Assembly (NCBI GenBank): GCA_026419785.1
Contig: JAODTK010003921.1
Span: 62,001-126,000, forward strand
Source: Sclerodactyla briareus
Taxonomy: Eukaryota; Echinodermata; Holothuroidea; Dendrochirotida; Sclerodactylidae
Length of the DNA: 64,000 nucleotides
Direction: 5' to 3'
Made by a program: the position numbers and the translations under genes. The notes under the pieces are model-generated. The model saw only the letters and a program-made list of their open reading frames with translations. It searched no databases and was not told the DNA's origin. Every line of letters begins with the position of its first letter. Positions within the stretch are counted from its first letter, which is position 1. Positions 1-64,000 of the stretch are shown here, piece after piece.

Positions 1-118
1 CATCTCGGAGGAGAGGGACACCGAAATTGGCTCATCGCCAATCGCGGGAAAAATTCCCGAAAGAGTTGTGTATGAACTAGTGTCGTAATCGATTCCGAAG
101 AAGCCGAGTACGAGTGCA
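1..118 (+). pseudogene. 3' end of an IgSF YEPY-tail receptor (receptor X), cut by the window edge
   Basis: The first bases encode the end of a receptor cytoplasmic tail. In frame 2 the translation reads EERDTEIGSSPIAGKIPE and meets a stop at 86-88. In another frame the sequence continues with a DSEEAE block. The same blocks close receptor E at 41917-42010, where they lie downstream of two clear YEPY modules in a single frame (EEGNTEIAP then VVLDSEEAE and a stop). The frame break here is a small indel relative to E. The rest of the gene lies left of the window. The similarity continues without a break into the downstream flank, so X and E are duplicates of each other. Confidence rests on DNA-level similarity to E rather than on this short piece alone. 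Confidence 0.6.
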
Positions 119-1075
119 GTTTCAAATCCCCAGTCTCTATACCGTAGGGATATGGACTCGGACTGAGTCCGTGTTAGGCAATCCGAGTCACGAGTCCGGA
201 TGCGACTACAGCGTATGAATCAAACAGTGGTTCGAGTAAGGAGACTCGTTTACACTACAGCGAAAATAATATTTGACTGCAAAACAGCATGATTTTCCAT
301 TGAAATTCGGTTTGGTTAATCTGGATCATTGATAGGATTATTGGTACTCATTCACTACACTAGTGTCACAAGTCGGATTCGTCTATGTATGACTATTGTG
401 ATCGTGTGTAATCGAATATAAATGTTACAATGTTTGCCAAACAAGTGTAATGAGAACCAGTCAAGCGGATATAATATTGTTGCGATATTTTTGGTTTGGG
501 CCCCATTTATTCATTAACAATTATTAGATCGGCTCAAAGGAAATAGGAACCCCCCTTCTCACTGTTTTAACATCTGTCATTCACGTAAGGGAGCAATATT
601 TCTCTCCCCACTAAGTTCACGCTGTTAACGGGACTTTTCAAGTGAAGCCACTTATAGCCATGCAACTCGTCATGACATTTCATAAGATTCTAACTACTTA
701 TACGTCATGTTAACCTCCTGACTATATCATTCACTTTCATTCCACATTGACGACATGTCAGATATCACGTGATGTTATTATTATCGATAGCTAGATGAGG
801 GTTGAGATTTGAAAGAAACTCTGTCAGCAATCACATGTGTAGTAAATATTTTAATAAATAGATCTTAACTATGTACATCAATTTTCCACGTTGTGGATCC
901 ATGCGGGCCTTGAAGGGATTTGGTTCAGATGAGTCATCATTCGAATTCGTCTATGTTTGACTATTGTGATACTCTTCTCATCATCGAATACAATATGTTA
1001 CAATGTTTGCCAATCGCAATGTATAGCGGAACCGTTGTCTTGTAGTTCGTTTTATGGGTATCTCCGGGTCATAAG

Positions 1076-2088
1076 CTCAACAGTGGTGACATGTCCCCCC
1101 ACTTTCAAAAGTGGGGGGATATCAAATCGTTTGCCCCCCCACTTTTCCGGACCGTAATAAAAAAAATAATAGGCACATGCAAGATTTTGTATCACTCTAA
1201 ACTGATTCAATTTTTGTCTAACCAAGCAATAATCGCGTTGGAAATTGTCTTAGGTCCACTAATTCCAGGTGCGGACCCCAGGTGAAGATCTGGACCCGAC
1301 TAGGGCCGAAGTTGAAGGATCACCCATGTTTCATACCGAGTTCTCGAATTTTAAATTGAATTGCCAAAAATGCATAATTTTCCAAGTGTTTCGCGCAATG
1401 GCGTTTTTCTTCAGGCGTTGTAGGCTAAACATGCGATGTAATGCTTCACATTTTGTTCACTCGATTAATTTCAGAAGCCCCCCTCCCCAATTTTTCTGAG
1501 ATGAAGGAGTCGGGTCGGGCGAAAATTCGTGAAAATTTAGGGAGGAAAAAGGCAAAGTGAAAAACTGCCTGAATTTTTTGCAGACTTCTCCAATAAAATG
1601 CCCGGAGAACATGCAAAAAAAAAAAAAAAAAAAAATTCGCGCGCGCCGGTAGTTTCCAGTGGCTGACTTGTAAAATTTGGTTAAAAGTTTTTCTGCTCCC
1701 AAATTGGAGTGGTCCCGTACGCCTATGGCTTTTTTCCCTTCGATCCCACAGATACCGTTCGGTAGACCCCTGGATCCCACGCAAACAGAGCTAGAGTAGA
1801 AAATGTAATAAAAAAAATTACCATGTGTGATATTCGGTAAATCATCTTAGTATGTACAATGACAGCTTTTTTGTCTGTCTCTTACTCAAATCACACATGT
1901 AGATGGGTGCTATTGAATGTGGCAAGGGCCGTTTCCGTCGATCTGGAGGGTATGAAAATGTGAAATTTTCTTGGTACGCTTCGCGCCAACCGAGGGGCTC
2001 TCCGCTTAGGTGGTCATTTGCATTCGATGTGTCCCTCCCCCACTTTTCAAACGGTCCGACTTCCCTGCTCGGGTGGACCTATCATTTT
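1076..2088. mobile_element. Copy-specific ~1 kb insertion with C-rich ends and an internal poly(A)
   Basis: This block is absent from the duplicate copy, where 43010 joins directly to the sequence equivalent to 2089. It opens with a short C6/G6 palindrome at about 1094-1118 followed by a second C7 run. It closes with a related C-rich segment at about 2028-2060, which shares the string CCCCCACTTTTC and the sequence CGGTCCG or CGGACCG nearby. The interior holds a 21-base poly(A) at 1615-1635 and a GCGCGCGC run next to it. No credible protein is encoded; the reading frames here are low-complexity. I infer an inserted mobile element or a local deletion in the other copy; the class is unknown. Confidence 0.45.
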
Positions 2089-2856
2089 TTCAGCTTGTTT
2101 TTTTTCAACTTTGTCAGACCGGGTCCCACACATGAACGAGTACAGAGGGATCACTAAGAGTTTCGTAGTTGTTATTGTACCTACCAAGACTGTTAACTAA
2201 AAGTTTGCCTTAGTGAAGTTCCAGACAAGATTACATAAACAACGAACCTTCCGTAATTCCCTGTTATGGTAAGTTTCTCTGACTGTGAAACTAATGACTA
2301 AACACTGATGAACCCGGAAACCCGGGAAAATCATGGCATAGACATCTAGGGGTTAGGAGGAAACTAGAGCGCTCTGAACATGCATGAGACAAAGTCAGTC
2401 CGGTGCATAGCCGATCAGCACTTGCGATCGTATATCGTATATTCGAATGTAAAGTTTTGAAAAGACATAATTAATCGGATTTAGTTAGAAGGAAATTGGT
2501 TTTATGATGTTCGCGAGCCTACAGCTGCTGGATTTGATATGTGGAACTAGAATCTGAAAGATGCACTGGAGATTAGCGGTTTATCACAGGAACACGTACT
2601 AGGTACTGTCCGAAAGGATTGCAGTAATTCAGGACAATTATTTGATGCACTCATTCACGCTCAAGAGTCTAGCGCTTTGAAACTTGATTTGAAATTCATG
2701 ACTTACAGGTCTCTCATTGATTTCCAGTTACGGTTGTAATTTTATTTTCCGCAATACCCGGACGATATCCAGGCAAATCGCGACGGTTTTCGCGGTAGTA
2801 TTAAACGTTCTAATTGTTCAATTAATCTAAACTTCGAACACGTACCGGTGTAAACA

Positions 2857-4908
2857 ATGGTGTACATCGGATTCCTTTACGCCACCATTCTTGCGAGTGC
2901 CGGATTTGTGACAGGGCACGATATAAAGCTTTTCTTCAACGAGTCAAATCACCCGAGTTCGCAGGTTACACGGCTAAAGCGGGCGATACCGTTGTTTTAA
3001 CCTGTCAACCCCCGAGTGGGAACATACAAAATTTAAACATTAGGAGGAACCGTGACGAACTGGTGAAAAATGGTGAGTTAGTACATCAAGTGGACCAGCA
3101 TTTCCAACGATATCGCTTGGAAAAAAGCAATGCCCGTGATTATAGATTGGTAATTTCAAACATAACCTCTTCGCGTAGAACTCGCTATTGGTGTGAGTGT
3201 CATGTGTGGCGTCTGTATTCGTTTTGGACAGGTTTCTGGGTAGATCACACAATGTACGTTGATATGTATGTTTCGGAACGAAGTAGAGTGATAGACTATT
3301 GTATATTATCGAGCGGAGTGGATGGATTGTTCTTCAGTGATGAAAAATGAAATTACAATGTCATATCAGGAGAGGTTTACGTGGTGACATCGAAATAAAA
3401 GCAGGTAACCGATCCATCGGAGATATGACGACAGTGAACGGTGACAACAATAAATATTACATGACTATTGGCAACGTTACTGCCGTGAACAACAGTGAAC
3501 TGGTCTGCATGATATACGAAGTAGACTATTGTAGATATCTTCCAAAGATAACAGTTTTCGATTCTTTGTTAGTTTCAGTGACGTCGTTAAGGAATGATTC
3601 ACAACAAGGTGCGAGTCTCACTTTAACATGCTCTGAACATCCACAGTCACCGATGACTGTGTTCGAATGGAGCTTAGGAGGTAACTACTCTTTCGGTGGG
3701 AAGATATCGGAGACAAGAACAATGAATGGGAGTGTGTTCGAGATAACAAACATCACCTTTGCAAATGTAACTAGCAGCGCCATCCTCATTTACTGCACTG
3801 CAAAGCTAGGTCAAAGTCAAATAGCACAGGGGCTACAATAATACCGGACCATCAAACCACCTCCAATCCACCATCCGTGTCACCAACTGACGACTGCGGG
3901 ATGAATTCTCCAGTTTCTCGGGAGCTGGCTTACACGGCTCAACACCGAACTACGCCGCAGCTTTTCGACCCAGGTTAGCCGACGGCAATGTAACGGGAAT
4001 TGATTCAGGAAGCCATATCTGGTATATCACCGGGGCTTCGGCTATCGTGGTTTTAGTCGTTCTATTATTATTCATCAGATGTTACCGGAATCGACAGAAG
4101 CTAAGGCGCACAGACAGAGTTGCAGAATCTTCAAGTGGGCAAGTCGGAATTGTGTTGGAAGATAGTGACGTCAGAAAAATGACGGATCTGGGTTTATCGA
4201 CGAAAGAAGCCGAGGTAGCAACGAACGCAATGTACGAGCCGTACATCCCGGAGCAAGAGAAGAACAGAATGATGGAAACGTGGTTATCGTCCAGCGGAGC
4301 TGAAATAGCAACAAACGAAATGTACGAACCGTACATGGCGGAACGAGAAAACAACGAAAAGATGGCGACGTGGTTATCGTCCAGCGGAGCTGAAATAGCA
4401 ACAAACGAAATGTACGAACCGTACATGGCGGAACGAGAAAACAACGAAAAGATGGCGACGTGGTTATCGTTCAGTGGAGCTGAAATAGCAACAAACGAAA
4501 TGTGCGAACCGTACATGGCGGAACGAGAAAACAACGAAAAGATGGCGACGTGGTTATCGTTCAGTGGAGCTGAAATAGCACAAACGAAATGTACGAACCG
4601 TACATGGCGGAACGTGAAAACAACGAAATGGTGGAGATGGGTTCATCGTCGAGCCAAGGTAGGGTAGCACGAACGAAATATACGAACCGAACCTCCCAGA
4701 GAATGGAAGTAACGAAAAGACGGAAATGGGTGCCAACGGAATGAGGCTTCAATGTAGCAACGAATGAAATATACGAACCGTACATTCCAGAGAATGAAAA
4801 CATTGAAGCGACGCCAAACGCTGCTGGAATCGCGAAAAGGGCGTGTTTGGACCATATGGCTACATCAATCCAGTTCAAATTAGGTATGATACGCAACAGA
4901 AATACTGA
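2857..4908 (+). CDS. Receptor B: IgSF transmembrane receptor with an expanded YEPY-module tail (frameshifted)
   Basis: Likely a single-pass surface receptor. The ATG at 2857 starts a signal peptide (MVYIGFLYATILASAGFVTG). A V-type Ig domain follows (about 2960-3285; VVLTCQ and YWCEC give its cysteines), then a second Ig-like domain (3290-3560, CILSS to VCMI) and a third (3590-3830, LTLTC to IYCTA) with several N-glycosylation sequons. After a Ser/Thr/Pro-rich stalk comes one transmembrane helix (about 4014-4085, IVVLVVLLLFI) with a basic stop-transfer end. The tail has about seven modules of the type GLSxxEAEVATNEMYEPYIPE; modules 2-5 are near-identical 90 bp repeats. The end reads VFGPYGYINP and stops at 4906-4908. 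At least five single-base indels break the frame (near 2960, 3345, 3840, 4580, 4670). No introns are apparent. Either a live gene with sequencing errors or a young pseudogene. Ligand and signalling partners are unknown. Confidence 0.75.
4189..4660 (+). repeat. 90 bp tandem repeats encoding YEPY tail modules in receptor B
   Basis: The decamer TGGTTATCGT recurs at 4281, 4371, 4461 and 4551, exactly 90 bp apart, so each unit encodes 30 residues in frame. The units carry the core NEMYEPYMAERENNEKM. Units 2 and 3 are identical over most of their length; units 4 and 5 differ at a few bases. The unit before them (from 4189) is a diverged relative (NAMYEPYIPEQEKN). The fourth unit changes the first tyrosine to cysteine (ATGTGCGAACCG at about 4500). 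The fifth loses one A in ATAGCAACAAACG, which shifts the frame. This is recent in-frame expansion of a coding module. Confidence 0.9.
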
Positions 4909-5239
4909 TATTTGTATGAAGGACTACGATACGGTTTCACTCGCAATATTCTCGTTGTTACCAGTGAAACGCGTATCACAAATCTATTATCTCTTCCTGC
5001 ATGTATTGTTTTTTCGCATTCACTCTTATACCAGATCTGTACGTACTCGGTTTAGCCATTTGCACTCTGAACGGTGTGATGCTTCCTTGGTCTGTCATCA
5101 GCAGAGGCATTGCGTTGGCGCTTTGACTGGTTATAAGATGCCATTTAATTTGCACTGAGTAGAGTGGTCCTGCTTCCATATCACGATTGTCGGCAACTAT
5201 TATCTACTATGTTATCATAATAGTAATAATAAATAGTCT

Positions 5240-5930
5240 TATATAGCAAAAACTCCAACAAAAGAGTACAATGCGATCTACAGATGCCGAGAGTGCATTG
5301 GAAACATTAGGACTAGGAAAAAAAGTTTTCAGACGACGTTTGAAAAGATCGATAGAGTCAAGTGACTTCAAATCAACAGGAAGGGAGTTCCATAAGCGGG
5401 GAACATAGTTCCTAAGCTACTGTAACCATATGCTTTTCGAGACTGGGACCTGAAGGAAGTGATGTTGAAGACGGGAGCGTGTTGACTCTGTGTGTGTAGC
5501 AAATTATGTAAATAGGCTGGCTGGAGTACCATTTTTGATAGCACGAAATTAATGATGTGAACCTTTAGTCGATACGCTGAGGAATAGCCAGCCAGTGTAG
5601 CTCTCTCAGAACATTGGTAACATGTGTAAATTCTTAACCCTGCAAACTACACGGGCAGCTGTGTTTTGAACTCTTCGTAGCGGAGATAATTGGTTAGTAG
5701 AAGCCCCAAGCAGTATTGAATTTCCTTAGTCAAGTCGACTCGAAATTACGGCATGAATAAGTTTCTCAGTTGCTGGCCTATCAAGATATTGACTGAGTTG
5801 CCCCACACGTCTAATATGAAACATCATAGACTTGCATAGCATATTGAATTGGTGTCCATAGTTGAGTGGGTGTCCACTATACCCACTCATACATGAATCG
5901 ATGTTACACAATTTGGCTGAGTGTAGCAAA
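5240..5930 (-). mobile_element. 3' end of a LINE (reverse-transcriptase C-terminal region)
   Basis: Read on the minus strand, this encodes the post-RT region typical of CR1/L2-group non-LTR retrotransposons. The segments FHIRRVGQLSQYL then ATEKLIHAVISSRLD (about 5822-5726) correspond to the block that follows the thumb in these elements. Further on, KLHWLAIPQRIDLK (about 5610-5570) is the well-known LHWLP-type motif, followed by degenerate sequence with AYGYSSLGT. Several frame breaks and stops show it is dead. The element is strongly 5'-truncated, since no catalytic RT motif is present. It is absent from the matching position in the second duplication copy (44.75-46.04 kb). Confidence 0.75.
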
Positions 5931-7380
5931 TGAACACCTAGCCCAGACACACACTCTATTCAGTGCAGTTGTTAAGCTTCTTTCCTCCCTTCTCCAACTT
6001 CAACCCTTAAATCACCTTTTCCCGTCACTATTGACGTGTGCAACATTGTGGGTTGGGTTGGATGCTATTTGATAAGACAGTGAATTTTAAAATGCTGTTG
6101 GGCTGTTGGGTTGGGCATTTTCATGCCCAGGAAGTGCCTCCACTAATCTCACCGGATCCAATACCATATATCTAGTGTGGCGCCGCGCGCAATGTTAGCG
6201 TGATCCACGGGAGATGCTCTGAGTTCAGACTGATGTGTGGCAGGTGATCATTCTTCAGAAAAGGTTATGGATGAAAAACTTATAAGAATATACTTTGATC
6301 ATAGCTCTAAACGTTGTCAGGGCAATGTGTTCATTGTGTGTCATTTTCCTGCCATCGGGCGTGCCCTTCCAGTGATCTGGGATATCAACTTTATCATTTT
6401 ACGCTCTGCCCCAACTTATGGTTATGAAATTTAGAAACATCCCGGGTTGGCCTTTAGTTTAGTGGTCTTTGGTGTAGTGAAAACTGGTCAGGAACGACGA
6501 AATCCTCAGGAAAAGACCATGAAGCGACAATGGAGAACAACCGAGATGCCTAAAGAATTCGTTCACAATTCTGTAAAATAAATCAGATGTTCTTGAACGC
6601 ATTCACACTCGTAGACAAACTACATCTTCAGGGAAGGCTCTTCCACTCACTAATAACTCTCTGCGAGAAGAAATTCACGAATAATAATCAATCTACAGCG
6701 AAGCTAGATGCAATGACCCCTAGTGGTGGTAACATCGGGAATCTCAAAGAAATAGTGGAAACAAAGGCCATCTTATCCATGAACAAATTTTAAAACCTGA
6801 ATAAAATCACCTTGAATTGTCTTCGTATCTTCGAGAAGTAAGAATTCAATACTAGGGCAGAGAACTCCAGGTGAGGTCTCATCAGGTGCTTAAAAAAGCC
6901 TGACAGCAATATCTTATTCAAGGCCCATGAGGGGTCATCTCCAGTCTTTTAGAGGTATCAAAGGAGAAGGTTGCTGCTTCACTCTGATCTAGGTTGGGTT
7001 GGAAATTACAGGAGATGCGATAGTCGAACATGAGTTGAAACGGTCTTGCAATCTTCCACGAGTTATGGTTGAAAAAGGATGTTGGAGGACTAATTAGAAT
7101 CATTTTATCAGAGGTCAGCGGGAGTCTTCGAAAGTTGGGCTGTCGTTGCGTCCTTGTAGAGACACGTAGGACCGAAACGTAAACTTCCGGTGAATCGTAT
7201 GTAGGTCACGCCTGGACCTCTCGATAAACAGAAAAAACATATCACAATGTAAACGAGATGATATCACCAGCATTAACTGTTGTCAATAGGACTAGTAACA
7301 TCTCCCATAAATTCCAGCAGATTAGTCAAAACACGAACGATTTTTATCCGAATCAGATTAATAGTTCTTGCTATGCGGTT
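5931..7380. other. Stretch without a recognised gene
   Basis: No recognisable protein, RNA gene or long repeat. Short reading frames on both strands show no domain signature. The sequence has no counterpart in the second duplication copy and separates the two shared blocks. Confidence 0.4.
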
Positions 7381-7420
7381 GCGTACGCCCAGACGAGACA
7401 TAGCCCGCAAACGAATAGTT

Positions 7421-7582
7421 CGTCAGTGGAAAAGAACAAAATGGGGTCTTCGCAGGTATTGTTTGTACACCATGCTGGATCGGCTTGTCGAACTAATATT
7501 TCGTCAGTGGAAAAGAACAAAATGGTGTCTCGCCCGGTATTTGTTTGTACACCATGCTGGATCGGCTTGTCGAAAAAAAGAA
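7421..7582. repeat. Two-copy 81 bp tandem duplication
   Basis: CGTCAGTGGAAAAGAACAAA starts at 7421 and again at 7502, and the following sequence (TTTGTACACCATGCTGGATC and GGCTTGTCGAA) is repeated in step. The equivalent locus at 46080-46130 has only one copy, so the duplication happened after the segmental duplication or was lost there. No protein is recognised. Confidence 0.8.
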
Positions 7583-8375
7583 GAAGCTCGTCTACGGGAA
7601 GTTGTTCACAGTCATAATATGTATTTTTAATAGTAGGTTATAGAATCGTGTGGAAGTTACCATAATCACGGTGACCCGTACAGAAGCTGCATGTGAATGA
7701 AGGAAAATATTGCAGGTAATCCATATTCGAGCATGTTAGCAAATTGCCCATCACTATTCAGTGTCGTCAGAGAGAAAATCAGAGTCCACCAACCCAGGAG
7801 GCTAGAGTGCATTGTTCTTTAGTGTGGGGAATGTTCAAGAACTATATTCTGCATGGAAACTACCTTCCGTTTCATTCGATTCAGTAATGTTGGCTAAGGT
7901 GTGCATACTAAGAGTATGTGTCGTCCGTAATATTTGTCTCTGTATCGGAAGAGGATATATACAAAAAAAAAACGAATATATACTGTCATCGTTCCGAGAC
8001 CCATGGAATATATTCACACGATATGCATTTTGGAAGATTTTCTGATATAATCGTTCAGCAGGAATACATCAAAACAAAACAAAAATCTTTTTGGAATCTT
8101 TTCAATGGGCTGCATATGTGAGAGGGCATTTGTACTGTGAGCGGGCAATGTAGCGCTATAAACAGTTATTCTGAACGACAGCGGCTTGAAACAAATATGC
8201 ATTAGTACCTGTTCATAGTTTGCATTGGTTTTCGTAGGATTTTGTGGAGTTCGGCATTCGTCTGAACACCTCAGGAACTGCAGAGGGATAATATACAGGA
8301 ACGAATTGCAAAACTTCGACTGTCGGGATCTATCCATCACGATCACCGTTAGTGTTTTTACATGTGCCGGCAATA

Positions 8376-10244
8376 ATGTATCCCACACTCCTTTACGTCA
8401 CCATTTTCACAACTGTCGCGTTCGTGAGAGGGAACGTTATAGAGTTGTTCTTTAACAAGTCATTACACACCAACGGGCACTCTTACCAGGCTGAGGAAGC
8501 GATACAGTCGTTTTAACCTGTAGAACGCAATTTAGGATTTTCGTTGAATGTAAACATTAAGATGAACTCCAGTCGTGGTGAAGTGGTGTCCACAATAGTG
8601 GAGAGTGGTGAATTGGTACGAGAAGGAAGTGAAAAACACCAAGGATACAATTTGGAGAAGGACGGTGATATGTATAGGTGATAATTTCGAGATTATCTGC
8701 TCCCGGTGGAACCGGTTACACCTGTGAGTGTAGTTCTTGGGTTTTGAGAGATTACCAAAAGTACGTTGATCTCCATGTCTCAGAACGACATGAGTTTGGG
8801 TGGACTATTGTGTTCTCTCAAATGGAGAAGATGGATTATTTTTCAGAGATGAAGTGATAGTTTGAACTGTTCTGTAGATGGAATCGTATTGAAAGTAGGT
8901 AACCAGTCAATTAGAAATGTGACAAGAAAAAGTGGTCCACGAAACACAACATAATGAATGACTGTTGGCAACGTTACTGTGGCAAACAACAGTAGGTTGA
9001 ACTGCATGAAACAAAAGGTTAATTATTGCGAAAACCTTCCTATTATAACAGTGTACAACTCTCTTGTGTTTCGGTAATGCCGAATGAGAGTGTCATACAA
9101 GAAGGTGCGAATCTGACTCTTACATGCACGAGCTATCCAGAGTCAATGTTGACTCAGTATGAATGGGGTGCGGGTGACATCTACTCCCTCGGGGAGAACG
9201 TCTCTGACTTCAAAACCGGACAGAAGGGTGTTCGAAGTAACTAACATCAGTTTCGCAAATGCAGTTAGGATGTTTATCTCGATAACTGTACTGCAAAACT
9301 GAAGTCGAAGTAAATGCCACAAGGGCTACAATTATGATAGGCCTACACCATCAGACTACCTCAAGTCCAGCCCATTACTGACGACCACGTTACAGAACTG
9401 GTTTTTTCCCAGGAATTACTCACACAGTGTACCACCGAACCAAGTCGCAGCCTTTCTTTCCAGAGTTAGCTGATGGTTATGCAACAAAATTCGATTCTAT
9501 CGGCCCTATTCGTTTATCTGATAGGTTCCAGCTATCGTCGGTATTTTGGTCTGGTACTATTCATCACATGGCCTTGCAACCGACAGAGAATAGGTCGCAT
9601 GGCCACGGTAGTAGAATCTTCAAGTGAGCAAGTCGGAGCAGAGGTTGTGGGCAGAGTCGCCACAGAAATGACAAAGATGGGTTTATCGCCCAACGAAGCC
9701 GAAGTCGCAGCGAACGACATTTACGACCCGTACATTCCAGACCAAGAAAACCTCGACATGGTGGAGATAAGGCTATCACAGAGTGAAGCCGAAGGCAACA
9801 ATAAACGAAATGTACGAACCGTACATCCCGGTACAAGACAACAAAGGAGTAACGGAAATGGGTTTATCGTCGAGCGAGCTGAGAGGTGGTAACAACGAAA
9901 CGGCATGACGAACCGACATCCCGGAGAAGAGAAGGCGGCAATGAAAGAGCGGAGATGGGTTTATCGGCGAGCGAGGCTTGATGGTGCAACGAAGAAATGT
10001 ACGAAAACCGTACAACCACGGAGAAAGAAGGAAAAGAAATGACGGAGATAGATAACCCGGGAGGAGCTGAGATAACAACAAGCGAAATGTGCGAACGTAC
10101 GCCAGGAAGAAAGGAGGCAACGAAACGCTGTAGATAGGATTATCGTCGGCGATGCTGAGTTGCAGCGAAGGCTTATACGAACCCGACATGGGCTTCTTGC
10201 TAAACGATGCTAAAATTGCGAACAACGTCGTGTATGGACCATAA
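8376..10244 (+). CDS. Receptor C: IgSF transmembrane receptor with YEPY-module tail (frameshifted)
   Basis: Closest paralog is receptor G. The ATG at 8376 gives a signal peptide (MYPTLLYVTIFTTVAFVRG) followed by IELFFNKSLHTNGHSYQ, the start of the first Ig-like domain. Ig2 lies at about 8800-9055 and Ig3 at 9066-9300 (SVIQEGANLTLTC, then an Asn-rich strand and the second Cys). A transmembrane segment is at about 9520-9590. The tail has about six modules; the clearest reads GLSPNEAEVAANDIYDPYIPD (9680-9745). It stops at VVYGP followed by TAA at 10242-10244, where receptor B reads on (CCATAT rather than CCATAA). Ig1 and Ig2 are badly broken by indels and stops, more than in G. Most likely a pseudogene or an error-laden copy of an active gene. 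No introns are seen. Confidence 0.68.
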
Positions 10245-11780
10245 GGCCACATTATTTCCAGTTAGCTATAAACTTACGTACAAAACATTACGTCGTCTGT
10301 GACTGAGCAGGCCCGAGTCGGACGCTGAGCGAACAACGAACTAGAGGGCGCTCCAGTACTCCCGGTGGACTGACCTCACCATGGGCATGAGTCACCACAT
10401 TCACGTCCCACCGATTCCCAACTGGAGTGCTCGAAAAACGGGTGAGCTTGGCACCCTTCGACCTGCGGGTGAACAACACAGTCGTGCGAGCAGAATGTTC
10501 ACGCGACATAAGGGTCATCACCATGGTCGAATATAGATCTGATAGAGATACTAAAGCTACGCTCACACTTGTCCGCCAACGGCAACGTCGACGGCAGCGG
10601 CAACGGCGGAAGGCCAACGGACAAAAAAACATCACACCTGTATACTGATGGTGTGTAACACTAGTACCGCGACGGCTATCCGGCAATCAGGGCAAAAATT
10701 ATTGCCGCATCAGGCGAAAAATGGAAAACCCACTCGGAGCGATTCATTGCGTCGCTGGAGCGGTGAAAATCTTTCTGCATACCAGTGCGCAGTTCAAATG
10801 AGGAATCTTTGCTTGAAAATAAGATATTAAATTAGAAATTAGAAAATCAGCTGCAAAAAGTCTTCGTAGATCGACGATTGTGCACAGGCATGTGTCTAAT
10901 ATATAGGCAACTGGTGTAGGCCATAATTGGCATAGGCCCTAGTCAAGTAGGTATAGCTTTAGGGTGAGTGGGGAGAGGGACGCCGAGCGGAAAACGATCC
11001 AGAGGGCACCCCAGCACTCCCTGTGGACTACCCGCCATCTGTGCCGGCCAGTTGTCGCGATCCGCTATGGGAGCGAAGCAAATGCAGTCGAGTCAACAAT
11101 TCCTGCGCCTCGCGCTGATAGAGGGTTGAGCTCTCCTTTGATAGAGAGTGCAACCCAATGCACCTTTATCAAGAGTACTCGAAACTTTTCCATTTAAAAT
11201 TACAATGGATTTCGTTACCAATTCCCTTAAACCCACGACTGTTGCGGTCTCTGTAGAGGCCCTGTGATGTAATATTGGCTGAGATAGGATGTCATTTTGC
11301 AATGGATAGTGTAGTCCAACATTGCCTGCAACTTTGTCCATAGTGTAATCTTCTGCAAACGTAAGGGCTCTTCACACTAGTTTCTTTTTTTTTCGTTCGG
11401 TCGTTTATTTGTGTTCCCACAGTGAGGTTTAAACAATAACAGAGATAATTCTAAGAATACAAATGTGGAAGGAAGTGCAATAGAACCTGGTGGGCTTATC
11501 AAGAAAGCAGTAACACTCCAAAAAAGTCTACCAAACATGTTTCTTTGCAAAACAATAACGTCAAATATTCACATAGTCTAACCCCGCCTCTTGCCCACGT
11601 ACACTATTATGAGTTAGTAAACTTTTTTGCAGATTTAATAATTGATTATATTATTTTGGAAGATCTTTACATTTGTACAGAGCTTGGGATTTTGAGACAA
11701 TTATCCATATACGGTAGGATGGTGACAATGAGATGACGGTGACTGCGATTGAAAGTCCGTAGCTTGTTAGGGTTATAGTT
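10245..11780. other. Intergenic DNA of the duplication with a repeated ~60 bp motif
   Basis: Two similar segments lie about 650 bp apart: 10320-10380 and 10978-11037. Both contain a GAGCG...AACGA...AGAGGGC core followed by CCAG(T/C)ACTCCC and GTGGACT. Related segments sit at 48985-49040 and 49240-49310 in copy 2, only about 250 bp apart. The extra spacing in copy 1 falls at about 10650-10960. Short reading frames occur on both strands, including an Arg-rich one at 10427-10648 that is a compositional effect. I cannot assign a gene; a 3' UTR or old mobile DNA are possible. Confidence 0.4.
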
Positions 11781-14085
11781 CTATAGAATGAAGTGAACCT
11801 TTAGGAAGGAGTCCATTCAAGCAGCGGTAGGTGAACGTTGCAATTTTTGAAGTGATCACCTCATTCAAATTTAGAAGATCTAAAGAAGAGAAAAATCGGG
11901 GTTGTGTTGTAGTGACAAGGCTAAAGGAATATTCCGTATTGCTCGATTATGAAAGAGTGAAACGTGGTTTCAAACGCTGATACTGGTGTCTGACCATTTA
12001 GTTGAGCAATAATGCAAATGAGGGTGATTCACGCTGAGATATAAATTCTTCAATTCGACGTGGGTAAGATGTATTTTTATTTGGGGATTACACAATCCGT
12101 AGTCCCATTGCTTCGTTATAAAAGAAATGTGATCACTCCACGTCAAATTTGGGTCAATGGCTACACCAAGATTTTTTTTATAAAACATTCAGCAGCGGGT
12201 CTTACCATTATCAATATAGTAATGTGGGTTTCTAGATGAATGTCATGTATTTGTTTTTCTCCATAAGGGGAAAGTTTTTTGGGGGGAAATAATGGGAACC
12301 ACGCAGTAAATTTTCGCAACTCCTCACGACAAGACTTTCCAAATGTGTCGCATGTCTCAGTGAAAAATCTTGTTTAGTATCGCAGCAACGAAACATCGAA
12401 CTTTATTTGATACCCCCCAAATTTTTGTGCATATCATTCACGAGAATATTGAAAAAAAGGTCCCAGTATGGAACCCTGTGGCACCACCACACTCATGGTG
12501 AGAGTGTGGCACACCACACTTCATGATGAGAGGAGATGAGCACTTCCCATTAACATAGTTATAATGCTTCCATTTGCTAAGTAATATAATGCATGATTCA
12601 ATTGTATCAAAAGGTTTAGCAAATTAAACAACACACAATGGCATGTTCTCTCACGATCCATGATCGTTACACATGCTTACCCATATCTGTTAATGCCAGT
12701 TCTGTCGAATATCCAGGACGGACACCATACTGATTTTCACTCAATATGTTGTTAATATCAAGGAATTCATACAGACGGTGAACATATCCGTACCGATATG
12801 TGGAGAAACAGACAGGATATTGGCCAAAACTTCCTACATTTCAATTTCTCACCGTGTTTTAAATACTGGAATCACTTTAGCAATTTTGAGCTGATCTGGG
12901 AAAACTCCAAATGTGAATGATAAATTGAAAATCTATGTTAGTGGTTTCAGGATAATGGAATAATTTGTCTGATTATGTAAGGTTCAAAAAGATACAGCCA
13001 GCAATTTCATTCGGACCTCCAGTTGATTTATGCAACTTTGGCCACTTCCCCTTCATTGACAGGAAAAAGAACAATGTGGCTCGGATTCATACAATCTAGA
13101 TGTGCACTTACAGAGATGGTTGGTTGTAAATCTTTGGCTAGCGAGGGCCCTAGTTCACAAAATATGTGGTGAACTGCATTACGCTTTAAGCTGGTATCAT
13201 TAATAATCCATGGCAACGGTGCAATAAACTGTCAGAATATTTAGCTGGTTTGTTTTTCTAGAATATTATTTATTACACTCCAATACCGTAGTATCCTTAA
13301 AACAGTGTAATAGTAGTGCTTCTTGAGATACGTAGAAAGAGGTTAAATTTATTTATATAAACTAGCATATTTCTTTTAGTCGAGAATTATAATTTTTTTA
13401 ATATATTTGCTACAACTTATTTTGGTCTTGATAGACTTTAAGAGGCCAGAGTAGTTATCCATGGGGATCTTTGTACTTTAGGTTCCTTTTATCAATATAT
13501 TCAAACGGGCACACTCATTTTATGCAAAGTCCGTGTTCACAGACATTATAGGCCATATCAGTGCCTTCCTTCCGGCAGGACATGTGCAAACTTGGTGATA
13601 AGAATCTCATTAAAAATTTGGCATATATTTTTATCAATTTAGCTAACTGGAACTTGGAATTTCATCAATATGATGCTCGTCTTAAAAGACCCTTTAACGA
13701 AGATTGGGACCGAGTCACTAATATCTGTAAGAATATCCCACTAGTAACGATGCGTAACAGGTGATAGCGTTGGGTTCGTTAGTATCTTATCATCAAAAGT
13801 CCTTAAATTAGACTTATTAGAGATTCGAGTTGGGCCTGTATTTTTTTGGGGGAGAATGGAAAAAGACAACTGGATGCACTATTAATAAATTCAGGGGAAT
13901 TTTCATTAAAAATGTTGATATTTAGTCCCCAGAATGAAACTTATCTTGTTCTCATCCCAAACAAGTCATTGTATCATATATATAATCGTTGGAATCAGAA
14001 AATATTCCACTGGGTGGTCGAAAACTATACCAACATTAATGTTGTTTTCTTCAAAGGGATACTAATTCAATGAATAGCTTTCAAC
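11780..14085 (-). mobile_element. 5'-truncated CR1/jockey-like LINE, copy 1
   Basis: On the minus strand, from high to low coordinates: an endonuclease segment with a VGIVY-PPSG motif and a GDFNINIL-like motif (about 14050-13860); RT segments including LYEFLDINNILSENQYG and a GYST motif (about 12800-12660); a GVPQGS-like motif disturbed by a small duplication (12480-12540); and the C-terminal segment LGVAIDPNLTWSDHISFITK with NHPHLHYCSTKW (12188-11990). Stops and frameshifts are frequent, so it is dead. It starts inside the endonuclease domain, a 5' truncation usual for LINEs. The same element with the same truncation lies at 50.08-52.40 kb, so it was inserted before the segmental duplication. 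Confidence 0.78.
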
Positions 14086-14790
14086 GAGTGCGATACGGAT
14101 ACGGTACGATAATGTTTCTACCGGATTGGAGTGTAGTGTCCACACTAGTGGCGAGGAAAATGTCGGTACGATTAATTTATCGGACGTGTCGGCGCCTGAG
14201 TGATGAGAGTTGAGTTTCCCCTTGCTCGCCTCAGATGGTGGTACAAGACGTTCCGCGTTACCGTAAAACAGAAAAGAATTATTGCCTGAAGTTGTTGTTA
14301 TGTAAGATAGGACTTCACCCTGCCATGTCTTGCTTGAGTGTTGGTTGATATTATGATGTCCGTATGTGCACTTCTCCATCATGTGAGGGACAAATGCCCT
14401 ACCATCTTAGTTTATGTTCGTTTGCGTTTTGTCCTTTTCTTTCTCTACCCATCGTAGCGGTATGAGATCAGCGCCATATAGACCACACCGTGTTCGGTCC
14501 TGCAGCCTGTGATCGAACTGCTTCGTCGTCGATTTTGCGTCTTCTCTATGTTTAATATAATGCGCTCGAGACTGGATTTTCCGTATGACGGTATGAAAGC
14601 GCCAATATAAGAACGGCAACATTCATTATTATGTTCGCAAACTGTATCCCTAATCTTCTCGATATTGTTTCTCTTTTGTAAACAAAACCGTTTGCTCCTT
14701 TGCATAGTCTCAGACAAAACATAACTACATAATGCCTTAGAATGATTTCCTTAGATAGTGCGCCGGCCATATGAATTCAGTGAACCTGAA
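14086..14790 (-). other. Unrecognised open stretch conserved in both duplication copies
   Basis: Three overlapping minus-strand frames (14062-14382, 14445-14717, 14552-14770) contain CRSYIGAFIP, GNAERLVPPSEA and KLNSHHSGADTSD. The same blocks appear at 52400-53000 (RSYIGAFI, VPPSEATKG, LNSHHSGADTSDE) despite frame changes. I do not recognise a family. It lies directly upstream of the LINE's truncated 5' end, so it may be the target-site sequence or another element. Conservation between recent duplicates does not by itself prove coding. Confidence 0.3.
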
Positions 14791-15240
14791 CTCCATCCGT
14801 GTTTGTATTCTCGGTTATGATTACTTTTGTCTGCATCGTTAGCCTTCAGGAAGTTGTTATTCACATGTTTGAATCCGATCCAAGCCGATTTGTGAGCTAC
14901 ACTGGACGTACCACGACGAACCAGGAAGTGTATATATACAAAGAGATATGCATACCTAATTATGTTTAGGCATTTTTATTCACAATCGTGATTGACATAT
15001 CATACTGACGATGATACTGGATCGCACTGGGGCTTTTTTTTTCGTCGTGACGTCATGGGCAAACGGACGCCTCGAGTGTGACCCCGTTCATACCAGTCGA
15101 CTTTTTTTTACATCAATTCGAAATGATCTCTCTACATGAAGGACGACGTAGGGAGGCTGGGACAACAAAGGACAAGACTTCAATTTCTGATTCTGTCTAA
15201 GTTGCGATCCTAGGCGAGATGGAAATAAATCTCATGCATC

Positions 15241-15270
15241 GCTCTCTCTCTCTTCTCTCTCTTCTCTCTG
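15241..15270. repeat. CT-rich microsatellite
   Basis: A run of CTCTCTCTCTCTTCTCTCTC. The duplicate copy has its own run at 53535-53557, so the microsatellite sits at the right edge of both duplication copies, within about 70 bp of the breakpoint. Confidence 0.9.
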
Positions 15271-15439
15271 ATCAACATAAAATTCAGCTGATATCAAATA
15301 CCAAATCAAGAGGCGAAGCCTGAATACCTCGTAAACACGATGGGTCCACAATGAACGGTCCGACCGATGAAATTTTTCTAGTAGCCCTTTTGAGAAGCGC
15401 GAAACTCTTGTGTTGTGTAGATTGGAAGTTATTTTCGGC

Positions 15440-16680
15440 AAGAGAAATGACAACTGTGAGGAATGGATATTCTGGCTAATTGATGCATGTGTATACGATA
15501 ACTCGACCCCTCCTGCAAGGATCAAGCTCCATTCTCGCATGTGAGTTCCTTATTAGGGAACATAAATCCTAGGCCTATTGCTTTGCAGTCAGGTCGAAGG
15601 ACATCTGAGGTGAAAAAACGGAAGGTGGAAAGGAAATCGTGGGTAATAGGTATTTGAGCCAATTCAGCCTATGAACACGAATAACTCGACCCACACTAAC
15701 GGATCAATCTCATACTAGGTATATGTGTTCCCCATAATCAATCCATGAACCTCGACGTCATCAGAGAAGAAATTTTTTTTGGCTAAATTTCGTCTGGTGA
15801 CACGATACTCATAGAGCCTAATATTCGTGTGCCCGATAATGAGTACCGTAACCACTGGGTAACTGACATGATTTCAGCGTTCTTCGTCAAATGAACTGAA
15901 TTTTCAATGGGGAGTAAGCATGCTTCCATTTTCAAAACAACATTGGCACTCAAACTATTTATAAAAATCAAATTTGATGTAAATGAGAGGCTTTGTGTAC
16001 TCATGGTCTAGTCCCCCCCAAAACCCAAGATAAGATTTTAATTTTGAGGTAACTTTGGCAAAGTTTGATTTCACATCGAGGACGTATGGATCTGAAAGGT
16101 ACAGAAATAACACTCTCGGGGAACAGGAGCTTGCAAGATAAATATGCAAATTATCTCATTAGTTATGAATTTCAATAGTTTTTTTTCTTAATCACTTCCG
16201 ATTGCATCTATCATAATATTCCTAATTGGAATACCCCCCCCCCCAAGACTACCTCCAACATCATACGGTACGGAACTTTGAACTGTTTCTAATAATAGAG
16301 GGCGGTCGACCAAATTCGATAAAATACCAACCTGTCATAGTTACCCCGCGTGTCAGAGCTACCCCAGTTTACGGGACATGATTTTGGGTCCTCAAGGTCA
16401 TCCGAGGTCTACAAAGTCGAGCAGTGGAAAAAATCCCTAATTTCTCTGGCATTCTAATTATTCTCACTGAACAAAGTGCAACTCCAGACCGATTTTTAGC
16501 GAACACGTTCACGCAAATGGAACACAATCAAACGAATCTGCTTCATGAATTCGCTTGTGACATGAAGGGGGAATACATCTGTCTAATACGATAGAGAGCA
16601 TACACCTGGCAGGTCCTCCAGCGGTTTCTATTATTGTGATGAACTGTGTTATCATTCGTGCTGATATAATCCTGTATCAT
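15440..16680. repeat. ~1.25 kb interspersed repeat R, copy 1
   Basis: This matches 38905-40165 along its length. Shared segments are CTCGACCCC...AGGATCAAGC (15490 and 38955), ATATGCAAATTA(T/G)CTCA (16140 and 39670), AGGGCGGTCGACCAA (16300; one base longer at 39825), and GTCTAATAC(G/A)AT then GAGAG (16580 and 40080). No coding capacity is visible. It follows the right edge of the first duplication copy, and its other copy precedes receptor E. This makes it a good candidate for the recombination substrate that produced the tandem block. The class is unknown. Confidence 0.75.
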
Positions 16681-17089
16681 ACCCACTCTGTTTTAGCGTT
16701 AGTTTGCCAAGGCAAGTTATAAGCTAACCTGCAGCAACGCATTTACGAACGCGGAAACGCGCATAACTAAGATACATTCGGCTCTGTGTTCCTGTACCAT
16801 GTTTCCTTCCCTTTTGGCAGTTTGTCTTCGTAAACTGTTTATGAATTAGTTTCAGTTCCAGTTTCAGTTTATCTCTCACAAACGACCAACGTAACACATC
16901 CTACAATATACAGTAATAACGTGGAGGAGGTCTATAAAAAGCAGAAGCTTATGCAAGTAGACCCCCCGATGAACCGTGAACAACAAAAACAAGCAAACAA
17001 TAGAACAGAAATTGGATTGTTTATATTGACTGTAAATCGTGTGTATGTGATTTTTCAGGCATGCGTGTCAATGCGGAAATTCTCCTGAA

Positions 17090-17400
17090 TTACGAACGAT
17101 ATCGCGTGATATCCATATACGAGCATCGACTCCAATACATGACACAACGACTGTCACTAAGAATTAATTCCCGCCTGTGAAATGAATGAACTGGATGGAG
17201 TTCGCAATAATTGCCGTGAATACTGAAGAACCCACCCCCAGGACATTTATATCTGTCGCCTGTCGCGCTGATCATTTCAGATGCAACTAACGATTGGCCT
17301 GATAAATAGTAACTAGAGCACCGATTGTGCTGTAGCGCAAACCGCACAAATGTAACAAATATGCCTGTTTTTGCAGAGAGCATCATGAGTAAATGCAATT
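17090..17400 (-). mobile_element. Fragment of an L2/Rex1-like LINE endonuclease region
   Basis: Positions 17085-17290 closely match 26145-26300: both have CTCCTGAATTACGAACGATA, CATATACGAGCATCGACT and GCCGTGAATACTGAAGAAC. At 26 kb this sequence reads into the endonuclease region of an L2-like LINE, which identifies this isolated piece. No other LINE motif flanks it. Confidence 0.55.
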
Positions 17401-19089
17401 TGCAGATGATCTAATAATTTTCACAGAATTGCCTGTCATGACCCTTAAATTCCCGAACAAGCTGGAGGTACGACTAGTTGCAAAATTCCACAGAATGGTC
17501 CATTAGGCCTCCTTAATTCATCAACTCTTTTTCCTAGGGCCCACACTGGGCGTTGGGTTCTGAATCCCTGGGCACCCTGAAAGTATGGCTATTAGACCAA
17601 CATTATGCGAAATTTTATGAAATCACAAAACTCCTATGTTTTGAATTGTGAAGTATGAATACTTACCTCCCTATTGATCCCCTCACCCCACCCGCGCCAT
17701 TGGACATCTGGCAATAACACCAAACTCCGGGTTGGCCACCCCATCGTCCTTCTCATTTTTTCCAGGCGAACTCCTAGAATTGGGGACGAATCCGACAGTG
17801 ATGGTCCGGAAAGTGGGGACGGTAGGGCGGGTACGTCCAATATGTAATCCATACTTCACAGATACACACACCGTGGATTTTTGGTTGAATCTATTCCGAT
17901 ATTCAACTTACCCCATATTGGACCCTGTCCCCAGACTAGCACAGGCTCACTGGTGGTGGTCCGGCCGTCACGGTGGTTAGTAGAAGGTGGTGGGCATAGG
18001 ACAGCTCTCGTGAAGGTTCCTTCAGCCGAGACCGTGTCCGTGAGGTAGCGTGAGACGAAGGGGAGTCAGCGTTTTCCATGCCGCTGTTTGCATGATCTCC
18101 TGCAGCGGTATTCCACTGAATCATGTTCGAGACGTAGCATGTACGCGTACGTCGTGTGCTCGAGGAGCCTCCTGCGGTGTGACGGGTAGTTTAATTAGGT
18201 TTTCTGAACCAGCGAGAAAAGTGTCTCCAGAAGTTAGTGTGAATGGTTGTTGGGGCAGCAAGAGAGTTGGTCATGATGTCGAACTGAACGAGTTCATTCC
18301 AATGTACCAAGGATAGCCCGGACCGGGCACCATCTTTCATCTTGTCTCCGACTGAAGCGTTTCGCTGATTGGTAGAAATATTTCCAGCGGTGTGAAAGAC
18401 GTTGACTGGATCTCAGCTAGGAAGGTAGGGTCCGGCAACAGGAGAATTCCATCCAGTCTTAGGCGGATGTAACAACGTTTCGTTGTGAGGCGTGCAGGCA
18501 GCTCCGGCAGCGAGCCGACACCGCCGCGACCAGCAACACCCGCCTTGTGCATTTAGAGTCGCACGGGGTATGGACTCGTACGGTGGTTCCGCTAAAACAA
18601 CGAGGACGTCAGTGAGCGACCAAGATGGTGGTAAGCGTTTCAAGGGCGGCGTTTTGTTGAACATTCCTTGTAAAGAGTCGGCGGATGATATCGTAGGTGT
18701 GGCTAATCTGTAATTTTAAATCACTGAAAGCCATCTACCATCGTCGAATAAGTGGACGGGGAATGAAGCGACGTCGTCTACAGACGCTTCCACGGGATCA
18801 GCACCCGCTCCTGCGGCCCAATGTGGAGTTTGGCAATACGAGTGTCATATGTGGCGTATGGTGAGTCACGTCTTGACGACGCTGCGAGTTGCGCAGCCGG
18901 TCCTGAAAGGGCTGCTCTCCCGGTCGCGACCCTTGACAGCCTCCACGCAGAAAGATGTAGGCTTTTTAATTGAGAGCGGATCTGACCGCTTTCAGAGACA
19001 ACTGAGTTGGCAATATGGGAGTCGCAATGGTAGGTCGACTAAAAGATGAAGAAGAAGAGGGAACCACGGTTGAGACGACCAGCTGGGAG
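17401..19089. other. GC-richer stretch without a recognised gene
   Basis: From about 17650 the sequence becomes richer in GC and CpG than its surroundings. Reading frames overlap on both strands (for example 18050-18316 +, 18413-18664 -, 18492-18713 +, 18849-19049 +), but none shows a domain I know. Exons of an unrecognised host gene are possible because composition differs from the AT-rich flanks. I cannot define splice sites with confidence. Confidence 0.3.
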
Positions 19090-19285
19090 CCAGAGAGCCG
19101 AACCACGGCTCTTTAGAGTTAAGGCTCTGGGACGCAGGGGGAGGCCAACCACACGGCTCGGGAGAGCCGTCACTGGCCAAGAGAGCCGGCTCACGGCCCT
19201 GGCGAACCGCCCTGGCTGCGGAGAGGAACCAACCCACGGATCTGGGGAGCCGGGAGAGCCGACCCACGGCTCTAGAGAGCCGAAA
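19090..19285. repeat. Degenerate GAGAGCCG/CGGCTC array
   Basis: About eight occurrences of GAGAGCCG or its near match, alternating with CACGGCTC. Because CGGCTC is the reverse complement of GAGCCG, the array is a chain of small inverted repeats with unit spacing of roughly 20-30 bp. The frame across it (19046-19309) is open but low-complexity (Arg/Glu/Pro), so coding is doubtful. Confidence 0.7.
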
Positions 19286-19289
19286 TGGC

Positions 19290-22030
19290 TGATTTGTCGA
19301 TTTTGTTGAAGACCTGAATATAAATTTAGATAATGAGAAGGGGGAGGGAGATATGCGTGTCGGGTACCTTGCTCCCTCCACCTCAGGCGATCCTGGCTCC
19401 TGTGAGGTGTGTGATCCTCTCATGCTTCATTGATAATTGTTTTTGCCGGCTGCGAAAGGCGACAACATTATGCAAAATTAAGTTGCCAACTGTAGATTTC
19501 CTAATAGTGTATCGAGTCAGAAGCCTTGCAAACACATGAAATTATGCGAATGAAATTAGAAAAAAACGAGAGAAAGAGGGAAGATCCAGCCTATCAATCT
19601 GCGGTGGCGATCGAGACAAAGGGAACGAATCTTGGGGAAGGAATCCCTGCAGGCGCAGTGCGAGGGGGAAAGAGCGAGCTCGCGTAGGTTTTGGTGCTGT
19701 TGGCGAGGACAGCCGCAAACCTGAAAATGGGATGCAAGAAGTGGAACGAATACGGCGAGTAACTTCGTGCATAGGGTGGTGGTACAGCTTACCGAAGTTC
19801 GGATGAGCACTAACTATGAATATCACACTGAAGTGGACAGTGAGAGGATACAAATCTACGGTGGGAAAGAGGCTGAAGAGAAGCAGTGAGATGGTCGTCC
19901 TTGATGAGGCGAAAATTTGGTTTTTGTAAAGCAGAATTAAGTCACTGATGAGAAGTATTTTCTCTGGCACGAAATAGGAAACCAACTGTTCTGGAATTTT
20001 CCGGGATAGACTTGATTTAGGAGTTCCAAGACAAGTTACTGGTGATATCCATACCAGAATATTGAGTGAGCAGATCGTGGGAGTGCTTGATCAGCAATGG
20101 AAAGGAACGATACGTCGGAATCGCGCCGTCTAGAAATAGGCAGGTTCTGGGTTTTAGTTTGATTGAAAGTAGTCAGATCAGAAGTACACCACACCGAAAT
20201 AGAGTTCGAGTCATTGATCAACTGACTGGCAACGAAGGATCGATTATTAAAGAACTCAATTCGTTCTGGGGTCGAGGAAAGCAGAGTGAGTGACGATGAA
20301 TGAAATAATCAGCGAAAAAATGGATACCATATGTGGTAGAGCTAGGAAGATCATCAATGAAGATGAGAAAGAGAGTAGGAGAAAGACATCCTGAGAAACA
20401 GCATTAATAGGGAAAGTTTCAGAAAGGGCCCGTCAACGCGAACATATATAGATAGATGGCCCAGTAAGAAAACCAGCAGCCCATGAGATGAGACTAGGAC
20501 CCAAACCAAAACTAGGCAATTTAGCAATGTCATACGCGGTTTAAGGCTTTGGCAATATTAGGAGCGATGCCCAGGCCTGCTTCCACTGAAGCCCTTTGGT
20601 CGGTGACAAATTTAGGTCCCCAGTATGACGGAAACCATACTTGAGGTCATTGAACTATAGTGTATGACGCTATAATATTGTAGAAGAGGGTTTGTCAAAT
20701 GCAGCAAAAGGAAGAGAAGGGTAAGACAGTGCACGACCTGAATAGAAAGGAAACTCAGTGAACAAACTACTAACACGTGGAAGCACATGCCTGGAATGTG
20801 CACCTAGTGCGTCCAAGAGCAGTACTTCGATATCCGTCTCCTTAGGAAACGCGCCCGTGGGCCTGCGGTTCTCACCATCTCCCACTATCGAGGTACGCGT
20901 CTTCCCGAGTCTCGTACCGACAGAACACTGTGAAATACAGTTGACGGTAACAAATCAGTCGGGTCACAGATGACGTACTTATTAGTTCATGAACACAACA
21001 GGCTTCTGTTCATTGCACGCATATGCAATGCAGACACAGTCTTGGGAGGAAACATCTAACCTATTCCCATGACATATTTCTGAACAGAGAATGAACCTGT
21101 TCAAGGCCGGCAAGGGTGGATACTTGACTTTCTAGCTGCGAATTCCTACTACGTACAAGAAATGTATATTTAGCAGTACATTAATATGGGGGTGAGGTTA
21201 TCACAACAGACAGCTACAGGCAAAGCGCCTACTCCTTGTTCTTTCCTGAGCAAATTCCTCCCCGCTAATTCTTCCGTTATGAGTATATTCAGGAGGGAGG
21301 AGTGAGGTAGAAAGAACATCTCAAAATATGTTAATAATTGGAAATGTATCTTCGGTCACCCGATACCCATCAGTAACGACTGATAAATACCGACCATCCA
21401 GCACACGCATCCCTGACTACTGTTGTGTAGATGAAAAAACATGTTTGAAGAAACTATAAATGATGGCAGTATCGTTATAAAGTTAGATAGCTCTCATCAG
21501 TTATAACTGATGGGACTGAGAATCGGTTGGATCCACCGACTTTATAACCATCGACCTACAACAGCGCCTTCCCTAACATTCTCTCACTGATGTTCACGCG
21601 CCCCTATTTGCTCAAATTGAACCATTTCAAAACCAAAGAATAAAAACACATCTACGAACCCATTCTCCCTAGCCTACCCAGAACTAACTCCCACTGAGTG
21701 AATTGCGGAAATCCAACCACATTTCACACCCCTGACAGACGACGTAACTTCATCTTACTGACAACGCTACGGCAAATCCTTGCAATTTGTTTTGGCCATG
21801 AGGATCCGTCCAGTCAGCTAGTTATTGTAGGGTGTATCCTCCCCGTCACCCAACTGCCTAAGACTACAGGCGATGCACAGCTGAACATGTAATTGCTGCA
21901 AAAATACTAGCTGACAAACTGAACAGCCCATAGTTTACAGTTTAAGTCTACTGATGCTTGGTTTAAGCGAGGCTTTCGACGCAATAAACAAGTGGATCTT
22001 TGCCTCATGACATAACACATTCTTGACAAC
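19290..22030. other. Stretch without a recognised gene
   Basis: Short frames on both strands (such as 19542-19985 - and 20758-20973 +) show no recognisable domain, and no strong repeat is evident. Composition returns to AT-rich after about 21000. Confidence 0.35.
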
Positions 22031-22168
22031 GTCAGCTGACAGTGTAGGAAACATTGTCAATTAGCAGTGATGTCGTCAGCTGACAGTGTAGGAAACATTG
22101 TCAATTAGCAGTGATTGTCGTCAGCTGACAGTGTAGGAAACATTGTCAATTAGCATTGATATCAGCTG
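22031..22168. repeat. Three-copy 44-45 bp minisatellite
   Basis: GTCAGCTGACAGTGTAGGAA starts at 22031, 22075 and 22120. Each copy continues ACATTGTCAATTAGCA(G/T)TGAT. Copies are almost identical, so the expansion is recent. The unit begins with the palindrome TCAGCTGA. Confidence 0.92.
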
Positions 22169-23870
22169 AAGGTCGTCGTTGTGGAATATCTGTTATGGGT
22201 CATTAGGCAATGATCCACTTTTTACTGTGTCGAAAAGCCTTGCTTATACAGACGCAAACTGCGACATGCTGTTACCAGAACCTTCGGTCTCAGCAATTGG
22301 CAATGCTAGCGAGTTCAAGCGCTGTTATATAAATTCATTGCACGAGGAATAAATGAGTTTCGATACCGGTTAGTATCCAGACTACCATTACCCTGTCATC
22401 TGACTAAGAGAAGATATTGATGATGACTACAGTCGTCCCGGGCAGATAACAGTTCGGACTGTAGAAGAGAATGATGAGCCAAGTCAACTGAAAACAGAGA
22501 CTCGCTTACTAACGCTCATTTCTTACATAATAACATCATCGATACGGCTTCTTCCTTTCTTGCTAACAATCCCACCCCAATAAAAAAAATACCTCCAAAC
22601 CCCACAAATGGCAAGCATTATAAAATAGCTCCCGAATTTTCCGAACAGTGCTGAAATTGACAATATTCGAAGGCGATATAATCTTGGTTTAGCTTCTCAT
22701 CCAGGAGATCGACACAGCCCCCCCCCCCCCCTCCCCCCTCCCCAAGATTACTTATCATTAATTTCCACTCCCAAATACTTGAACGATGAAACACGTTTAC
22801 GTCTTGACCATCAATGATAACAGGGGAGGGGAAATCAAAGTAGATTACGCCTGGTCATTACCATCTCCCCAGTCTTTGAGACTTTGAAATGCAGATGATT
22901 GATTTTACAAAACTCAACGATCCAAGCGCGTCGTCAGCAACCTGATGACACGCCCCCCCCCCCCCTCCGATAGTGACCTGTATCAGACGTGTATAAGGTA
23001 AAAAGAAATGGGGCCATTAAAGTACCCCGGAGGGCTCCTGTGTTGGAGATAATGGAATCAGAAAGACAAGTTCAAACAAACGGTCCCTACTAGTAGGATA
23101 CGTCATAATCCAATTGATCAAACCACCTGGAATACCAATCTAAGGAGTTTTTGAACATGATTGATGGGTGGATAATACCGGAATGAGAAGTATAAGAACA
23201 CTACTCTTGCAGAATTACCAGAATGTTCTAACTGAGAGTACAAGCGATCGGGAATTACAAGAATGGCATCCTCACAACTACGACCGGAGCTCCACGCGAA
23301 CTGCAGATGAACTGAAAAAGGAGCAACAGTATGTTTTAAAAATATTCTCCAAGGAAAAGGGCTTCATTTACTTCAATTGTCTTCTGTGAGTGCACGGCGA
23401 ATCCGAAGATCATTCATTAACGATATGCGTGGGATTTTAGAAACAGGTATAAGACCATCTGTTTTCCACATTGACGAAGTTCTCCACTTTGAAGGAATCG
23501 ATCAATTGTAGTACCCTTGGTCATCCTAAGTGGCACCTATCGTTGAAATTGAAATATTTTTTCGTTCTATTGTCAAGACTCCCGGAGGATGCTCTCCATC
23601 ACATTGATACTAAGAGAAGCATGTGACATACTTCACATGTCAGACCGTGACTATACCTGGCTTGGAAATATGATAGTCGCATTGCAAGGACATCAGCACA
23701 TTAACGTTTTGGGGAAGCAATGAACGCCGCATAAGATCGTGATACGTGGAGGTGGTGTATTCAATGACATCATCCGTATAGACGAGACTCAACCTACAAG
23801 CGTAGCAGATATGGCTCTCATACAGCGCGCGTTCACAATATGGGATAATACGAGGTGGCCCGAGGGTCTT
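22150..23870 (-). mobile_element. L2/Rex1-like LINE, element 1 (RT region)
   Basis: Minus-strand translation in shifting frames gives an RT core in the right order. MWKTDGLIPV and NDLRIRRALT (about 23480-23400, the IPVPK / DxRPVALT region) come first, then CEDAILV with a GNSARVVF segment (about 23290-23210). INHVQKLLRL and SIGL-like sequence follow (23160-23110), then MAPFLFTLYTSDT (22984-23022, after a GAP-GT motif) and SFKYLGVEINDK (22751-22790). Frame breaks every 50-150 bp show decay. C runs at 22718-22731 and 22953-22966 interrupt it. The region 23112-23830 has a second copy at 26318-27620. The family is assigned by motif recognition only. Confidence 0.75.
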
Positions 23871-26310
23871 TCGTCGTTGCATATAAGACCGTAAAACAGG
23901 TTAGACGTTTTATATGCCACTGGTGGATGAGGAGGATAGGGTCTGTTAGTCCTACCAACGGCATCCCTCTTCTACCACTTCTAGAATGATCACTTTTGTC
24001 AGAGAGACTCTTGGAGTGGGTGGCCTTCCTCATGTAGGATTTTATCAGGCTTAACCCCTAGAAGGTGTTGGTAGGACAAAGCCAAGGATGACTGACTCCC
24101 CCCAATGATGCGACTTGCTTGTCTGACCAAGCATCAACACGATTGCATTTTCCTCCTAAAACCATTGCCGCCCCATGGAAATAAGATTGTACTGCCTAAC
24201 ACTACCAGATGATAGAGTTGTGTATAAATGGCAAGAATGCTGTTATTGATGTTAAACTTTTTTTATCGTACGCAGGCAATGCTCCTGTCCTGGAATTCAG
24301 TTTTCTTCTTCATAAGCCCTTTGTTCAACTGATCATGGCCAGCAAGACGATTTCAATGCACAACCCCAAGATTATCCTAACTATCCACCCTTTCAATAGT
24401 ATTACCTTTAATAGTAACTTTACTATACCCCTCGCCGATTTCCGAAAGTCTATGACCATTTCTCTTTCTCTTGTTGGTTTTGAGTTCTAGGAAGTTATCT
24501 TCAACCATAGGTCCCAATTTATGTATTTGTTCCATAAAACCAGTGGCATCATCCTCCGTTAATCAAACCAATCAATGCGGTGTCATTTGCAAATTTGAGT
24601 AAAGAGAGGTTTCATTGCTTGATCTTGACTCGGATGTATATAAACTGAATGAAATGTGCGAAACCGTAGCCTGGTGGTGCACCTTGTTGGATGGTGATAC
24701 CATTGGATGTTCTGTTCAGATGAACGTAAGGTACATACTGAATATATCAGTGAGTAGTTGAAAACCGGAAATAACATATTTCGAACATTCACCTAATAAT
24801 ATTGATAAAATGTGGGGCCTGAAATGTTTTAAAGCGGATGAAAAAGCAAAGAACATGACCCTTGCAGTGTGGCCCCAGAATTTGTGGTGCCCAGATGTGA
24901 ATCAATCTTTCGAGACTGTATAATATGGCATCCTCTGTGATGCGCTTGGACCTGTAGGCCAATTGCATTGGATCTAGTATTATCCACTTCAGATTGCAAA
25001 AGCTTTAGGGTGAAACGCTCACACACGTTCATTGCTACTGAGGTCAGCGCCACTGGTCGTAATCGTTCATTCATTGCAATTAAATATTTGACTTCTTAGG
25101 CACTGGGATTATGCAAGAGCGTTTCCATGGAGTTGGAACAGTCTGAGTGCTAAAAGAAAGATTGAAAATCATGGCGAATAAATATTATTATTTTATATTG
25201 TATGGCGGCAAATACCTTTAACACACGTGGTTGTAGGCCATCTGGCCCTGCGGCCTTTGATGGGTTCAGTTGAGCAAATTCATGACGTACTTCATTTGCG
25301 GTCACAGTTAAAAATGCATCAGAATAACACATCTTCATGGATATAAATTATGCAATTCGCCGACCTCTCTGGAAAGATCATGACAAACAAATCTATTGTG
25401 AAAAAAAGTGTCACTTCATTGCATATTCAATTGATGTATTGGGTAATTTGTACACTTTAATAGATTTGTTCGTATAACCACTCAATCGTCGCATCACTCC
25501 AGACCTGTTCATATTTCTCTGTGAAAGTCCCTCGATCTTACGTTTGTATGTGTCCGTTTCGTTCTTTATTACCTTCTTGAGCTCTTTTGATCCTTAACCC
25601 GTTTCATCCCCTCGTCCAAAGAGTTATTTCTTCTTGTTGATGATTGGCTTAACTTCCTTCGTAATCAAGGTTGATTGTTAGGGTAGACTTAATCTGTTTG
25701 ACGGGCACTGTGCATTCAACGCAGAAGTTTTTATAGTCGGCGATCGTCTGAGTAAGATTATCTAGCCGTCGGTTGCTCAATAGAAACATTTCAGAGTCGG
25801 TGAGGTCTACAGAGGATTGCAGGATTTCAGTTGGAAAAAAAAAAATGTGCGGTTCCAATTGCTTCACTGTGAAGCTTCGGTTTCTGCTCTGTACAATAGG
25901 TCGGTATTTTGGCTGCATTATAATTATCGTGCATCCGATTTCCCCAGCTTAGTTTATGGTGATGCAACGTAAGCCTCTTTTACATTGGAGTAGCATAGGT
26001 CAAGAGTAGCCTCTCTGCGAGTGGGACAATGGACGTGTTGATAGTAGTTAACACTGTTTTCTTCAGTGACAGTGAATTACAATCGCCATCGTGACAAAAA
26101 AAGCTCAGGATGTGCTCTAAGTCTTGTATAACCGTACTCAGTTCGTTTCTCCTGAATTACGAACGATATCGCATGATATCCATATACGAGCATCGACTTT
26201 CAATAGATGACACGACGACTGTCGACTAGGAATGCCATTTTTCCGCGCTGTGAATTTAATAAAGTGGATGGAGTTCGCATTAGTTGCCGTGAATACTGAA
26301 GAACTGCAAT
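23871..26310 (-). mobile_element. L2/Rex1-like LINE, element 2 (endonuclease, RT and C-terminus)
   Basis: This is the most complete LINE in the window. On the minus strand there is an endonuclease C-terminal block with VHCPTRREATLDLCY then NVKEAY (about 26060-25960). A linker with DYKNFCVECTVPVKQI (25740-25690) and KEVKPIINKKK (about 25650) follows. Next are the RT entry motif PSKAAGPDGLQPRVLK (25270-25220), RLRPVALTSVAM (25070-25030) and a frame-broken body. A late segment has ERVDS and a DNLG-like motif (about 24400), and a C-terminal region has KILHEEGHPLQ and SGRRGMPL (24045-23960). Multiple indels make it non-functional. Its 3' end abuts element 1. Confidence 0.8.
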
Positions 26311-26317
26311 CCCGCAA

Positions 26318-27620
26318 TTGATCAAAACCTCCTGGAATTCCCATCCTAGGGAGTTTTGAACATGATTGAGGGTTGATAGTACTGAAAACGGATTGGGATG
26401 AGAGTCAAAAACATTTACTCTAGCAGAATTACCAGATAGGTGTACAAGCGAGCCGAATTACAAAATGTCATCTTCACAGCTGCTACCGGAGCTGTACGGC
26501 AAACGCGAGGGTCTAGAAAACGGAGCAAAGGTTAGGTTTAAATTGCTCCAAGAAAAAGGGCTCAATACTTTCATTGTACTGCCGTGAGTGCAACAGGGCG
26601 AAGCCGAAGATCATCCATTACAGGTATGCGTGGGCCGGGGTTTAGGCACAGGTAATAAGACCCCACTGTTCACATGACGGAAGTGTCCAGCTCAAAAGAT
26701 CGATTTAATATGGTAGTGAAAATCTTGGACAGCTCTCTCGCAAAAATATCTCAATACCCAATGAACTCTACAATGATCCAACCGAGTACCTTGGCCATCC
26801 TTAGGGGCACTAGCGGAGTGATTATATTTTGATAATATTGCAATACTCTGAGAATGGCTCTGCCAAAGTTGGCGCAAAGCAGTGACATACTGCGGAACCA
26901 GTTATCAGACCTGTGGACTACCAGCTTGGAAAAATATTGCGATTATAAAGCATCGCCAATAGTGTCGTAGTCAATGTAGGTAGGCTTAAATCAGAACGTA
27001 GCTCGATTGTTTTACTACCCTGGTGTCGTTGGGGGACAGTCTAAAGACGTGAAGTTCTAGGGCCTTGTGGTTAGTCTGGTACAATGGGGACGGCGTTGAT
27101 CGCAGTGACTTAACAACCGTCGTCAGTTCCGACAGTGCTTAGACAGAGCAGCTACGTTCTTCTCCAGTGCATCCATCCTAGGTACCCATGCAGGGGTCTT
27201 TTGGTCCACCGTTTGCACCTTCCTCACTGATGGAGCATAGTTAGGTTGATCTGGCCGCTTTGATCTTGATACGTCCTGACACCGCTTTCCGCTTCGGGGT
27301 TATCGTCCGATGTATCGGCCGCCCCCTAGCACATTGGTACACCTCGAAGTTTTCTTCTCTTGCCGCGCCGTTAACTTTCTGCCGTTTCCCGGCAGACCGC
27401 TTGACACACTGTACCATTGGATAAGATCCATTGCGGCACCTAAGGTTTTTTTTTTTCATTTCGCAATTCAAGGACAGCAGCATTACAGTTTTGAGGAAGC
27501 AATGAACGTCGCATAAGATCGTAATACTTGGAGGTGGTATAATCACTGAGCATCATCCGGGATAGACGAGACTCAATATACAAGCGCTACAGATATGGCT
27601 CTCATGCAGGCGCGTTCACT
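26318..27620 (-). mobile_element. L2/Rex1-like LINE, element 3 (partial second copy of element 1)
   Basis: Positions 26318-26900 match 23112-23640, and 27470-27620 match 23665-23830. On the minus strand it contains FARELSKIFTTILNRSF (about 26760-26700), VLLPVPKPRPTHTCN (26670-26625) and DLRLRPVALTAV (26576-26613), which are RT entry motifs. The ~500 bp at 26900-27470 has no match in element 1 and encodes a basic, Lys-rich segment that could be an ORF1 or leader region. The element stops in the RT domain, where element 2 begins. It is not functional. Confidence 0.7.
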
Positions 27621-28897
27621 AAATGCATTATGTTAATTGTGCTTTGTAAATGTTTATACAAATTTCACTATTCACTAGTACTAGGATCTGGTTTGGCCTA
27701 TATACGGTTAGAATTGTTCTAAAATGAACGCTCTTCTCTCCTATTTCTAGCGCCTCTGAACTTTATGCTTTAAAATCCAAGCGAACGTGTTCGTTCTGAA
27801 CAGTCTATGCCAACGTGATATGCGGGTGGCCTATATACCTGTATAGGTAGCAGGACTTGAGAACACGTGTGAAAGTGAAAGTGGGTTACATGGAGGGGGA
27901 GTGGGCGCCGTCCCGTCAGCTGCCAGAGGTTTAGGAGGGTTCGTGAGCGAAAGTGCACCCAGTGGGTAGTACAGGAAGAGTCTCCATCAGGCTACCAATG
28001 ATCAGGGGATTAAGACGCTAGTCGTGTAAGGAGGTGCTGCCTCGATACAAGATTATAAACCCAAATTCAGTCTTAAATATTTCCTTACTTGTTCAAGTAG
28101 AATTGGCAGTTCAAAGATCAAGTCAATGACACTAATATGGTATAATATCATGATGTTTGTATGTAAAGCGTCACTGAGCTATAGACACAGATCCGCCCAA
28201 ACGGCGAAATGCACACAAAACAGGAATATCAAGGTTTCCGGAACCAAATTGCTGATTCTACTGAAAATCCATGGTGAATGTCATCCCCAAACCACGATGT
28301 GTAGTATAATAAAAAAAAAAAATGAAGCAAATCCATCCAGTTTTTCATGTGCTAATGGTTTGAGTGAACCTGCAACATTGACGCTATGAGCGATTGATTA
28401 GTTTATACTCTCGGTTGATTTGCACGCTGGGAATGTGCATGTTTAAAGAACAACTGCATGCTTGAATTCAACAGAGATTATATTGTGGTGAATAGAAAAC
28501 TATAAATACAGATCCAGACCCCACATTACGGTGTTCCACGTGGAGTTATTAACCTTCGAAGTTTGGTTCATTAGGCAAGAAGAGAAATGTGTGAGTCCCT
28601 ATTGCGCAATAACGCATGAGGTCACAGTGAACAACACAGATAATTATGGTATGTACTTCATGTTTCATTAGGACCAAATTACTCAATACTCAGCAGAAGT
28701 TTTGTTGTGTTCCTCTCAACAAAGTGATCATCAACAGTTACCCACCCACTACAACGATCCACTCTCATATACTAAATATTAAAGCGAAATCAATGTGTAA
28801 ATTTTGAGAGAAAACAAGAATATTGAAGGGATGTGCAAGTAATACATCATTCATTATTTTAGGATGGGTGCTCTTCAATCATTTTTTAGCCTGTTTA
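27621..28897. other. Stretch without a recognised gene
   Basis: AT-rich DNA with only short frames and an A11 run at about 28311-28321. Nothing is recognised. Confidence 0.4.
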
Positions 28898-29269
28898 TCA
28901 TTTATCCTGTAGCTGCCCTCCGGTGTGAACGGGTTCATTCACTTTCGCTCTCTTTTTTTTTATGGTATACTTGCCGAGCAGAGGATCGATCCTATTAATT
29001 GCCAAATATAATTTCTGTTTCAATTTCGTTAATATGTATGGAGGATTTGCAGGGTAATAGCCCCCAGGCACGGCAGGAAGTAATCGACCTGGCTGTTCAC
29101 ACTGCATTGAAGTGAATATTCTACCTGTACCCTCGATTGTAGTGCGCGATTGCTTGTCTGTTTCATTCTCTGTTTCATGTTCAACCCTGATAGGAGGAAT
29201 CGGAGATACCGAGTACAGTAATCGATACTTCATATTCCGGTAGTGTGCTACTTCACAGCATATCGACAC
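28898..29269 (-). other. Unrecognised 123-codon open frame upstream of receptor D
   Basis: An unbroken frame of 123 codons ends just before the receptor D start and runs in the opposite direction. It is charged (Lys/Arg/Glu) with a GGYYPANPPYI segment and no signal peptide or membrane helix. No family is recognised. The length is only modestly above chance for this composition. It overlaps the region where the receptor D promoter should lie. Confidence 0.25.
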
Positions 29270-29284
29270 GGTTTAGTTGTTCAA

Positions 29285-30580
29285 ATGACAATGGATTTGA
29301 ATACATTTGTCCTTGTCGCAGCAGTTTTTAACGTCGGGACCGTGTACGGGGACGTATTTTTTTTTTTCAAATGTAATTCATATTCTCAGTCTTCCAGCAA
29401 GGGTAATATATCGCCCAGGTGGGTTCGACGGTTACTTTGAAACTCACGATATCAGAAGAAGACACCAGAAATATAAAAACTCATTACGAGGAGTGGGCCT
29501 AGTGCCACGATTTTGGTAGAGGATAAAACAGTTACTAAGAAGGAAGTTTTTCACGAGCGCCATGACTTCTCATATGAATCAGATAACGGAGTTATTACAT
29601 ACACTCTTACGATTGCTAATGTCAGTGTTCTTGATGCCGGCCTGTATTTGGTCAAATATCAATACGATTGTTGGTTTTGTAGACGGTGGAAAGTTTGGGA
29701 GGAATATGTACACCTGCACGTAACAGAACACGGTATTGACATATGTACCATACCCAATGAAGGAGATGGTTGTTGTTCACTGGGCAAGATTTGACCCTAA
29801 GTTGTCCAGGGGATACATCTTTGAATATCACTGCAGGGGGTAAGACGATAGAAAATCCCATCCGTGAAAATGTCGGTAAAAACGCGAGATATGTCTTTCC
29901 AAACATGGAAGTAAATGGCGTCATTGATCTATTGAATAACAGTAGGTTTGTATGTCGTAATAATGCAGATACAACAGATGATAATGATCTCTGTAGATTC
30001 CTTCCTACATTGGTCATCCATGACTCTCTGCAAAGCCAGTTATAACACCTTCGAATGCAGTTATATCAGACGGCGGGAACCTTTCTCTGACTTGTAGTGA
30101 GTATCCAAAGGCATTTATGACCTCATATACATGGAACATGGATGCGGACTTCGGTAATTCGGTTCTTGTGTCTGATACACAAGATGGGAGTTTACTAGAA
30201 ATAACCGGGGGCTGCTTTCACAAACTTAACCGGGACGACTTTTTTAGTGAATTGTACAGTCATCGTCGGGTTAAAAAATACAACAGCGACAGCTACTATC
30301 GACCTAGTACCACCGAGTACGCCCTCGGACTGCGGCCAGATCAATTTCAGCAATACGAATCTGGATCCCGGCGGTTAGTTTGATTCTCCTCATAGTGATT
30401 TTAGTGATCGGTGTATATCTTTGCAGAAAGCGAAAAAAGTCACTTGACCTGATCAACAGACTAGCGACTGAACAAAATGACGGCAAATCGAAGGAGGATG
30501 CAACTGCAGTGAGAAAAAAGATTGGGTTATCGCTCAACGAGGCTGAGATAACAGAGAACACAGTGTATGAGCCTTGCTAA
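29285..30580 (+). CDS. Receptor D: diverged IgSF receptor with a short one-module tail
   Basis: A lone, diverged family member outside the duplication. The ATG at 29285 gives a signal peptide (MTMDLNTFVLVAAVFNVGTVYG). Ig1 covers about 29400-29740 (AQVGSTVTLKL in one frame; YTLTIANVSVLDAGLYLVKY in another; this domain lacks an obvious first Cys). Ig2 runs 29745-30030 (DICTI, LTLSC, then NNSRFVCRN) and Ig3 30045-30290 (GGNLSLTCSEYPKAF). The transmembrane helix AVSLILLIVILVIGVYLC is at 30371-30424. The tail is short: GLSLNEAEITENTVYEPC and a stop at 30578-30580, so it has one module with the second tyrosine replaced. Frame breaks lie near 29395, 29510, 29790, 30040 and 30210. No introns are seen. 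The early stop could be natural or a mutation. Confidence 0.72.
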
Positions 30581-31526
30581 GAAATGAGATAATGATCGAC
30601 ATCAACTGTTTCAGATCGTCGAGAGCAATGTTTTATTTGTAAGGAGAGATCGGTCGGTAGGTCTATTTTAAGTTGATAAGTCTCGTCTCGAATCTGTTAC
30701 GTATACTCGGTAAATCTGGCATAAAACAAATTGAATTAGGTTCTATGTAAATTGTCATGAGAGATACCAATTGCAATTAGTGGCTCCTAAATAAGTCGGA
30801 GAGTGATTGGGAATTCAACCTTAAGTTTTGTACTTGCAGTGTTTATGCATGCAGTTACGGCTCGGTATCATGCAGCTAAGCCTATGTTCCTTTTTCCAAA
30901 AAATCGGTAAGAGGGAATGCATCAGATCGCCCTATAGAAATTTTGAGATCTAAAATCTGGGAAAGGCAAACATTAGCGACAAAACATGTTTTCACAAGTT
31001 TCTTGTACAGTGAATTTCGGGAAGCTTGTTTTTTATTTAGATTAGGGGAAGATAATTTGGAACTTGGTCGCGTTCATTTTTCGTATTTTATCGGCGATCA
31101 TTACACAGTGTACGCTGCCTATATACTTTTTCGACATTGGACAATCACATTATGCCTATAGTTTGCATATTGTTTTGAAGGAACATTATAAGGGGCGAAT
31201 GGCGAATTCTACCACTTGAATATTGCTGATAAATAATTTTTGGCCGGACAATTGATAGCATCAGTGACAGTCGTAGGCTCCGGCTCCAATTTCTAGGATA
31301 TTTGTTCTTTATCGCTCCATCCTCGATCCCCCATCTTTTGAATAGCAATTCGACTGGTCTCCAGCGAAAATGTGCCGTGGTTCCTCTCAGGTGGCGGTCA
31401 AGTGAACTCGGTCGGAAGAATTTTCAAAGCTCTGCATTTTATTACATTTCATAGTGCAGGTCATCTCCAAATCTGAGAAAACCAGCAGCATCACAAGGTC
31501 GATATACGCACGTCTTGGAAGACTTG
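30581..31526. other. 3' flank of receptor D, no recognised gene
   Basis: AT-rich sequence with no domain signature on either strand and no match to the flanks of the other receptors that I can see. A 3' UTR could occupy part of it; no polyadenylation site can be fixed. Confidence 0.35.
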
Positions 31527-31895
31527 GGCTGGGATTCCAAAGATCGTATGCGATCTGGCTGGATGTGAAAATCACATATTTACGAAAACGAACGTTTGTT
31601 TCAGAAGAGAAAACACTATAAATGTATGCGCGAAAAGACCTTAAAAAGGCCGCAGCCCATGCGAGATATTCAAAGAATTATTTCGCGGTGCTACGCATCC
31701 GCATACGCGTTGTTACATGTGCTTATTTCGCCATTCAGCGTTGGTTTGCGTCAATTTACGAATTTTTGGCTTCTGTGGGACCAATATCTGTCTTTGCAAA
31801 CTAAAGAGAACATATTCAACACTGGCCCCCGCTCAGTTCACGTGAATTTGCGATTTTTCACGTACGCATACCCATCTATGAAATCCTAAGCCTTA
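31527..31895. mobile_element. MITE-like element, copy 1
   Basis: This 369 bp element starts GGCTGGGATTCCA and ends with TGAAATCCTAAGCCTTA, so the ends are inverted relatives (AAGGCTTAGGATTTCA on the other strand). The terminal inverted repeats extend inward with GTATGCG / CGCATAC-type sequence. The interior (ACATATTTACGAAAACGAAC and AAAAAGGCCGCAGCCCATGC) has no transposase. Copy 2 follows directly head-to-tail. Confidence 0.75.
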
Positions 31896-31896
31896 G

Positions 31897-32271
31897 GGCT
31901 GGGATCTCAATAGATGCGTATGCGTGTCCGGTCTGGAAGTGAAAATCACATATTTACGAAAACGAACGTTTGTTTCAGAAGAGAAAACACTATAAATGTA
32001 TGCGCGAAAAGACCTTAAAAAGGCCGCAGCCCATGCGAGATATTCCAAAAGAATTATTTCGCGTGCTACGCATCCGCATACGCGTTGTTACATGTGCTTA
32101 TTTCGCCCATTCAGCGTTGGTTTGCGTCAATTTACGAATTTTTGGCTTCTGTGGGACCAATATCTGTCTTTGCAAACTAAAGAGAACATATTCAAACACT
32201 AGCCCCCGTTCAGTTCACGTAAATTGTCGATTTTTCACGTACGCATACGCATCTATGGAATTCTAGCCTTA
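31897..32271. mobile_element. MITE-like element, copy 2, in tandem with copy 1
   Basis: This 375 bp copy begins GGCTGGGATCTCAATAGATG and ends CTATGGAATTCTAGCCTTA. It is nearly identical to copy 1 in the interior, with a period of 370 bp. The junction leaves at most one base between the end of copy 1 and this copy. Terminal inverted repeats are about 30 bp. Non-coding. Confidence 0.78.
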
Positions 32272-33621
32272 CTGTGGTTGGCTGCACAATAACCAATATC
32301 TCTGGTCTAATCCCTAACCATAACAGAAGTAATAGCTATGATACAATACCACTAGCCAATCAGAAATACTTTCCGGAGAAGAGCGCACTAGCTGACATCA
32401 CATGGGTTGTGTACTAAATAATTATTTCAGGATTTACGGATCAAGACCATCATTTTTTTCCTTATTCAAATGCGAAGTTCTACAGAACAAAGGCAGCAAA
32501 ATACGTAGTCAATTGTTTCTCGATGGCATAGGACTAGTGCTCACCTCAGCCAATGAATCCGTAAAACATAATGCAAATAGCTAGTATCTGAGCACCACTA
32601 ATCCACATCCATTTAGAACTTTCTCTTCTTACTGTATTCCTGCAATTGTCAAGATACAGATTAAATGGCAGTGCGTGCCCTCAATCGCAAAATTTTGAAG
32701 AATTCAGTTACCAAAGTACCAAACGCCTAGCAAAACATCCGTATCTGAACTTGTTGTATTAGTATATTGCAAAGTCAGTAGATGCGTATCATTGCGGACC
32801 CGACGATACAAAAGCCTATTCCAAAACCAGTTTTGACAATCCTCTAAAGTTCGACTCTAATTAACTGAGATCTTCAAAAGTTTTGAGAGATCTGCCGATT
32901 TTTTTTTTTCATCCGCCTCTCTACACTGGTGGAGTGCGAGAAAATGATGCATAATTTTAGGTTGAAGCGTTTCGGCGAACTGCACCTCTTCTCCATCTGT
33001 GACCTACACATTGGTGTAATTCACTGTATTATAAGGTACATGACGTAGAAATCTTCCAATTTTCCCTACCTCCCTTCTTATTTGTTTCCTCTTCTAATCG
33101 TCGTTTCTATAGCCGGTTCAATATTCCCCGCTAATGTATATATTTTGGTTTTTTTGAAAAGGACCAATTCGAGAGGATACGGACCCTCTCTAGCCATTCA
33201 GCCTTCCACTTATCACAAAACCGATGGACAACAAACTAAAGTGTATATTTTGTACCTGCAGATAATCCTGGATAGAATATGACTTACCCATTGTGTAGTT
33301 ATGCCGGGAAGGGAAAATAAACGTGGAAATGAAATCACAGTTCCATACAATATACCAGTACACCAACTACGCTCATCGCGACCATCATCGTTGGCCAAAC
33401 GGCTCTTGTCAAACAGGAACCACGGCCATACTATGCTCACCACAGCGATTGCGATTAAAGAGATCGTGGGAATAGCCCCTTCCACACAAGTTTTTTGACC
33501 ATCACGGTCAGACGGGTCAAACAAAACCGTGGGCCATAACGCCTAAGACCCCTTTATAGAGTAGTAGGACCACGGCTACATACTGTTTTTGATTCCGGAC
33601 CGAAGGCGAAAAATCATGCAG
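32272..33621. other. Stretch without a recognised gene
   Basis: Short frames only. There is a 9-T run near 32900 and nothing recognised on either strand. Confidence 0.4.
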
Positions 33622-33681
33622 TCATGTATGTGGGTATGTGTGTGGTGTGTGTGGGGGTCTGTGTTGTGTGTGGTGTGTGTG
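33622..33681. repeat. GT-rich microsatellite
   Basis: Imperfect GTGTGTG/GTGGTGTG runs over about 60 bp. Confidence 0.85.
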
Positions 33682-33682
33682 A

Positions 33683-34540
33683 CAGTTTTGTCAGCACGAT
33701 ATCTAACTAACCAAAAGGGATTAGAGTTCAAATTAGGCACCGTGAGTGCCTCATGTGGAAAGGATTAATCCAGATTATTTTTTCAGTGTAGTTCAAGTAA
33801 TTTTACAAGGGCACGACAGTTAAAAACCATGTCAGCACGATAGTTAGCCTAATGAAGGCAAGCTATTGATTAGGTTAATATAGTAGGTATATGGTGAGGA
33901 TGATTTTTGCGTGTGTCAGGTCAAGGTTATTGTAGGTCACCATAAGTCAATCCTATACATTGGCAAAAAACATGTCAGAGCAATGCTGTATGGGAGTTTT
34001 CTCGTAGTCGTATGGGTGAACTACATATGGGTGACCTACTTTGATCTCTTGACCTCATTTGATCTATGACCATTAGGGGGTCAATTGGGGTCAATTTTTG
34101 GGACGGACAGAACTCGTCTTGTTGCAACGAACCAGTGAGTCAACTGCACTCGACGTACTAAAAACACTGCTATCACACGCATCTCCAGCTTTTTTCCTCT
34201 GTAAAGAGTGAAACAGCCTCTGAACATTGATACAGTTGAGATATCCGCAACGAAATAATTTCAGGGAATGGATAAAAAAATCGGTGATCCACTTTTATTT
34301 CTTTGACCTTTTGGACATCATTGAATATGAATGACCTTGTGACCCTTTCTGGATCAGTTCTTCAACGTTCGTAACGATAAACTCGTCGTGTTTTGCAACA
34401 AACGAATGAGTCCATTACACGACGTCGTAATGACGTACTAAACAATTCTATCACACGTTATCTCCAGTTATTGGGACTCTGTACAAAAAAAAAGCAGCTC
34501 CGAAAACACTGAGAATTTTCTCATTCGAAATTGAATTCAG
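33683..34540. repeat. Two pairs of diverged direct repeats
   Basis: TGTCAGCACGATA occurs at 33689 and 33828. Separately, a block with ACTCGTC(T/G)TGTT, TTGCAACGAAC or TTGCAACAAACG, GAGTC, GACGTACTAAA and ATCACACG, then ATCTCCAG, occurs at about 34108-34225 and again at 34378-34505, about 270 bp apart. No reading frame is supported. This looks like old tandem non-coding repeat DNA. Confidence 0.55.
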
Positions 34541-37500
34541 CGCGAAATATCAGAGGAACAGCGTGAAGGGAAGTTCTGTTCTACTATTGGACCCAACATT
34601 TCATGTACCCACTCAAAAATATTGGCTTGGTATTGGGGACAGTGACAATCATCACTTTTGTCCATATTTGTTTTCAAGTGGAATGAACCGCGCTTTGAAT
34701 AATCCATTTAATACCCAACAGTTTATTGTGATTACTCATTATCACCGTAGCAGATAGGAACCCCTACCATTCCGGGACAGTAGGGATCATATGCACAAGA
34801 TATTATTTGCATGTAGGTTAATGAACAAAGAAAGAGACGTGTTACCTGGAAATCCAACTGACGCAAGATCCGGTTGTGTGTGTCGTAAGCTGATTATCTG
34901 CTACTTGCCTGTTTTGTTTCCTTTATTACAACGTTGGATATTTGGCAAGGTATCAATAAGCATAGTTTTGCGTTCTCGATTCCCGGTCAGAAAGGCACTC
35001 CCGTTGGCTTCGGTAGTTACATCCTTGCGTTGTGGGAGTCGGACGCCTCTGTGAATGCCTGGGACTATTAGCCGTGTGGGATTTGGCTTCGCTCTGATGG
35101 TAGTGGTCACGCCTCAGGCTCCAAGCCGCAGTTTCCTTAGTTGTAGTCTTGGTTACAGCGTACAAATCACTGCACATCCCACTCAGGGTTGCCACATGGG
35201 GTCATCGAATGAGCTTATTCACGCAGTTGTAAGTGCGCATTGCTCACTGCTAAAAAGCTCGGGGTATATACGAGATTCTCCCATAGCTTATTATTACAGC
35301 ATATCTTTCAAAAACTGGTTCACCACTCTTCGAGAATGCACAATTCAATCCCATCTTCTCGGATGTTATGGAGAACAAAATTGGCCAAAATATGCGAAAT
35401 TGTGTGCTGGTAGGATGGGTAGGTTTTCGTTACAATTCATTAAATGTGTATCAAGTTTAAGGAGGGGGGAGGGGAGGGAAAATATGTCATGTGTTTCTAT
35501 TTCTCGATCACATGAGTCTTCGGAAAGATAACAAATTGTGCTTTGCTGTATAGGGCGTGTACTTTAGGCGCACCTTGACCTTTGGCCAGAAAGTTGTTTT
35601 TTCAATCAGTAGACTGATAACTGGTTCTTAGTGGTACAAAGTTTGAGGCGACGGACCACGCTGTAAGCTCGTAGGTGTTGCGGTAACGGCCGCTTGATCC
35701 CATAGGGTGCAATATTATCAAAGGAAATTTCCGACTAATCATTTTCGGATATCATTTTTGGAGAAGAGACTTCTACGTAACACCCGGGAACGAATTGAGG
35801 ATTAGTCCAGGAAGCCTGGCTGAAAATTCTTCAATCTCATGTGCGTCAGGGAGGGACATAGAAATCCACAGGGAAGAAATTAGGGCCTGAACGGGAAGTC
35901 TGTTGTGGGCCCGGGCCACAGAGAGCTATCTGAAACTCTCTTCGGACCCCTCCGTTGGAGTGAAGAAGTTGGTAAAAATTCCCCAAAAATCTCCGACCAG
36001 CACTCGCACTCCGCAGTATCCTTACTATTGTAGCCTAATTCATAAAGAGCTTAGGAAACATATACTACTATGACAGGTTCCTATGGTTACTAGCTTGATC
36101 GTCAGGGTCACTGTTGAAGCTAGATTTCCAGGAAAGGAGAGGCAGCTTATTCGGGTAATTGTTTCACTATGCACAAACGAGAATGGCTTGCAGTTCACGC
36201 GTAGTGTTACTCAGTACGGTCCGCTTCTGAGCGATGCCATTTGCCAATATACGCATCATAGACTTGTTGGTTGAGAGGTTGCTTTGAAATAAGGGACATA
36301 TAGGACATAGTGGTCCTCAGTATTTGTCCAAATCTCCTTTCAAAAACATTGATGCTGGTTAGAGGTAATAACTCTGTCTAGTAGGCGTTCCGATTATGTG
36401 TGACTCTAGTCGTAGTTCCTACGTTAAGTTATTTGCGCTAGTTTAGGAAAGTTTCTATCTATTACATCTGTTAGAGAGTTGAATTGAAATCATGCTAGGA
36501 GAGAGTGAGTGTATCAAAACAGTCCGGGAGATCTCATGTTTGGGAGAATTCTGCAATTCTCCTGTCGGAGAATCGGTAGGTTAATACAGATAGGAATATC
36601 ATTGTCTGCAAACCGTTAGATACAAAACAGGGCGTCACAGTTTGAGGACACCCTGGATGTATGAGTTTTTTACATAGGTCGATAATTACAGTCAGTAACG
36701 TGTGTGTCATCCATAGCATGACACGATGCTAATACAGTCAATGCCACTCTCTTAATCAAACGCACAGTTACATAACCAACGAACCGCTGTACGGAACGAC
36801 GTGCAAAATCTACTCCCAAAAAGATACCACCGGAAGTAGTCTATTCTATTCAAATATCTCGAAACCTAAATTGACAACTACCATCCAAACAAAGCTTTCT
36901 GGTAGCTGGGACAACAGGGTGGTCTGACTATGCAATGAAAATGAAGGACCCTTCAAACTGGAATTAATTTCAAGAGGGGTGAAATAAAGTCTTTTATATA
37001 TTTTAATATAGGAGAACGTTGCATTGTGGGTTAAATACAATATGTAGATCATGAATATTAAATTTTTTCATCCCGAATAGGAGAATCTCCAGGACTGTCA
37101 AAATTCCTGTAAGCGAGTAAAAAGACTTCAATCTTATCCCCTCCTAGTCGCCGCTAACGGTAGGTAACTTGCAGAGCATGCAGTCGTTCTTGGCACCTTC
37201 ATCTTCATGTCGGGAATCAGCTTTGTGTTCTTCTCAATAGCTGTACAAGTTTTAGTTTTAGGATAAACATACTGCGTTGCCTTTTTATACCGAACGGTGT
37301 GTCTGACAAGAGCATGAACAGAACAAGAGATGATTTTTTTTTCATTCAAAGAATAGGAAAAGGGCGTCGATTAACCCAATGCATGATATTGGTTGCCTCA
37401 TTGATTTCTCAGTAATATGTTCTCCAAACAGACTTATCACGGCAATAATCACATGGTATAGTATAGGTCTGTGTATGGTTCTTAGGTTTTGTTTTAATAA

Positions 37501-38799
37501 TTATTTTGTTCCGGCTCAGACATCACTGTACCGCTATATACCAGTCTGCTCCACGGCGGCGGTTCTTCGTTGTCACGCAAAACTCGATCACCATGGAATA
37601 AATTATTACAAAACCATAGTCGATATGGTTAGCCACTACTCGGGAACAGGATACTCAGAACGCGGGCTTCGCTAGCTTCGCTAGAAATAACCACGGCCGT
37701 GTCCTCCAATCGTTCTCACATGTATCCTTGTTAATAAAATCCACATCCTCGATTTTGTGTCCAGTACCGGCCCTACGAAGGCCCTGCTAAACATGTGAAA
37801 ATGAAACTAAGTTTGTTTTCTTGAAAGCAATTTGACAGGTTGTGGATTCCTTGTTGCAGGCGTGAATCTATACACAGTTCACGTTAGTCCGTATGTGTAT
37901 GTGATATGCGTGGGAGTCGGTAGTTAGTCTTTTGTGTTAGACGATGAGACTTGATATTTCCCGTTTGCCTTGGTGCTTTAGTACACCACGCGAAGAATTC
38001 TGCAGTGCGCCATCACGCAAGCACGTACTCTCGGGTGTTGGTATCATTGTCCCATTCAAATTTTAATCTGCTTCCAATTATCGGATGAAGCCAATCGCAA
38101 CACTGAGAGGGAACACACACCCCGCTGCCGGATACATTCAAATATTTCCGTGAATGGTTGGACCGTAACAAGCTGTTACCACACCTGTAACATCGAGGAT
38201 TGTCGTTAGCAGTTTGACAATCCAAACATGATTCTTGCTATCCATATCATCGTATTTAAAAACACAGCAGCCATGAGATCAACCCCAACAGACGTTTGAC
38301 TTAGTTCGCCGGTATTGGCTGCCACTCGATATTATGTGCAGTGATTTGTACCTAACAAAGGCCTGTGGGAATTTCGTTTCGCTCGATTGTCGCGCTGACT
38401 CAGGGTGAGACCAGTGGGTGTGTTTGCGACGTCAACGTTGTGAATGTTACAATGGCATTTTCCGTACTGGAATACGGGGAAAGGGACATGCCTGCGTTAA
38501 AATCCAACCCTACTCAGTCTGTTTTGACTTTGTTGAGGAACCTCAACCAATTTTGGCATTCGTTTGGAAACGGAGATTACGTCCTATTTCCCATGAAGGA
38601 TTCATATTTTTTCGAATTCGTGCGCCCCCGGTGACCAAAGAACTGCAATATGCCTGCGAAGAGAGATAATACAGTGTGGCTTCAGCTGCATCATTCTTGG
38701 TTAAATTCTCATTTTCAGTATTGTAAAAGTTTGTTGTAAATATAAATGACCAGTTTTTCGTAGCATCCGCTCGAGATTTTTCAGGGTTGTACCATTACA
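34541..38799. other. Long stretch without a recognised gene
   Basis: The longest uninterrupted frame is 35055-35531 (+, 158 codons), which shows no signal peptide, domain or repeat and may be chance. A minus-strand Cys-rich frame at 38013-38225 (RCYRCGN, CVPSQCCDW) and a plus-strand frame at 38418-38669 with a CECYNGIF segment resembling part of an EGF-like fold could be isolated exons, but the evidence is weak. No receptor-family or LINE motif is seen. Confidence 0.35.
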
Positions 38800-38904
38800 T
38801 TATATAGATATGTATATTATATTATATATATATAATATATATATATATAAGAGTATAATAGATATATATATATATTATATATATTATTATATATATATAT
38901 ATAT
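38800..38904. repeat. AT dinucleotide microsatellite
   Basis: About 100 bp of imperfect (TA)n. It directly precedes interspersed repeat R copy 2. A second short AT stretch lies inside that repeat at about 39180-39212. Confidence 0.92.
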
Positions 38905-40165
38905 GGTAAGAGAAAAGACAATTGTGAGGATGGAGTATTTTTCTTATGAACAGTGATACTCGACCCCGCCCGCCAGGATCAAGCTTCCTTCCATGGTATG
39001 TGAGTTACCTATTTTAAGTAACTGAATTCGGGGCCATATTGTTTCGGCATCTCAGGTCTACAGGTCATCAAGGTGAAAAAGTTTGAAGGTGGAAGGGGAA
39101 AATCGTGGGTGAAAGATTATAGACTGGTAGCCTACATAACACGATAACTCGATCCCAAGAACGGATCAAACCATACTAAGTATTATATCATATATTATAA
39201 TATATATATAATGTGTGTTCATAATCAGTCAGTAACCCCGAGTTCCGTCAGAGAAAAATTGGCTAATTTTGTCTGGTGAACACGATGTACTCATAAGCTT
39301 AGTATTCGTGTGGCTGATATGAGTACTGCTCTGTGAATCCTGCGAGAATCGTTTACATGATTCAAGCCCTTCTCCGTCAATAAACTAAATTTTCAATGAG
39401 GAGTAAACATGCTTCATTTCAGACAACATGGCACGCCAACTAATGAAAAAAACATACAAATTTGAATGCAATGAGAGGGTCTTTCCGGTACTCCATGGTA
39501 ATGAGTAAAAACACAAATAGATTTGATTTTGCGGTAACTTGGTAACTTGCAGTAACTAAAAAGATGGAATTTTATTCCCGTTTTTGTGGCAAAGTTTGAT
39601 TTTTCCATCAGGGACGCATTGATTTTGAGGTATAGAAATAAACGCACAGGGGAATGGGAGCTCGCAGATAAATATGCAAATTAGCTCACAGTTATGCATT
39701 TCAATAGAGTTTTTTCTTCAAATCCTTCAGATGCATTTGATCATAATATTCCTGTTGTGAATGCCTCCCCCTTAATCCTCACCATCATTCGGCAAACATT
39801 TGAACTGTTCCGGAGGGTAGAGGGCGGGTCGACCAATACGAGGAAATCTCGACCTGTCACAGTTACCCTGTAAGAGTTATTCCAGTTTACGGAACGTGAT
39901 GGTTTTGGGGTCACCTGAGGTCACACACATCAGGCAGGTCAAAGATCTTTATGCTCATCGGTCTCTGGTTATTTCTTAATAATTAGACCTGAATTTAGCA
40001 CACGTTCACTCTATGGAGCCCAATCACACGAACGCTGCTATAATGCAACATGTCTTGGGATATGGAGGGGGCCTACAACTGTCTAATACAATGGAGAGGG
40101 TACACCTCGCAAAGGTCCTGTATTATTTCGATCATTGCGATGAGCTGCGTTGTCCTTTGAAGCAC
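38905..40165. repeat. ~1.25 kb interspersed repeat R, copy 2
   Basis: Counterpart of 15440-16680 in the same orientation, with small indels throughout and an added AT stretch at about 39180-39212. No coding capacity. It ends about 400 bp upstream of receptor E. Confidence 0.75.
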
Positions 40166-40559
40166 GGTCATGCTATTCTGATCAATTATATCGTAATTCT
40201 GTACAATTAGCATTTTGAGTGGGACTTAGAGGCATGCACTGACTTCAAGGGACGTTCAAGTCTGTTCATCTCAGGGGGACAGAAGCTTATCTCTGAAGTA
40301 ATCGGTGATCGCTGGAAGACTTGGTTCAGTGGACTTAGCTTGAAATCTGAAATTTTTCCATTGTCCTCGTTTCTAGTAATAACCGACCGTCCGAAGCCGC
40401 TTCGATCTCAGACTCGAATGGTGTTATATACTAGTTTTCAACACCGATCCCCCCCAAAACAGTTCGCCGGATAGTTTTAGACGTTACAATTGCAACTTCA
40501 TCCAATGATGTACCCACGGATTAATTACCGGCCCACCTACTTGTATGCCGCATTTGTTA

Positions 40560-42010
40560 AAGGGAAAATATACCTCCCTGCACTTTAACACAACAACATA
40601 TGGAAACGAGCACAGCTACACAGCTGTTGTTGGACCTGGTCCCTTCTAACCTGTGACCCCCCGGATGGAACCATATGGAATGTGAACATCGGGAGAGCCG
40701 TGATTACGGGGAGTGGTTTCAAACATGGTATAGATGATGGTCGATTTGTAAAGACGTGAACTAGACATCTCAAAAATCCATTTAGAAATCTGTAATGACG
40801 GTGAAGCCTCCGGGTTGGTGATTTTCGCGCGGAAACCCGTTATTATTGTGGATGCAATTGTGGCGTTTGTATTATTTATTTCATTTCTGGTGAATCTATC
40901 CTCAAAACGTACGTTGACCTTTATGTTTCTGAGCGAGGTAAAGATATCGACTACTGTACACTATCGATGGATGCGAGAGTACTTTTCCTGATGAAAAATT
41001 GATGTTACACTTCCTATCGAGATAATGGCGTGATGCGAAATTGCACACAATGCTGCAAGTGGCATGTTAAACCCGACCCTTTGTGAAGTTACTACTACTA
41101 GCGTAAACAACCCCAAGCCGGGTCTGCGTTCATCAAATGTGGAATTATTGTAGTACCACCTCCCGATATAACAGTGTCGAGTCCTTGTAGTTTCAGTATA
41201 CCGTCGCAGGAGTGATGAGGAAGGTCGAAACCTCACCCTTCATATGCACCGGTTTCCACAGTCGGCAATGACTCCATTTAATGGAGTTGGAAGTGACGAC
41301 CACTCTATATCGGAGGAACGTATCTGCATGGGAAACTGAACGGAGGTGTGCACAAAATAAGAAACAATTCAAGCTTTTCTAGAACAGATGGTCACATCTT
41401 CATAAACTGCACTGCAACACTAGGTTCGAAGGTGGACAGTGCGCAAGCCCGTGTGGACGAATATATTCGGAGTTCGCCATCGTCACTTTCAACCGAAGAT
41501 CTGATACAGATCACAAACCGTGTCGCAGTCTTCCACCCAGCGGTCAACGATGGAATATGAAACGGGAGATGACCAGTCCGTTTTATATCTGGTATCTGAT
41601 TGGCTTCTGTTCTCCTCTGTAACCTGATTGGCCTGTTAATTTTCCATCATATTCATGCAACCGATTGGAGCTGAGACGCGTGGACAAGGAGCCGCATCTT
41701 TTCATGTGAGCAAATCGGAACTGGGACAGAAAATAGTGACGTCACGGAAATGAGAAAATGGTGTTATCTCCGAGCGAAGGCGGAGGTAGCAACGAACGAA
41801 ATTTACGAACCGTACATCCCGGAGAACTAGGACACCGAAGTGACGCGGATGGGTTTGTCGCAGAACGATGCTGAGGTAGAAGCGAACGATATGTACGAAC
41901 CGTACGTCCCAGAGGAAGGAAATACCGAAATTGCTCCTCGCCAATCGTGCACAAAAATCGCGAAAGGTTGTGTAAACTATGTCGTACTCGATTCCGAAGA
42001 AGCCGAGTAA
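40560..42010 (+). pseudogene. Receptor E: degraded IgSF YEPY-tail receptor
   Basis: A family member with heavy decay. Fragments of the signal-peptide region (about 40535-40575) precede LHFNTTTYGNEHSYT, the start of Ig1. The end of Ig1 reads YVDLYVSERGKDIDYCTL (about 40910-40970). Ig2 is mostly unrecognisable (41000-41160), and Ig3 retains GHIFINCTATLG (41390-41425). A weak transmembrane region lies near 41580-41660. The tail keeps two good modules: EVATNEIYEPYIPEN (41787-41828) and EVEANDMYEPYVPEE (41872-41916). An in-frame TAG directly follows the first, a base substitution that indel errors cannot explain. The final block VVLDSEEAE ends in TAA at 42008-42010. I call it a pseudogene, although a receptor with an early-terminated tail is possible. 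Confidence 0.68.
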
Positions 42011-44740
42011 CGAGTACAGTTCGAATCCCCAGTCTCTATACCGTAGGGATATGGACTCAATCGAGTCCGTGTTAAGCAATCTGTCACGAGTCCGGACGCA
42101 CTACAGCGTTATGAACCATACAGTGGTTCGAGTTAGGAGCACTAGTTTTACGCTACCAAGCGAAAATAATATTTGACTGCAAGACAGCAGATGTTCCATT
42201 AAAATTCGGTTTGGTTAATCTGGATCATGATAGGATTATTGGTACTAAACTCAACTATAACTGGTGTCACGATCGGATTCGTCTATGTATGACTTTTTTA
42301 TACCTTGCAAATCGAATAGAATATGTTACAACAATTTTGCTACACAGTGTTATGAGAAGCTGTCCAACCGGATATAGGATTGTTGCGATATTTTTGGTTT
42401 TGGCCCCACTTATTCATTACAATTATTAATAGACTCAAAGGAAACGACCCTCTCTCACTGTTAGCATCTGTCATTCACGTAGGAGCAATTTTCTCTCCGC
42501 CACTAAGTTCAGGGACTTTTCAAGTGAGCCACTATTCCACCTACTCGTCAATGACATTTCAGAGATTCTAACTACTTCATACGTCATGGTTAATCATATA
42601 ATTATATCCTTCACGTCGTTTCCATATTGAAGACATGCTACGTATCATGTGAGGTATTAAGATTGATAGCAAATCACGATAAAAAAAAAGAGCTTGAAGA
42701 GAATCTGTCAGTGATCCTTGGTGGTAGAAATTTCTATTGACTAGACCTTACGATGTATATTATTTTTTCCACGTTGAGGATCCATTCAGGCCATGAGGGA
42801 TTAGGTTTAGAGTGATCCACTGAATATTGAAACTGGCTACTGGAAACTGGCTCCAGAGTCATCGATCGTAATTCGTCTATTTTTGACTATTGTGAACCCT
42901 TCTCATCATCGAATAGACAATGTTATAAACAATGTTTGCCAATCGTTATGTAAAACGGAACCGTTTTCTAGTAGTTTCGTTTACTGAGTATCCTCGGGTG
43001 AGAACCTAACATTAATGCTTTCAGCTTGTTTTTTATTTGAGGGCAAGTCCCCCGCCACACATTTTTAAAAAATTAATAATTATCATTGTACTTGGCAATT
43101 TCGCAATTGGCAACTTTGATGACGTCATATCTACCAATTTTGAGAAACGTTAATAAATATGATATGACTCATACAAAGTTTGCCAGTTGACAAAATCACA
43201 AAATTATTATGAAGTTTGAGGAAGCCATATCCTCCCAACCGATCATGCTATAAACTGTGTTATTTGATCGTTTTTTTATTCTCTTTAACAATATACACCA
43301 AAAGAGGTATTATTTTGGCTCGACTTTGCCTTAAACTTCGGTAGAACCGTGTTCCACTCATCAACCGGCTGAACGAGTACGAGAGGATTACTACCAGTTT
43401 CGTTTTTATTGTAACCCACCAAGCTGTTAGCTATAAGCTTGTATTAGTGAACCCACGACAAGACTCATAAACAACGAACCTCCTTCCGTAATTCCTGTTA
43501 TGATGATTTTCTCCTGACGTCCAAACTACTGACATAAACCTGATGAACCGGACATATATGTTCGAAGACAACATCTAAATACTCAGTTTTACTTCATTGT
43601 TGACACTATCGTCGCGTAAAAGACATCTGGCATAGACATCTTGGTGTTAGGAGGAAACTAAGGGCATTACTGTTATTTGCTGAGCGCGCTGAGCATGCAT
43701 GGTCAGTCCGGTGCATACCCGATAGCACTTGCGGATCGTATCTATCCATTCGAAACGTAACTGAGTTTTGAAAGGGCTATTTTACTACTTGGTTTCAGTT
43801 AGAAGGAAATTGGTTATATGTTCCGCAAGCCTGCAGCTGCTGATTGAAATGTGAACTAGAAATTTGGAAAAGTAACTCGAATGTACGGCTTATCACGAAA
43901 CGCCAGTCCGCGAAGCACTGGCAGCAAATCGGGGCAATTATTTGATGTACTAATTTCGCTCTATAATCTGGGCAGTGTAAATAGTTTCCTCTCATTGTTG
44001 TAACGATCATTAGATTTTGTCGACAAAACCCTCAAAATATTTCCATATTTAAACTTGCTTTCAATTCCTGACTTAATATCTTTCATTGATTTTCCACTTA
44101 CGGTAATGAATTTTCTTTTCCGCACTAACCGTAACGATATCAGACGAGACGGTTTTCGAGATAGTGTTAAACGTTCTAATTGTTCAATTAATCTAAACAA
44201 TCGAACGCGTAACCGGTATAACAATGGTGTTACCAATCGGATCTTTACGCCACCATTCTCACGAGTACCGGATTTGTGGAAGGACATCGATATAAAACTT
44301 TCTCAACGAACCAAAATCGCCCAAGCTCGCATTTCCACGCTGAGGCGGCGATACCGTGCACCCCCCAATTAACAACATACGGAATTTAACATCAGGAGGA
44401 AAACCGTGAACGACTGGTGAGAATGGAGTTGGTACAATCAAGTTGATCGGATCTTCACGATATTGCTTGGAAACTGGCATGACGGGTGAAACCCTATGGT
44501 ACCGATTGGTAATTTCGAAAAAGGCCTCCTCGCGTAGAACTGTATCCGTTGTTAGTGGAAATATTGACGACAGAGAAACCGTGACCACAATAAATTTACA
44601 TGACTATGATAACGGTTCCTGTCGTGAACAACCGTGCACTGGTCTGGCATTATAAGCAAATAGACTAATTGTAATTTCTTCCAAGGTAACAGTTTACAAC
44701 TCTTGTTTACTTTCAGTTTGATGAACTTTGATTCGCCTCT
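41880..44740. repeat. Segmental duplication, copy 2, left part
   Basis: Pairs with 1-3590 (see that entry for landmarks). It lacks the ~1 kb present at 1076-2088. Similarity stops at about 44720 inside receptor F, after which 44740-46050 is unrelated to copy 1. The intergenic DNA at 42011-44223 holds nothing recognised beyond this match. Confidence 0.85.
44224..44720 (+). pseudogene. Receptor F: truncated paralog of receptor B
   Basis: The ATG at 44224 sits in the same context as receptor B (AACGTTCTAATTGTTCAATT upstream in both) and begins a decayed signal peptide. Ig1 runs to about 44530 (B: 3187). The sequence then jumps to the part of Ig2 matching B from about 3430 (ACCACAATAAATTTACATGA), so about 240 bp including the second Ig1 cysteine is deleted. 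The match ends after TAACAGTTTACAACTC at about 44720. Ig3, the transmembrane helix and the tail are absent. This is a pseudogene, and sequencing error cannot account for it. Confidence 0.8.
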
Positions 44741-46050
44741 TTAAGACGAATCAAAAAAGTCAATTAACGGTAACTCTGTACGGCTGTAACTCAAATTACT
44801 GCCTAAAAACAGTATCGCAACCAACTGCCTTGCCAATAATCCATTTGTCCTACACCCATTGACTAGCTAGTAGCAACTACTTACGACTGCAACCTAAACG
44901 TCTTGGTAGCTGGCGGGCAAATCATCATCTATCTTTCTTTCTTTCTTTCCCTCGCCTTTCCCTTCTTTCTTTATCTTTCTTTCTCGGGTCTTTCTTCTTT
45001 CTTTCTTCCTTTCTTTCTGGGCTACATTTTTCATGCGACAGAAACTGGGACGTGATGTGGTGTGACAGACAAATACCCTCTAGCTCCAAAAGGACTTGAA
45101 CGATGCATTTCATTGTGTAATCAAATTATAGAGAAGGATATAGTTGGCTAGAGTACCGACTACAAGCGATGCTAATTTGAATATCCTCATTTCATAAAAA
45201 TTGGAATTGCATGACAGATTACAAAAATACATTCACAGCAAAATTACTTTCGAAAATTTCACAATTAAGTACATGATGGCGTTAGTCACATTTTATGATT
45301 TTGCGTGGTAGAAAGAACAACACAACCAGAGGAATATAATATAACCGATTTACGTTTTGCTCCGTACCAACTTAGCAACGCTATGCGTGCAGTGTGAGCG
45401 CGCCTAATGCTGTCCGCCATTAATGAGATTTGGGGCTAATTCCTTAATTTGATATGACCTTACGTACGTTCGTGCTTCGCGTGTATCGAGCAAGTAGCAG
45501 ATGAGACCGACAAACAACCTGTGTATTTTTTTTTGCCCGGACCGTAATTGCGTCCAGTCCTCCTTTGATCACAGAAGTTTGGAAGTCCGCCCTCTTGTCA
45601 ACTATATGAATCAAACTCGTAATGGCACTGGTCATTTCCAAGTGGGGTTGTAAAATTTGGAAGGCTTACCATTGGCTAAAATGATAATTAGCAAACGCAG
45701 GCCTAGGATCCGAGGCGGACGGGACGGGAGCCCGAGGCGTTGGTGGAGTGGATTACATATCTGCAAGGGAGAAACACACAATTGAGCAGTTGTCCAACTT
45801 CAAATCTGTAATACCCTGGGAGAAAACTATGTGCATTATATAACGTTCCCGAGAACCTTCCCACTCCAGACCTCTACGCTCACCCTCAACCTCCATGCCC
45901 CGACTGCCCGATTTTAACCCTTAAAAAAAAAAAAAAAAAAAAGCCCTGCCTATAACTATTCTGTCTAGTTTTCATATGTCCACGGCAAGGAAGAGTGGAC
46001 CCTTGGGCTCATATTTCTGATCAAATGATACCGTTCGTGCGTTGCTTTTG
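44741..46050. other. Interior of duplication copy 2 not shared with copy 1
   Basis: This replaces the end of receptor B and the LINE fragment found in copy 1. It holds a CTTT microsatellite (44930-45018) and a 20-base poly(A) at 45923-45942, which may mark the 3' end of a retro-inserted sequence on the + strand. No protein is recognised. Confidence 0.45.
44930..45018. repeat. CTTT-type microsatellite
   Basis: Imperfect CTTT/CCTT repeats over about 90 bp. The Arg/Lys/Glu-rich frame on the other strand is a translation of this repeat, not a gene. Confidence 0.9.
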
Positions 46051-46550
46051 CGTACGTCCAAACGAGACATAGCCCCGCAAACGAATATTTCATCAAAATG
46101 GAAGTGGAGAAGAACAAAAAGTTTTCCTCCCAGTAATTCTTTTAAATTTTACATCATGTGTTGATCACGCAACACTTAATTTTTTCGTGGTAACTGTTCA
46201 CAGCCATATTCGTGTATGTTTATTAGTAGGTATGAATGCTCGTCCAGAAAACCATAATAACGGTGAACCCGGAACTATATATGTGAAGAAGGAAATCAGT
46301 ATTGCGGTAATTCCATATTCGAACATGTTTCCAAATTTTCCGATACTATTCACTGTCGTCACGAGGCGAACATCAGAGCCAACCAACCATGGAGGCTAGG
46401 GTGCATTTTTCGTTATTGTGGGAATGTTCAAGAACTATATTCTTCATGAAAACTACATTCCGTTTCATTCGATTCAGTAATGTTGGCTAAGGTGTGTATA
46501 CATAGGAGTATATACCGTCTGTAATCTTTGTTTCTGATCGGCATAAGAGG

Positions 46551-46738
46551 ATATATAAAATATATATATATATATTATATATATATATATATATAATATA
46601 TATAATATATATATATAATATATATATATTATATATATATATATCTATATATATATATATATTATATATATATATATTATATATATATATATATATATCT
46701 ATATATATATATATAGATATATATATATATATATATAC
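46551..46738. repeat. Expanded AT microsatellite
   Basis: About 185 bp of near-pure (TA)n between AGAGGATATA and TATATACTGTCATCG. The same anchors at 7950-7990 enclose only about 25 bp of mixed A/T sequence, so this tract expanded in one duplication copy. The Tyr/Ile frame on the minus strand is repeat translation. Confidence 0.95.
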
Positions 46739-47174
46739 TGTCATCGTTCCAAGACCCCTGGAATATATTCACACGATATCCGTTTCTGGAAGATTTTCCT
46801 GATCTAATCGTTCAGCTGTAATTGTGAAACACACATATCAACATCGTTTTGAAACCTTTTCAATGGGCTGCATATGTGAGAGGGCATCTGTACTGTGAGC
46901 GGGCAACGTACGCTAGCAACAGTATTTCGGATATGTTTGATAAATTCTGAACGACAGCAGCTCGAAACGATTATACATGAGTACCTGTTTATAGTTTGCT
47001 GGAAGCATTGGTTTCCGTAGGATTTTGTGGAGTTCGGCATTCGTCTGAACACCTAAGGAACTACAGGGGGATAATATACGGAACGAATTGCAAAACGTCG
47101 AATGTCGGGATATATTCAATCACCGTTAGTGTAATATCATGTTTTTCATCCAAGTGTTTTACATTGCAGCAATA

Positions 47175-48868
47175 ATGCATCCCACAATCCTTTACGTCAC
47201 TATTTTCACAACTGTCGCGTTCGTGAGAGGGAACTTTATAGAGTTGTTCTTTAACAAGTCATCACACACCAACGTTATGGAGTTGTTCTTTAACAAGTCA
47301 TTACACACCAACGTTATGGAGTTGTTCTTTAACAAGTCATTACACACCAACGGGCACTCTTACCAGGCTGAGGAAGGCGATACAGTCGTTTTAACCTGTA
47401 AAGCCCATGTAGTTGTCGTGCGGTGGATTGTAAACATTAAGATGAGCCCATTCCTGATGGAATGGTTTCCACACTAGTAGAGAGTGGTGAGTTGGTGCAG
47501 GGAGGGAGTGAAAAAGCCCAACAATACGAATTGAAGAAGGAAGGTGATACGTACAATTTGGTAATTTCAAAATTATCTGCTCCGCAAGTATTCGTTATAC
47601 CTGTGAGTGTCAATTTGGGATTTGGAAAAAAAAACAAATGGACGTTGATCTCTCAGTGTACGACTCTCCACTTGTGGTTTCGATAATGCCGAATGAGAGT
47701 GTCATACAAGAAGGTGCGAATCTGACTCTTACATGCTCGAGCTATCCAGAGTCAATGTTGACTCAGTATGAATGGGGTGCGGGTGACATCTACCTCCCTC
47801 GGGAGAACGTCTCTGACTTAAAAAACCGGGACGGAAGGGTGCTCGATGTAACTAACATCAGCTTCGCAAATGCAATTAGCGGTGTTATCTCGATAAACTG
47901 TACTGCAAAAACTGAGGTCAAAAGTGAATACCACAAGGGCTACAAATATGATACACCATCAGACTACCTCAAATCCCCATGTGTGTCATCAACTGAAGAC
48001 CACGTGACAGAACTGGTTATTACCCAGGAATCAGCTCACACCGTGTACCACCGAACTACGTCGCAACCTTTTTCGTCCCAGAGTTAGCTGATGGTTATGT
48101 AACAAAATTCGATTCTATCGGCCCTATCTGGTATATGATAGGGCCTCCGGTTATCGTGGTGTTGATTGGTCTGGTAATATTTATCACATGTCACTGCAAC
48201 CGACAAAGATTAGGACGCATGGCCACGGTAGCAGAATCTTTAGGTGAGCAAATCGGAGCAGAGCTATGGGTAAAAAAACAAAGAAGACTCCGAGGAATGA
48301 CGACGAATGTTTTACGCTCAACGAAGCCGAGGTCGCGGCGAACGAAATTTACGAACTTACATCCCAGACCAAGAAAACCGCGAAATGGTAGAGCTGGGGC
48401 TATCATCGAGTAACAACTCCGCAGGTACCATTGACCGAATGTATGAACAGTCATCCCGAACAAGACAAAAAAGGAGTAACTTATATGGGTTTATCGTCGA
48501 GCGAGGCTGAGGTAGCAACGAACGAATGTACGAACCTTAACAGCCCGGAGAAAGAAGGCAAAGAAATGACGGAGATGGGTTTATCGTCGAGCGAGGCTGA
48601 GGTAGCAACGAACGAATGTACGAACGTACAACCCGGAGGACTGCGCAAAGAAAAGAAATGACGGAGATGGGCTAATTTTCGGGTGAAGCTGAGGTAACAA
48701 CAAGCGAAATGTGCGAACCGTACTTTCCGGAGAAAGGAGGCAACGAAACGCTGTAGATAGGATTATCGTCGGGCGATGCTGAGGTTACAAACGAACGAAT
48801 ATACGAACCCGACATGTCTTCTTGCTAAACATGCTGAAATTGCGAACAAACTTCGTGATGGACCATAG
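47175..48868 (+). CDS. Receptor G: IgSF YEPY-tail receptor, best-preserved Ig3 (frameshifted)
   Basis: The paralog of C and the clearest template for the family. The ATG at 47175 gives the signal peptide MHPTILYVTIFTTVAFVRG. A 13-residue segment (ELFFNKSLHTNVM) then occurs three times in frame, and Ig1 follows (EEGDTVVLTCKAH). Ig1 ends and Ig2 appears largely deleted, since 47640 passes almost directly to Ig3. Ig3 is intact: VIQEGANLTLTCSSYPE to INCTAKTE (47700-47912). A stalk precedes the transmembrane helix IWYMIGPPVIVVLIGLVIFI (48126-48186). The tail has about six modules, two of them 90 bp apart (48485, 48575) with GLSSSEAEVATNE. The stop (TAG, 48866-48868) follows a GP pair as in C. Frame breaks lie near 47455, 48085, 48290 and in most tail modules. 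Whether it is expressed cannot be told. Confidence 0.73.
47235..47353 (+). repeat. In-frame triplication of a 39 bp segment in receptor G
   Basis: GAGTTGTTCTTTAACAAGTC is repeated three times at 39 bp spacing with CATTACACACCAACGTTATG or close variants. It encodes ELFFNKS(S/L)HTN three times, each with an NKS sequon. Receptor C has a single copy at about 8440-8478, so the triplication occurred after C and G separated. Confidence 0.93.
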
Positions 48869-50080
48869 GGCCCATTATTCCAGCTAGATAATGACTAGAC
48901 GTAACGAAAATAACCGTTGTCTGTATATAGTACTACGATAAGGCTTCGGTGGCATTAATCTTATCGTGACTGAGCCGACCCTAGGCGGATCTTGAGCGAA
49001 CACGACTACCCGATAGGGCCCTCCATACTGTAGCTGACCTCGACCGTGTACATGTACGTCCACCCCACCTCCACTTCCACTGAATCCCAACTGGAGTGCT
49101 CGAAAAACGGTGAAGCTTGAGCACCATTGACCCGCGGTGAACAAAGCGGACGTATGAGCAGAATGCTCCCGCGACATAGAGCTAATCACGATGGTCAATA
49201 CAATCAGATCTGATATGATTACTAATATGAGTGCAGGGGGTGGGACGCCCGGTGGGAAACGATCGAGAGGAGGGCAACCTCAGCACCTCCCCAGTCCCAC
49301 TACCCGTCATCTGCGCTAAAGCCAATTGCCCCGCGATCCGCTATGTGAGCAAAGCAATGCAGTCGAGTCATATTTTGCACCAATTCCTGCGCTTTCCGCT
49401 GATAAGGGGTTTGAGCTCTACTTTGATAGGAGTGCATAACCAATGCACCTTATCAAAGTCTCGAAACTTCCATTTAAAATTTACAATGGATTTCGTTCCC
49501 AATGCCCTTAAACCCACGACTGTGCGGTCTCTGTGAGGCCCTGTTATGTAAAGTTTAGCTGAATATAGGATGTCATTTTGCAATGAAGCGTGTAGTCCAC
49601 ATTGCCTGCCACTTTGTCCATTGTGTCTCTTCTGCACACTTGAGGGCTGTTCACACTTAGTTTCGTTTTTTCGTTTCGTTTCGTTATTTGTTTTTTCCGC
49701 AGTGAGTTTCACAACAACAGAGATAATTCTGAAAATAAAAAGGTGGAAGGAAGTGCACTAGAACCCTGGTGGTAGAGCTTCAAGAAGCCGTACACTCCTC
49801 AAAAAAACGTATACCAAAACATGTTTCTTTGCAAAACAAATGACTTCAACATATTTACTAGTCTACTCCACCTCTTTCACCCCACTTATCCACCTAATTA
49901 TGAGTTTTTAGATTCACATTTTCATAATTTGATTATATTATTTTGGAAGATCTGTACCTTTTTGTACAGAGCTTGTGGGATTTTGAGACAATTATTCCTA
50001 TCAGTAGACCTGATTTGAGACTGAGTTGGCAATGAGATGATCGGTGAAATCAGGGATGAAGTCCGTAGCAATGTCTAGGG
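48869..50080. other. Intergenic DNA of duplication copy 2
   Basis: Matches 10245-11780. The paired ~60 bp motif is at 48985-49040 and 49240-49310. The block TTTAAAATTTACAATGGATTTCGTTCCCAA (49472-49501) is well conserved with 11193-11222. No gene is recognised. Confidence 0.4.
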
Positions 50081-52395
50081 CTATAGTTTGTTTATATAAT
50101 GATTGAACCTTTTAGGGGCAGGATCCATTCAAGCAGCGGTAGGTGAACGTTGCAATTTTTGAAGTGATCATATCATTCGATTTTAGAAAGATCTAAAGAG
50201 AGAACATCGGGGTTTGTGTGTACGTGGACAGGCCAAAGTATATTCCGTATTGCTCGATTCTGAAAGTAAACACTGGGTTTCAAACGCTGATACTGGTGTC
50301 TGACCATTTAGTTGAGCATAATCAAATGAGGTAACAAGCTGAGATATAATCCTCGATTTCGCGTTTTTATTGAGATTACACCGATCCCCTTAGCCCCACT
50401 TGCTTCTTTATACAAGAAATGTGCGCACTCCAGGTCAAATTTGAGTCAATGGCTACACCAAGATTTTTTTTAGAACAACCCAGCAGAGGGTCTTACCATT
50501 TATCAATATATTGTAATGTGGGTTCTAGATTGAATGCCATGTATTTGTTTTCTTTCTCAATTGAGGGAAAGTTTATATACGGGAACCACGCAGTAAATTT
50601 TCGCAACTCCTCACAGACAAGACTTCCCAGATGTGTAGCATTGTCTCCAGTGGAAAAAATGTTTAGTATCGTCAGCAAAGAGAAACCGTCCGAACATTTA
50701 TTTACTATTGCTATATCATTCACGTATAATATGAGCACAGGGTCCCCAGTTATGGAACCCTGTTGCACACCACACTTCATGGTGAGAGTTGTGGCACACC
50801 ACACTTCATGATGAGATGAGACGAGAACTTCCTCCCATTACATACGGATAATGCTTTCCCTATTTGTATCAGTAATAATAATATGCATGAATCAATTGTA
50901 TCAAATGTTTTAACAAATTTGAAAACACCAATGGCGATGTCTCTTACGATCCAATCCAATGCATCGTACAACTGATCTACATCTGTTCATGCCCTCGTCG
51001 AATATCCAGGACGAAAACCATACTGATTTTCAACTTCAATACGTTTGTTATATCAATGAATTCATACAGACGTTTGAACATAATCCGACCCGATAATTTT
51101 GAAAACAAGACCGGAATTGGATTGGCCCACTAATTTCCTACATTCAATTTCTCACACGCGTGTGTAAATACTGGAATCCTGTAGCAATTATTTGAGCTTG
51201 CATCTGGGCAACCACCAGATGTGATGATAAATTGAAATATCTAGTCAGTGGTTTACAAGACTAACATGGAAGAAGTTGTTCGGATTTGTAGGTGCAAAAG
51301 ATCAACAGCCAGCTCTTTCATTTGACTTCGTTATTTAGATGCAATTTTGGCCACTTCTCCCCTTCATTGACATGAAAAGAAACAAAGTGGGCTTATCTAC
51401 ATCTATATTTGCACTTACCGAGATCGTTGTTGTAAATCTTTGGCTAAGCGAGAACTGCCCTATGTTCACAAAATATGTGTTGACTCATTAGCTTTAAGCT
51501 GGTCATCATTAATAATACAATGGTCAAATTGTGCAAACTGTCAGAATATTTAGCTGGTTTGTTTTTTTTTCCTAGGATATTATTTATTACACTCCAAATA
51601 CCTCTGACATTTCCCTTATTATCATTAAATAGTTCGTAATGGTACTGCTTCTTTGAGATCGTAGAATGGTTCAATTTATTTCTATAACTAGAAATTTTTC
51701 TGAATTGATGGATTTTTAATATATCTTTTATACAACTTATTTTTGGTCTTGATAGATTTCAAGAGGCCAGTTGTGACCCATGGTGATCTTTTGTACTTAG
51801 TTTCCTCTTAATAATATATTCAATGGGAAAAACTCATTGTATGCACTAGTCAGTGTTTCACAAAATACATTTTATGCCATATCGGTGTCTTTCTCCTTCA
51901 GGACATGGTGCCAACTTGTGTCAGATATTCTTCTTAAAAATTTGGCATATTATTTTTGGTGAATTTCTCTGCCTACGGGAATATGGAATTTTATCAATAT
52001 GATGGATCGTCTTAAAAGACCCTTTAAAGAAGATCGGGAAATGGTCACTAATATCTGTTAAGATATCCCACTAGTATCGATTGCGTAACAGGAAGATAGC
52101 GTTGTGTTCGTTAGTATATTATCAATCCTATAATTATTAGAGATTCGAGTTGGCCTTGTAATTATTGGAGAAAAACCACTGGATGTCACATTATTAATAA
52201 ATCAGGGGGAATTTTCATTCAAGATGTTAATATTAAAGTCCCCCAGAATGAAACTCTCTTTGTTCTCATTACCAATCAAATTCATTGTCTCTATGTATAG
52301 AAATCGTGAAATCAGAAATTTACCACTGGGTGGTCAATAAACTATACCAACATTTATTTCGTATTTCACCAGAATCACTAATTCAATGAATAGGC
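50080..52395 (-). mobile_element. 5'-truncated CR1/jockey-like LINE, copy 2
   Basis: The duplicate of 11780-14085. On the minus strand there is an endonuclease segment (INVGIVY-PPSGKF, then SFILGDFNINILNEN at about 52222-52260). A pre-RT linker follows (KKQYHYELFNDNKGN then WSVINNILGKKN, 51650-51560), then RT motifs ENQYGFRPGYST (about 51010) and FVKTFDTIDSCIL (50910-50870). A GVQQGS motif leads to LYVNDIAIV (50770-50710). The RT motif box holds the same small duplication as copy 1. Decayed and inactive. Confidence 0.8.
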
Positions 52396-53060
52396 TTGCA
52401 ACTAGTGCGAAACGATACGGTACGATAATGTTTTTATCGGATGGAGCGTTCACACTAGTGCGATAAAAAATGTCGTACGATAAGTTCATCGGACGTGTCG
52501 GCGCCTGAGTGATGAGAGTTGAGTTTCCCCTTTTGTCGCCTCAGATGGTGGTACAGGACGTTCCGCGTTACCAGAACCAGAAAATACTTATGGCCTGAAG
52601 TTGTTGCGTTAGATAGGGACTTTCACCCTCGCCATGTCTTGCTTGAAGTTGTTGGTTGGAAGTATGATGTCGTATGTGCACTTCTTCATCATGTAGGGAC
52701 AATGCCTCCATCTTAGTTTATGTTCGTTTTGCATTTCCTCTACCCATCGTAGCGGTATGAGATCAGCGACCAAGAATAGACCACCACCGTGTTCGTCCTG
52801 TCAGCCTGTGATCGACTGCTTCGTCGTTTTTGCGTCTTCTCATGTTAATAATAATAGTGCTTCGAGACTGTATTACGTATAGTATGAAAGCGCCAATATA
52901 AGAACGGCACATTATGTTCGCAAACTGTATCCCTAATCTTCTCGATATTCTTTCCCTTTTTGTAAACCAAACGTTCTGCTCTTTGCATATCTCAGACAAA
53001 ACATAACTACATAACGCATTAGAATGATTTCCTTAGATAGTGCGCGCCATATGAATTCAG
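52396..53060 (-). other. Copy 2 of the unrecognised conserved stretch
   Basis: Pairs with 14086-14790 (RSYIGAFI, VPPSEATKG and LNSHHSGADTSDE on the minus strand). The frame is broken at different places from copy 1. No function is proposed. Confidence 0.3.
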
Positions 53061-53725
53061 TTAACCTGAACTCCATCCGTGTTTTTATTCTCGGTTATGA
53101 TAACTATTGTCGGGCAATCGTTAGCCTTCAGAAGTTGTTATTCACATGTATGATTTCAATCCAAGCCGATTTGTGAGCTACACTGATGTACCCACGACGA
53201 ACCAGGAAGTGTATATCTAACAAAGAGAAATTCATACCTAATTATGTTTAGGCATTTTTTATTCACAACCGCTGATTGGCATATCATACCGACGATGATA
53301 CTGAATCGCACTGAGGCGTTTTTTTCGTCGTGACGTAATGCAAACGACGCCGTCGCTTATTCCCCATTGATACCAGGCGACAAGTGTTTTCCCTAATCAA
53401 CTCGAAATGATCTCTCTTCATGAAGTACGAAGTAGGGAGACTGGGACACATGGATCCAAAGACTTTCAATTTCGGATTCGTCTGACTTGCCATCCTAGTG
53501 CTCAACAGGAGATCAATCTCATCATATCTGCTCCCCCTCTCTCTCTCTCTCTTTCTGATCAACATAGATTTTAACTGATATCAAATACCAAATCAACTGC
53601 TTCAGAAATCTCTGTTGGACATGGGACTTTTGAAACGTACGTGTCAACATTCTCGGGCTTACCTTCATCAAGAACATATGTTCAGTTCGCAGCCACACAA
53701 GTCGGGTGTAAACGCTAAAGAAGTA

Positions 53726-54106
53726 GGCTGGGATTCCATGTGCGTATGCGTATCCAGGCTGATGTAAACATCACATATTTACGAAAACGAACGTTTATTT
53801 TAGAAGAGAACACTCCTAAGTGTATGCGAAATACATGAAAATGCAGCAGTCCTTGCATATTTTCGTTGATTGGCTTTTTAAAGAAGAAAATCCATAGAAT
53901 TCATTCGCGGTGATACGCATACGCATTGTACTGTACTTATGCATTCCGCTTTTGTTATGCCTTCAGTTATGAATGTTGGCTTCTGTGGACCCAACATCTT
54001 TCTATTTGCAAATGAAATGAACATATCAAACCAATAGCTCCCGCTCAGTTCACGTAAATTGGCGATTTTTCAACATACGCATACGCATCTATGGAATCCT
54101 AGCCTT
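53726..54106. mobile_element. MITE-like element, copy 3
   Basis: A third, more diverged copy of the 31.5 kb element: it starts GGCTGGGATTCCATGTGCGT and ends GCATCTATGGAATCCTAGCC. Inverted ends match over about 30 bp with GGNATTCCA and GCGTATGCGT cores. The interior shares ACATATTTACGAAAACGAAC with the other copies and carries an added AT-rich segment near 53860-53890. Non-coding. Confidence 0.78.
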
Positions 54107-55234
54107 ATCAGTCGTGGAAACGTATAATGTGGACTCGAAGAAAATGGAGATATAAGTTGGAAAACACAATGGAAATCTCGCGTTGTCCACGAGCAGCACT
54201 GAAGATTCCGAAGGGAAAGGGCACTTTGAGTGGTTAACATTCAAGTCTATGTTAACACTGTTTTTTGCAGTGGACAAGGAACAGGAAATGTATCGTAAGA
54301 ATGACAGCTAGACAACGTGCCTGCATTTTCATAAGCTGGGATCCCATGCACTGGGAACCCATAGCAGATGTACACTGTAACACAGTACTTGCCACAGCCC
54401 GAATCAAAGTAAATACTTCCTTCCTTATTTATGTTATATCCAATTTGCTCCATAATTACATAGCTCTGCGATAACGTGATTGTCTGTAATCTTATGAACG
54501 CAGTTGAGTGAAAGGAAAGAGATTAAGAATAAATTACAGACACGGATATCAACGCGCCATGTCGGTATATTAAATACATGATAGCTCCCAGTATGATTGT
54601 CTCTCAGTGGCGTCGTGCCTATTGACCCCCAGATTTTGTCAGAGGTGTCATAAAATTTTGTCATATTCGACTTAGAAGGATTTCTCGAAATCGAAAAGTA
54701 GACGTTACCGGTAGTCAATTGTTATTCGATAATCGTGCGGATTGTGCCCCCCCCCCCACACACACACCTCAACTAAACATATATCGAGATTAGTAATGCC
54801 ATTGTCTTCGAATATGTCTGTCCTAAGCTCGCCCTTGATATTGATATCAAACACGGACCAACCTGAGGTCAGCTCAAGACTTATACCGGCCGCGAAAATG
54901 CGAGTAATGCATTCGGGGGTTCCAAAAGACGTCCGCGGGTCAAATCCGGTCCGCCAGATGATGCAATCCGCCACACCATAAATACCAAGAAAGGAAAAAA
55001 TATGTTAATGTTTTTCAGACAAGAAAAGGTAAGGAAATAACGATTTCATAAACGATGTGAAATATCGATGCATTTATTAAAATGCCACTATCAATAAAAT
55101 ATGAAATCACTTTTAGTCAATTAATATTGTGACCACTATATGTTTTCCGTCTATATAAATGTTATTATATATATGAAAATATATAAGTACTCATCTAGAA
55201 CTAACTTTGCGACCCACACATATCCCTTCTTGAC
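54107..55234. other. Stretch without a recognised gene
   Basis: Includes a C9 run with a CA tail near 54747-54767. A minus-strand frame at 54705-54974 and another at 54247-54453 show no known domain. Nothing further is supported. Confidence 0.35.
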
Positions 55235-56310
55235 AATTTTGTGCTACGCTGATTGACAAATCATGGTGCCATTTGCCCATTCATTTAATCTAAAAACGCA
55301 TGAACTGCTAGGGTGATATTCATTCAAATGTGTGCAGTTTATTCTAATTTATGAATATGAAAATGGCCCTCACCATTTGGCGTCTAAGAACCTCCAATTT
55401 GGAAAGTTGGCATAGCACGGCTATGGTGGAATTCACTTTCAATTGTGAAGTTTATCTATTTACTTTTTATTTCAGATAAAAATGGCCATCTGGAAATCAC
55501 CATTTGGCATTTGTAAAGACCTTATTTTAATAGATTTGCTACGCTGCGCGGAAACCAATGATGGCACTTGGCAATTATAGGCACACATTTGCATGAACTT
55601 AGAGAGGTTAAGGGGAAATTCATTCTAATCCGTAAAGGTAATTTTCGAATTATTTATTTGAAATGGCCATCTGGAAATCACCAATTGGCATTCAATAATG
55701 ATTAATTTCCAAAAATGTGCTACGCTGCGCGGCAACCAATGGTGCTGCTTCGTTTGGATAACCTTAAAATCGCAAGAACAGTGGCTAATGTGAAATTCAT
55801 ACTGATGCTTCAAGGTTACTTTTGAATTATCATATGAAAATAGCCATCTTGAGATCACCATTTGGCATTCGAGAGGACCTAATTTTGCAAATTTCGTTAC
55901 GCTGCGCGGCAACTAATGGGGCCGCTTCGATTGGATAGTATAAAGCCGCGAACATACTGTGGCTAAGATGAAATTCATTTCAATTTGCAAAGTTTATTTT
56001 TAATTCACTACATGGAAAATGGCCATCTGGCGCTCTCCGTGCATCTGAGAAGACCATAATTCGCTAAGCTTCGCGACTACCAATGATGCCGCTATGCTTT
56101 CATAGGATATAACCGTATCAAGATACTGTTGGCAGGTTGGCTAAAGTGAAATTCCTTTCTTTCTTTAAAAAAAAAAAAAGGTTTCTTTGAATAATTTTGA
56201 ATGAAAATGACCATTCTGGGGCTCCCCATTTGGCAACGGAGAACACTATATTTTTAACATTCGAGCGCGGCATTCAGTGGTGTCGCGCAGCTTAGATGGA
56301 TTTGAAATTT
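55235..56310. repeat. Satellite-like tandem array, ~177 bp monomer
   Basis: The phrase GCTACGCTGCGCGG(C/A)AACCAATG recurs at about 55543, 55720, 55895 and, more diverged, 56072 and 56255 (spacings 175-183 bp). A truncated monomer sits at about 55238. Each monomer also carries GTGAAATTCAT(T/A)CT or similar, and AATGGCCATCTGGAAATCACCATTTGGCAT or close relatives. About six monomers. Monomers differ by roughly 15-30%, so this is not a recently homogenised array. Confidence 0.85.
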
Positions 56311-57844
56311 TATTTCACATATTTTTCACATATTTATCCATCTGAAACCCATCATTGGGAACCCCTGGTAAATCCTCTTGTGATGTCTCAACTAAAGAGG
56401 TGTAAAAGAAGTGAATTATAGCCAGTAGCTTATCAACTGAATATTTAGGATGTAAGAGAAGTGAATTGTAGCCAGAAGCTTGTCTATCAACTGAATAAAT
56501 ACGAGAACTGAGAATATTTCCCGGAATAAAATAGCTGGAAGTCTTTGTAAATTCTAGGGGTGTTGCTTTTCTTCCATAAGACACGGAAAATGGGAAGTGT
56601 CTTTCCTGTTATCTGACGAACATTTGCATGTATGTTGAGCACCAACCCGTGGTGGCGCTCGGCTTAAATAGTCATCACCTGTTGATGGGCCCCCCAAAAA
56701 ATTATTTTTGCACGACGCCCCTGTTGTCTCCTACTGTTGAAAGACTGAGCATTTCCACCCCAGAGGCGAATGAATAGAAATTGTCAATGCCGTGTTCATT
56801 TGAGTGACACTCACTAGAACACTTCTGAACGTCATTATTGCCTTTGGGCATTGATTGTTTGAACAACATAGTCTATAAGTTTCAGTTAATAATCCCAAAT
56901 GAGTCGCATACCCTCTTGGTATAGGGTTACTATTATTTACAATTAAGTTTGTTTTACAATTCGCGAAAGATTGTTTTTTTTGTAGCATCGTTGTACCTTC
57001 GAAGAATGCCAATAGTCTGGTCTCCATTTTTCAGCCAACTGCATGTTTGGACCAGGCCGATGGTGACGTCTTTGAGTAACATGTTCTTCAAATATTCGTC
57101 AGTTCCTCACAAAAGACGTTTTTTATTCCAAATTTGCTTTTTTGTTAACACTGTATTCATCGAACATATTCGAGTTTGGTTAAATTCTCTCGACCTCTGT
57201 AGAACCTGTTGCTGCACGAATGCGCTAATAGCATAATCAGAAAACATCAGTCTGGTCAGTTTCCCTCGCATATACTCACTGGTACAGGTAAACAGCCTCG
57301 CTACGAAGCAAACCAGATCAATATTGAAACTGCATTCATTCTTTTGGCAGCTTAAGCAGTTTATATCTATCTATCTATATCTATAGACAGTCAGACTGAT
57401 ATGACACCTATAATCCTTCATGGAATATACTCTACGGTATATATTTAGCGAGGACGAGGGTCACTGCTGAACATTCGTCAGAAGTGTCTTAACATCATTT
57501 AGGCCTGCTCTGTCTGCAATTTTCCAGGCCTACAACTTTGCTATGCTTGATGAAGTGAGAACGTGTGATAGATAGGAGAAATCCGGAAATTATGACGAAA
57601 TACCTAGCGGGCAGATGCGAGCGCGTATGAAATCGCTAAATGATGGAATCGAATACCCACGCCCGCTCGCGTCTGCCGCGCCCGCGTTCTCGCCCGTTCC
57701 GTTTAAACAGTTCTATGTGGGTCTATATGTGGGTAACGTCACTTGGAGTAGACGACGCCGATTGAGCTGAGTTACAAGGGCAGGGTCACTAGTAGTTTAA
57801 CAAGACTTTAATGATCTACTAGAAATTCTAGTTATGAGAAAATG
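56311..57844. other. Stretch without a recognised gene
   Basis: Contains a short direct repeat near 56400-56500 (AGAAGTGAATT(A/G)TAGCCAG twice) and a small TCTA run at 57363-57384. A CpG-rich segment lies at about 57605-57710. No domain is recognised in the short frames. Confidence 0.35.
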
Positions 57845-57883
57845 AAGAATGATACTTAAGGAATAACCTGCAACTGGGAAACT

Positions 57884-57996
57884 TTTACTGGCGAATAAAC
57901 AGTCGAGACTATGAACTTGGGTAAATAACGGACGAGGCGCAGCCGAGTTCGTTATTAAGCTAAATTCAGAGTCGAGACTGTTTATGAACCAGTAAA
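57884..57996. repeat. Long hairpin (inverted repeat), probable MITE core
   Basis: The arms TTTACTGGCGAATAAACAGT / ACTGTTTATGAACCAGTAAA and GTCGAGACT...AACTT / AATTC...GTCGAGAC pair across a centre of GGCGCAGCC. Arm length is about 50 bp with a few mismatches. Weaker inverted similarity seems to extend outward to about 57845 and 58035. No coding. Confidence 0.8.
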
Positions 57997-60900
57997 GTCG
58001 ACCTGCTGTAGATTATTCATATTCTACAACCCACAAATCAGGAAATACCCGAACGATTAGAGATATCTAGATCTATATCTTTGTATCCGTGGACAGTAAA
58101 TAAGCAGCTAGGGTAACTTATTGCGTTAGTTCGATCGATGTGAATTGCATTGCGCACCATTCACAAAAGATTGGCAGTGCGTGCTGTGCGTACTCCCACG
58201 GAGAGACACAAAACAAACCACGCGTGCCGAACTGGAGGGTTCTGCGCGTGTGAACATGGCGTTCACCAAAGCAACGAGCGCGCGTCGTTTCGCAAGCCCC
58301 GGACATGCTGTCCTGAAGCTCCTATACAAAATTGAAGTCAGTGTGGAACCCTGTTGCTATCCTGTGACAGCGCCCTCAAATATAGTAGTTTTATAGTGAC
58401 ATGTGATTCGGGCGACAATGGGTTTCGCATTCCGTCAGAAGATTGGAATATGTTTCCGTTTGACATCCTCCTTTAATTCGAGCTTAACATATTAAGCTCT
58501 AGTTCACTCCGTAATGTCTATTTACGCGCCTAGATTATGAATTCTGCCACCCGCATCGATTCGTATCCGAATTAATCATGTTTTTTTCTTTGCTTCCGTA
58601 GTAGATCTCTGAATGTTCCCGCGTTGTCTGAAACAGGGTAACACTCCCTGAAGATATTTGCAAAATCTTGCACAATGATATACCATCTTTACTATGGAGC
58701 AACGACGGTATCTTCGGGGGGTCCCTCTGGTCGAGACATTCGCGGATAGATAGTAAACAAACGACTTGTTTTACTATGTTACACACACTAGGGTGCCGCC
58801 TCACTTCGAATTTGTGTTCTCTTACGAATTTGGACAGGGCACACAATCGCGCTCTGATGTCCTCTCCAGTTAACTATGATACTCCATGTCGTTTCGCCCG
58901 TTTGGTATCCGTTGAGGCAGTGCATAGAGTATAATATCTGCTAGAGTTGCGGGCACTTGTTTTGACGCGCATGATGGCAATTGAGGCCTAAAGCTATGGT
59001 CAAATTTTGCATAGCCGCCATTACCGGTCCGGGCAAATGACATTTGCCCGGATCTGGTTGCGTCTGCGTGAAACGCGTTTGTTTTCAACGCGCTATATAC
59101 TTGGTACAAAATCCCATGCTTGGGCCGACGCAGAACACACTTTCTGTAGGGACGCGCACAGCACCAATCTCCCCATGAAATCACATTTCCGGAGCCTAAC
59201 GATAGGATCCGTGCGTCTGTTCCTACCAGAGCGCGTTCAGAGATGCCACTAGCAAGCCCCTTGCGCGTGTTTCTGGTGAATGCGGAATTCTGTAGCAAAC
59301 CAACGCATTGATAATGATTTAATACGCGCGCGTAACACTGAGCAGTAAACTACGAAGCTATAATATATGTTTGTGTGGGGGTGGGTGTAGGCTCTTTCTT
59401 GACGCGCGCGTCCGACATCCGCACTCTAGTTTTTCTAAATTATGCCTCTATGGGCAGTGCGCCCTTTGACCGCGCGTATGCTGAAAGCCGGATCTGCGCG
59501 GGTAAACATAAACTCCCAAAAGCTCACGCAACCTAACATTTGCGTTTGAAAAGTACTGCGATTACTTAAGACGCAGAAAATCAAGCAAGTATTCGATGGT
59601 TATGTTACTTCTGACCTTTGCGTGTATTCCAAATGACCGACAACTTGAACAATTCTAATATAGGATACTGACTGTTGTTTGCAGAATAAAGGACAGTCGC
59701 GTGACTGGGGTTAGCCAATCAGCATGTAGGATTCCGTAAAACACGGATAGGGTTGTAGAATGTCTAATAAATGACGCCTGTTGGCAGCCCGACCAGGGTC
59801 ACGTCATGCAATGTACGAGGGCGCAGTCCTGGATGTTTCGTTGATAGATTAACACGAGGAGATCCTGATCACGTGATATACTGATTCACTCCTAATCATT
59901 CAGCCAAGTAATTTTTCTTTGTGATGAAATTGCCCGCGATGCTTCCTGTGGATTTTGTGGTCTTAATTGTGCAAGTCCTGCAGTTGAATGTCACATTGTA
60001 TTTGATGTATCTGGAATGTCTGTAACTCCCACTAAAGAAAAAATAACATTGCTTCTTAGTTAAAGGCACACTATTCGGTAATAAAATTCTGAAGTACACT
60101 CACAATCCTTGTCTGGTTTGTTTTGTGTATATCGATTATTCAAAAATTAATGTGGCTCTTTTGTTATTCAAAGAGTAGGAATGTACACTATTTTTCAATG
60201 ATTGGTTTGAAAGTGAAGAAACTAAAATAACGGTAGTCCCTTTTCCCGATATAGTAAATGTATCTTTGTGGAGATTGTTCATTGACTAATAGGCGTGTTG
60301 ATTGTGGGTTTATTTTAACTGTTTATTAACTATATAGCGTCTTTTTTGTACGTATTGGGTGTAAAAAAAAATTCTCAACTTAATATGCTTTTGGCACATT
60401 TTGCATTGTTTTTTCCGTCTATATTTGTGGGAAAATCCATTTATATTTTAGACGGAGTTGCGTCGTTGATTCATTTCCTTCATTCAGAATTTTATCTCCA
60501 TTAAGCGTCACTGGTCCGGATGCTAGTGAGAAATTGGATCAAACTGCCTTAATTACCATTTGATTCCAGCACAGAAATATTTTATGGAGATCTGAAGTGC
60601 TACACAACAATTCATTGAGGCTGTTATACTCAATTAGGACACCTCCAGACCCCTCTTGCAATGTGCAACTGTTTCTGCTATACAGTCTATGGGTCGCACT
60701 GGTCCTGTCAGTAAGGACGAAAACGAGCCCAACTGAACTCAGCCTAAAACTATTTGAATGAAATTCTAAAAGGAGTCGTTCATAGAGTGGCACAAAAACA
60801 TGTTTTCCATGTTACAATTTTCGTTGTAAACATCAGTGGATGATTAACCTACCATTATTTTGTCACCATGGATTCGCCGTTATGCCAGTGGGTGTACGCG

Positions 60901-63900
60901 AAGGTGTGCGCACAGTGGCCTATGTTATTTGTTACCCAGTGGATGGCTTACTAAACTTTTGTTTTGCGTCGGAAATACTCCACTTCTCGTATACTGGGTG
61001 TGTTTTGATATGGATCGTAAACTAGGTACAGAATATGTTGAACTGTTTTACCCCACTATGTCAATGGAGGAAAGAGTACATCGAACTGGCTGAACAGTTT
61101 TTAATTAAAAAATGCTTTGGAAGAAAGTAAGCCCTACTGACTTTGCACAGGACGTTCCGCTGTTTTGACCGGAGTCCTGGAAATTCAATTGTTAAGGCAC
61201 TGTGTGTTTGCCCACTGCTTTGCAATGGAGCTAGAATAGGTTTCTCATCATCGTGTTGAGTGTAATTGATGTGGTGGGATAATGTCCTCATTTGGATGTA
61301 TCATGATGAGGATGAAAGCATACTTACTTCAACTGATGGATGCTGTTGCGGGAAAGAGTTCTTGCCATAGTTTGGAATAATGTTCACTTTATAATCAATG
61401 ACTGAATATTGTAGTTGAACTGTTGAAGGCAGTCCAAGAGTCGCCATAAGCCCTTATAGCACCATCCGTTGTTTTCAAGTTGTTTGTGCTATGTCAGCTA
61501 GAATAACTCCAACGTACCTTACCTCGAATGGGCCTGCTTGGGGCAGTTTGTTTATCTGTGTTTATACAATTTTCCTACTATGCACTGCACTACCTATCGC
61601 AAGTCTGGTGATAACCTTCCAGTGACCTTAAAAAAAATCGATGTCCTATATTGAAATGAGAATTCAGTAATGTCAATCGTGGGGCTCAAATGTAATGAAA
61701 CAGCTTCTGGGGGCATTTGCGGTAATTTTTGCAAAAGGGATAAATGCGTATATTAACGTTGACGTTTGTATTTGGGGTCCAGTGGAGAATCATTACCTTT
61801 GTTGCCGCATTCAAATATATTATTCGGTGCCTATAGGGTATTCTCCTACAGATGTTTGTCTCCAACGAAGTCAACTAAAGACAAACGTATCAGTACTATT
61901 TGCTTAACTTCATATTTTGATCTAGGAAACCGCCCTCTAAGAAGAAGCTGATAAGGGTAGGCTCTTGGGCGTGCGTAGCGTTCACCGTTTACATCTTCTT
62001 TTCCTACCTGATTGATGTAGCCTAGGTTTAGTCAAAATTAGTGCAATAATCAGGAGTCAGCAGAATACTGTACTGTAAGTACCATCACGTACCACATAAT
62101 AAAACCACGTTGTCGATGTTGTTTGGCCCCGGCCGATCAAATTTTATCGCTCAGAATTTGGTAAAAAGATCAAAATAGATGTCCTATCCCCCGGAACCAC
62201 AAATGTGGGAAGCCCCACAAAAAGCCGTGTGGGAAGCCCAACATATAGCCGTTCCAATTGACGGCGCGCAAGCAATGGGGGGGGGGGGTTTGGGGGATAA
62301 TTGTTTGAAAGAGAATCCGGCGCTCAAGGGAAACCACTCGGCGGGTGAATGAAGACAATCTTATCTCCATAACAAAGAGACGCCGTATACGGTACAGTGC
62401 ATATTAGTAGTAGGTTGCGTCTCTTCTATCCGACTGCTCAGTGAATCAACCTTTCGAACGTTATCACGATCTTGCTGAAGGGTTTATTGCTTCCTCAAAA
62501 ATGTTAATGTTGGTGTTCCTGAATAGCGATTTGATTTTTCCGAGCAGGGTAGTCACGGGTCTCCCACTGGCTTAGTAGTATGTCTCAATGCGTCTCTAGA
62601 GTGATCTTCGCTTGCTCCTCTTCTTGGATCCTCGCGACGTGACGCGAAAAATCTCAATCGTCTATGTTGTACTACGATGACCCAGATTAATTATAAATTT
62701 CGGATACCAGAATTTAAAGTCTCCAAAATCGCAGGTTGGTCAAAATGCGAATTATATGGGTGAGTAAATATATGACAGATAGTTGTATGTTACGTGGGAA
62801 GGACCTATCCGCTGCGTCTTCAACAAAACTACCTGTCCATTGCTGGGTTGGAAGAAAGTTGGCCAATATGAACATGGTGTTATCATGACTCGCTTTGTTG
62901 ATGAGCATCTTGTTATATGAAGATGTGAAACAATAAGTGTGGCGATGTTCCACCCTGCTACTAACGACATAGGGAGTTAATGGCATGTTTTATAGTGACA
63001 TTAATTATATAGTACAACTTTGACCATTTTAATGCATCCCTAATTTAATACCCACCGAAGTTTGGCCCCTCCCAACTCTCCGTGTAGCTACAGGCCTGCC
63101 CCTTCAGTGTCTTCCCACGATTGCCATTTTCGTCTGGAGGGCATTCAGTTGCTTAATACAGAGAATATTATGTCGCTGTATAGCTTGACAGTGGGAATTT
63201 ATGCTGAAGGTTGTTTGGAGGTGAGGGATGCCTTACCTAAAAGGGAATACATCATCTCACCTATGATAGGGTTCCCTTTCGCAATACCACTTTTGAAATG
63301 TTAAGTTAGGAAAAAAAATTTAATCAGATTTCTGTAACTTTTTTTCATGTTTTCAAAACACCATAAATGTGGGTTTCCTGACATGGTAAGTAAATGTTAC
63401 GCTGACTTACATTGTCAAGCCCAAAAAAAAAACTCATTGTGTTATAAAAAACAGAACTAAATCAGATTCGTTGTGGTTTTTCTACAGGTAGCTGTCAAGT
63501 AATTGAAGACAACCTACATTGTTTTACGGGTTGCGCCACACTGGAAAGTTTGTTCCGCCTTACGTGACTGTCCACACCAACGATTATAGCGTAGCATGAC
63601 CGTACAGTAGGTCATCAACTTGGCCACTTGCCTGACATGCCACGCCTAAAATATCAGTGTGACCTAAATCCTACATCATGTTTTCCACAATGGCCCAGTG
63701 TCGACATAATGTAACAACATTACGGCCAGTAACAACATAATGCCAATACAAGCCTAGCCTCTTCAATCACTCACAGCTTCATATTCTACTACACAATTAC
63801 AATATTATAGTCCTAAGTTAGGCTAGGTTAAACAAATTAAATTATGGTTGACCTAGTGTTGGACTGAAGCCTGGTATTTGAACTAAATGTGAGCTCCAAA

Positions 63901-64000
63901 TAGCCGTAGTATTTAGAATTGAAACAAAAGTTTCCGTCAAAACCAAGTCACACCCTGCATCGTAATTAAATACCTGCATTGGCACAACAGTTTTGTGCGA
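57997..64000. other. Right end: no recognised gene
   Basis: About 58.1-59.6 kb is CpG-rich (many GCGCG strings) and holds open frames on both strands (58145-58396 +, 58535-58846 -, 58870-59298 -) without a recognisable domain; a promoter or exons of a host gene are possible. 59.6-64 kb is AT-rich with short frames only and no LINE or receptor motif. Confidence 0.3.
59029..59051. repeat. Perfect 11 bp palindrome with one-base centre
   Basis: CCGGGCAAATG, then A, then CATTTGCCCGG. It lies in the CpG-rich stretch. It could be a protein-binding site or a cruciform-prone repeat. Confidence 0.85.

Follow-up and report, generated by a model that had tools for sequence, protein, structure and literature searches.

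The DNA stretch analysed here (hereafter the window; 64,000 nt, C2350:62001-126000) contains six receptor-like loci of the immunoglobulin superfamily (IgSF) and the tail end of a seventh, all on the plus strand (Table 1). A first-pass annotation had counted at least seven loci on one strand, which stands for these members, while a separate full locus 'C' was not found in the window. On the whole contig, tblastn and contig self-comparison revealed 13 loci on one strand in the block order E-D-X-B, with the block present three times at a spacing of 35-42 kb and the array starting upstream of the window, at or before C2350:1. Numbers in copy names follow the C2350 position in kb; most of the D61 copy lies upstream of the window (C2350:60578-62000). 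The duplicated segment listed in Table 1 shows a windowed identity of mostly 0.70-0.98, non-coding DNA included, and is one among many collinear matches between the block copies of the array.

Table 1. Features of the receptor-like array in the window (window positions unless marked C2350)
Feature	Position	Strand	Remarks
D61, D-type copy, tail end only	1..37	+	tblastn match to C2350:62037
Locus X (X64)	2857..4850	+	no intron seen
X signal peptide	about 2858-2926	+	
X Ig1	about 2963-3270	+	
X Ig2	about 3271-3565	+	
X Ig3, then stalk	about 3566-3815	+	
X TM	about 4011-4090	+	
X tail, about seven 90-bp YEPY modules	about 4177-4800	+	
Locus B (B70): signal peptide, Ig1-3, TM, tail	8373..10262	+	
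Locus E (E91): signal peptide, three Ig-like domains, TM, one module	29285..30577	+	
Locus D (D103): decayed three-Ig copy, two YEPY modules	40505..41929	+	
Locus F (F106): X-type fragment, mainly signal peptide and Ig1	44231..44720	+	protein match 44231-44541
Locus G (G109): B-type copy without Ig2	47169..48870	+	three-way DNA alignment X/B/G
Duplicated segment	7800..15100 vs about 46400-53300		windowed identity and contig self-comparison

The signal peptide, three Ig domains, TM and tail are present in pieces in X, B and D, and an apparent hydrophobic leader and TM stretch were noted in X, B, E, D and G (translations judged by eye, with frame changes between the pieces). The architecture initially ascribed to all members thus applies to X, B and D, but not to G, which lacks a domain, to the fragmentary F, or to E with its single module, which ends at VYEPC and is followed by a stop. 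F also contains a stretch matching X Ig2, and its DNA match reaches C2350:106717, while G carries a 39-bp unit three times (47232-47349) directly after the signal peptide. The B tail comprises two clear modules (YDPY, YEPY) plus decayed ones.

The loci belong to the immunoglobulin superfamily. Frame-joined X matched Pfam Ig_3 (E 1.4e-9; 38.7 bits, cut-off 30) and Pfam ig (27.2 bits, cut-off 21.8), and Ig_3 was matched at E<=0.01 by four of the six frame-joined members. The annotation of a clustered, type-I receptor-like IgSF family is supported. When ten ORFs were searched unjoined, of which eight are pieces of the receptors, only X Ig3 passed a Pfam cut-off; Ig2 itself had no Pfam match. All 11 matches of a PDB profile search at E<=1 were Ig-domain molecules, all of them weak, with FCRL5 at the top (E 0.026 only). 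Neither three protein searches nor an IMG/VR scan found a relative, in line with the earlier remark that the tail was not recognised from any named receptor family. A structure prediction for X Ig1, from three sequences, reached a mean pLDDT of 43.1. Besides, Pfam searches with ten other ORFs gave a single sub-threshold match to an unrelated family, and Rfam and tRNA searches yielded nothing bearing on the array.

The tail is built from repeats of a module of ~30 aa with the core EAEVATNEMYEPYIPE, which occurs beyond chance: allowing at most 7/16 substitutions on both strands of C2350:1-145800, we obtained 21 matches on the plus strand and none on the minus strand, and all 21 fall inside receptor loci. 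The first module tyrosine is kept in 18 and the second in 17 of these matches; a stricter pattern left only six matches. Within the 319-Mb assembly, the module was found on C2350 only (12 matches from 19 scored candidates). None of eight frame-joined tails contained an ITIM, ITSM or ITAM, in agreement with the original reading that the core is no canonical ITIM and lacks the paired spacing of ITAMs; isolated YxxPhi matches occur in the D24, B70 and G109 tails, and one YxxL/I in G109. In a literature search, the string 'MYEPY' was not found and 'YEPY' turned up once, in a conference abstract book.

Introns were not seen in X, B and G, whose three-way alignment shows no inserted sequence at the frame changes, and introns were therefore rejected as the source of these changes. 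Unlike the intronless X, B and G, the HSP70 gene of this assembly is split; in B36, outside the window, about 1.3 kb separates the two matched parts. Loss of introns, one hallmark of processed genes, is thus observed for X, B and G, and the single-exon founder was probably a retrocopy.

No copy among the 13 has an open frame, and several also carry stops, a point absent from the first-pass annotation. The broken frames would be expected if the array were a dead relic throughout, with all copies pseudogenes and X and E simply the best preserved, a reading we regard as unlikely. Broken frames do not by themselves make every copy a pseudogene, since the assembly itself breaks frames: HSP70 exons contain 16 frameshifts and no stops in 790 codons (6.8 frameshifts per kb), and four of 14 titin/obscurin-like Ig exons viewed by eye also continue in another frame. 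Because the assembly is so indel-ridden, frameshifts cannot condemn X (5 frameshifts and 0 stops in 594 aligned codons; 2857-4657) or E (6 and 0 in 415), whose densities of 2.8 and 4.6 per kb do not exceed that of HSP70; both are thus possibly still live, and their lack of nonsense codons likewise argues against a wholly dead array. On the other side stands the distal X tail (4658-4850, outside the count), where the frame shifts once more and a TGA stands just before, and in the frame of, the last module. Partial copies (E53, F, and E0, truncated at the edge of the contig) and the missing domain of G also fit a relic. Among the other copies, B has 19 frameshifts and 2 stops in 543 aligned codons, D103 24 and 2 in 438, G 11 and 2 in 464, D61 5 and 3 (frameshift-aware alignment, C2350:60578-62025), and F 5 frameshifts in 96 codons (44231-44541). 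X29, B, D24, D103 and E17, at 10.7-16.8 frameshifts per kb, surpass the HSP70 density and carry 2-4 stops each, which speaks against a cluster that is live and whose frames were broken largely by sequencing errors.

Codon comparisons point to protein-level constraint between the subfamilies, with dN/dS of 0.28-0.53 (eight pairs with finite dS) and a third-position excess in the X-D ectodomain (divergence by codon position.333/.301/.454). Since the block triplication, X, D and B copies have gained replacement and silent changes at near-neutral ratios: per branch, the ratio is 2.34-3.11 in D, X29, F and B copies against a neutral expectation of 2.83-2.98. The X branch itself bears 16 replacement and 4 silent changes (ratio 4.0 on 20 changes) and therefore shows no constraint, a further point in favour of a relic. 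With these ratios and no open copy, the initial proposal of a functioning multigene receptor family is left unsupported. Several observations count against plain drift, however. Within subfamilies, alignment-guided dN/dS stays below 1 (0.48-0.82), and the E pairs (0.48-0.57) reach into the range seen between subfamilies; in X, D and B pairs, coding DNA has diverged slightly less than non-coding DNA, and the X, D and E53 tails (.09-.13) less than their flanks (about.19-.23). X64-F106 opposes this general trend (coding.34-.40, non-coding.25), and a single-site ratio separates comparisons within (0.69-1.24) and between subfamilies (0.69-0.98) poorly. The E triples of the branch test rest on 11 E91-branch changes each, and the F106 triple is short. 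Apparently misaligned rows were set aside (E91-E17 signal peptide, tail and 'down'; E91-E53 Ig2/Ig3; D24 'down',.48 and.52), with E91-E17 retained in the stop sums of the codon-position comparison. Short branches as a sign of selection keeping X, D61, B and E were rejected on the near-neutral ratios; the first such test was biased because these four served as alignment references, and the difference shrank with unbiased alignments and, for X and D61, extended to non-coding DNA.

A near-neutral ratio might also arise in a live cluster under diversifying selection, where a fast ectodomain and a conserved tail would account for it; we find this reading quite improbable. The indel errors of the assembly count in favour of such a cluster, and X64-X29 divergence does peak in Ig1 (.28), with flanks at.20-.23 and the lowest values in stalk (.14), TM (.09) and tail (.13). 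Other results count against such a cluster: changes in the X64-X29 tail comparison are spread evenly across codon positions (.080/.112/.117), Ig1 is not raised in D (.17 in both D61-D24 and D61-D103), and the B tail shows no conservation (.21,.23). Patches of 95-98% identity beside about 75% between B and G are what gene conversion would leave, yet they take in non-coding DNA. Overall, a live single-exon IgSF cluster of self/non-self or immune receptors is distinctly unlikely; it would signal via an undescribed multivalent YEPY (Y-x-P-Y) phosphotyrosine array and combine a conserved tail with a quickly changing outer Ig domain in the X line, and its broken neighbours would serve as donors for gene conversion.

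We favour an old, once-functional, intronless IgSF array that has mostly decayed, with X and E maybe its last live copies (probability roughly 0.6). Against this reading, assembly errors confound the frameshifts, and the counted parts of X and E are free of nonsense. A single-exon founder would have given rise to four subfamilies (E, D, X and B) during a period of constraint on the protein; this block of four genes would then have been triplicated, and the resulting copies may have drifted under little or no detectable constraint, leaving most of them as pseudogenes. In a working copy, the Ig ectodomain would bind a ligand, kinases would act on both tyrosines of every YEPY module, and the phosphorylated, repeated tail could offer docking sites to several SH2-type partners simultaneously; the immune or allorecognition role suggested at first sight may apply to such a copy. 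If one copy is live, animal IgSF receptors would gain a tail module beyond the ITIM/ITAM vocabulary, and this module would sit in a gene array whose sequence records how it arose and decayed. Should every copy be dead, the array would be a well-resolved example of a receptor array in decay and would caution that errors in an assembly make genes look like pseudogenes.

FCRL, LILR and KIR are clustered multi-Ig type-I receptors of vertebrate leukocytes with tyrosine-bearing tails. The C2350 array shares this layout of clustered, multi-Ig, type-I receptor-like genes and tyrosine-bearing tails, but differs in the missing ITIM/ITSM/ITAM motifs, in having no significant sequence match to these receptors and in that no introns were seen. 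Block duplication, mixed preservation and the loss of a single domain recall birth-and-death arrays of immune receptors; a difference is that on C2350 every copy is frame-broken in the assembly, with assembly error as a confounder. For the allorecognition (Alr) genes of Hydractinia, two reports describe 40 Alr and Alr-like genes in a linked IgSF cluster including potential pseudogenes (PMC11876637) and a family of 41 genes whose domains are of the V-set and I-set kinds (PMC11999971). By these descriptions, Alr and the C2350 array are both large sets of linked, related IgSF genes with candidate pseudogenes among them.

The contig carrying the window (C2350) holds, within positions 1-145800, 13 receptor-like loci, all on the plus strand: a piece of E type, then three blocks in E-D-X-B order (see table). 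We mapped this stretch against the receptor family and against itself; positions 145801-237406 were reached by the tail search alone. Equivalent copies are spaced ~35-42 kb apart, and aligned array pieces are mostly 66-86% identical in the self-comparison, non-coding DNA counted in. Within the window, six-frame translation and tblastn resolve six receptor-like loci and, at 1-37, the final part of a further one. The first-pass annotation of at least seven related loci on one strand thus holds for relatedness and strand, while the count falls to six and a tail end.

Array copies on C2350 (digits in names, kb on C2350) and neighbouring sequence features
Feature	Position	Type	Strand	Frameshifts/stops
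E0	contig start (truncated)	E piece	+	9/2 (part)
E17	block 1	E	+	14/3 (part)
D24	block 1	D	+	18/4
X29	block 1	X	+	21/4
B36	block 1	B	+	13/3 (part)
E53	block 2	E	+	3/1 (part)
D61	block 2	D	+	5/3
X64 (X)	block 2	X	+	5/0
B70 (B)	block 2	B	+	19/2
E91 (E)	block 3	E	+	6/0
D103 (D)	block 3	D	+	24/2
F106 (F)	block 3	X	+	5/0 (part)
G109 (G)	block 3	B	+	11/2
~400-bp repeat	C2350:93516-94271 (window 31516-32271)
~400-bp repeat	C2350:115718-116107 (window 53718-54107)
~400-bp repeat	C2350:140937-141342
39-bp unit	window 47232-47349
ORF	window 50493-50834		-
ORF	window 51444-51758		-
~177-181-bp unit	window 55480-55956
AT-rich microsatellite	window 38777-38904
AT-rich microsatellite	window 46531-46714

Locus X is the best defined: a putative leader precedes Ig1, Ig2 and Ig3, followed by a stalk, a putative TM segment and 90-bp modules that make up the tail; a search for introns in it found none. 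With its frames joined, the X protein gives Ig-domain matches above the Pfam cut-off; among unjoined ORFs, one of ten (X Ig3) passes. A six-member profile matched 11 PDB chains at E≤1, every one an Ig-domain molecule, with FCRL5 on top (E 0.026). In locus G, three copies of a 39-bp (13-codon) unit directly follow the signal peptide; B has a single copy.

Scanning C2350:1-145800 in three plus frames and on the minus strand for the module core EAEVATNEMYEPYIPE (≤7 substitutions) gave 21 plus-strand matches, all within loci, and none on the minus strand. Of these 21, 18 keep the first tyrosine and 17 keep the second. The X tail has about seven modules (six by core scan, another by tblastn-type family comparison); D-type copies have two apiece and E has one, whereas B shows two that are clear alongside decayed ones. 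ITIM, ITSM and ITAM are absent from all eight frame-joined tails, as the tail's earlier description (no canonical ITIM, no ITAM) had it; the tails of D24, B70 and G109 contain lone matches of the YxxPhi type. Across the assembly (3171 contigs, 319,486,128 bases), the tail search returned at least 12 matches from 19 scored candidates, all on C2350. Protein database searches (8000, 8000 and 5570 candidates) found no relative at E≤1, IMG/VR gave no confirmed one, and a text search of 5.39 million papers did not find 'MYEPY'. This agrees with the first-pass remark that the tail is not recognisable from any named receptor family, yet is weak evidence of novelty because the protein collection may have few animal proteins. 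Closest by organisation is the Hydractinia Alr cluster (PMC11876637, PMC11999971).

None of the 13 array copies has an open reading frame. Our frameshift-aware aligner made no false calls in 12 indel-free simulations at identities down to 46%. The count for X stops at window 4657; its distal tail beyond contains a further frame change and a TGA immediately before the last module. The assembly itself, however, is rich in indels. On contig C2424, HSP70 shows 16 frameshifts and no stops over 790 codons in 13 pieces (6.8 per kb, spread over seven pieces), relative to human HSPA8 (ten pieces 76-91% identical, the others 68, 50 and 33%). Since split HSP70 copies have frameshifts but no stops, indel errors, and perhaps also gaps, are suggested to run across the assembly. 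Several such copies lie at C2424:19-123 kb; apart from C2424, HSP70 matches fell on C11 alone. By eye, four of 14 Ig exons change frame in a multi-exon gene elsewhere that we take to be titin/obscurin-like. This gene and the split HSP70 copies indicate an animal genome; a search for COX1 gave no match. Frameshift density is under the HSP70 level in X, D61 and E (2.8, 3.5 and 4.6 per kb), on a par with it in G (6.9), and over it in X29, B, D24, D103 and E17 (10.7-16.8) and in the short pieces F106, B36, E53 and E0. Speaking against decay in X and E, nonsense codons are absent from 594 aligned codons of X and 415 of E; both, however, were chosen as references for being best preserved.

Codon statistics are less sensitive to indels than frame counts. 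Between subfamilies, third positions diverge most (X-D ectodomain.333/.301/.454; X-B.355/.314/.421) and dN/dS is 0.28-0.53 (eight pairs with finite dS; dS saturated in two further pairs), which indicates that the receptor proteins were constrained while the subfamilies arose. Inside a subfamily, divergence hardly varies with codon position (X64-X29 ectodomain.231/.203/.262; D61-D24.228/.208/.199), and three-way replacement/silent ratios are 3.06, 2.67 and 2.34 for D24, D61 and D103, 2.80, 2.50 and 4.0 (on 20 changes) for X29, F106 and X64, and 2.78, 3.11 and 2.94 for B36, B70 and G109, against a neutral expectation of 2.83-2.98; E branches, small or mixed, give 1.20-3.71. For comparison, two HSP70 copies of this assembly retain a third-position excess (mismatches 22/18/47 over 183 codons). 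Summed stop-creating changes to reference codons number 52 (~68 expected) within and 21 (~49 expected) between subfamilies.

Against decay, within-subfamily alignment-guided dN/dS is 0.48-0.82 rather than 1, and the values for E pairs (0.48-0.57) and X64-F106 (0.54) fall in or next to those seen between subfamilies; the single-site ratio discriminates poorly (within 0.69-1.24 vs between 0.69-0.98). In pairs of X, D and B copies, non-coding DNA is somewhat more diverged than coding. Between X64 and X29, divergence peaks in Ig1 (.28; flanks.20-.23) and is lowest in stalk (.14), TM (.09) and tail (.13). Tail divergence is also low in D (.12-.13) and E91-E53 (.09); B tails reach.21-.23, and D Ig1 (.17) is not elevated. 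Because changes in the X64-X29 tail are flat across codon positions, homogenisation among repeats would account for the low divergence of the tails just as well as selection.

The best account is that the array has mostly decayed since the block triplication, with X and E as possible exceptions. The founder would have been an IgSF receptor gene without introns, probably a retroposed one, that diversified under constraint into four subfamilies before the E-D-X-B block was triplicated. The multigene IgSF receptor family proposed earlier stands in its Ig domains, YEPY tails and shared ancestry, but it has no open copy, and replacement/silent ratios within the X, D and B subfamilies are near neutral. 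In a working copy, the architecture suggests that the Ig ectodomain would bind, the paired YEPY tyrosines would be phosphorylated and the repeated tail would offer multivalent docking.

Elsewhere on the contig, a ~400-bp repeat, possibly a mobile element, has at least four copies: a tandem pair, one elsewhere on the same strand and one inverted outside the window. Two minus-strand ORFs, which resemble pieces of a non-LTR reverse transcriptase, gave no Pfam match at E≤0.1. AT-rich microsatellites occur at two sites, and a unit of ~177-181 bp forms three head-to-tail copies, with 65-71% similarity to the first.
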